Shown here: positions 1 through 33,974 of the stretch, piece by piece | How the letters are laid out: each line of letters opens with the position of its first letter | Numbering within the stretch: the stretch's first letter is position 1 | NCBI GenBank assembly: GCA_019113345.1 | Contig: DXHQ01000044.1 | Coordinates: 1 to 33,974, forward strand | DNA length: 33,974 bases | Source of the DNA: Candidatus Faecalibacterium intestinigallinarum | GTDB taxonomy: Bacteria > Bacillota > Clostridia > Oscillospirales > Ruminococcaceae | Reading direction: 5' to 3' | Program-made: the position numbers and the translations under genes | The notes under the pieces: generated by a model | What the model saw: only the letters and a program-made list of their open reading frames with translations | Told to the model about the DNA's origin: nothing | Database searches by the model: none

Positions 1-16
1 TCAAACTCTTTATAAA
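1..16 (-). rRNA. 5' end of 16S rRNA gene (partial, runs off window)
   Basis: Read on the minus strand, the last bases of the window edge are AAAGAGTTTGA, the conserved start of bacterial 16S rRNA (the universal 27F site). The gene would continue beyond base 1. Only about 16 nt of the mature RNA are present, judged by aligning GAGTTTGA to its place in E. coli 16S. The call rests as much on context: an AT-rich untranslated leader with boxA-like sequence and two strong tandem promoters lie just upstream, as expected for an rRNA operon. The short match alone would not be enough. Confidence 0.75.
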
Positions 17-208
17 ATGATATTTAATCACTTTACTAAAAGTGTTTAAATCCAATCCTCAGCACGCAATCGCTTGCGTCCTGTGAATTACTTCTTTGGA
101 ATTTTCAAAGTGTTCCAAAACACTGTAAAAAGGTTCCGTTACAAGTATTCGATATTGTTCAATTTTCAAGGTCCTGCGCCCGCCAGCCGTTTGACCGGCG
201 ACCTGTTT
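17..208 (-). promoter_or_regulatory. rRNA operon leader with boxA-like element
   Basis: About 190 AT-rich bases without a convincing gene separate the promoters from the 16S start. At 150-172 the minus strand reads CTTGAAAATTGAACAATA, which resembles the boxA antitermination site found in Firmicute rRNA leaders (TTGAAAACTGAACA type). A related CTTTGAAAATTCC lies at about 97-112. A small hairpin with arms CACTTT/AAAGTG lies at about 31-46, just before the 16S start, and may be part of a processing stem. The boxA role is inferred from resemblance and position. Confidence 0.6.
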
Positions 209-237
209 ATTTTACCACACCGTCCCAGGCTTGTCAA
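209..237 (-). promoter_or_regulatory. rRNA promoter P2
   Basis: The minus strand has TTGACA (237-232), a 17-bp spacer and TAAAAT (214-209). The perfect -35 box and position upstream of the 16S start fit the proximal promoter of a tandem rRNA pair. Confidence 0.8.
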
Positions 238-301
238 GCACTTTTTTCGAAGTGTTTTCAAGTTTTGGGATTCGGCGGGCCGCTCCGTGGAGCGCTCAAG
301 T

Positions 302-330
302 ATAATACTACAACCCGCGCGCTTTGTCAA
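302..330 (-). promoter_or_regulatory. rRNA promoter P1
   Basis: The minus strand has TTGACA (330-325), a 17-bp spacer and TATTAT (307-302). It lies 93 bp upstream of P2 with the same spacing, giving the tandem arrangement usual for rRNA operons. No gene is visible between it and the terminator at 394. Confidence 0.8.
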
Positions 331-393
331 GGGTTATTTTACCATTTTTTGATTTTCTTTTTGCGTTCTCCCCGGCAGCTCTATTCTGGGCAG

Positions 394-428
394 AAAAAGG
401 GCCGCCTATGCAGCGCACAGGCAGCCCT
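394..428 (-). terminator. Rho-independent terminator of the pheST-DUF6440 operon
   Basis: On the minus strand the arms AAGGGCTGCCT and AGGCGGCCCTT pair (one G-T wobble) around a short loop and are followed by a T-run (398-394). It sits about 28 bp after the stop of the small DUF6440 gene and about 65 bp before the rRNA P1 promoter, so it insulates the rRNA operon from read-through. Confidence 0.85.
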
Positions 429-456
429 TCCCAATGGTATCTTTTGGCAGTTTGAT

Positions 457-627
457 TTAAACCTCGGCAGGCGTCACAACCGGCTTGCCGTCCTTATCCA
501 GCAGCACCGTCAGGCCGCCGGCATTGCCGGTTCTGTGGTACAGGTAGTTCACACCGGTCTCGGTGTCCACCCAGACCTCCAGCACATCCAGCGCGCCCTG
601 GGTATACACTTTCTTAAAGCGTTCCAT
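457..627 (-). CDS. DUF6440 family small protein
   Basis: A 56-residue protein beginning MERFKKVYTQ and containing the core DTETGVNYLYHRTGNAGGLT followed by VLLDKDGKPVV. This pattern is typical of the DUF6440 family, which has no known function. No signal peptide, membrane segment or cysteine is present. The start is set by an excellent ribosome binding site, AAAGGAGGTGA, 6-7 nt before the ATG. It begins 39 bp after the pheT stop and ends just before a terminator, so it is probably the last gene of the pheS-pheT transcript and under the same T-box control. A functional link with PheRS is not implied by the family. Confidence 0.88.
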   Translation of the reverse strand: MERFKKVYTQGALDVLEVWVDTETGVNYLYHRTGNAGGLTVLLDKDGKPVVTPAEV

Positions 628-666
628 CCGTGTCACCTCCTTTCTAATTGGACCGACAGCTCACGC

Positions 667-3081
667 TCAGCGAATCTCAATGTTCAGCTTATACTTGAGG
701 TTGCCCAGGATCTTCTTGACGGCGCGGTCGACCTGCTCGGCGTCCAGTTCCGCCTTGGGATCGGCCAGGACCAGGGAGAAGGCCATGCTCTTCTTGCCCT
801 CGCCCAGGTTCTTGCCGCGGTAGACGTCGAACAGGCTCACCCCGGTGACCAGGGGGCTCGCGCTGCGGATGGTATCCTCGATCTCGCCGCAGGTGACAGC
901 CTCATCGCAGACCAGCGCCAGGTCGCGCTTGACCGGCGCAAAGGGGCTGATGGGGCGGTAATGCAGTTCGCCCTCGACGCAGCCGGACAGTGCCTCGTAG
1001 TCCAGCTCGGCCAGATAGATGTTCTGGTTTTCCTTCTCGTCCTTGGCGATCTTGAGCTCGGCGTTGATCTCGTTGGACAGCTTGCCAAAGACGCCCAGCC
1101 GCTTGTCCTTGCACCAGACCGAAGCCGCGATGCCGGGGTGCAGCCAGGGGGTGCCGGTCTCCCGCTCGTAGCGGAACGTCAGGCCCAGCGAGGCCGCCAG
1201 CGCTTCCAGCGCGCCCTTGACGGTGAAGAAGTCTTCCTCCGGGCCAAAGACGCCCAGGCAGAGGGTCTGCCGCTCGTCGGGCCGCTCGGTCAGGGGCAGG
1301 CTCTTGGGCAGGTAGACGGGGGCCATCTCGAAGAGGCGGCCGGCGCCGTTGCCCTTTTTCAGGTTGTCGACGATGACGTTCAGCATCGAGGGGGCCAGCA
1401 GGGTCCGCATGATGGACAGGTTCTCGCTGATGGGGTTGAGGATGCGGATGGCCTTGCGGGCCGCATCGCCGGCCGGGATGTGGAGCATATCCAGCTCGGC
1501 GGTGGAATAGAACGCCAGGGTGGACGCCTCGTAGAAGCCCTGCCCGGCCAGCATCCGCTTGACCTTGAGGGCGCGCTGCTGTTCGCCGTTCAGGCCGCCG
1601 TTGGTGACCGCCGCCGTCTTGAGGAAGGTGGGGACGATATGGTCGTAGCCGTACTCCCGGATGACCTCTTCGGCCAGGTCGGGGTAGCCCTCGACGTCCT
1701 CGCGGTAGAGGGGGACGCTGACCTTCCAGCTCCCGTCGGCCTCCACCTCCACCGTGAAGGCAAGGCGGGTCAGGATGTCGATCATGGTCTCATCCGGCAC
1801 CCGGATGCCCAGCACCGCGCAGATCTTCTCGGGGGTGGTGGTGATCACCTTGCGCTCGGCCGAACGGCCGTCGGTGCAGTCAAAGCTCAGGGTGGTGATG
1901 TCGCCGCAGTCCAGCTGCTGGATCAGGTGCAGGGCGCGGGCCAGGCCCAGTTTGGGGGAGCTGAAGTCGACCCCCTTCTCGTACCGGGCCGAGGAATCGC
2001 TGGACTGACCCAGGGCGCGGCTGGTCTTGCGGACCGAGTCGCGGGCAAAGGTGGCGCACTCGAACAGCAGGCTGTGGGTCTTGTCGTCCATCCCCGAGTT
2101 GGCGCCGCCCATGACGCCGGCCAGCGCCACCGGCTTTTCGGCGTCGCAGATGACCAGGTTGTTCTCGGTCAGGGTGAACTCCTTCTCGTCCAGAGTGACG
2201 ATCTTCTCGCCGGGGCGGGCGCGGCGGACGTCGATGCAGCGGCCGGCCACCTTGTCCAGGTCAAAGGCGTGCATCGGCTGTCCCATCTCCAGCAGGGTGT
2301 GGTTGGTGATGTCCACCACGTTGCTGATGGACCGCAGGCCGCAGAGGGCCAGGTGACGCTTCATCCAGCGGGGGCTCTCCCCCATCCGGATGTTGCGGAC
2401 ATAGTGGGCCATATAGCGGGGGCAGAGGTCGGGGGCTTCCACCGTCACCGAGATGGGCGCATCCGGCTCGCAGACGGGCTGATAGTCGGTGGCGGGCATA
2501 TGCAGGGGCTTGTGCAGCACGGCAGCCACCTCCCGGGCAATGCCCAGGATGGACTGGCAGTCGGGCCGGTTGGCGGTGATGGAGATATCGAAGATCGAGT
2601 CGTCCAGCCCCACCACCGGGCAGATGTCGGCGCCGGGGACGGTGTCCTCGGGCAGGATCAGCAGGCCGTAGACGTCCGAGCCGGGGTACAGGTCGTCGTT
2701 CAGGCCCAGCTCCTCACCCGAGCAGAGCATCCCGTTGGATTCAAAGCCCTGCATCATCCGCTTTTTGATCTGGATGCCGCCGGGCAGGGTCGCGCCGTCC
2801 AGCGCGGCGGGAACGTGCGCCCCCACAAAGATGTTGGGCGCGCCGGTGGTGATGCGGATATCGTGGCCATATGCGCCGCAGTCGACGACGCAGCGGCTCA
2901 GGTGGGTGCCCTCCTGCTTTTCGATGGAGGTGATGACGCCCACCACCACCTTGTCGATGCCGGCGGACAGCTCGATCCGCTCCTCCACCTCAAAGCCGCA
3001 GGAGAAGAGCTTTTCCTCCAGTTCCTCGGCCGTAATGTCGATGTCTACCAGCTCTTTCAGCCAGCTGAAAGGTACTTTCAT
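667..3081 (-). CDS. pheT: Phenylalanyl-tRNA synthetase beta subunit
   Basis: The 804-residue product is a full-length bacterial PheRS beta chain, the structural and editing partner of PheS in the cytosolic alpha2-beta2 enzyme that charges tRNA-Phe. The N-terminus MKVPFSWLKELVDI is typical. The EMAP/OB tRNA-binding domain follows at about residues 40-150 (GAPNIFVGAHVPAAL, then MLCSGEELGL), then the B3/B4 editing region, the B5 domain, the catalytic-like core and a C-terminal FDX-ACB anticodon-binding domain (about 710-804, with YRPISPFAPVKRDLALV at its start). It starts 18 bp after the pheS stop with a GGGAGGAG ribosome binding site, so the two are co-transcribed and co-regulated by the upstream T-box. 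Confidence 0.97.
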   Translation of the reverse strand: MKVPFSWLKELVDIDITAEELEEKLFSCGFEVEERIELSAGIDKVVVGVITSIEKQEGTHLSRCVVDCGAYGHDIRITTGAPNIFVGAHVPAALDGATLPGGIQIKKRMMQGFESNGMLCSGEELGLNDDLYPGSDVYGLLILPEDTVPGADICPVVGLDDSIFDISITANRPDCQSILGIAREVAAVLHKPLHMPATDYQPVCEPDAPISVTVEAPDLCPRYMAHYVRNIRMGESPRWMKRHLALCGLRSISNVVDITNHTLLEMGQPMHAFDLDKVAGRCIDVRRARPGEKIVTLDEKEFTLTENNLVICDAEKPVALAGVMGGANSGMDDKTHSLLFECATFARDSVRKTSRALGQSSDSSARYEKGVDFSSPKLGLARALHLIQQLDCGDITTLSFDCTDGRSAERKVITTTPEKICAVLGIRVPDETMIDILTRLAFTVEVEADGSWKVSVPLYREDVEGYPDLAEEVIREYGYDHIVPTFLKTAAVTNGGLNGEQQRALKVKRMLAGQGFYEASTLAFYSTAELDMLHIPAGDAARKAIRILNPISENLSIMRTLLAPSMLNVIVDNLKKGNGAGRLFEMAPVYLPKSLPLTERPDERQTLCLGVFGPEEDFFTVKGALEALAASLGLTFRYERETGTPWLHPGIAASVWCKDKRLGVFGKLSNEINAELKIAKDEKENQNIYLAELDYEALSGCVEGELHYRPISPFAPVKRDLALVCDEAVTCGEIEDTIRSASPLVTGVSLFDVYRGKNLGEGKKSMAFSLVLADPKAELDAEQVDRAVKKILGNLKYKLNIEIR

Positions 3082-3099
3082 AGCGCTTTCTCCTCCCTC

Positions 3100-4125
3100 T
3101 TATTCGTGGAACTGCCCAAGGAACCGCAGGTCGTTCTCAAACATCAGGCCGATGTTGTTGATGCCGTACTTGAGCATGGCGATCCGCTCGATGCCGATGC
3201 CGAAGGCGATGCCCGAGTAGACCTCGGGGTCGATGTTGCAGTTGCGCAGCACCTTCTGGTTGACGACGCCGCCGCCCAGAATTTCGATCCAGCCGGTGTG
3301 CTTGCAGAGGCTGCATCCCTTGCCGTGGCACTCAAAGCAGCTGACGTCCACCTCGACGCTGGGCTCGGTGAAGGGGAAGTAGGACGGGCGCAGCCGGGTG
3401 CGCACCTCGCTGCCGAACAGCCGCTGGACAAACACGTCCAGCATCCCCTGCAGGTCGCACAGGGTGATTCCCTTATCCACCACAAGGCCCTCCATCTGGT
3501 GGAACATGGGGCTGTGGGTGGCGTCCGAGTCGGAGCGGAAGACCCGGCCCGGCACCAGCACCTTGATGGGCGGCCGCTCGGCGTCCATGGTGCGGATCTG
3601 GCCGGTGGAGGTCTGGGTCCGCAGCAGCAGCTCGTCGGACAGGTAGAAGGTGTCCTGCATATCCCGGGCGGGGTGATCCTTGGGGACGTTCAGCCGGGTA
3701 AAGCAGTGGTCGTCGTCCTCGATCTCGGGCCCCTCGTAGATTTCAAAGCCCATCCCCGCAAAGGCGTCGATGATCTGGTTGCGCACCAGCGTCAGCGGGT
3801 GCAGCCCGCCGGCGGGGCGGGTCTTGGCCGGCAGGGTGATGTCCACCGTCTCGGCCGCGTTGCGGGCGGCCAGCTCGGCCTGCCCCACCCGGACGGCGGC
3901 CGCGTCGTAGTCGGCCTGCACCTTCTGCTTCAGCTCGTTGATGGCCTTGCCCATGGCGGGGCGCTCGGCCGCGTCGACAGTGCGCAGCTGCTTCATCAGG
4001 GCGGGCACCTGCCCGTTTTTGCTCAGGTACTTCTGCCAGAAGGCCGCCAGCGTCTCTTTGGAGGCCACCTGCGCAAGGTCGGCCTCGGCCTGCCGGGCCA
4101 GCTCTTCCATGATTTCCTGCATCAT
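3100..4125 (-). CDS. pheS: Phenylalanyl-tRNA synthetase alpha subunit
   Basis: The 341-residue catalytic chain of PheRS, a class II synthetase. The N-terminal coiled coil lies at about 1-85. Motif 2 is visible as GRVFRSDSDATHSPMFHQ, motif 3 as GIAFGIGIERIAML near the C-terminus, and the substrate-site segment SCFECHGKGCSLC lies between them. The frame stays open far upstream, but the ATG at 4125 is chosen because AAAGGAGAGG lies just before it, the length matches the family, and the upstream part is occupied by the T-box terminator. A second ATG follows immediately at 4122 and could also be used. First gene of the pheS-pheT-DUF6440 operon. Confidence 0.96.
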   Translation of the reverse strand: MMQEIMEELARQAEADLAQVASKETLAAFWQKYLSKNGQVPALMKQLRTVDAAERPAMGKAINELKQKVQADYDAAAVRVGQAELAARNAAETVDITLPAKTRPAGGLHPLTLVRNQIIDAFAGMGFEIYEGPEIEDDDHCFTRLNVPKDHPARDMQDTFYLSDELLLRTQTSTGQIRTMDAERPPIKVLVPGRVFRSDSDATHSPMFHQMEGLVVDKGITLCDLQGMLDVFVQRLFGSEVRTRLRPSYFPFTEPSVEVDVSCFECHGKGCSLCKHTGWIEILGGGVVNQKVLRNCNIDPEVYSGIAFGIGIERIAMLKYGINNIGLMFENDLRFLGQFHE

Positions 4126-4174
4126 TTTCCTCTCCTTTTGTCTTTCCGGTGTCTCGCTTTTCGGGACGGAACAG

Positions 4175-4474
4175 AAAAGGGCCCCGTCCCCCGGCCGGCA
4201 AACGCCAGCCAAGGGACGGAGCCCTGTCAAATACTCCGTGGTACCACCCAAATTCCGCGCAGGGTGCGAAAGCTGCGCGGCACTCTCTGCCTGTAACGGG
4301 GCACGCCGTCCCGCACTACCGGGCCGCTTTGCAAAAGCCGCCTTTCCCGCGGGCCGCTCGGGAGCGAACTTCCGCGCCGCTGCCGCTTGGGGGCCCTTGC
4401 AGCCGGTGGAGCCCCTCTCTGTCCCGGGCGCACAGCGCGTACTTTCTCCGTCATCGCGTTTTATCTTGTTCGCT
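4175..4474 (-). ncRNA. T-box leader (tRNA-Phe sensing) of pheST
   Basis: On the minus strand the conserved T-box sequence TGGGTGGTACCACGG lies at 4250-4236. It is followed by a terminator hairpin (arms GGGCTCCGTCCC and GGGACGGGGCCC, T-run 4178-4175). The T-box can instead pair with the CTCCGT part to form the antiterminator. A Stem I region precedes it (GATGACGGAGAAAGTA at about 4455-4440, an AGAGAGGGG segment near 4415). In the distal side of Stem I, GAAGTTCGCTCC offers TTC at 4368-4366, a phenylalanine codon, as the specifier. Uncharged tRNA-Phe would favour the antiterminator and turn on pheS, pheT and the DUF6440 gene. The T-box and terminator are directly visible; the specifier position is inferred without a folding calculation. 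Confidence 0.92.
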
Positions 4475-4480
4475 TTGCCT

Positions 4481-4509
4481 ATAGTAGCACACTTTGCGGG
4501 CTTTTGCAA
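4481..4509 (-). promoter_or_regulatory. Promoter of the pheS T-box transcript
   Basis: The minus strand has TTGCAA (4509-4504), a 17-bp spacer and TACTAT (4486-4481). Transcription would begin near 4474, at the start of the T-box leader. The -35 box lies inside a 19-bp direct repeat that recurs beyond the neighbouring structured repeat (4731-4749). Confidence 0.75.
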
Positions 4510-4515
4510 GCCCTC

Positions 4516-4722
4516 AGCGTGTCGCGTCTGCGACACGCTCCAGGGGGAACCCATTTCTGCGCACAGTCGCGCGACAGAAATTCCTTCCCCCTGGTATCCC
4601 CCTGGGGACAAAATTTAGCGCAGAACCGCGCACTCGGCCCAAAGGGCCTCGCACACTCTCTGCGCTCAATTTCCCTGGTTGTGTCCCATCCATCCGCACA
4701 TGTCGGCTGGATGGGACTTTTT
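4516..4722 (+). repeat. Structured intergenic repeat, copy A
   Basis: This copy carries all parts of the four-copy family: hairpin 1 (AGCGTGTCGC/GCGACACGCT, 4516-4539), hairpin 2 (outer arms CCAGGGGGAA/TTCCCCCTGG with inner TTTCTG/CAGAAA), hairpin 3 (AGCGCAGA 4617-4624 with TCTGCGCT 4659-4666, enclosing GGCCC/GGGCC), and a terminal hairpin GTCCCATCCA/TGGATGGGAC (4683-4717) with loop CACATGT and a T-run. It is flanked by direct repeats GCGGGCTTTTGCAAGCCCT (4496-4514) and the same with one change (4731-4749). It lies between the pheS promoter and the 3' end of aspS, antisense to both. No coding function is evident. Its strand is set by the T-run. Confidence 0.85.
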
Positions 4723-4770
4723 GACGGTCTGCGGGTTTTTGCAAGCCCTTAACGTGTCGAAAGCGTCACG

Positions 4771-6105
4771 TCACGGGGTCAGCCGGTTGGGCCCGCGGAA
4801 CAGGAACATGCACTCCTTGATGCTCAGGCCCACCAGCAGCATAGTCAGCCGGTCGACGCCCAGGCCAAAGCCGCCGTGGGGCGGGCAGCCGTACTTGAAG
4901 AACTCAAGGTAGAACTTGACGTCCTCGGCCAGACCCTTCTCCTCGGCCTGCTTCTTCAGCACCTCGTAGCGGTGCTCGCGCTGGGCGCCGGTGGTGATCT
5001 CCACCCCGCGCCAGATCAGGTCGTAGCCCTGGGGCACGCCGTTCTCGTCCCGCATGTGGTAGAAAGCCCGCTTTTCGGCGTCGTAGTCGGTCACAAACAG
5101 GAACTCGTGGCCATAGTGCTTTTTGACCCAGTCGTAGCTCAGCCGCTCGGCCTCGGTGGTCAGGTCGCCCTTTTCAGCCTCGTCCACGGTATAGCCGAAG
5201 TCCTCTTCCAGTCCCTTGTACAGGTCGGCCAGCTTGACCACCGGGAAGGGGGTCTCGGGCACGATGACCGGCAGGCCGAACATCTCCTCGATCTCCTTGC
5301 CGTAGGCGTCCTTGACGGCCTGCAGGGCGGCTTTCAGCAGCTCCGCCTCCAGCTGCATGACGTCCCGGTAGGACTGGATGTAGCTGAACTCGAGGTCAAA
5401 GCCGGTGAACTCGGTGGTGTGCTTGTTGGTATAGGACTTCTCGGCGCGGAAGACCGGTCCCACCTCAAAGATCCGCTCAAAGCCGCTGGCCATGGCCATC
5501 TGCTTGTAGAACTGCGGGCTCTGGGCCAGGTAGGCGTCGCGGTCAAAGTAGTCGACCTTGAACACCTCCGCGCCGCTCTCGCTGGCGGCGGCGATCAGCT
5601 TGGGGGTGTGGATCTCGATGAACCGGTGGTCCAGCAGGTACTGGCGCATGGCGTTGACCATCACGGTCTGCGCCTTGAACATCAGCTGGTTCTCGTCGGT
5701 GCGCAGGTCGATCCAGCGGTAATCGATCCGCTGGTCGATGCTGGAGCGCTCCACCGCCTTCTTCTTTTTGGTGGCGGCGATCTCCTTGCGGACGATGGGC
5801 AGCGGATCGGCGATGCTCTCCACCTCGATCTGCTCGGGGATCATCTCGATGCCGCCCAGTTTGACGTAGTCGTCCAGACGCGCCTTGCCCACCACCGTGA
5901 TGACCGAATCGCCGGTCAGCTGGTCGATGACGGGGACCAGGTCGGGGTGGTCCTCTTTTTCAATGGTGATCTGCAGTTTGCCGGTGATGTCCTTGAGCAC
6001 GATGAAGGCCATCGCCTTGCTGCTGCGCAGGTTTTCGATAAAGCCCTGCACCTTGATGGTTTCGCCGACATGCGCGCGGACGTCGGCAAGATAAGTTCGA
6101 TCCAT
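4771..6105 (-). CDS. aspS: Aspartyl-tRNA synthetase, archaeal-type (possibly Asp/Asn non-discriminating)
   Basis: The 444-residue protein is a class IIb synthetase attaching aspartate to tRNA. An OB-fold anticodon-binding domain (about 1-105) precedes the catalytic core. Motif 2 appears as VFRAEKSYTNKHTTEF and motif 3 as GGFGLGVDRLTML, and the protein ends NRLTP. Its length, with no GAD insertion, marks the archaeal-type enzyme rather than the usual bacterial one of about 590 residues. In many Firmicutes this form also charges tRNA-Asn for the GatCAB amidotransferase route. Which applies here cannot be decided from the sequence alone, as no gat genes are in the window. The ATG follows GGGGAGGA. 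It has its own promoter and a palindrome at the start point. Confidence 0.93.
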   Translation of the reverse strand: MDRTYLADVRAHVGETIKVQGFIENLRSSKAMAFIVLKDITGKLQITIEKEDHPDLVPVIDQLTGDSVITVVGKARLDDYVKLGGIEMIPEQIEVESIADPLPIVRKEIAATKKKKAVERSSIDQRIDYRWIDLRTDENQLMFKAQTVMVNAMRQYLLDHRFIEIHTPKLIAAASESGAEVFKVDYFDRDAYLAQSPQFYKQMAMASGFERIFEVGPVFRAEKSYTNKHTTEFTGFDLEFSYIQSYRDVMQLEAELLKAALQAVKDAYGKEIEEMFGLPVIVPETPFPVVKLADLYKGLEEDFGYTVDEAEKGDLTTEAERLSYDWVKKHYGHEFLFVTDYDAEKRAFYHMRDENGVPQGYDLIWRGVEITTGAQREHRYEVLKKQAEEKGLAEDVKFYLEFFKYGCPPHGGFGLGVDRLTMLLVGLSIKECMFLFRGPNRLTP

Positions 6106-6140
6106 GCTGGTCCTCCCCAGTGTATCTCAATTTTGCATTT

Positions 6141-6157
6141 TGGCATACGGTATGCCA
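6141..6157. promoter_or_regulatory. Perfect 17-bp palindrome over the aspS transcription start (candidate operator)
   Basis: TGGCATACGGTATGCCA is an 8-bp perfect inverted repeat around one central base. It begins 3 bp downstream of the aspS -10 box and covers the predicted start point and first transcribed bases, where a repressor would block initiation. It could instead form a small hairpin in the 5' UTR. The DNA-binding partner is unknown. Confidence 0.5.
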
Positions 6158-6160
6158 CAA

Positions 6161-6189
6161 ATTATAGTATACTTCCCGGGCAAAATCAA
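6161..6189 (-). promoter_or_regulatory. aspS promoter
   Basis: The minus strand has TTGATT (6189-6184), a 17-bp spacer and a perfect TATAAT (6166-6161). The -35 region overlaps the tail of the terminator of the upstream CBS-domain gene. No T-box sequence is visible in the short leader, unlike pheS. Confidence 0.8.
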
Positions 6190-6214
6190 GGGGGACCCGC
6201 GAAACGGGCCCCCT
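6184..6214 (-). terminator. Terminator of the CorC-like gene
   Basis: Just after the stop of the CBS-domain gene the minus strand reads AGGGGGCCCG, a short loop, CGGGTCCCCCT and then TTGATTTT. The arms pair with one bulged T. Its T-rich tail doubles as the -35 region of the aspS promoter. Confidence 0.75.
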
Positions 6215-6219
6215 TTGGG

Positions 6220-7551
6220 TCAATCTTCTTTTTTGTCCGCCTCACCCTGGTCGAAGGGCTGGCGGGTCTTTTCCACCACGGCGGTGTCGACGCGGTGGCC
6301 GGTCACATTCTTGACGTTGATCTTCAGGCCGTAGCCCTCGCAGCTGAACTGTTCGCCCTCGTCGGGCACCCGGCCCACAATGCCGCAGACCAGGCCGTTG
6401 AAGGTCTCGTGCTCGTCGGTGGGCAGCTGGACGTCCAGCTTTTCGGCCACCTCTTCCAGGTCGGCCGAGCCGCGGATCTCCCAGCGGTCCTCGCCCAGCT
6501 GGCGGATCTCCACCTCGCGGACGGTGTCCTCATCGTCCATGTTGCCCACCAGTTCCTCCATCAGGTCGTGGACGGTGACGATGCCGCTCATCCCGCCGTA
6601 CTCGTCGATGACGATGGCGAAGTATTTGCGTTCCTGCTTCATCCGGCTGAACAGCTGGTCGGCCCGGATGCCCTCGGGCACAAAGAAGGGCTTATCCACC
6701 GCGTTCTTCATCACCGACTTGCGGGACAGATCGTCCAGGCGGAAGTAATCCTTGGTGTTCAGCACGCCCACCACGTCGTCCTGGCTCTCGCCGCAGACGG
6801 GGAAGTAAGTATAGTGGCTGCCCCGGATGGTGTCGGCCCAGACGCTCATGTCGTCCTCCAGGTACAGGCAGACCACGTCGCGGCGGCGGGTGCTGACCTC
6901 CTCGGCGGAGGTATCGTTCATATCAAAGACGTTCTGGATGATCTCATTCTCATCGTTTTCGATGGTGCCCTGCTGGCTGCCCTCCATCAGCATCATCTTG
7001 ATCTCGTCCTCGGTCACCACCTCGTCATTCTGGTTGGGGTCGATGCCCAGCAGCCGCAGCAGCGCGTTGGTGGACACGGTCAGCAGCCAGACCAGCGGGG
7101 CGCAGATCTTGGACATAAAGAAGAGGATGCCGGACAGGCTCAGCGACAGGCTCTCGGTCTTTTTCATGGCCAGCCGCTTGGGCACCAGCTCGCCGAAGAC
7201 GATGCTGAAGTAGGTCAGCACCAGGGTGATGAGGAACACCACCACCGAGTGGGCCGCCGATCGGGGGATATTCACGCCCAGCGACAGCACCAGATCCACA
7301 ATGGGGTCGGCGAAGTTCTCAGCCGCAAAGGCGCCGCCCAGCAGACCGGCCAGGGTGATGGCCACCTGGATGGTGGCCAGGAACTTGGCCGGCTGTTTGG
7401 TCAGGTTCAAAAGGCGTTTGGCCCGCTTGTCGCCCTCCTCGGACAGCATCTTGAGCCGTGCCTCGCTCATCGAGATCACCGCGATCTCCGAGCTGGCAAA
7501 CAGCGCGTTGACCGCGATCAGAACAATTTGGATAATCAGTGCGCCAATCAT
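6220..7551 (-). CDS. CNNM/CorC-family membrane protein (HlyC/CorC transporter, CBS pair)
   Basis: The 443-residue protein has the three-part HlyC/CorC layout. An N-terminal DUF21 (CNNM) domain spans about 1-195, with hydrophobic segments at the start (IGALIIQIVLIAVNALFAS), about 60-80, 105-125 and 150-175. A CBS-domain pair follows at about 200-335 (MSVWADTIRGSHYTYFPVC, then IDEYGGMSGIVTVHDLMEEL). A C-terminal CorC_HlyC domain occupies about 345-425. Members are linked to magnesium or cobalt efflux and metal tolerance; older hemolysin names are probably misleading. The substrate cannot be told from sequence. The ATG follows GGAGAAAG and overlaps the stop of a possible upstream small ORF as ATGA. 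A consensus promoter lies about 200 bp upstream. Confidence 0.92.
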   Translation of the reverse strand: MIGALIIQIVLIAVNALFASSEIAVISMSEARLKMLSEEGDKRAKRLLNLTKQPAKFLATIQVAITLAGLLGGAFAAENFADPIVDLVLSLGVNIPRSAAHSVVVFLITLVLTYFSIVFGELVPKRLAMKKTESLSLSLSGILFFMSKICAPLVWLLTVSTNALLRLLGIDPNQNDEVVTEDEIKMMLMEGSQQGTIENDENEIIQNVFDMNDTSAEEVSTRRRDVVCLYLEDDMSVWADTIRGSHYTYFPVCGESQDDVVGVLNTKDYFRLDDLSRKSVMKNAVDKPFFVPEGIRADQLFSRMKQERKYFAIVIDEYGGMSGIVTVHDLMEELVGNMDDEDTVREVEIRQLGEDRWEIRGSADLEEVAEKLDVQLPTDEHETFNGLVCGIVGRVPDEGEQFSCEGYGLKINVKNVTGHRVDTAVVEKTRQPFDQGEADKKED

Positions 7552-7724
7552 AAATCTTTCTCCATTCTCTCACTGTTATGTGTGTTACGCAAAAAAGCAC
7601 AGTCCGCCGCTTGCAAAAGCGCAGACCATGCCCTTATAAGTTCAACCGATTCATAACAATGCGCCGCGGAGAAACAAAGGCCGCCGTATGGGGATCCCCA
7701 TCCGAACCGTCTTCCATGGACCAA
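7548..7724 (-). CDS. Possible small ORF upstream of and overlapping the CorC-like gene
   Basis: A TTG at 7724 stands 5 nt after GGGAGG and opens a 58-codon frame. It ends in TGA overlapping the ATG of the next gene (TTATGA), an arrangement seen in translational coupling. The peptide begins (M)VHGRRFGWGSPYGG and ends NTHNSERMEKDL, with four cysteines and no clear membrane segment. A second, shorter frame from the ATG at 7714 is less well spaced from the same site. The region has the only long untranslated leader in this operon, and a 14-bp palindrome ATGGGGATCCCCAT lies within it (7688-7701). It could equally be non-coding leader. I recognise no homologue. Confidence 0.35.
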   Translation of the reverse strand: MVHGRRFGWGSPYGGLCFSAAHCYESVELIRAWSALLQAADCAFLRNTHNSERMEKDL

Positions 7725-7755
7725 TCACACCTCCCAATCTGTGTAAATTAGGAGT

Positions 7756-7784
7756 ATTATACCACAGGCCGGTCCGTTTGTCAA
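7756..7784 (-). promoter_or_regulatory. Full-consensus promoter for the CorC-like gene
   Basis: The minus strand has TTGACA (7784-7779), a 17-bp spacer and TATAAT (7761-7756), a perfect sigma-A consensus. The upstream boundary of structured repeat copy B begins only 16 bp away. Confidence 0.88.
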
Positions 7785-7800
7785 CTTGTATCCAAGTTTC

Positions 7801-8122
7801 AGCGTGTCGCAAAAGCGCCACGCTCCAGGGGGGACCCTTTTCTGCCTGCTGCGCAGGTCAGAAAACCTCTTGGTTGCGGTGCCCTGTTTTTGCTGCGCCC
7901 GTCGCAGCGGGCTTGCAAAAAGCAGACCGCGGCCCCTGCTCCGCTTCGGCTGCTTCTGCCGCAGGCAGCGCCTCAGCTTCGCAGTCCCCTGGTATCCCCC
8001 TTTTAGACAAAATTGAGCGCAGAACCGCGCACTCGGCCCAAAGGGCCTCGCACACTCTCTGCGCTCAATTTTCCTGTCGGTGTCCCGGCCGTACGCACAT
8101 GTCGTCCGGCCGGGACTTTTTT
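7801..8122 (+). repeat. Structured intergenic repeat, copy B (expanded)
   Basis: This copy has hairpin 1 (AGCGTGTCGC/GCGCCACGCT), the CCAGGGG...CCCCTGG outer stem, hairpin 3 (GAGCGCAGA/TCTGCGCTC) and the terminal hairpin GTCCCGGCCG/CGGCCGGGAC (8082-8116) with T-run. Inside hairpin 2 it carries about 115 extra bases (about 7868-7984), themselves rich in inverted repeats such as GCTGCG/CGCAGC and TTTTTGC/GCAAAAA. It is flanked by CAACTTGTATCCAAG (7782-7796) and CAACTTATATCCAAG (8132-8146). It lies between the CobW-like gene's 3' end and the CorC promoter, antisense to both. No gene is seen in this intergenic stretch. Confidence 0.82.
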
Positions 8123-8157
8123 GACAGTCTGCAACTTATATCCAAGGTTTTCGGCTT

Positions 8158-9117
8158 TTACACGGGCAGCTCGGCCCCGAGGGCGTCCGCGATGGCCTGC
8201 CGGTCCAGCCCCTCGCCGATGACGATGAGCACCGCCTGCCCCTCCCGGATGGGCCGCAAGGCAAAGCTGTCCCGCGCCGCGTTCAGTTCCAGCCAGCCGC
8301 CCGGCGTCTGCAAAAAGCCCTTGACCCGGAAGACCCTGCCGCAGGCGGCGTTCCCCCACAGGGCCTGCACCCGGCGGCGCAGCTCTTCGGGCGCACAGTC
8401 CATCCCGAGAAAGCAGAGCGACTCAAAGCCGCCGGCATCCGTCAGCCCATCCGGCCGCCGCTTGGCAAAGCGGGCCTGCCGCCAGCCGCAGCCGGCCAGC
8501 CGGGCAAAGTCGGCGTCGGTCAGGCTGGCCCAGTCCCTGGCCAGGACGTCCTCCCCCGTCCCGAACCGCCGGGCGCAGCCCACCGCCTGGAGGGCCCGGT
8601 CCAGACGGGCCAGGGCGGCGGCGACCTTTTCTTCTCCCGCCTCCCCCGCCCTGCTCAGGACGACGCAGCCGGCGCTCGCCGCCTCGCTGGCCAGCAGGTA
8701 GGCGGCCGCCGGAGAGAGCTCCTCTTCCAGCCCGGCGTCCAGAATGGCGATGACGCTGCCCGGCTCATACCACCGGTCAAGCGGCGCTTCGCACAGCGCG
8801 TCGAAAAACTCGTCCACGTCGTAGATGCCGGACGGCTCGACCAGTACCCGGTCGTACCCCAGCATCCCCATGGCGATCAGCTTGGTGCGGAAACGCCGCC
8901 TGTGGCAGTCGGCGTCGCACCCGCCCGCGATCATGTCCAGGTCGCACTGCGGCCCTTCCAGGTCCTGCAAAAGCATCCGGTCGACGTTGACCGCGCCGTA
9001 ATCGTTTTCCAAAATGCCGATCTTCTGCCCCTGCGCCATCAGCCAGCGGGCATAGGCGTGGATAAACGTAGTTTTCCCCGCCCCGAGAAATCCGGTGATG
9101 AGGTCGATCTTGATCAT
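8158..9117 (-). CDS. CobW/P47K-family (COG0523) nucleotide-binding protein
   Basis: The 319-residue protein starts with a clear P-loop, ITGFLGAGKTT (residues 7-17), followed by LENDYGAVNVD (switch region) and LVEPSGIYDVDEF. A C-terminal CobW_C-like part spans about 225-310. COG0523 proteins are GTPases that insert or deliver metals or cobalamin precursors. Two features differ from the usual pattern. The metal-binding GGCxCC motif is replaced by GGCDADCH (Cys67 and Cys71). The guanine-specifying NKxD is replaced by LSRAG near residue 155. It starts 6 bp after the stop of the preceding membrane gene, so it belongs to a three-gene operon. A link to those membrane proteins is inferred from context only. 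Confidence 0.85.
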   Translation of the reverse strand: MIKIDLITGFLGAGKTTFIHAYARWLMAQGQKIGILENDYGAVNVDRMLLQDLEGPQCDLDMIAGGCDADCHRRRFRTKLIAMGMLGYDRVLVEPSGIYDVDEFFDALCEAPLDRWYEPGSVIAILDAGLEEELSPAAAYLLASEAASAGCVVLSRAGEAGEEKVAAALARLDRALQAVGCARRFGTGEDVLARDWASLTDADFARLAGCGWRQARFAKRRPDGLTDAGGFESLCFLGMDCAPEELRRRVQALWGNAACGRVFRVKGFLQTPGGWLELNAARDSFALRPIREGQAVLIVIGEGLDRQAIADALGAELPV

Positions 9118-9123
9118 ATCGGG

Positions 9124-9468
9124 TCAGTCTCTCCAATCTCCATAGTGCTTTTTGTACTTTTTGCGGATCACCAGCGCATAGACCGCCCGGCAGGCCGCCG
9201 CCTCCCCCGCGATCCCCGCCACCATCAGCCAGGCGGCCCACCCCGGGATGGGCGCTGCAAGCAGCGGCAGCCCCAGCAGGATGAACACCGCGCCATAGAC
9301 CATATAGAGTTTTGCCACCGCGTGATTGTATCGCTTCCGATCGGTCACTTCCAGCGGACGGGAAGAAAAGGAAACAGGCTTTTTGCAAAACCATATGTAC
9401 ACGGCCAGCCCCTCAAAAAAGAGCCCCGCCGCGCTCCAGCCAAGAAAGGACAGCAGATTTTTGTCCAT
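9124..9468 (-). CDS. Small integral membrane protein, unknown function
   Basis: The 114-residue protein has three hydrophobic stretches: residues 5-25 (LLSFLGWSAAGLFFEGLAVY), about 52-70 (LYMVYGAVFILLGLPLL) and about 73-95. It ends in a basic tail (RKKYKKHYGDWRD). The internal layout, one helix, a polar KKPVSF...DRKRYNHAVAK stretch, then a helix pair, resembles DUF3784-like small membrane proteins, but I cannot assign a family firmly. The ATG at 9468 is chosen for GGGAGGTGG just upstream; the frame stays open further upstream through the neighbouring gene. Middle gene of the operon that ends with the CobW-like protein. Confidence 0.75.
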   Translation of the reverse strand: MDKNLLSFLGWSAAGLFFEGLAVYIWFCKKPVSFSSRPLEVTDRKRYNHAVAKLYMVYGAVFILLGLPLLAAPIPGWAAWLMVAGIAGEAAACRAVYALVIRKKYKKHYGDWRD

Positions 9469-9488
9469 CGGACCACCTCCCACTCTTT

Positions 9489-9776
9489 TTACTTCCGGCT
9501 TCTTTTCCGGCGGATCTTCTGCACCGCCGTCCAGAGTGCCCAGGCCATCAGGGCGGCCAGCACAAGCAGGCCGACGCCCCTGCCGGTCTCTCCCTGCCGG
9601 ATGCACCAGCTCCCGGCCCCAAGGCAAAGCGCCAGCAGGGCCGCACAGAGGATTGCAAACAGCCATACCACTGCTTTGCAGAAGATCCAGCACCATTTCG
9701 GCATCCCCTTGAGCTCGGCAAAGTCGAGGCCGAAAGCAAAGACGCCTCCCAGAATATCCAAAAGCCAGTCCAGCAT
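9489..9776 (-). CDS. Small membrane protein, unknown function
   Basis: The 95-residue protein has two strong membrane segments (about 28-52, WIFCKAVVWLFAILCAALLA, and about 66-84, GVGLLVLAALMAWALW) and a basic C-terminus (KIRRKRSRK) suggesting a cytoplasmic tail. It contains several cysteines. The ATG follows AGGGAGAAGG and lies about 30 bp downstream of a good promoter, so it is the first gene of the operon. It begins 20 bp before the 114-residue membrane gene. No family recognised. Confidence 0.72.
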   Translation of the reverse strand: MLDWLLDILGGVFAFGLDFAELKGMPKWCWIFCKAVVWLFAILCAALLALCLGAGSWCIRQGETGRGVGLLVLAALMAWALWTAVQKIRRKRSRK

Positions 9777-9811
9777 ACGACCTTCTCCCTTCAGGCGCAG
9801 ACTTTTCCTAT

Positions 9812-9840
9812 AGTGTAGAAGAATCGCCGGCGGGTGTCAA
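9812..9840 (-). promoter_or_regulatory. Promoter of the small-membrane-protein / CobW operon
   Basis: The minus strand has TTGACA (9840-9835), a 17-bp spacer and TACACT (9817-9812). It directly precedes the 95-residue gene. Confidence 0.82.
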
Positions 9841-9859
9841 GCGGCCGGGAAGAGAAAAG

Positions 9860-9882
9860 CCCCCGGCCGAAACCGGAGGCGG
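9860..9882 (-). terminator. Terminator of the MFS gene
   Basis: After the MFS stop the minus strand has GCCTCCGG, loop TTTC, GGCCGGGGGC and TTTTCTC. The stem is short but GC-rich and is followed by a T-rich stretch. Confidence 0.6.
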
Positions 9883-9898
9883 ACGTTGTATCAGGTTA

Positions 9899-11089
9899 TC
9901 AGGCGCGCTCGCGGGCGGGCTTTGCCGGGCGCACCAGGCCGGTGACCCGGTTGGCGTGCTCGTTCATGGCGAACATGACCGCCAGAATGGCCAGCAGATA
10001 GAGCGGCAGCAGGCTGGTGGTGATGTGCTCGGCGATCAGGCCGAAGAGGGGCGGCATCAGCAGGGTGCCGACGTAGGCCCCGGCCATTTCCAGGCCGATC
10101 AGGGCCTGCGAGCGGGCCGCGCCGAAGCGGGCGGGGGTGGCGTGGATGATGCTGGGGTAGATGGGCGCGCAGCCGAGGCCCACCAGCACAAAGCCCGCCT
10201 GCATCGCAAAGGCAAAGGGCAGCAGCAGCGCCGCCGCGCCGGCCAGAATGACCGCCTGCCCCAGCCGGATCATCCGCACGTCGCCGAGGGCGCCGGTCAT
10301 AAAGCCGCACAGCGCCCGGCCCGCCGTGATGCCGATGTAGAACAGGGCGGCCATGGCCGCGGCCTTCTCGGCCGAAAAGCCGCCGTGCAGCACCAGATAG
10401 CTGGCGGCCCACAGGCCGGCCGTCTGTTCCAGCGCGCAGTAGCAGAAAAAGGCCAGCACCGCGCTTTTGGCCCCCGGGAGGTGCGCCGCCTGCCGCAGGG
10501 TCAGCACCTCGTGGGCGGCGGCCTCTTCCTCCCCGGCGGCGCCCTGCCGCTTCCACAGCGGCAGGCTGAAGACCAGCACCGCCGTCAGGGCCAGCTGCAT
10601 CAGCGAGATGGTCCGGTAGCCCATCTCCCAGCCCTGCCCGCCCGCCAGGGCATAGCTGATCAGGTTTGGGCCCACCAGGGTGCCCACCCCCCACATACAG
10701 TGCAGCCAGCTCATGTGGCGGCTGGCATAGTGGAGGGCGACATAGTTGTTCAGGGCCGCGTCCACGCTGCCCGCGCCCAGACCATAGGGCACCGCCCACA
10801 GGCAGAGCATCCAGAACTGCCCCGAAACCGAAAATCCAAACAGGGCCAGCGCCGTCAGGGCGACGCTGCACGCCGTTACCCGGCCGGGGCCGAGGCGGCT
10901 GGTCAGCCGGTCGCTGTTCAGGCTGGAGACGATGGTCCCCGCCGAAATAATCATGGAAATGATGCCGGCATAGGAGACCGGCACCCCGAACGCGCCGTAC
11001 ATGGACGGCCAGGCCGACCCGAGCAGCGAATCGGGCAGGCCCAGGCTGATAAAGGCCAGATAAATGACGCCAAGCAGAAGATGGACCAT
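9899..11089 (-). CDS. MFS transporter
   Basis: The 396-residue protein has about twelve hydrophobic segments in two halves, with a long charged central loop at about 190-215 (LWKRQGAAGEEEAAAHEV), the normal Major Facilitator layout. LTSRLGPGRV near residue 65 corresponds to the conserved loop 2-3 motif, and SWLHCMWGVGTLVGPN (about 130-145) resembles the fucose-permease-like branch. Substrate unknown. The frame stays open upstream to 11203, but the ATG at 11089 follows GGGAGG by 5 nt and gives a protein beginning directly in the first membrane segment (MVHLLLGVIYLAF). It is divergent from an AraC-family regulator with overlapping promoters, so that regulator probably controls it. Confidence 0.9.
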   Translation of the reverse strand: MVHLLLGVIYLAFISLGLPDSLLGSAWPSMYGAFGVPVSYAGIISMIISAGTIVSSLNSDRLTSRLGPGRVTACSVALTALALFGFSVSGQFWMLCLWAVPYGLGAGSVDAALNNYVALHYASRHMSWLHCMWGVGTLVGPNLISYALAGGQGWEMGYRTISLMQLALTAVLVFSLPLWKRQGAAGEEEAAAHEVLTLRQAAHLPGAKSAVLAFFCYCALEQTAGLWAASYLVLHGGFSAEKAAAMAALFYIGITAGRALCGFMTGALGDVRMIRLGQAVILAGAAALLLPFAFAMQAGFVLVGLGCAPIYPSIIHATPARFGAARSQALIGLEMAGAYVGTLLMPPLFGLIAEHITTSLLPLYLLAILAVMFAMNEHANRVTGLVRPAKPARERA

Positions 11090-11174
11090 AAAAACCTCCC
11101 ATTGTCCCCTCCCGGTTTCGCCGGCTTTTGCCCCTGCAGGGCCAGCGCCGCGGCAAAGAGGGATCCCGAAAGAT

Positions 11175-11203
11175 AGAATACAGCCAAGCCCCTCTTGATT
11201 CAA
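11175..11203 (-). promoter_or_regulatory. MFS gene promoter
   Basis: The minus strand has TTGAAT (11203-11198), a 17-bp spacer and TATTCT (11180-11175). Its -35 box shares bases 11198-11200 with the -35 box of the divergent araC-type promoter. Confidence 0.65.
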
Positions 11204-11223
11204 TGCAAAAAACGCCCTATACT
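11195..11223 (+). promoter_or_regulatory. AraC-type regulator promoter
   Basis: The plus strand has TTGATT (11195-11200), a 17-bp spacer and TATACT (11218-11223). It is divergent from, and overlaps at the -35 with, the MFS promoter, so one bound regulator could affect both. Confidence 0.75.
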
Positions 11224-11267
11224 ATAAACAAAACGACCAAAACCCACCCACGCACAAGGAGGCTGTC

Positions 11268-12173
11268 ATGAGCCTGAAAGCCTGCGGCATCAACCCCGCC
11301 CTCGGCCTCTCGCCCCAGCGGCGGGAACTGAAACCCCAGGGCACCCTGGATTTTCCCTGCGCCGGCTACGCCGAGCACTACGCCCCCGACCCCGCCCACT
11401 CGCTGCCCTGGCACTGGCACGACGAGTTCGAGGTGATCTATATCCTGTCCGGGCAGTTGACCGTCGAGACGCCGGGCGCCCAATACCACCTGACCGAAGG
11501 GGACTGCATCGCCGTCAACGCCGGGGTGCTGCACAGCGCCAACACCGCCACCGCCTGCGAGATCCGGTCGGTGGTGTTCGGCCAGAGCCTCATCACCGGC
11601 GGCAAGGACACCGTCTTTGCCAAAAAGTACATCACCCCGCTGGCCGGCTGCCGGGCCTTTCGGGCCTATGCCTTTGACCGGCAGGCCGAAGCCGCCGTCA
11701 TCGACAGCTTTGTGGCCGCCTGCGGCGCTCTGGCCGCCGAGGGGCCGGGGTTTGAGTTTGAGGTCCGGGCCCGCCTCTCGGCGGTCTGCCTGGCCCTCTG
11801 CCGGCACTTTGCCCCCGACTTTGCGGCCGGCCGGACCAAGCCCAACCAGGACGAGGCCCGCATCCAGCAGATGCTCGCCTTCATCCAGGAGCACTTCGAC
11901 CGCCCCCTCACCCTGGCCGAGATCGCCAGCGCCGCCGGCATCGGCGAGCGGGAGTGCCTGCGTTGCTTCGGCAAGACCATCCACATCCCGCCCATGCAGT
12001 ACCTGCTCAAATACCGCATCATGCAGGGGGCCGACGCCCTTCTGGCCCGCCCGGCCGACAGCGTCGCCCAGATCGCCGCGCGCTGCGGCTTTGACAATCC
12101 CAGCAACTTTTCCCAGCAGTTCCGCCGCTTTTACGGGTGCAGCCCGCGGGAGTACCGGAACCGGAAGCAGTAA
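11268..12173 (+). CDS. AraC-family transcriptional regulator with cupin domain
   Basis: The 301-residue protein has an N-terminal cupin sensor domain (about 35-110, with the metal-cupin-like WHWHDEFEVIYILSG) and a C-terminal AraC DNA-binding domain (about 200-298). The two helix-turn-helix units are visible as LTLAEIASAAGIGERECLRCF and VAQIAARCGFDNPSNFSQQF, followed by the family ending GCSPREYR. The ATG follows CAAGGAGGCTGTC. It is divergent from the MFS gene and probably regulates it in response to a small molecule bound by the cupin; that pairing is inferred. Its 3' terminator has been split by the IS element. Confidence 0.93.
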   Translation: MSLKACGINPALGLSPQRRELKPQGTLDFPCAGYAEHYAPDPAHSLPWHWHDEFEVIYILSGQLTVETPGAQYHLTEGDCIAVNAGVLHSANTATACEIRSVVFGQSLITGGKDTVFAKKYITPLAGCRAFRAYAFDRQAEAAVIDSFVAACGALAAEGPGFEFEVRARLSAVCLALCRHFAPDFAAGRTKPNQDEARIQQMLAFIQEHFDRPLTLAEIASAAGIGERECLRCFGKTIHIPPMQYLLKYRIMQGADALLARPADSVAQIAARCGFDNPSNFSQQFRRFYGCSPREYRNRKQ

Positions 12174-12259
12174 CAAACAAAGCCGCGCCCTTTGTGAATG
12201 AACTGCACCCTATTTGTTAGACAGTATGGTATACTGGATAACAAGTGGGGTGCTTTATT

Positions 12260-12610
12260 ATGCCAAAAGGAATACCGAACAAACGCTACACGCCGGAATT
12301 TAAGCAACTGGTAGTAGAGACAATGCGAAAGGAACACATAAGTGTTCGCGAAGCGATGCGAAGGTTTGAGATCAACAACCATGGCATCATTGAACGGTGG
12401 GAGCGGATCTATCTTGAAGAAGGGCCGGAAGGATTGGCGATCGAACGGCGAGGGCGAAAAAATAGCAGCCGGTCTGCCGAGTTGTCTAAGACGGTTGAAG
12501 AAGACCTGATCGCCGAGAACCAGCGGCTGCGCGCGGAGAACGAATACCTAAAAAATTTGCAAGCCTTGGTTTTGGAAGAAGAGCGACGCCGGCACAGAAA
12601 ACGCAGGTGA
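12260..12610 (+). CDS. IS3-family transposase OrfA
   Basis: The 116-residue product binds the IS ends. It begins MPKGIPNKRYTPEFKQLVV, with a helix-turn-helix (VREAMRRFEINNHGIIERWE, about 33-52) and a C-terminal leucine-zipper-like helix (LIAENQRLRAENEYL). The start at 12260 excludes a short upstream extension of the frame. The heptamer A AAA AAT at 12550-12556, in the correct phase, would allow a -1 shift into orfB to make the OrfAB transposase. Confidence 0.92.
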   Translation: MPKGIPNKRYTPEFKQLVVETMRKEHISVREAMRRFEINNHGIIERWERIYLEEGPEGLAIERRGRKNSSRSAELSKTVEEDLIAENQRLRAENEYLKNLQALVLEEERRRHRKRR

Positions 12611-13449
12611 TCCAAACACTGAGGCTGAAATATCCGTTATTGCTTCTGCTTGAAATCGCTCAGCTGCCCAGAGCAACCTTTTACTACTATTTGAAACGGA
12701 TGCAACGGGCAGACAAATATGCAGGGGCAAAAGAAGAAATCGCCGCTATCTACCACGAAAATAAAGGAAGATACGGATATCGGCGTATCACTATGGTACT
12801 TCACAGCCGAGGATTTCTCCTGAACCACAAGACTGTTCAGCGGATGATGAAAGAACTGGGCTTGGTTTGTCGTGTCAGAGTCAAGAAATATCGCTCTTAC
12901 AAAGGAGAAGTGGGCAAGATTGCGCCCAATCTGCTGAACAGAAACTTCCATGCGGAAAAACCAAATCAAAAGTGGGTCACCGATGTGACAGAGTTCAGCT
13001 TGTTTGGTCAGAAACTCTATCTTTCTCCAATCCTGGATCTGCACAATGGGTATTTGGTGAGCTATGCTATCTCTGACCGACCGGTTTTAAGCATGGTAAC
13101 AACTATGCTCACCAAAGCCTTTGAAACCATACCGGATGCAACCGGACTGGTTCTCCACTCTGACCAAGGCTGGCAATACCAGCACAAGCAGTACCAACGT
13201 ATGCTGCATGTGAAAGGTATTCGGCAGAGTATGAGCCGCAAAGGGAACTGTCTGGACAATGCGGTGGCAGAAAACTTCTTCGGCTTACTCAAGAGTGAAC
13301 TGCTTTATCTGCAAGAATTTGAGTCTATGAAACACTTCAAGCAGGAACTTGTGAATTATCTTGAGTATTACAACAACCGCAGAATTAAGACAAAACTAAA
13401 GGGCTTGCCGCCCGCTATTCACAGACAACAAGCCCTTTCGGCTGCTTAA
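12607..13449 (+). CDS. IS3-family transposase OrfB (DDE integrase core)
   Basis: The 280-residue frame carries the rve/DDE catalytic core. The three acidic residues are visible in WVTDVTEF, VLHSDQGWQY and CLDNAVAENFFGLLKSE. An HTH_21-type segment (HENKGRYGYRRI) precedes the core. The same frame is open back to the slippery site near 12550 without a stop, so the active protein is probably an OrfA-OrfB fusion made by frameshifting; the isolated ATG at 12607 overlaps the orfA stop by 4 nt. No disabling mutation is seen. Confidence 0.94.
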   Translation: MIQTLRLKYPLLLLLEIAQLPRATFYYYLKRMQRADKYAGAKEEIAAIYHENKGRYGYRRITMVLHSRGFLLNHKTVQRMMKELGLVCRVRVKKYRSYKGEVGKIAPNLLNRNFHAEKPNQKWVTDVTEFSLFGQKLYLSPILDLHNGYLVSYAISDRPVLSMVTTMLTKAFETIPDATGLVLHSDQGWQYQHKQYQRMLHVKGIRQSMSRKGNCLDNAVAENFFGLLKSELLYLQEFESMKHFKQELVNYLEYYNNRRIKTKLKGLPPAIHRQQALSAA

Positions 13450-13521
13450 ACAATTTTTGCTTTCAAATATTGTCTAACTTTTGGGGGTCACTTCAGAACG
13501 GGACGCGGCTCTTTTCTTTAT

Positions 13522-14034
13522 TTATTGCGCGGGGAATGTCAGGGCGGCCCCTTCCAGCCGGAGCAGGGCCCGTTTGCGGTCGAGGCCGCCGGCGTAGCCG
13601 GTCAGGGACCCGTCCGCCCCCACCACCCGGTGACAGGGCACCAGGATGGAGACGGGGTTGCGCCCCACCGCGCCGCCCACCGCCTGGGCCGACATCCGGT
13701 CCAGCCCCTGCCGGGCGGCCAAACGCCGGGCCAGGGTCCCGTAGGTGGTGGTCTGCCCGTAGGGGATGGCCCGCAGCAGCTCCCACACCGCCAGCTGAAA
13801 AGCGGTGCCGGTCAGGTGCAGCGGGGGCATAAAGTCAGGTTCCCGCCCGGCAAAGTAGAGATCCAGCCAGCGCCGCGCCCCGGCCAGAGCGGGGCTGTCC
13901 CCTTCGGCGCTGCCGGGGCCAAGGCGGGCGGCAAAATGCTTCTGCCCTTCAAACCAGACCCCGGTCACCCCCGCCTCATCGGCCGCCAGCAGCATCGGCC
14001 CGAGGGGGGAATCATACCGGCAGAGGTACGGCAT
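13522..14034 (-). CDS. ogt: Methylated-DNA--protein-cysteine methyltransferase
   Basis: The 170-residue protein removes alkyl groups from O6-alkylguanine onto its own cysteine. The active-site motif is intact in SILVPCHRVVG. The DNA-binding helix segment FQLAVWELLRAIPYGQTTTYG and the following RMSAQAVGGAVGRNP are typical. The N-terminal half (MPYLCRYDSPLGPMLLAADE) fits the Ogt type. The ATG overlaps the pepC stop (TGATG), so the gene is the last of the murD operon. Its downstream terminator was broken by the IS, but the right arm and tail remain. The frame is open further upstream, which is shadow coding. Confidence 0.94.
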   Translation of the reverse strand: MPYLCRYDSPLGPMLLAADEAGVTGVWFEGQKHFAARLGPGSAEGDSPALAGARRWLDLYFAGREPDFMPPLHLTGTAFQLAVWELLRAIPYGQTTTYGTLARRLAARQGLDRMSAQAVGGAVGRNPVSILVPCHRVVGADGSLTGYAGGLDRKRALLRLEGAALTFPAQ

Positions 14035-15347
14035 CAGGCCAGCGGGTCCCACAGGGGCATGGGCAGGGGCTGCTGGTCCAGCAGGGCGCGCTGTTCCGGC
14101 TTGAGCAGGTCCTTGCGGATGACGCACTGGTAGACGTAGGCGGCAAACCACTTCTCGCTGCCGATGAAGTAGCCCTTCTGGCCGGCGGCGTCGCCCCAGC
14201 TGTTTTCGATCTTCCAGCGGTCGGGCCGGCCGTCTGCGCCGAGGTTGACCCCGCAGAACATCATGCAGTGGTTCATGGTGCTCTCGCGGCTGGTCAGCCG
14301 GGCCGCCTTGTCCATGGCGAGGTCCAGCCCGCCCAGCACCGCCCCATACTGGAAGCTGTCGGGGTCCCAATAGCCGTGGGCGCGGTCGCGGTCGGGGTGG
14401 CAGTCGCAGCTGAAGCAGACCGGCTCGCCGGCCTGCAGCTGACGGACGGTCAGCTCCTCCAGCTCTTCCTGGGGGAGGTTGAGCCAGAACATATTTTCCT
14501 CCACCACGTCCCCCATAAAGGGCTGGCAGTAGGTGCGGTTCATCTCATGGATGGGCGACGAGATGACCGGCAGGTAGGCGTCGAAATCGTAGTGGACATA
14601 CTTTTCAAAGAACGCCTGCGGGGTCAGTCCGCGGTCGCAGTGGTAGTGCTTGTCCTTGTCGGTGTACTCGAAGTCAAAGGTCCGGGGCGGCTGGCCGTAG
14701 AGGATGCAGAGGGCGTTGTAGTCCTCCTGCAGCATGGCGGCGCGGCGGGCGGCGGTGTCTCTGCCGGCGCGGGCCAGTTCCCGCAGTTCCAGAGCGTCCT
14801 TGCGCAGCTTGCGCTCCAGAATGCTGCGGTACTGCGCGGTGCCGGAGGAGTGGACGTTCTCGGGCATGACCCATTCGGGCACCACGCCGTATTTGCGCAC
14901 CAGGCTTGCCACCATGTCCCACTGGCCGCCGTCGGGCAGGGGGCTGCCCAGCAGCGTCCAGGTCTCGCGGTCGGTGAGCTCCTGCCCGGCAAAGTGCAGG
15001 ATGTTCTCATAGAAGAGGTTGCACTTTTCCAGCTTGTCGTAGAAAGCCATGTAGGACGCCGAGAAGGCGAAGGATTCGAGGCCGCAGCCCCGGATGACCT
15101 CCTCCCGCAGGGCGTTGAGGACCGAGAACATCCAGCAGCGGCCGCTCTTTTTCTGATTGGTGATGCCGGTGGTGGGCACGGTGACCGAGAAGTCCATCCG
15201 CAGCTTTGCCGCCGCGGCGGGCACAAAGGCCGCGTCGTCCAAATCGGTGCGGCTGATGGCGTTGGACAGGACGGTCAGGTCCGGCCGGCTCTGGTAGCCC
15301 TGCTCCATCTGTGCGAGCAGGGCCGGGGTGATGGGGGTGACGTTCAT
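14034..15347 (-). CDS. pepC: C1B-family cysteine aminopeptidase (bleomycin hydrolase / PepC)
   Basis: The 437-residue cytosolic aminopeptidase has the papain-like catalytic residues: glutamine and cysteine in NQKKSGRCWMF (Cys71), histidine in STMNHCMMF and asparagine in KIENSWGD. The length fits the C1B family, which forms a hexameric barrel with the active sites inside and trims peptides from the N-terminus. A GTG three codons upstream is possible, but ATG at 15347 is better placed relative to AAAAGGAT. It is 33 bp after the methionine gamma-lyase family gene and overlaps ogt by one base, so all are in one operon. Confidence 0.93.
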   Translation of the reverse strand: MNVTPITPALLAQMEQGYQSRPDLTVLSNAISRTDLDDAAFVPAAAAKLRMDFSVTVPTTGITNQKKSGRCWMFSVLNALREEVIRGCGLESFAFSASYMAFYDKLEKCNLFYENILHFAGQELTDRETWTLLGSPLPDGGQWDMVASLVRKYGVVPEWVMPENVHSSGTAQYRSILERKLRKDALELRELARAGRDTAARRAAMLQEDYNALCILYGQPPRTFDFEYTDKDKHYHCDRGLTPQAFFEKYVHYDFDAYLPVISSPIHEMNRTYCQPFMGDVVEENMFWLNLPQEELEELTVRQLQAGEPVCFSCDCHPDRDRAHGYWDPDSFQYGAVLGGLDLAMDKAARLTSRESTMNHCMMFCGVNLGADGRPDRWKIENSWGDAAGQKGYFIGSEKWFAAYVYQCVIRKDLLKPEQRALLDQQPLPMPLWDPLA

Positions 15348-15380
15348 CGTTTTCACTATCCTTTTGCTTTGATGTATGTC

Positions 15381-16643
15381 TTACGCCGAAAAATAGGCGT
15401 TTTGGACCGCAAGCAGGACGCCGGCGCGGCTGGCTGCAAAGTTCAGCCCGCCCTGCAGATAGCAGGTGTAGGGCGCGCGCATGGGGCCGTCGCAGCTCAG
15501 CTCGATGGTACTGCCCTGGGTAAAGCTGCCGCTGGCCATGATCACCTCGTCGGTGTAGCCCGGCTCGGGGCAGGGCTCGGGCAGGGCGTAGCTGTCCACC
15601 GGGCTGGCCGCCTGAATGCCCCGGCAGAAACCCACCAGCGCGTCGGCGCTGCCGGCGTCGAAGCAGGTGACGATGTCGTTGTGCGCCTCACAGTAGCGGG
15701 GCACGGGCTTTGCCCCGGCCAGCTCCAGCAGGCACTGGGCATAGATGGCGGTCTTGATCGCCTCGCAGACGACGCCGGGCGCGTAGTAAAAGCCCAGGTA
15801 CATCTCGCGGGCGGTATCGAGGGTGCAGCCCAAGTCCTTGCCGAGGCCGGGGGCGTTGAGCCGGTAGGCGCACTGCTCGACCAGGTCCCGCCGCCCGGCG
15901 ATGTAGCCGCCGGTGGGAGCGATGCCGCCGCCCGGATTCTTGATGAAGCTGCCGGCGATCAGGTCGGCCCCGGCCGCGCAGGGCTCGGCCGTCTGGGTGA
16001 ACTCGCCGTAGCAGTTGTCCACAAAGACGATGATCTCAGGGTTGGCGCTGCGGGCGGCGTCGGCCACTTTGCGGATGGTCTCGAGGTCGAAGGCGTTGCG
16101 CTGCATATAGCCGCGGCTGCGCTGGATGTGGCAGACTTTGGCCCGGGGAGCCGCCGCCGCAATGGCCTCGTAGTCGGGGGTGAAATCGGGCCGCAGGGGC
16201 ACTTCCTCGTAGCGGATGCCGTAGTCGGTCAGGGTGCCGGTGCCCTCGCCCTTGCCGTCGATCCCGATCACCCCTTCCAGGGTGTCATAGGGGCGGCCGG
16301 TGGCGGCCAGCAGGGTGTCCCCCGCCCGCAGCAGGCCGAAGAGAGCCACCGCCAGCACATGGGTGCCGCTCATGAACTGGCTGCGGACCAGAGCGTCCTC
16401 GCAGCCCATGGCCTGGGCAAAGATGGCTTCCAGCTTGGCGCGGCCGGTGTCCCACAGGCCGTAGCCGGTGGTGCCCAGCATATCGGTGGCCGACATCTGG
16501 TTGTCGGCAAAGGCCCGCAGCATCTTGAGCTGATTGTAGTCCCGCACCTCTTCGGCCTGGCGGAAGTAGGGCGCGCAGAGGGCCATGGCCTGCTCGTCCA
16601 GGGCCAGGACCTCGGGTTTGTAGTCAAAAAAACGTTCCAGCAT
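15381..16643 (-). CDS. Methionine gamma-lyase family PLP protein (YnbB/aluminium-resistance type)
   Basis: The 420-residue protein belongs to the fold-type I PLP family once called aluminium-resistance protein. The start MLERFFDYKPEVLALDEQ, the DMLGTTGYGLWDTGR segment and the likely PLP lysine in AGSFIKNPGGG are characteristic. FVDNCYGEF supplies the cofactor-contacting aspartate. The family is named after methionine gamma-lyase, but the true substrate is uncertain. The ATG follows AAAGGAATTGT. It starts 12 bp after the GNAT gene stop in the murD operon. Confidence 0.93.
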   Translation of the reverse strand: MLERFFDYKPEVLALDEQAMALCAPYFRQAEEVRDYNQLKMLRAFADNQMSATDMLGTTGYGLWDTGRAKLEAIFAQAMGCEDALVRSQFMSGTHVLAVALFGLLRAGDTLLAATGRPYDTLEGVIGIDGKGEGTGTLTDYGIRYEEVPLRPDFTPDYEAIAAAAPRAKVCHIQRSRGYMQRNAFDLETIRKVADAARSANPEIIVFVDNCYGEFTQTAEPCAAGADLIAGSFIKNPGGGIAPTGGYIAGRRDLVEQCAYRLNAPGLGKDLGCTLDTAREMYLGFYYAPGVVCEAIKTAIYAQCLLELAGAKPVPRYCEAHNDIVTCFDAGSADALVGFCRGIQAASPVDSYALPEPCPEPGYTDEVIMASGSFTQGSTIELSCDGPMRAPYTCYLQGGLNFAASRAGVLLAVQNAYFSA

Positions 16644-16655
16644 ACAATTCCTTTC

Positions 16656-17402
16656 TCATGGGGAGAGATAGCGGCCAAGGCTGCCGGCGGCCTGAAAGCC
16701 CAGCCGGGTGTAAAAGCCCACCCGCTCGGGGCAGCAGGCCAGACAGACTTCCAGCCCTTCGGCCGCGAGGGCGTTGGCAAAGAGGGCGGCCAGCCGTCCG
16801 CCCGCGCCCCGGCCCCGCAGTTCGGGGTCGGTGCAGCCGCAGGCCAGGTAGGCTTTTCCGCCCCGGATGGCGTAGGCCCCGATGGTGGCGGCGATCTGCC
16901 CGTCCAGCGTCAGGGCCCAGACCCGGGCCAAGCCCCGGCTGCGCTTTGTGCACAGGGCCGAGTAGTAGTCGTCCCGCGCCGGCCCCGCCGGGTAGAGGAA
17001 GGCCGCAAGGGCCCCGGCCGCCGGTTCGGTCTCGAGGACGAGGCGTCCCCACAGGGCCTCGTCGGCCGGAGGCAGGGGCAGCAGCCGCCCCGCCGGCAGG
17101 GCAAAGCAGGTCAGCTGCCCGGCGCTGCGCCAGCCGGCCGGGGCGGTGCCGCTGGTGATGAGGGAGCCGCAGCCGCAAAAGTGCAAAAAGGCGGCCAGCT
17201 CTTCGGGGTCCGCCCCGCCGGCGGCCAGGGCGTCGGCCCCGCCGATGTCCAGCGCCAGCGAAGGTCCGGCATAGAACCGGCCCGGCTGGCTGCGGGCAAA
17301 GAGGCTGCGTTCGACCGGCAGCAGCACCTCAAAACAGGGCGCGCCCCGGCAGGCCCGGAGAAAGCGCTTTTTCCCCTGCGGGGTGACGGCCCGGGCGATC
17401 AC
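16656..17402 (-). CDS. GNAT family N-acetyltransferase
   Basis: The 248-residue protein has its GNAT domain in the C-terminal half. ALTLDGQIAATIGAYAI and AYLACGCTDPELRGRGAGGRL contain the acetyl-CoA-binding R/Q-x-x-G-x-G/A motif (RGRGAGG), and CCPERVGFYTRLGF is the usual C-terminal strand. The N-terminal half (about 1-120) is less typical and may bind the substrate. Substrate unknown. The start is GTG at 17402, which overlaps the murD TGA as GTGA, indicating translational coupling. Confidence 0.87.
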   Translation of the reverse strand: MIARAVTPQGKKRFLRACRGAPCFEVLLPVERSLFARSQPGRFYAGPSLALDIGGADALAAGGADPEELAAFLHFCGCGSLITSGTAPAGWRSAGQLTCFALPAGRLLPLPPADEALWGRLVLETEPAAGALAAFLYPAGPARDDYYSALCTKRSRGLARVWALTLDGQIAATIGAYAIRGGKAYLACGCTDPELRGRGAGGRLAALFANALAAEGLEVCLACCPERVGFYTRLGFQAAGSLGRYLSP

Positions 17403-18793
17403 AGGCTGTTGACCACCTGTTTATAGTGGCGGCCCCGGGCCTCGAAGTTGGGGTAGGCGTCGAAGGAAGCCGAAGCCGGCGAGAGGCTGACGATGTCCCC
17501 GGGTTTGGCCGCCGCGCGGGCGAGGGCCACCGCCTCCTCCATGCTGCCGGCGTGCAGGATGGCAAGACCGCTGGCTGCAAAGCCGGGCTCGGCCCGGACA
17601 GCCTCTTCGATGCGGGGGCCGGTCGCGCCCATCAGGACCAGGGTCTTGACATGGGCCAGCAGTTCGGGGGCCAGCGGCTGGTAGGGGATCTTTTTGTCAT
17701 AGCCGCCGGCGATCAGGATGATCTTCTGGTCAAAGCTGCGCAGCCCGGCGATGGTCCGGGTGGGGCTGGTGGCGATGGAATCGTTGTACCAGGTCACCCC
17801 GTCCAGGGTGCGGACCGGCTCGATCCGGTGTTCCACCCCGGTAAAGGTGCTGCCCACCTGCCGGATGGCCTCCACCGGCACACGCCCCCAGACCGCCGCG
17901 GCGGCGGCCAGCAGGTTCTCAATGTTGTGCAGTCCCCGCAGCTTGACCTCCTTCTGGGCGAGGAAGGGAGTCACCGCCCCGCCCTCGGCCATGCAGAGCA
18001 TCCCGTCCGCCCGCAGGAAAGCGCCGTTGTCTGTCTCGTGCAGCCGGGTGAACCAGACCTGCTCCCCCCTGCAGTCGGCCTGCATGGCGCGGGTGATCTC
18101 GTTTTCATACCCCAGCACGGCCCGGCAGGGCGGGGTCTGGTAGAGCAGGATGTTCCGCTTGGCGTCGATATACTCCTGCATATCCTTGTGGTGGTCGAGG
18201 TGGTTGGGGGTGACGTTGGTCACCACCGCCACCCGGGGGCTCTTGCGCATACTGATGAGCTGGAAGCTGGACAGCTCCACCACCGCGACGTCCTCCGGGG
18301 CCACTTCGGGCAGCATGGGCAGCAGCGCCGCGCCGATGTTGCCGCCCAAATGCACCCGGCGGCCCGCCGCCTTGAACATCTCGCTGATCAGGGTGGTGGT
18401 GGTGGTCTTGCCGTCCGAGCCGGTCACCGCCACGATCTCGCAGGGGCAGAAGTCGAAAAAGAGCTCCACCTCGCTGGTCACCATGGCGCCGGCGGCGATG
18501 GCGTCCTGCAAAGGCTTCTGGTAATACTCAAAGCCGGGGGTGCGCAGGATGATGTCCTGGCCCTTGAAGCCCTCCATATACCCCTCGCCCAGGCTGAGCC
18601 GGACGCCCAGCCGGCGCAGGGTGCCGGCGTACTCGCCGAAGGCCTCCAGCGACGGCTTTTTGTCGCAGAGGGTCACCTCGGCCCCGAGGCCCACAAATTC
18701 CTCGATCAGGGTCTTGTGGCTGACCCCCGCGCCGATGAAGGCCACCTTTTTGCCGCGCACCAGTGCGGCGAGCTGCTGCTGTTCTTTCTCCAT
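17399..18793 (-). CDS. murD: UDP-N-acetylmuramoyl-L-alanine--D-glutamate ligase
   Basis: The 464-residue Mur ligase adds D-glutamate to UDP-MurNAc-L-Ala in cytosolic peptidoglycan precursor synthesis. The N-terminal Rossmann-like domain starts GKKVAFIGAGVSHKTL. The ATP loop is TGSDGKTTTT, and VTPNHLDHHKDMQEYIDAKRN carries the conserved histidine and the lysine that is usually carbamylated. The C-terminal domain includes YNDSIATSPTRTIAGL and the ending SPASASFDAYPNFEARG. The ATG at 18793 follows GGGAGGGAG. It leads an operon with genes unrelated to cell wall synthesis rather than sitting in a dcw cluster. Confidence 0.96.
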   Translation of the reverse strand: MEKEQQQLAALVRGKKVAFIGAGVSHKTLIEEFVGLGAEVTLCDKKPSLEAFGEYAGTLRRLGVRLSLGEGYMEGFKGQDIILRTPGFEYYQKPLQDAIAAGAMVTSEVELFFDFCPCEIVAVTGSDGKTTTTTLISEMFKAAGRRVHLGGNIGAALLPMLPEVAPEDVAVVELSSFQLISMRKSPRVAVVTNVTPNHLDHHKDMQEYIDAKRNILLYQTPPCRAVLGYENEITRAMQADCRGEQVWFTRLHETDNGAFLRADGMLCMAEGGAVTPFLAQKEVKLRGLHNIENLLAAAAAVWGRVPVEAIRQVGSTFTGVEHRIEPVRTLDGVTWYNDSIATSPTRTIAGLRSFDQKIILIAGGYDKKIPYQPLAPELLAHVKTLVLMGATGPRIEEAVRAEPGFAASGLAILHAGSMEEAVALARAAAKPGDIVSLSPASASFDAYPNFEARGRHYKQVVNSL

Positions 18794-18845
18794 CACAAAC
18801 TCCCTCCCGGGGCCCGCAGCCCCTTCTATTGTAGGCACACCGCTC

Positions 18846-18874
18846 ATTATACATCTTTTAGAAGCCGTTGGCAA
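18846..18874 (-). promoter_or_regulatory. murD operon promoter
   Basis: The minus strand has TTGCCA (18874-18869), a 17-bp spacer and TATAAT (18851-18846). It is divergent from the promoter of the peptide-binding lipoprotein. Confidence 0.82.
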
Positions 18875-18954
18875 CGGGTTTGTGCCCCGCCGCGCCGCAG
18901 CCGGCCGGGAAGGGCGCAGGCAACGAAATTTCCAAAAGAGGCGTCAAATGTCGG

Positions 18955-18983
18955 TTGTCATTTCATGGCGTTTCTGCTACACT
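18955..18983 (+). promoter_or_regulatory. Promoter of the peptide-binding lipoprotein gene
   Basis: The plus strand has TTGTCA (18955-18960), a 17-bp spacer and TACACT (18978-18983), about 36 bp before the TTG start codon. Confidence 0.78.
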
Positions 18984-19018
18984 GGGGGTGTATCTTCTTG
19001 ACAGAAAGGACGCAAACC

Positions 19019-20584
19019 TTGAAACATATTCTGCAACGTATCCTGGCCGCCGCGCTGGCGGCCGGCTGCCTGCTGGCGCTGGCCGGCTGCACCGCCGGCT
19101 CGGGGGTCAACAGCTTCACCTGGTTCGTGGAGGAGATCCCCGCAAACCTCGACCCCCAGGTCGCCTCAGCTCCCGAGGACGTCATCGCCTGCACCAACCT
19201 CTGCGGCGGGCTGGTCCGGCTGGATGCCGACGGTCAGCCCCAGCCCGACCTGGCCGAAAGCTGGACCGTCTCTTCCGACGGCCTGCGCTATGCCTTTACT
19301 CTCCGGCCCGATCTTTTCTACCGGGCCTCCCGCGGCGATGCGACCGACTACGCCATCACCGCCGAGGACTTTGTCTACGCCTTCCAGCGGGTCTTTTCGC
19401 CCGAGACGGCCTCGCCCTATGCGGTGGAGTTCGCCGCCCTTGCGGGGGCCGGCGCGGTGCTGGCCGGTCTGTCCGGGCCCGAGAGCCTCGGGGTGCGGGC
19501 CGTCGACGAGCGGACGGTCGAGTTCACCCTCGCCGAGCCGGACGACAGCTTTCTGACCAAACTGGCCCTGCCCGGGGCCATGCCCTGCGACGAGGCCTTC
19601 TTCGAGAGCACCGGCGGCAGCTACGGCCTGACCACCGACACCACCCTTTCCAGCGGCAGTTTTTACCTTTATAATTGGACCTCCGGCGGCCTGTTCCTCC
19701 GGCGGGAAGGTTCGGACGGCCTGGTGGACAGCCTGCGCCTGGTGCAGAACACCGGCAGCGCTCAGACCGCCGAGGAGCTGATCCTGAACGAGCGGTGCAC
19801 CGCCGTCCTCGACGAAACGGACGCGGCCACCTCCCTGCGGTCGGTCAGCTATTCGGACACCACCTGGTGTCTGCTCTTCAACACCGAACAGCCCGCCCTG
19901 CGCAATGTCCTGCTGCGGCAGGCGCTGGCCTCGGCGGCGCGGCTGGCCGTCCTGCCGGTGAACGAGGCCCTCTACGCCCCGGCCTCCGGCCTGGTGCCGG
20001 AGGGGCTCACGGTGGGCTCCCTCGATTACCGCGAGACGGCCGGAGACCCCTCCCCCGCCCTCGGCAGCGCCTACGCCCTCTACCGCAGCGCGCGGGAAAC
20101 GGTCACCAGCGCCGACCTGATGGGCATCACCCTGCTGGTGCCGGCCGGGGCCGGCCTGACCGAGGCGGCTTCCTCCCTCAACAGCGTCTGGCAGCGGGAG
20201 CTCTCCCTCTTCTTCTCGCTGGAAGAGGTGGACGAGGAGACCTTTGCCGAGCGGATCGCCGGCGGCGACTACGCCATCGCCCTGGCCCCGGTGGAATGCA
20301 CCGACGGCAGCGTCTACAGCCTGCTGCGCAGCTTCGGCCCCGAGGGCCTTGCCCGCTATGACGACACCGGCTACGAGACCCTGCTGGCCCAGAGCGCCGC
20401 GGCCCCTTCCAGCGAGGTGCGCTGCGCCCTGCTGGCCCAGGCCGAGCGCCAGCTGCTGGAAAGCTGCGCGGCCGTCCCCCTCTTTGCCCAGCAGAAACGG
20501 CTCCTGATCGCCGACGGAGTGGAGGGCCTGGTCTTTGACCCCTACGGCCCCGTTTTGGACCTGACCTGGACCACCAAGGAATAA
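19019..20584 (+). CDS. Peptide/oligopeptide ABC transporter substrate-binding lipoprotein (SBP_bac_5)
   Basis: The 521-residue protein is an OppA/DppA-type binding protein. A lipoprotein signal peptide ends in the lipobox LALAGC (Cys25), so it should be anchored outside the membrane. The mature part has the typical NLCGGLVRLDADGQPQPDLAESW, TAEDFVYAFQRVFSP and PLFAQQKRLL segments. The start is TTG at 19019, since AGAAAGGA lies 8 nt upstream and no ATG fits; upstream ATGs in the same open frame would precede the promoter elements. No permease or ATPase genes lie nearby, so it is an orphan component. The SDR gene follows after 28 bp. Confidence 0.9.
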   Translation: MKHILQRILAAALAAGCLLALAGCTAGSGVNSFTWFVEEIPANLDPQVASAPEDVIACTNLCGGLVRLDADGQPQPDLAESWTVSSDGLRYAFTLRPDLFYRASRGDATDYAITAEDFVYAFQRVFSPETASPYAVEFAALAGAGAVLAGLSGPESLGVRAVDERTVEFTLAEPDDSFLTKLALPGAMPCDEAFFESTGGSYGLTTDTTLSSGSFYLYNWTSGGLFLRREGSDGLVDSLRLVQNTGSAQTAEELILNERCTAVLDETDAATSLRSVSYSDTTWCLLFNTEQPALRNVLLRQALASAARLAVLPVNEALYAPASGLVPEGLTVGSLDYRETAGDPSPALGSAYALYRSARETVTSADLMGITLLVPAGAGLTEAASSLNSVWQRELSLFFSLEEVDEETFAERIAGGDYAIALAPVECTDGSVYSLLRSFGPEGLARYDDTGYETLLAQSAAAPSSEVRCALLAQAERQLLESCAAVPLFAQQKRLLIADGVEGLVFDPYGPVLDLTWTTKE

Positions 20585-20612
20585 CCAATCACAGAAACAA
20601 GGAGGGTTTGCC

Positions 20613-21386
20613 ATGAAGATCGCCGTGGTGACCGGCGCGTCCAGCGGGCTGGGCCGGGAATTTGTCCGCCAGCTGGCCCGGCAGGAAAAGCAGCTGGAGG
20701 AGATCTGGGTGATCGCCCGCCGGCAGCCTCAGCTGGAGGCCCTGCGCCGGGAAAGCCCCGTCCCCCTGCGGGTGCTGGCCATGGACCTTGCCGCCGACGG
20801 CGCGGCCGGCCGGCTGGAAGCCGCTCTCGCCGCAGCCCGGCCCGAGGTGTCGGTGCTGGTCTGCGCGGCGGGCTTCGGGCGGATGGGAGACTACCGGCAG
20901 GTCTCCCGGCAGGACAGCGCCGCCATCATCCGGCTCAACTGCACCGCCGCCGTCGAGGTGACCATGGCCTGCCTGCCCTACATGAAGGCGGGCGGCCGCA
21001 TCCTGGAGATCTGCTCGACCGCGGCTTTCCAGCCCTTCCCCTATCTGAACGTCTATGCCGCGAGCAAGGCGTTCCTCTACCGGTACAGCCTGGCCCTCGG
21101 CCGGGAGCTGCGCCGCCGGCGCATCACGGTCACTGCCGTCTGCCCCTACTGGGTCAAGGACACCGCCTTTATCCCGACGGCGACGCCGGCCGCCGGGACG
21201 CCGGCCGTCCGGCACTTTCCGCTTGCCTCCCGCAGCCGCCGGGTGGTGGCCCGCGCCCTGCTGGACAGCCGGCGGGGCCGCGCCGTCTCCACCCCCGGTC
21301 CCGTCTGCACCTTCCACCGCGCCGCCGCCAAAGCCCTGCCCGCCGGCATTCTGATGTCCGCCTGGGAAGTGCTGCGCAAAATATAG
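20613..21386 (+). CDS. Short-chain dehydrogenase/reductase
   Basis: The 257-residue protein has the Rossmann cofactor motif TGASSGLG near the N-terminus (residues 8-15), the NADP/NAD-binding LVCAAGFG region, and the catalytic YAASK (about residues 148-152), with the serine in EICSTAAF. It resembles the DltE/YqjQ-like classical SDRs. The substrate is unknown. The ATG follows AAGGAGGG. The gene is 28 bp after the lipoprotein gene and is followed by a terminator, so the two probably form a transcript. Confidence 0.9.
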   Translation: MKIAVVTGASSGLGREFVRQLARQEKQLEEIWVIARRQPQLEALRRESPVPLRVLAMDLAADGAAGRLEAALAAARPEVSVLVCAAGFGRMGDYRQVSRQDSAAIIRLNCTAAVEVTMACLPYMKAGGRILEICSTAAFQPFPYLNVYAASKAFLYRYSLALGRELRRRRITVTAVCPYWVKDTAFIPTATPAAGTPAVRHFPLASRSRRVVARALLDSRRGRAVSTPGPVCTFHRAAAKALPAGILMSAWEVLRKI

Positions 21387-21402
21387 CGTCCTCCACCTTT
21401 TT

Positions 21403-21465
21403 GCCCCGCTGTCCAAAAGATTGCACACCAACATTTTTTCACAGGGAGACGGACGGGGCTTTTTT
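21403..21465 (+). terminator. Terminator after the SDR gene
   Basis: GCCCCG (21403-21408) can pair with CGGGGC (21454-21459), with GTCC/GGAC as an alternative extension, across a long intervening loop, and is followed by a T-run. The long loop makes it less certain than the others. Confidence 0.6.
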
Positions 21466-21551
21466 GTGTTTTCTGCGCAGGAACGATGATTTAAGGCGCA
21501 AATTTTCACAACTGTATCACAAACTGCGTCCTGGGACGGCTGCGCGATGCC

Positions 21552-21580
21552 TTGTTGTTTTTTGCCGGATATGCTATAAT
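21552..21580 (+). promoter_or_regulatory. Promoter of the double-glycine-leader gene pair
   Basis: The plus strand has TTGTTG (21552-21557), a 17-bp spacer and TATAAT (21575-21580), with TGC directly before the -10 box (extended -10). The 250 bp between the SDR stop and the first small gene hold only the terminator and this promoter. Confidence 0.8.
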
Positions 21581-21637
21581 CGGGGTAACCCAGTTCCCGC
21601 GGCCTGCTGCGGGGCCTACTTGAAAGGAGCCCTACTT

Positions 21638-22084
21638 ATGGAATATACCACTACTTCGGGCACGCTTGCCATGCCCGCGCACTACGCCCTTGTCCCGCAG
21701 GAGGAAATGGTCTACCTCGACGGCGGCGCACTGTTCAACATCACCCAGGAGCAGGTCATCCAGTTCGGCGTCAACGTCGTGGTCAACGGCCTGATGTTCC
21801 TCGGCGGCGCGTTCTTCTCGGCCGGGGTGGCCATGGTCACCAACGCCTTTGTGGGCACCACCCTCAAATCCGGCGGCAAGATCATGAAGGACTTCTTCTC
21901 TTCCCTCAACAGCCACCAGTGGGTGATGCTGGGCGTCACCGGCCTGCTGGGCGGCCTGTACGGCCTGAGCATGGCGTCCTACTACTATATGCAGCTGGTC
22001 GACCCGCTGGTCAAGGCCTTCCAGGATGCGTTTGCCGCGCCCGCGCAGACCACCGAGGCCGGCGCCCTGCCCGCAGCTGCCTGA
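21638..22084 (+). CDS. Small membrane protein with double-glycine-type leader (first of a pair)
   Basis: The 148-residue protein begins with a polar 30-residue segment ending EEMVYLDGG. Val at -12, Glu at -8, Met at -7, Leu at -4 and GG at -2/-1 match the classical double-glycine leader cut by peptidase-containing ABC exporters. After the GG come two hydrophobic regions (about 42-70, rich in Gly, Val and Phe, and about 94-113, VMLGVTGLLGGLYGL) and an Ala-rich tail. The segment LAMPAHYALVPQEEMVYLDGG aligns without gaps with the next gene. The ATG follows TGAAAGGAG. It may be an exported bacteriocin-like or signalling peptide precursor, but 148 residues is long for that and no exporter or immunity gene is nearby. 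Family not recognised. Confidence 0.8.
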   Translation: MEYTTTSGTLAMPAHYALVPQEEMVYLDGGALFNITQEQVIQFGVNVVVNGLMFLGGAFFSAGVAMVTNAFVGTTLKSGGKIMKDFFSSLNSHQWVMLGVTGLLGGLYGLSMASYYYMQLVDPLVKAFQDAFAAPAQTTEAGALPAAA

Positions 22085-22131
22085 CGCCGCTTTCTCTCTT
22101 CGCGCATCTCATCAAGAAAGGAGCTGTTTGT

Positions 22132-22392
22132 ATGCAGAATCTTCGTATGCCTGCGCACTGCGCCCCCATCGACCCCGCCGAGCAGCGCGCCCTCACCGGC
22201 GGCGGCCCTGTCACCGAGGCGGTCGGCGCCTTCCTCGACAGCCTGCATCTGACCGATTTCTATCGGGGTTCCTCGGTGCTGGCCTTCTCCTTCACCTTTG
22301 TGCCCGCCCTCTTCTTCACGGCGGCGCGGGCCGTCTTTGGCCTGGGCCAGGAGCTGGCCGAGGGCATCTACAACATTCTCCAGCAACTCTAA
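22132..22392 (+). CDS. Small membrane protein with double-glycine-type leader (second of a pair)
   Basis: The 86-residue protein starts MQNLRMPAHCAPIDPAEQRA and then LTGGG. Its leader shares L-x-MPAH-x-A, the Glu at -8, Leu at -4 and the GG with the preceding gene, and Ile stands at -12. After the glycines a 62-residue mature part holds an acidic stretch (VTEAVGAFLDSLHLTDFY) and one hydrophobic helix (about 43-65, SVLAFSFTFVPALFFTAARAVF). The mature part is unrelated to that of its partner. The ATG follows AAGAAAGGAG and lies 47 bp after the first gene. Structured repeat copy C begins 8 bp after the stop and may end this transcript. Function unknown; a two-peptide secreted system is one possibility. 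Confidence 0.78.
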   Translation: MQNLRMPAHCAPIDPAEQRALTGGGPVTEAVGAFLDSLHLTDFYRGSSVLAFSFTFVPALFFTAARAVFGLGQELAEGIYNILQQL

Positions 22393-22399
22393 AGCATTT

Positions 22400-22586
22400 C
22401 CAGGGGGGACCCATTTCTGCCTGCATACGCAGGTCAGAAATCCTTCCCCCCTGGTATCCCCCTTTTAGACAAAATTTGCCGCAGAACCATGCACTCGGCC
22501 CGAGCGGGCCTCGCACACTCTCTGCGTCAAATTTCCCTGTATGTGTCCCGCCCGTCCGCACATGTCGGCCGAGCGGGACTTTTTTT
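22400..22586 (+). repeat. Structured intergenic repeat, copy C
   Basis: This copy lacks hairpin 1 but has hairpin 2 (CCAGGGGGG/CCCCCCTGG enclosing TTTCTG/CAGAAA and CCTGC/GCAGG), hairpin 3 (CGCAGA/TCTGCG) and the terminal hairpin GTCCCGCCCG/CGAGCGGGAC (one C-A mismatch) with loop CACATGT and seven Ts. It lies directly after the double-glycine-leader pair in the sense direction, so here it could serve as their terminator. No flanking direct repeat was found. Between it and galK (22587-22832) only a weak promoter candidate is seen. Confidence 0.85.
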
Positions 22587-22737
22587 ATCACTGCGCACTG
22601 CACCGTTCCCTTCCGGCCAAACATCCTAAAAGCTCTTTTCGGTGCGGAGAAGTTTTTGTGAAAAGCAACTTCCATATCAGCTGTGCAGCCCGGCCCGGTT
22701 TTTTGCCAACTTTGCATCAACAGGCAACAATAATACA

Positions 22738-22766
22738 TTTCATTTTGTCCCGAAATCCTTTATAGT
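22738..22766 (+). promoter_or_regulatory. Candidate galK promoter
   Basis: TTTCAT (22738-22743) and TATAGT (22761-22766) are separated by 17 bp. The -35 box is weak; TTGTCC with TAAGAT at 16 bp is an alternative in the same region. No operator repeat was noticed. Confidence 0.4.
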
Positions 22767-22832
22767 TAAGATGTAGAAACCCCCGGGGCCGCTCCTTCGG
22801 CCCCCGCACCGTGTGTTAAGGAGGATACCAAC

Positions 22833-24116
22833 ATGAAGGATGTCCGTATTTGGAAAGAGGAGCTGGCCGCAGGCGTCCACGCCGCCCGTCTTGCCTCCCT
22901 CTACTGCTGCGCGCCCGAGGACACCGCGCCCCAGGCGGCACGCTACGCCGCCGCCCTCGACGGGCTGGAGGCCGCTTTCGGCCCCCACCCGGCCGCCGCT
23001 CTGTTCAGCGCGCCGGGCCGCACCGAGATCGGCGGCAACCACACCGACCACCAGCACGGCCGGGTGCTGGCCGGCAGCGTCAACATTGATATGATCGCGG
23101 CCGCCGGCCCCAACGAGCTGGGCCAGCTGCGGGTCCAGAGCGAGGGGTATCCCCTGTGCACCATCGACCTGGCCGACCTCGCCGCCCGCAAGGAAGAGGA
23201 AAACACGAGCGCCGCCATCCTGCGGGGCGAGTGCGCCGCCTTTGCTCAGCGCGGCGCGCATCTGGCCGGCCTCGACGTCTATGTCACCTCCAACGTGCCC
23301 AAGGGCAGCGGCGTTTCCTCCAGCGCCGCCTACGAGGTGCTGATCGGCACCATCCTGAACGAGCTGTTCATGGAGGAAAAGGTCAGCCCCATCGCCATCG
23401 CCCAGATCGGCCAGTGGGCCGAAAACGTCTACTTCGGCAAGCCCTGCGGCCTGATGGACCAGATGGCCTCCAGCGTCGGCAACATCATCACCATCGACTT
23501 TGCCGACCCCGAAAAGCCGGTGGTCGAGCCGGTCGAGGTCGACTTCTCCAAGGCGGGGCTGGCCCTGTGCATCCTCGATTCGGGCGCCGACCACGCCGAC
23601 CTGACCGACGAGTACGCCGCCATCCCGGCCGACTGCCGCGCGGTGGCCGCCGTCTGCGGCGGCGACGTGCTGCGCAATGTCCCCTTCGAAACCTTCCTGG
23701 CCAACATCCCCGCCTGCCGCAAGGCCTGCGGCGACCGGGCCGTCCTGCGCGCCTTCCACATCTACGCCGACAACGAGCGTGTGGCAAAGCAGGTGGCCGC
23801 CCTCCGTGCGGGCGACTTCGAGACCTTCCTCGCCCTGGTCAACGAGTCGGGCCGCAGCAGCTGGGAATACCTGCAGAACGTCATCCCCGCCGGCTACACC
23901 AAGCACCAGGAGGTGGCCGTCACCATCGCGGCGGCCAAGCACCTGCTCGGCGGCGAAGGGGCTGTCCGGGTCCACGGCGGCGGCTTTGCCGGCACCGTCC
24001 AGGCCTTTGTCCCCCTCGACAAGCTCGCATCGTTCAAAGCCGGCATCGAAGCCATCATCGGCGAGGGCCGGTGCCATGTTCTCTCCATCCGCCCCGAAGG
24101 AGGTGCCGTTCTGTGA
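22833..24116 (+). CDS. galK: Galactokinase
   Basis: The 427-residue GHMP kinase phosphorylates galactose to galactose-1-phosphate, the first step of the Leloir pathway. The galactokinase signature is visible as APGRTEIGGNHTDHQHG, the ATP loop as NVPKGSGVSSSAAYEV, and the C-terminal GHMP motif as VRVHGGGFAGTVQAF. GLMDQMASSVG contains the conserved catalytic-region aspartate. The ATG follows AAGGAGGATACC. The stop codon overlaps the GTG start of galT, so the two are translationally coupled. No galE or galM is in the window. Confidence 0.96.
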   Translation: MKDVRIWKEELAAGVHAARLASLYCCAPEDTAPQAARYAAALDGLEAAFGPHPAAALFSAPGRTEIGGNHTDHQHGRVLAGSVNIDMIAAAGPNELGQLRVQSEGYPLCTIDLADLAARKEEENTSAAILRGECAAFAQRGAHLAGLDVYVTSNVPKGSGVSSSAAYEVLIGTILNELFMEEKVSPIAIAQIGQWAENVYFGKPCGLMDQMASSVGNIITIDFADPEKPVVEPVEVDFSKAGLALCILDSGADHADLTDEYAAIPADCRAVAAVCGGDVLRNVPFETFLANIPACRKACGDRAVLRAFHIYADNERVAKQVAALRAGDFETFLALVNESGRSSWEYLQNVIPAGYTKHQEVAVTIAAAKHLLGGEGAVRVHGGGFAGTVQAFVPLDKLASFKAGIEAIIGEGRCHVLSIRPEGGAVL

Positions 24117-25612
24117 TTTCCAATACCATCCAGCAGCTGGTCAACTACGGCCTTGATACCGGCCTCATCCAGCCCGACGACGAGATCTACATCCGCAACC
24201 AGCTGCTCATGACCATGGGTCTGGACAGCTTTGAGGAGCCGGAGGGCGACTGCTACTACGTCGACCTCGAGAGCATCCTCACCGCCCTGGTGGACGACGC
24301 GGTGGCCCGCGGCGTCTGCGAGGACAACTCGGTCGCCCGCGACCTCTTCGACACCAAACTGATGGGGGTGCTCACCCCGCGGCCCAGCATCGTGCGGGCC
24401 AACTTCTGGGAAAAGTATGAGGAAGAGAGCCCCCGCGCCGCCACCGACTGGTTCTATGCGTTCTGCCAGGACGCCGACTACATCCGCCGCTACCGGATCA
24501 AGAAGGACCTCAAGTGGGTCACTTCCACCCCCTACGGCGACCTGGATATCACCATCAACCTCTCCAAGCCCGAAAAGGATCCCAAGGCCATTGCGGCGGC
24601 CAAGCTCGCCCCCCAGAGCGCCTACCCCAAGTGCCAGCTCTGCATGGAGAACGAGGGCTACGCCGGCCGGATGAACCATCCCGCCCGCGAGAACCACCGC
24701 ATCATCCCCATCACCATCAACGACAGCGACTGGAACTTCCAGTACAGCCCCTACGTCTACTACAACGAGCACTGCATCGTCTTCAACAGCGAGCACACCC
24801 CCATGAAGATCGAGCGTGCCACCTTCCGCAAGCTGCTGGACTTTGTCGAGCAGTTCCCCCACTACTTTGTGGGCAGCAACGCCGACCTGCCCATCGTAGG
24901 CGGCAGCATCCTCAGCCACGACCATTTCCAGGGCGGTCACTACGAGTTCGCCATGGCCAAGGCCCCCATCGAAAAGCCCTGGACCTTCCCCGGCTATGAA
25001 GAGGTCGAAGCCGGCATCGTCCGCTGGCCGATGAGCTGCATCCGGCTGACGAGCGAAGACGACGAGAAGCTGGTCGACCTGGCCGACAAAATTCTGACCG
25101 CCTGGCGCGGCTACTCGGACGAGAGCTGCTTTATCTTTGCCGAGACCGACGGCGAGCCCCACAACACCATCACCCCCATCGCCCGGATGCGGGACGGCAA
25201 GTACCAGCTCGACCTGGTGCTGCGCAACAACATCACCACCGCCGAGCATCCGCTGGGCGTCTTCCACCCCCACGCCAAGCTCCACCACATCAAGAAGGAG
25301 AACATCGGTCTGATCGAGGTCATGGGCCTGGCCGTCCTGCCCAGCCGCCTCAAGGCCGAAATGGCCGAGCTGGAGGTCGCCCTCGCGGCCCGCACCCCCG
25401 TCGAACAGTACGGCGAAGCCATCCAGAAGCACGCCGAGTGGGCGGGCGAAGTCCTGGCCCGCCACCCCGAGCTGGATGCCGGCAACGTCCACGCCATCGT
25501 GGAAGAGGAGATCGGCCACGTCTTTGCCCAGGTGCTGGAGGACGCCGGCGTCTACAAGCGGGACGAGGCAGGCCAGGCAGGCTTTGTCCGCTTCCTGGAG
25601 AGCGTGAAGTAA
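24113..25612 (+). CDS. galT: UDP-glucose--hexose-1-phosphate uridylyltransferase, class II
   Basis: The 499-residue enzyme exchanges galactose-1-phosphate with UDP-glucose, the second Leloir step. The length and the signature GSILSHDHFQGGHYEFAM, with the active-site His-x-His, identify the Firmicute class II GalT rather than the shorter E. coli type. The start is GTG at 24113 overlapping the galK TGA by 3 nt and preceded by AGGAGGTG. It ends one base before the cutC ATG, so galK-galT-cutC form a compact operon. Confidence 0.95.
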   Translation: MISNTIQQLVNYGLDTGLIQPDDEIYIRNQLLMTMGLDSFEEPEGDCYYVDLESILTALVDDAVARGVCEDNSVARDLFDTKLMGVLTPRPSIVRANFWEKYEEESPRAATDWFYAFCQDADYIRRYRIKKDLKWVTSTPYGDLDITINLSKPEKDPKAIAAAKLAPQSAYPKCQLCMENEGYAGRMNHPARENHRIIPITINDSDWNFQYSPYVYYNEHCIVFNSEHTPMKIERATFRKLLDFVEQFPHYFVGSNADLPIVGGSILSHDHFQGGHYEFAMAKAPIEKPWTFPGYEEVEAGIVRWPMSCIRLTSEDDEKLVDLADKILTAWRGYSDESCFIFAETDGEPHNTITPIARMRDGKYQLDLVLRNNITTAEHPLGVFHPHAKLHHIKKENIGLIEVMGLAVLPSRLKAEMAELEVALAARTPVEQYGEAIQKHAEWAGEVLARHPELDAGNVHAIVEEEIGHVFAQVLEDAGVYKRDEAGQAGFVRFLESVK

Positions 25613-25613
25613 G

Positions 25614-26390
25614 ATGTCCCACAACATTTTGGAAGTCTGCGTCGACAGCACCGCCAGCGCCCTGGCCGCCAGGGCCGGCGGGGCCGACCGGCTGGAACTC
25701 TGCGCCGACCTCGCCGTCGGCGGCACCACCCCCAGCGCCGCCCTGGTCTGGCAGGTCAAGGCCGAGACGGGGCTGCCCGTCCGGGCCCTGCTCCGCCCCC
25801 GCGCCGGGGACTTCTGCTACGACCGGTGGGAGCTGGCCCAGATGGAAGCCCTCGCGGCCGAACTGGTGGCCGCCGGGGCCGACGGCATCGTCACCGGGGT
25901 GCTGACCCCTGCGGGCGACCTCGACCTTGACGCCATGCAGCGCATCTGCAGCTCGGCCCGCAAGGCGGCCCGGCAGGCCGGCAGGCCGGTGGTGGTCACC
26001 CTCCACCGCGCCTTCGACGTCTGCCGCGACGCCACCCTCTGCCTGGAGGGCGCCTGTGAATTGGGCCTTGCCACCATCCTGACCAGCGGCCAGGCCGCCT
26101 CGGCCTGGGAGGGCCGGGCCCTGCTGGCCCGCCTGCAGCAGCAGGCGGCCGGCCGCATCGAGATTCTGGCCGGCGCCGGCGTCAACGCCCGGAATATCCC
26201 GGCCCTCGTCCGGGAGACGGGGGTCACCGCCTGCCACCTCTCGGGCAAAAAGCGGATCCCCAGCCGGATGGTCTTCCGCCGGGAAGGGGTGCCGATGGGC
26301 CTGCCCGGCTTTGACGAGTTCGAGCTCTGGCAGACCGACTCCGACGCCGTCCGTGCCGCCCGCGCGGCCCTCGACGCCCTCTCCGACTGA
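25614..26390 (+). CDS. cutC: CutC family protein (copper homeostasis protein CutC)
   Basis: The 258-residue protein has a TIM-barrel fold. MSHNILEVCVDSTASAL...GADRLELCADLAVGGTTPS is the characteristic CutC N-terminus, and VRALLRPRAGDFCY, TLHRAFDVCRD and ILTSGQAASAWEG are conserved family segments. CutC has been linked to copper handling, but the biochemical role is unsettled and a sugar-related role would fit its place in a galactose operon; that is inference only. It starts one base after the galT stop and is followed by a hairpin. Confidence 0.92.
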   Translation: MSHNILEVCVDSTASALAARAGGADRLELCADLAVGGTTPSAALVWQVKAETGLPVRALLRPRAGDFCYDRWELAQMEALAAELVAAGADGIVTGVLTPAGDLDLDAMQRICSSARKAARQAGRPVVVTLHRAFDVCRDATLCLEGACELGLATILTSGQAASAWEGRALLARLQQQAAGRIEILAGAGVNARNIPALVRETGVTACHLSGKKRIPSRMVFRREGVPMGLPGFDEFELWQTDSDAVRAARAALDALSD

Positions 26391-26412
26391 CATTTTCTTT
26401 CTCCTTATACAA

Positions 26413-26467
26413 CGGACCGCCCCGGATTTCCTGGTTTCTGCCAGGATACCCGGGGCGGTCTGTGTTT
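26413..26467 (+). terminator. Terminator of the galK-galT-cutC operon
   Basis: ACCGCCCCGG and CCGGGGCGGT form the base of a long hairpin, extended by TTCCTGG/CCAGGATA around a short loop. The following CTGTGTTT is only moderately T-rich. Repeat copy D starts immediately after it. Confidence 0.75.
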
Positions 26468-26674
26468 AGCGTGCCGCAAAAGCGTCACGCTCCAGGGGGG
26501 ACCCATTTCTGCCTGCATACGCAGGTCAGAAATCCTTCCCCCCTGGTATCCCCCTTTTCGACAAAATGAAGCGCTGAACTGTGCACGCGGCTTTGTAGCC
26601 GCGCACACTCTCAGCGCTCCATTTCCCTGTATGTGTCCCGCTCGTACGCACATGTCGTCCGAGCGGGACTTTTT
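26468..26674 (+). repeat. Structured intergenic repeat, copy D
   Basis: This copy has hairpin 1 (AGCGTGCCGC/GCGTCACGCT), hairpin 2 (CCAGGGGGG/CCCCCCTGG), hairpin 3 with swapped bases (AGCGCTGA/TCAGCGCT) enclosing a long arm (GTGCACGCGGCT/AGCCGCGCAC), and the terminal hairpin GTCCCGCTCG/CGAGCGGGAC with loop CACATGT and a T-run. It lies between the convergent cutC and U32-peptidase genes. The changes relative to the other copies keep the pairing intact. Confidence 0.85.
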
Positions 26675-26695
26675 CGACAGAAAGGCCCCCGCAGC

Positions 26696-27916
26696 TCAGT
26701 TCTTTTTGCGCAGCAGGCTCATGGGCGGCAGCTCGGGGGTGGGGATGGTGTAGGTCTCCATCGCGTGGGGGGTGGAGGAGACCTCCTCGCCGGCGGCGTT
26801 TTTGATCCAGTCGGGGTGCAGCGGAACGGCGCTGCCGTCCGGGGTCAGGGCCTCCAGGGTGTCCCCGAGGGACCACTTGCCCCGCTGCTGGCAGAAGGCG
26901 ACGCCGTTTTCCCACCGGTCCACCGTGCCGACAAACTCCCACTCCCGGATGTAGGCGGCGGTGGAGGTGTTCTGCCGGGCCATCCCGGGCCCGAAGTAGA
27001 ACCCCGGCGAATAGGGCCGGTGGCTGGTGCGGGTCAGCTCGTCCAGCGCGCGCCCGTCCAGCTCAAAGTCCTCAGCAAAGGGGTCGGCCAGCACCTGGTC
27101 CAGCGCGCGGCGGTAGGCCGCGGTTACGCTGGCTACATAGTAGAAGGTCTTGGCCCGCCCCTCGATCTTGAGGCTGTCCACCCCCGCCTTGCAGAGCAGA
27201 TCGAGGAAGGGCGCGGTGCACAGGTCGTTGGCGTTCAGGATGTAGCTGCCGCCCTCCCCTTCCCCGATCTCGTACAGCTGACCGGGGCGGGTCTCCTCGC
27301 TGAGGTAGTACTTCCAGCGGCAGGGCTGGGCGCACTGGCCGCGGTTGGCGTCCCGGCCGGCCAGATAGTTGGACAGCAGGCACCGCCCCGACACGCTCAT
27401 GCACATTGCCCCGTGGACAAAGGCTTCCAGCTCCAGCTCGGGCGGGGTCTTGTCCCGGATGGCGGCGATGTCGGTCAGGCTCAGCTCCCGTGCCAGCACC
27501 ACCCGTTTGGCCCCCATCTTATAGCAGGCCGATGCGGCCGCATAGTTGGTGATGCCGGTCTGGGTGGACATATGGACGTCGACGTCGGGGGCATAGGTCT
27601 TGCAGGCGTCCAGCACCCCCAGGTCGGCCACGATGAAGGCGTCCACCCCGGCGGCGGCCGCCTCCCGGATGGCGTCGGGCATCCGGGCAGCCTCCTCGTT
27701 GGTGGGCAGGGTGTTCAGGGTCAGGTAGACCTTGCGGCCCCGGGCGTGGGCGTAGACCACCCCTTCGGCCAGCTGTTCCGGGGTGAAGTTGGCGGGCGCG
27801 GCCCGCATCCCGAATTCGGGCAGGGCGCAGTAGACGGCGTCCGCCCCGTAGCAGACGGCGTAGCGCAGCCGTTCCAGGTCCCCGGCGGGGGCCAGCAGTT
27901 CCGGTATCTGTAGCAT
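26696..27916 (-). CDS. U32 family peptidase (TrhP-like, tRNA hydroxylation)
   Basis: The 406-residue protein carries the U32 signature around residues 160-195 (LEAFVHGAMCMSVSGRCLLS, then RDANRGQCAQPCRW, with the cluster of conserved cysteines) and the N-terminal LLAPAGDLERLRYAVCYGADAVY. Members close to Bacillus YrrN/YrrO and E. coli YegQ take part in 5-hydroxyuridine formation in tRNA rather than acting as classical collagenases. Its position 24 bp after mltG matches the Bacillus yrrL (mltG) to yrrO neighbourhood and supports the TrhP assignment. The ATG follows AGAGAGGA. Last gene of the pcrA operon. Confidence 0.92.
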   Translation of the reverse strand: MLQIPELLAPAGDLERLRYAVCYGADAVYCALPEFGMRAAPANFTPEQLAEGVVYAHARGRKVYLTLNTLPTNEEAARMPDAIREAAAAGVDAFIVADLGVLDACKTYAPDVDVHMSTQTGITNYAAASACYKMGAKRVVLARELSLTDIAAIRDKTPPELELEAFVHGAMCMSVSGRCLLSNYLAGRDANRGQCAQPCRWKYYLSEETRPGQLYEIGEGEGGSYILNANDLCTAPFLDLLCKAGVDSLKIEGRAKTFYYVASVTAAYRRALDQVLADPFAEDFELDGRALDELTRTSHRPYSPGFYFGPGMARQNTSTAAYIREWEFVGTVDRWENGVAFCQQRGKWSLGDTLEALTPDGSAVPLHPDWIKNAAGEEVSSTPHAMETYTIPTPELPPMSLLRKKN

Positions 27917-27940
27917 GGTGTTCCTCTCTTTTGTTGGCGG

Positions 27941-29071
27941 TCACAGCCCGGCGTTGACGGCCCGGGCGGCGCGGACGTTGGCCTGGTGCTGGGCCAGGGT
28001 GTGGGCGTAGTAGTACCGGCCGGTCAGGTCGGTGACAAAGAAATAGGCGTCCTCTGCCTCGGGGTCGGGCTGCGGGTCAAGGGCGGCCCGGATGGCGTCC
28101 ATCCCGGGGTTGGAGACGGGGCCGGCCGGCAGCCCGGTGCAGCTGTAGGTGTCGTAGGCGGCCACGATCTCGGCGGGGATCTTGTCCCACCCGCCGTACC
28201 AGGGGGCCACCCAGTTCCAGAGATAGTTGTTGTCCTCGTCGCTCTGGATGTAGCTGGAGACATTGCTCTCCAGCCGGGGGTAGGGCGAGCCCTCGGCCAG
28301 CCGGTTGCGGAAGACCTGCGCCACGTTGCTGTCCTGGTCGTTGCCGGCTTCCTCCTGCACAAAGGAGGCCAGGGTGATCAGCTGGTGCAGGGTCATCCCC
28401 TCGGCTTCGAGGGCGGCGTAGATCTCCCCGGTCATCATCTGGTCAAACCGGGCGTAGAAGGTGGCCACATAGTCGTGGACGGCGCCGTCCTTCAAAAATT
28501 CGTAGGTGTCGGGGAAGAGATAGCCCTCGCACTTCATAAAGCGGCCGGGCACTTCCTCCGGCACATACTGCCAGAAGGCAAACTCGCTGAAGTCGCCGCC
28601 GTTGGCCTCTTCGAGGAATTCCTCGGCGGTGCACAGGCCCGCCGCCTCCATCTGCTGCGCCATGGCGATGGCGGTGGTCCCTTCGGGGAAGGTCAGCCGG
28701 ACCGACTCTGCCGCGGCGTAGACCGACAGCGCCTCGATCAGTTCGTCGTAGGAAGCGCCCTTTTCCAGCTCGAAGGTGCCGTATTGCAGCGCCGCGCCCT
28801 GCCGGCCCACATACCAGCGGAACAGCCGCGGGAACCGGATCACCCCCGCCTCCTGTAGCCGGGCCGCGATGGCGCCCGCCCCGCTGCCCGGCTCGATGGT
28901 GACGGCGACGGTCTGTCCGGCAGCCCCGCCGCCGGTCATCTCCCGCCGGAAAGCGAAAGCCAGCCCTCCCGCCGCCAGCACCGCGGCCAGCAGCAACAGC
29001 AAAAGCAGAGTCCGCAGGGGGTGCTTTTTCCTGCGGGGGGCGGTGTGTTTGCTCGTGTTCGCATCCTTCAT
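27941..29071 (-). CDS. mltG: Endolytic transglycosylase MltG
   Basis: The 376-residue protein has a basic cytoplasmic N-terminus (TAPRRKKHPLR), one membrane segment (about 19-42), a LysM-like region (about 55-100, EPGSGAGAIAARLQEAGVI) and the YceG/MltG catalytic domain outside the membrane. It is expected to cut nascent glycan strands and release them from the membrane. PEGTTAIAMAQQM and the EGYLFPDTYEF segment are typical. The catalytic region reads LASFVQEEAG, where the first glutamate of the common ASIVEKE pattern is Gln but the second is kept. It lies 27 bp after the GNAT gene. Confidence 0.94.
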   Translation of the reverse strand: MKDANTSKHTAPRRKKHPLRTLLLLLLLAAVLAAGGLAFAFRREMTGGGAAGQTVAVTIEPGSGAGAIAARLQEAGVIRFPRLFRWYVGRQGAALQYGTFELEKGASYDELIEALSVYAAAESVRLTFPEGTTAIAMAQQMEAAGLCTAEEFLEEANGGDFSEFAFWQYVPEEVPGRFMKCEGYLFPDTYEFLKDGAVHDYVATFYARFDQMMTGEIYAALEAEGMTLHQLITLASFVQEEAGNDQDSNVAQVFRNRLAEGSPYPRLESNVSSYIQSDEDNNYLWNWVAPWYGGWDKIPAEIVAAYDTYSCTGLPAGPVSNPGMDAIRAALDPQPDPEAEDAYFFVTDLTGRYYYAHTLAQHQANVRAARAVNAGL

Positions 29072-29098
29072 GGGCGTTTCCTCGTCTTTGTACAGTTG

Positions 29099-29911
29099 TC
29101 AGTCTGCCAGCATCAGGCGCATGTAGCTCTCGGTCAGATCAAAGGGCGCTGCGGCAAAGCGGATCATCCCGTACTCCTGCCGGGTGCCCTCGCCGTAAAA
29201 CAGGGGCTGGTCGGCCCCCACCGTCACGACGGCCTTTTCCACCACCACTTCCTTCTGGCGGGCGGCTTCCATCAGCACCTCGGCGGCGCGGTCGTCCTCG
29301 GCCATCAGCTCGGGAAAATAAAGGGTGTCGTCCTGCCGGAAGTAGAGACCGTACCCGCGTGCGTTTGACACGATGGTGACGCCCCGGGCGTACAGGTCCC
29401 CCAGCACCACGGCCATCCGGCCGGCGTCCAGCTCGACGCAGCCGGGGCAGTACTGCCGGCGCAGCTCGCACAGCTTTTTGGCGGTGACGGCGTCGAACTC
29501 GGCCTGGCTCCACAGATTGCGGCGCACCTCCCTTGTCAGGCACCGCAGCCCGAAGGCCCGGCCAAAGCCATGGGCGGCGTAAAGCGCCGCCTGCGCCGCG
29601 CCCGGCGCAGCCGCCAGAAAGGCGCTGCCCGTCCCGGCAAGCTCGGCGCAGACAAAGTCGAGCAGTCCGGCGGCGGCCCGTTCCTCCCGGCTGCACAGCC
29701 CGCAGAGATACCGCCCCGGCCGGCCTTGCAGCGTCACCGGCACGGCCAGCAGCGCCGCCTGCACTTCGCCGTTTTCTTCGGCCAGCCAGACGTTTTCTTC
29801 CCCGGCAAAGCGCCGGATCGCCTTTTCGGCCCAGTCTGCCGGGTCATGCCGGCAGGCGGTCCACAGCTCCTTGACGGCCGTCAGGTCGGACGGCCCCATC
29901 AGCCGAAACAT
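29099..29911 (-). CDS. GNAT family N-acetyltransferase (two-domain, Eis-like layout)
   Basis: The 270-residue protein starts with a GNAT domain (about 1-130). DLTAVKELWTACRHDP, NVWLAEENGEVQAALLAVPVTL and LYAAHGFGRAF mark the usual strands and the C-terminal loop, though the acetyl-CoA loop (LCSREERAAAGLLDFV) is atypical. The second half (about 135-270) looks like a further domain of the same kind, as in longer Eis-type proteins. Substrate unknown. The start at 29911 is less certain: AGGGGG lies 13 nt upstream and a second ATG follows four codons in. It is in the pcrA operon between tmk and mltG. Confidence 0.75.
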   Translation of the reverse strand: MFRLMGPSDLTAVKELWTACRHDPADWAEKAIRRFAGEENVWLAEENGEVQAALLAVPVTLQGRPGRYLCGLCSREERAAAGLLDFVCAELAGTGSAFLAAAPGAAQAALYAAHGFGRAFGLRCLTREVRRNLWSQAEFDAVTAKKLCELRRQYCPGCVELDAGRMAVVLGDLYARGVTIVSNARGYGLYFRQDDTLYFPELMAEDDRAAEVLMEAARQKEVVVEKAVVTVGADQPLFYGEGTRQEYGMIRFAAAPFDLTESYMRLMLAD

Positions 29912-29953
29912 CGTATAGGATACCCCCTTTTCCTGCCCGATTGCAGGTCTTGT

Positions 29954-30637
29954 TTATTCCAGGGCGGCGCGGGCCAGGGCCAGCACCTCCCGCCCGATCT
30001 CTTCCACCGGGCGCATCTCGCCGTTTCGGGCGCACTCCACTGCCTGCCAGCCAAGCTTTCGGGCGCAGTACTCGGCGGCGGCGCGGCTGCGCGCCAGGTA
30101 TTCGAGGTCCCGCTCCTGGATGTCCTTCCGGCTCTCGTCCCCGTGGTAGCGGGCCGTCATCAGCTTTTGGCTGACGGCGGGGTCCACCCGCAGGTAGATC
30201 ACCGCGTCGGGGGCGGGCAGCCCCAAAAGATCGTACTCAAAACGGAACAGCCACTCGAGATACCCGTCCCACGCTTCGGGCGGGAGTTTCGAGCACTGGT
30301 GCGCCCCGTTCGAGGTGGTGTACCGGTCGGCCAGGACGACCCCTCCATCCCGGTAAAACGCACCCCAGTCGGTCTTGTAGCTGGCATAGCGGTCCACCGC
30401 GAAAAAGCTGCTGGCCGCGTAGGCGTTGACGTCGTCCGGCTTCTGCCCGAACTGTCCCGCCAGATACATCCGCACCAGAGCCGACGATTCGCTGGCATAG
30501 TTCGGGAAGCTGACCTGCCGCACCGGCAGCCCGTCGGCCGCAAGGGCCGCGGCCAGGAGCTTTGCCTGGGTGGCCTTGCCGCTGCCGTCCAGTCCTTCGA
30601 TGACCAGCAGGCGGCCCCGCTTTTCTCCGGCGCTCAT
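29954..30637 (-). CDS. tmk: Thymidylate kinase
   Basis: The 227-residue enzyme phosphorylates dTMP to dTDP. The P-loop is EGLDGSGKATQ (about 14-24), the DRY motif is VVLADRYTTSNGAHQ and the lid region includes YHGDESRKDIQERDLEYL. The ATG at 30637 overlaps the thyX stop as ATGA, so dTMP synthesis and its first phosphorylation are coupled in one transcript. The frame is open further upstream but would run into thyX. Confidence 0.95.
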   Translation of the reverse strand: MSAGEKRGRLLVIEGLDGSGKATQAKLLAAALAADGLPVRQVSFPNYASESSALVRMYLAGQFGQKPDDVNAYAASSFFAVDRYASYKTDWGAFYRDGGVVLADRYTTSNGAHQCSKLPPEAWDGYLEWLFRFEYDLLGLPAPDAVIYLRVDPAVSQKLMTARYHGDESRKDIQERDLEYLARSRAAAEYCARKLGWQAVECARNGEMRPVEEIGREVLALARAALE

Positions 30638-31413
30638 GCTTCGGCCTCCCGGCGCAGGGCGCGGTATCTTTCCCGCACCTCGTCGGGATGGCCGCAGCAC
30701 ATCCTGCCCTCGGGGCAGGGCCCCGCAAGGCAGCCCGGCCCCGCCGTGCGGAAAAGATGCGGCGCGACCGGGTAAACCAGCCGCAGCATCTCTTCGGCCA
30801 GGGCGCGGATCTCCCACTGGGCCCGCTCGCAGCAGCGCAGCCGGAAAAAGTTGTGCAGGCTGCGGGCGTTCATGGTCACCACCATCTTGGTCTCGCAGGC
30901 GTTGGGCAGCGCAAAGCGGGCGTCCTCGTTGGCCAGCTTTTCGGCCTTGCGGCGGGCCTCCCGTTCGGGCATTCCCTCCGCCATCAGGCGGGCGGCGTGG
31001 CCCTCTTCCAGCTTGTGGGCCAGGTCGAGGTAGCTGGCCGCGTCCTGCTCCATCGCGGCGAGGAAGGCGGCTTTCGCCTCGGGCACCGCCTCGATGGCGG
31101 GGGGCACCACATAGCGGAAGTCGTCCAGCCTTACATACCGCTGGCTCTGGACGCTGAAGGACGCGATGCGGTGGCGGGTGATCTGGGCCAGCAGCGACCG
31201 GCTGACCCCCTCGATGCCAAAGGTGAAGCTGGCGTGCTCGATGGGGCTGGCGTGGCCCAGATCGCTCAGCATATCCAGAAAGCGGGCGGTCCTGGCCTCG
31301 TCCAGACCGTCCAGCAGGTCGGGGATATGGCTGTCGGAATAGCAGAGCTTGGCGGCCGCGGCCACCACCTTTTCCGGCTCGGGCGTATGGGCGATCAGGC
31401 GGACTGTCATCAT
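30634..31413 (-). CDS. thyX: FAD-dependent thymidylate synthase
   Basis: The 259-residue protein methylates dUMP to dTMP using methylene-folate, NADPH and FAD. The ThyX motif RHRIASFSVQSQR is at residues 80-92, and PIEHASFTFGIEGVSR and ARSLHNFFRLRCCERAQWEIR are family hallmarks. The C-terminal stretch has a cysteine cluster (PGCLAGPCPEGRMCCG). The first ATG overlaps the pcrA TGA as ATGA, with GGAGGGAGAAGG just upstream; a second ATG is directly adjacent. The product feeds tmk, the next gene. Confidence 0.96.
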   Translation of the reverse strand: MMTVRLIAHTPEPEKVVAAAAKLCYSDSHIPDLLDGLDEARTARFLDMLSDLGHASPIEHASFTFGIEGVSRSLLAQITRHRIASFSVQSQRYVRLDDFRYVVPPAIEAVPEAKAAFLAAMEQDAASYLDLAHKLEEGHAARLMAEGMPEREARRKAEKLANEDARFALPNACETKMVVTMNARSLHNFFRLRCCERAQWEIRALAEEMLRLVYPVAPHLFRTAGPGCLAGPCPEGRMCCGHPDEVRERYRALRREAEA

Positions 31414-33944
31414 CCTTCTCCCTCCGAAACTTTTGTCAGGGGCGCAAAGTTTGCCATTGTCTTTTTCACGCCCACCTTGTCAAAGCGAATCTCCACGATA
31501 AAGTCCCCGGCGGCGGGGGTCACCCGGGTGACGGTGCCCCGGCCGAACACCTTGTGCATCACCACATCCCCCGGCGCATAGCGTTTGCTGCCGGCAGCGG
31601 ATGCCGCAGGGCGGGGCGCGGCGGGACGGGCGGCGGCAGGCGCCCCCGGGAAGGCCGGCGCGCGGCCCATGCCGCCCCTCGCCGTCCCCCGGGCCGGGGC
31701 GTTGTACTCCCGGTTCAGGTAGCCGCTCTGGGCAGCCCGGCCCGACGGGCCCGAATAGCCCGAAGCGCCGCCCGGCACCGTATCCCCCAAACTGCCCCAG
31801 CCGGGCCGGCTGGGCCGTTCCAGGGCGGGGCTGCGGGTGGTCTCGACGTATTCCGGGTCGATCTCGCCCAAAAAGCGGCTGGCCTCGTTGTAGCAGGTGC
31901 GGCCATAGAGCATCCGGGTGGCGCAGTGGGAAATGTACAGCTCCTTTTTGGCCCGGGTGATGCCGACGTAGGCCAGCCGCCGCTCCTCTTCGAGGTCTTC
32001 CTCGGTGTAGACGCTCATGGCCCCGGGGAAGATATTCTCCTCCATCCCCACCAGGAATACATAGGGGAACTCCAGCCCCTTGGCCGAGTGGATGGTCATC
32101 ATGACCACCTGGTCGGCGTCGGCGTTGTAGCTGTCGATGTCGCTGATGAGGGCGATCTCCTCCAGATACCCCTCCAGGCTGGCGTCCACCCCGCGGGTAT
32201 CGCAGTAGTTCTTCACGTTGTTGACCAGCTGGGCCAGGTTGTTCTCCCGGTCCTCGGCTTCCTCCTTGTGGCCGGCGGCGGCCTGCTGGCGCAGCATCTG
32301 GCGGTAGCCGGTCAGCTCGATCACCTTTTCAGCAAAGAGGTCGAGCGGGCAGGTATCCAGCGCCTCCTGCAAAGCCTGATAGATCTGCCAGAACTTGAGC
32401 AGTGGCCCCACCGCGCGGGACAGCCGGGCGTACTCGTCGGCGTGGCTGATGATGTCCATCATGCTCACGCCCTCCTGCCCGGCCAGCTCGGCGATGGCGT
32501 CCACCGTCGACGCGCCGATCTTGCGGGCCGGCTCGTTGATGATCCGCCGCAGCCGGACGTCGTCTTTGGGGTTGGCCACAATGGACATATAGGAGTGGAT
32601 GTCCTTGACCTCCTTGCGGTCGTTGAAGCGCTGGCCGCCCACGATCTTGTGGGGGATGCCGGCGCGGGTGAAATAGTTTTCGATGGGGGCGGACTGGGCG
32701 TTCATCCGGTAGAGGATGGCGTGGTCGGCCAGTTTGCCGCCCGCCCGCAGGTGCTGGCCGATCACCTCGGCGATGTGGGCGGCCTCCTCCCGGTCGTCCT
32801 CGGCCTGGTAGACGTGGACCGGCGCGCCCTCGCCGTTTTTGGTCCAGAGGGTCTTGCCCTTGCGCTCGGTGTTGTGGCTGATGACGCAGTTGGCCGCGTT
32901 GAGGATGTTGGAGGTGGAGCGGTAGTTCTGTTCCAGCCGGATGACCTTGGCCCCGGGGTAGTACCGCTCAAAGTTGAGGATGTTCTCGATGGTCGCGCCC
33001 CGGAAGCGATAGATGCTCTGGTCGTCGTCGCCCACCACGCAGATGTTCTGTTCGGGTCCGGTCAGCAGGCTGACCAGCTTAAACTGCGCCACGCTGGTGT
33101 CCTGGTACTCGTCCACCAGCAGATAGCGGTAGCGGTTCTGGTAGTAGTCCCGGGCCTCCTTGTTCTCCTGCAGCAGGCGGACGGTGTAGTAGATCAGGCC
33201 GTCGAAATCGAAGGCGCCGGCCTCCTGCAGCCGCTTTTCGTAGAGGCCGTAGAGCCGGGCGGCCAGCTCGAGCTTGGTCTTGCCGGCAGCCTCCTTTGCG
33301 GCGTCGGCCGGGCTGAGCAGTTGGTCTTTCCAGCGGCCCAGCTGGTTGAGGGCGGTCTTGACGGGGTAGAACTTGTCGTCTACGTTGTGCTCTTTGTACA
33401 GGGCTTTCATCACCCGCTGGGCGTCGTCGGTGTCGTAGATGGTAAAGCTGCGGGGCCAACCGATCTCCTCGGCGTAGCGGCGCAGGATGCGCACGCAGGC
33501 CGAGTGGAAGGTGGAGGCGAACACCTCGTCCCCCTCCTCATCCCCCAGCATGGCGCGCAGCCGGGCTTTCAGCTCCCCGGCCGCCTTGTTGGTAAAGGTG
33601 ATGGCCATCACGTTCCAGCTGCGGACCGGCTCGCAGCGCATCATCCCGTCCAGCCAGGCGGGCACGTCGGTGCCGGTCATGATGGCGGTGCGCAGGGCCC
33701 GCAGGTCCTCGTCGGCGGCGGGCCGGGGGGTATAGCTGCTGCCGTGGGCGCTGCCGAACCGGATCAGATTGGCGATCCGGTTGACCAGCACGGTGGTCTT
33801 GCCGCTGCCCGCGCCGGCCAGGATCAGCAGCGGCCCGCTGGTGGTAAAGACGGCCTGCCGCTGCATCTCGTTCAGCCGGCCGAACTGTTTTTCAATGTAG
33901 GTGTCCCGGAGGGAGCAAAATTCTTTTTGAAGATCGGTTGCCAT
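31410..33944 (-). CDS. pcrA: ATP-dependent 3'-5' DNA helicase, UvrD/PcrA type
   Basis: The 844-residue superfamily 1A helicase acts in repair and replication restart. Visible motifs include Walker A (LAGAGSGKTT, about 42-51), motif Ia (ITFTNKAAGELK), Walker B (LLVDEYQDTS), motif III (VVGDDDQSIYRFRGA), motif IV (RLEQNYRSTSNIL), motif V (VVMMTIHSAKGLEF) and motif VI (RRLAYVGITRAKKELY). About 45 extra residues stand between motifs I and Ia (about 64-105). A Gly/Ala/Pro-rich linker (about 700-790) leads to a small C-terminal domain (APGDVVMHKVFGRGTV) of the kind that binds RNA polymerase in PcrA. The ATG follows AGGAGCAGCC. It is the first visible gene of a six-gene operon; any promoter is beyond the window. 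Confidence 0.96.
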   Translation of the reverse strand: MATDLQKEFCSLRDTYIEKQFGRLNEMQRQAVFTTSGPLLILAGAGSGKTTVLVNRIANLIRFGSAHGSSYTPRPAADEDLRALRTAIMTGTDVPAWLDGMMRCEPVRSWNVMAITFTNKAAGELKARLRAMLGDEEGDEVFASTFHSACVRILRRYAEEIGWPRSFTIYDTDDAQRVMKALYKEHNVDDKFYPVKTALNQLGRWKDQLLSPADAAKEAAGKTKLELAARLYGLYEKRLQEAGAFDFDGLIYYTVRLLQENKEARDYYQNRYRYLLVDEYQDTSVAQFKLVSLLTGPEQNICVVGDDDQSIYRFRGATIENILNFERYYPGAKVIRLEQNYRSTSNILNAANCVISHNTERKGKTLWTKNGEGAPVHVYQAEDDREEAAHIAEVIGQHLRAGGKLADHAILYRMNAQSAPIENYFTRAGIPHKIVGGQRFNDRKEVKDIHSYMSIVANPKDDVRLRRIINEPARKIGASTVDAIAELAGQEGVSMMDIISHADEYARLSRAVGPLLKFWQIYQALQEALDTCPLDLFAEKVIELTGYRQMLRQQAAAGHKEEAEDRENNLAQLVNNVKNYCDTRGVDASLEGYLEEIALISDIDSYNADADQVVMMTIHSAKGLEFPYVFLVGMEENIFPGAMSVYTEEDLEEERRLAYVGITRAKKELYISHCATRMLYGRTCYNEASRFLGEIDPEYVETTRSPALERPSRPGWGSLGDTVPGGASGYSGPSGRAAQSGYLNREYNAPARGTARGGMGRAPAFPGAPAAARPAAPRPAASAAGSKRYAPGDVVMHKVFGRGTVTRVTPAAGDFIVEIRFDKVGVKKTMANFAPLTKVSEGEG

Positions 33945-33974
33945 GGGCTGCTCCTATTCATCTAAAATCTTGTA

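Follow-up and report, generated by a model that had tools for sequence, protein, structure and literature searches.

Hairpin-chain repeats of gut Clostridia, apparently an unnamed small mobile DNA element found beside duplicated, often terminator-like, target hairpins

The 33,974-nucleotide stretch of DNA from Candidatus Faecalibacterium intestinigallinarum analysed here (the window) carries four copies of what is apparently an unnamed small mobile DNA element, a chain of hairpins apparently kept intact via matched double mutations. Our preferred reading, to which we give a probability of roughly three in four (0.77), is that of a BOX-like, modular and non-autonomous mobile element that inserts against hairpins, in many cases the upstream gene's intrinsic terminator, and duplicates its target. 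Part of the copies display the defined ends, the position against a target hairpin and the target duplication, which takes in the entire hairpin in clear cases. The four repeats, all on the + strand (A, 4539-4722; B, 7824-8121; C, 22399-22584; D, 26491-26674), had been noticed in a first-pass annotation, whose positions and common orientation hold within a few nucleotides, save that A and B extend about 9 nt further 3', to GACGGTCTG and GACAGTCTG, respectively; with copy D as query the other three are matched at E 6e-31 or lower. Their parts are as follows.

4497..4514, + strand: left copy of the duplicated target of element A, the small hairpin CGGGCTTTTGCAAGCCCT; a related single copy is present in relatives
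4516..4731, + strand: element A, with H0 at 4516-4539, the H1-H4 core at 4539-4722 and the right end GACGGTCTG at 4723-4731
4732..4749, + strand: right copy of the duplicated target of element A
7782..7796, + strand: left copy of the duplicated target of element B, CAACTTGTATCCAAG; single copy in relatives
7801..8131, + strand: element B, with H0 at 7801-7824, H1 from 7824, H2-H4 to 8121 and the right end GACAGTCTG at 8123-8131
7870..7988, + strand: module M, a second hairpin repeat, which sits inside element B between its H1 and H2
8132..8146, + strand: right copy of the duplicated target of element B, CAACTTATATCCAAG
22399..22584, + strand: element C, H1-H4 without a classical H0, starting 7 nt past the stop codon of the upstream + strand ORF
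26468..26678, + strand: element D, with H0 at 26468-26491, core at 26491-26674 and a degenerate right end, between convergent genes, the upstream one of which we take, by eye, to be CutC-like

The general layout is H0, H1, optional M modules, H2 with H3, H4, a T run and GACAGTCTG. Copy B is longer than the others because the 119-nt module M lies between its H1 and H2; sequence like M is present elsewhere in these genomes, and M and M2 occupy the same place in many copies, which makes the structure a modular one. A similar module was seen by eye in the g79 genomes.

Element A is flanked by an 18-nt repeat and element B by a 15-nt repeat, and relatives (other species rather than strains) carry each target once, the target of B being found as a single exact copy in G004 and G016 and as its first 14 nt in G008 and 13 nt in G021. 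By eye, G016 also shows a full, oppositely oriented copy of the element in the intergenic region that holds element A. No flanking repeat was found at copies C and D of the window. On a hand-picked set of 98 copies scoring about 170 bits or more, obtained from 100 by dropping 2 duplicates, flanking direct repeats occur in 16 of the 92 copies with flanks of at least 75 nt (6 set aside) versus 6 of 1840 mismatched flank pairs; in the other 76 of 92 no repeat was detected, which we assume to reflect decay or loss. A second count, at H4 sites, gave 23/158 against 5/625 controls once 26 of 184 sites with short left flanks and identical sites had been left out; among the 23, locus L054 looks like chance, and one of the 5 controls resembles a single locus counted twice. 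The duplicated target measures 15-41 nt in the 24 listed cases, 5 of them trimmed or set by eye, and is often a complete terminator hairpin. A predicted hairpin covers at least 75% of the duplication in 21 of the 24. Since the hairpin-span measure discriminates weakly against shuffled sequences (17/24 observed, 949/2400 shuffles), a folding-energy test was added, in which 15 of 24 duplications were as low as or lower than 99% of their shuffles and 9 failed; those of L005, L002 and L055 either do not fold better than the average shuffle or take in only part of the hairpin.

Next to duplicated targets the element ends in AGnnTGTC...GACAnnCT. A search across the loci examined for AGnnTGYC...GACAnnCT-like ends with a flush repeat at 120-9000 bp, in which sites with identical keys were left out, returned 20 rows from 11 loci, all of them this element; the terminal inverted repeats are short and imperfect at all 11, the best being AGACTGTC...GACAGGCT in L338, and clear insertions with both ends are 173-325 bp long. 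Over the wider set, only 20 of 96 copies have the exact right end GACAnnCT at a distance of 25 nt or less, and 51 of 94 have the left end AGnnTGYC at 35 nt or less. Where the element stands at least 45 nt from the upstream stop codon, or no gene was called, 30 of 59 copies have a stem score of at least 7 against H0, versus 3/470 shuffles, 1/279 upstream windows, 3/91 right flanks and 1/35 stop-near copies (4 copies with flanks below 120 nt were left out of this test); another 35 of 94 lie within 45 nt of the stop codon with no intervening terminator. The upstream gene points in the direction of the element in 77 of 91 copies, 7 of the 98 without a called left gene being left out, and the neighbouring genes are convergent in 49 of 87.

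In the clear cases the resulting order is gene, hairpin, element, hairpin. To explain it we propose that an enzyme acting in trans recognises the extruded hairpin, as DNA cruciform or single strand, and would cut the two strands at its two bases, with fill-in synthesis then copying the hairpin. The left hairpin copy would be separated from its T run, so that transcription from the upstream gene would read into the element and terminate at either H4 or the right hairpin copy; the insertion would therefore be nearly harmless and the element would become the 3' UTR of the upstream gene. It is tempting to go further and to see here a new class of mobile element whose integrase reads DNA shape rather than sequence and cuts at both bases of an extruded terminator hairpin, which would make duplication length follow hairpin size, the element persisting as almost strictly Watson-Crick DNA hairpins in several families of one order and in viral contigs; we advance this only tentatively.

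The 2.21-Mb host genome holds 64 matches of at least 80 bits among the 121 matches listed (150 of 1065 candidates were scored), two of which have equal scores, lie where contigs C26 and C88 end and may be one copy; the hundreds per genome that four copies in the window had suggested were thus an overestimate. Many of the weaker host matches come from the first hairpin, whose palindrome is also matched on the opposite strand. Within the genus the element is patchy, being present in 11 of 31 genomes. Comparable target duplications occur in other genera (34 nt in L307, 31-32 nt in L325, 23 nt in L308), in two other families (f18, with 40 nt in L335 and 24 nt in L338; f14, with a duplication judged by eye in L336, where about 10 nt separate the right end from the hairpin copy) and in one viral contig (37 nt in L356). 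L329 was matched by the model at E 1.5e-15, and the weak model matches L309, L311, L312 and L332 look like chance. Among viral contigs the exact H2 pattern gave no match and a looser H4 pattern picked out 16 stretches, L343, L345, L350, L356 and L358 being judged by eye to be the element and the others chance; plasmids searched with the L307 element and phages searched with element D gave no match. The first-pass annotation had recognised no named family, and accordingly Rfam release 15 gave no match in the window at gathering score, its single weak match below threshold lying inside a gene; at nine distant loci it returned only SAM and fluoride riboswitches, both outside the element.

The short inverted ends AGnnTGTC, the target duplications, the copy number and the patchy distribution would also suit a MITE of the usual kind, derived by deletion from a conventional DDE insertion sequence whose terminal repeats it shares; the hairpins would then be incidental and the preference for terminators a mere tolerance of harmless sites; duplications undetectable in most copies are likewise what old MITE families present. 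We consider this reading rather unlikely, because DDE families typically give nearly fixed duplication lengths whereas those observed here vary and tend to follow the hairpin, and because two diverged orthologous pairs, described below, lack the decay expected of dead MITEs. Neither a transposase nor an autonomous partner of the repeat was found in the loci and genomes searched, and no longer element with the same ends was found in the loci examined or in 1.56 Mb of G108, where the scan recovered L307 again together with one 12-nt chance match 5.3 kb apart. The IS1202-type transposase NF033594, the sole DDE family surveyed, exceeded the cut-off in none of the 31 genomes, with 6 weak matches below it. 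Other candidate partners were discarded: the seven exact matches to the end TTTGACAGTCTG in G000 are this element in six cases and apparently within a gene in one; 11 further contexts read in G021 and G013 are genes, bare terminators or intergenic, L261 among them being an H4 remnant; and one copy with H0 but no H1, interrupted by what looks by eye like the start of an IS5-type element, was read as an insertion into the element.

Pairing within the hairpins is kept across copies. In a set of 111, it holds in 97.9% of pair cells, where slid structures reach 30-47%, and both sides have changed in 750 cells, compared with a mean of 239 (sd 17) in shuffles. This bears out the paired changes first noticed in the window, that is, the terminal hairpin arms ATCCA/TGGAT in A, GGCCG/CGGCC in B and GCTCG/CGAGC in D, and the switch of hairpin 3 from CAG/CTG in A to CTG/CAG in D. 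The selection on RNA or cruciform structure proposed from them agrees with the strong covariation, yet that proposal missed the mobility; for some copies insertion with target duplication can be demonstrated, and mobility is thus combined with structural constraint. Orthologous pairs were defined as those with both junctions common to the two loci, and three qualified. The two diverged ones (L039/L137 and L047/L123) show 6 double and 1 single change in 112 pairs, with 34 of 142 unpaired positions changed, whereas the closest one (L074/L128) shows 3 single and no double changes; all three together give 6 double and 4 single changes in 168 pairs, with 38 of 210 unpaired positions changed. On this small sample, hairpins are kept at orthologous loci. 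An earlier count over five pairs (23 double, 4 single) was withdrawn since only three share both junctions, L060/L118 and L064/L135 being independent insertions beside the same gene. Gene conversion between copies may also contribute.

Pairing kept at the two diverged orthologous loci, unpaired motifs conserved across genera, the sense orientation, the closeness of many copies to a stop codon and a TTTT run that closes H4 in 83 of 98 copies are what would be expected if recombination had spread a family of host regulatory RNAs or 3' UTR terminators, for which mobility would be minor and covariation would mirror selection on the transcribed RNA. We hold this explanation, too, to be doubtful: target duplications and empty sites speak against it, the T run is absent in 15 of 98 copies, and among 6153 cells G-U pairs (37) are rarer than A-C (83), the reverse of what a plus-strand RNA helix predicts. 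The scarcity of G-U relative to A-C speaks against a purely plus-strand RNA constraint, the contrast being small when counted by pair (any G-U in 21 pairs, any A-C in 26).

The covariation could instead stem from hairpin correction by template switching within quasi-palindromes, with no selection, as the 5988 Watson-Crick cells of 6153, the many G-C to C-G swaps and the two target copies of L231, which differ solely by a matched double change, might suggest. As the sole cause we find this improbable, given that the single changes of the closest orthologous pair are those predicted by slow compensation and that the conserved unpaired motifs need selection or a shared recognition partner. Within our preferred reading of a mobile element, the kept hairpins would reflect selection for structure, through use as host terminators or through the element's own mobilisation, or else template-switch correction. 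A SINE-like retroelement, whose RNA copy would be reverse-transcribed at a nicked terminator, would account for variable duplication lengths and for some 5'-shortened copies (L055 and L063 begin inside or after H0, and L326 is, by eye, H4 alone with a 13-nt repeat) and is very improbable, since RVT_1 occurs in one (G013) of the 8 element-bearing genomes among 31 searched, all incomplete drafts, which led us to reject a reverse transcriptase partner, and since clear insertions have inverted ends, G-U preference is absent and in L055 and L057 the usual right end is missing as well.

Intrinsic terminators are natural safe harbours for insertion. An insertion that copies a whole terminator hairpin was not found in the literature consulted (open-licence PMC papers). 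If our reading is right, the element offers a natural system to ask whether cells extrude terminator DNA hairpins, and it could show whether a transposition enzyme can target shape; its distribution across several families of gut Clostridia also makes hairpin evolution traceable at orthologous loci.

Several known systems share traits with this element. REP and BIME sequences are 20-40 bp palindromes mobilised by RAYT transposases, from which clear insertions here are set apart by their length and their several hairpins. IS1202-type insertion sequences make long target duplications with their own transposase, and an IS1202-like element was rejected on the survey of the 31 genomes given above. 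Group IIC introns insert just downstream of intrinsic terminators as self-splicing RNA with a reverse transcriptase and are not known to make a target duplication; here, in contrast, targets are duplicated and 7 of the 8 element-bearing drafts lack RVT_1, and a group II intron was discarded. The bcr1 repeat of the Bacillus cereus group, like the present element, is structured and interspersed in one bacterial group. It has mobile-element traits and makes short TTTAT duplications rather than duplicating terminator hairpins. Its length is about 150-170 bp (PMC2267715). In the portions of the study available to us, SPRITE of Streptococcus pneumoniae is likewise terminator-like and enriched between convergent genes, and consists of one 18-bp duplex and a U-rich tract, whereas here four to five hairpins are inserted beside an existing terminator (PMC3049150). 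The closest likeness, judged by description rather than by sequence homology, is to BOX of S. pneumoniae and S. suis, a short, modular intergenic repeat with stem-loops that is regarded as non-autonomous and mobile; in those same portions (PMC3049150) it has in common with our element the nature of a Firmicute intergenic repeat, optional internal modules, nested repeat families and enrichment between convergent genes, and duplication of a whole-hairpin target is not described. What distinguishes the present element from BOX is its AGnnTGTC ends, its use of terminator hairpins as targets and its presence in several genera.

The four copies that the first-pass annotation described in the window are all present on the plus strand, and they represent a real, mobile element, modular and built of hairpins, whose target duplication is unusual. 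The element is a chain of hairpins (H0, H1, optional modules M and M2, H2 enclosing H3, and finally H4), in part of the copies between ends of the form AGnnTGTC...GACAnnCT. The features concerned are:

Window 4539-4722, plus strand: core of copy A
Window 7824-8121, plus strand: core of copy B
Window 7870-7988: module M of copy B, between H1 and H2, also an example of the M/M2 repeats
Window 22399-22584, plus strand: core of copy C
Window 26491-26674, plus strand: core of copy D
Locus L175, 1728-1846: example of M/M2
Locus L128, 1559-1785: example of M/M2
Loci L106 and L107: further examples of M/M2

H0 reads AGCGTGTCGCAAAAGCGACACGCT in many copies, H1 is made of a CCAGGGGG arm and an inner hairpin, H2 with the enclosed H3 is GACAAAAT...ATTTCCCTG, the H4 loop is GCACATGTC, and many copies carry TTTTTTGACAGTCTG or its relic 3' of H4. 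H4 ends in a TTTT run in 83 of 98 copies, with the right end GACAnnCT at most 25 nt away in 20/96; in 51/94 the left end AGnnTGYC lies no more than 35 nt to the left, and an H0-like hairpin scored in 72/94, its sequence sometimes altered and, in a few copies, including the upstream stop codon. One or two extra modules sit between H1 and H2 in many copies, as does by eye a similar module in genus g79. M and M2, found also at places without a listed match to the search model R1, form a second hairpin repeat family of about 110-119 nt, nested in the element and elsewhere, in places in tandem. Past the right target copy of A, a second H0-like stretch (AACGTGTCGAAAGCGTCACG) occupies 4751-4770, as though a piece of another unit had once been present. 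In three copies (L072, L074:1501 and L128:4164) a TATGCTATAAT-like -10 box immediately precedes H0; these copies may thus be where a transcript begins, not where one ends.

A DNA search with copy D across the 130 contigs (2.21 Mb) of its own genome gave 41 matches, and a covariance model built from 30 copies gave 121, 64 of them at 80 bits or more among the 150 of 1065 candidates scored. The hundreds of copies per genome suggested earlier thus shrink to 64 listed matches at that threshold, a density near one per 35 kb of the assembly. The same kind of search, proposed in the first-pass annotation for host and relatives, also found matches in 11 of the 31 genus genomes of a first draw, from 3 to at least 43 each, and in none of its 30 genomes outside the genus. 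Among the named matches listed in a pattern scan, most were from Candidatus Faecalibacterium gallistercoris, Ca. F. faecigallinarum, Faecalibacterium sp. An121 and An122 and other uncultured Faecalibacterium. One element-bearing locus labelled Ca. Pullilachnospira (L088, DVON01000080.1) matches Faecalibacterium genome G021 (L240), and its contig is probably misbinned.

Some copies show directly that the element inserts against a hairpin and duplicates its target, and they also show its ends and orientation. Copy B is bordered by CAACTTGTATCCAAG and CAACTTATATCCAAG, and relatives have this flanking sequence once, as an exact copy in G004 and G016 and as its first 14 nt in G008 and 13 nt in G021. 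By eye, at site A the window has a GGGTTTTGCAAGCC-type sequence twice, and seven relatives (G001, G004, G008, G013, G016, G021, G024) have a related one once; there G016 has a full copy in opposite orientation and G004 a remnant, both adjoining an asnS-type gene end. We infer the empty state at A and B by parsimony, because the compared genomes are other species. Sites C and D in the window show no duplication. Among copies with both flanks, a flanking repeat (score at least 28) was found in 16/92 versus 6/1840 mismatched flank pairs, and at H4-motif sites in 23/158 versus 5/625 controls, one of the 23 (L054) being chance-like and one control (score 144) apparently a single locus present twice. 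End patterns and a flush repeat alone retrieved, from the loci collected for analysis, 20 rows at 11 loci, all of them this element (173-325 bp), and from 1.56 Mb of genome G108 locus L307 again plus one 12-nt chance match.

The 24 listed duplications measure 15-41 nt, with a median of 26.5; five of them had been trimmed or defined by eye. A predicted hairpin spans at least 75% of the duplication in 21/24, a test that is weak against shuffles (with energy at most -6, 17/24 versus 949/2400); by folding energy, the stronger test, 15/24 fall within the lowest 1% of shuffles and 9 outside. Whole hairpins are clearly duplicated in L057, L235, L307, L231, L325, L088, L099 and L028, whereas the best match covers the 3' arm in L005 and L002 and the 5' arm in L055. 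A strong stem stands directly 5' of H0 in 30/59 copies lying at least 45 nt past a stop or lacking a called gene, compared with 3/470 shuffles, 1/279 upstream windows, 3/91 right flanks and 1/35 stop-proximal copies. With genes called by a codon-usage script, the element follows the upstream gene's orientation in 77/91 copies and lies between convergent genes in 49/87. We propose that a mobilising enzyme would recognise extruded hairpin DNA and make a staggered cut at the two bases of the hairpin, and that the upstream gene's transcript would end within the element. Such an enzyme was not found: the reverse transcriptase profile RVT_1 was in 1/8 element-bearing genomes of the draw, the IS1202-type transposase profile NF033594 exceeded the cut-off in 0/31 genomes, and no longer element with the same ends occurred among the analysed loci or in 1.56 Mb of G108.

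L214:3682-3834, at a contig end, has an H0 copy, then TTTAG, then an apparent insertion sequence bearing the start of an IS5-type transposase; by eye, two ORFs at window 12245-13449 resemble an IS3-type transposase pair, and a pair of small ORFs immediately upstream of copy C (21671-22392), which have a GG motif and a leader-like start, are possibly bacteriocin-like. At L326 (G187:C18) the H4 module stands alone between 13-nt repeats of a terminator arm, either a duplication-flanked copy shortened at its 5' side or a sub-unit that is itself mobile.

The evolution of the element is almost strictly Watson-Crick paired. In 111 copies aligned by fitting to the model, and hence biased toward the structure, 97.9% of 6153 cells over 56 pairs were paired (slid structures, 30-47%), 38 pairs showed both-sided changes, and both-sided cells numbered 750, where 500 shuffles averaged 239 (sd 17); an unfitted MAFFT alignment of 30 copies showed both-sided changes in 27/56 pairs. 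Cells comprised 5988 Watson-Crick, 37 G-U, 83 A-C and 45 other. Because G-U cells number 37 against 83 A-C, single-step deviations do not favour G-U, contrary to expectation for selection on a plus-strand RNA helix; the cells are interdependent, and counted by pair the contrast is 21 versus 26 of the 56. Five copy pairs with similar flanks were first listed, of which a junction recheck left three; in L060/L118 and in L064/L135 the two copies had inserted independently next to one gene. Across the three remaining copy pairs, 6 of 168 pairs changed doubly and 4 singly, and 38/210 unpaired positions changed. The diverged L039/L137 and L047/L123 account for 6 double and 1 single in 112 pairs versus 34/142 unpaired positions, a rate at which we estimate that about 47 of the 112 would be hit by chance; in the close L074/L128 all 3 changes are single. 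On this small sample, pairing thus seems to be kept up and restored over time; gene conversion may contribute.

Beyond the genus, R1 matched 14/396 genomes of the family (7/126 genera; six candidates scored per genome, four of the 14 at E of 1e-5 to 1e-3 only), and a second model, R2, 11/394 genomes of the order (9/168 genera), six of them only at E above 1e-7. By eye, copies in genera g79, g43, g84 and g131 share the element plan; matches in g36 and g37 were chance-like on inspection. Target duplications recur outside the genus in L307, L325 and L308, in L335 and L338 of family f18 and in viral contig L356; L335, L338, L356, L325 and L308 score 75, 43, 75, 52 and 41, the highest of 210 mismatched pairs being 34, and the 10 other loci listed in this test (L307 included, its H4 missed there) did not exceed the control. 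L338 ends in AGACTGTC and GACAGGCT, the right end of L335 is degenerate, and in L336 (family f14) a duplication about 10 nt off the right end was seen by eye, although the script had passed over it. Viral contigs L343 and L358 (one and the same stretch) and L345 also carry the element, by eye, in L345 among tail-like genes. In L356:1-330 the right end of one element is followed by a hairpin, a complete element and then that hairpin a second time.

No named family had been recognised at first, and the open-licence PMC literature likewise yielded no description of the element or of terminator-hairpin duplication. It is best placed among small non-autonomous elements, and would possibly be a new class if hairpin-reading integration were confirmed. 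MITEs are reviewed in PMC10969869, stem-loop repeat families are treated in PMC2267715, and BOX, RUP and SPRITE are covered by PMC3049150. The closest kind is BOX which, as PMC3049150 describes it, is likewise modular, structured, nested and enriched between convergent genes.
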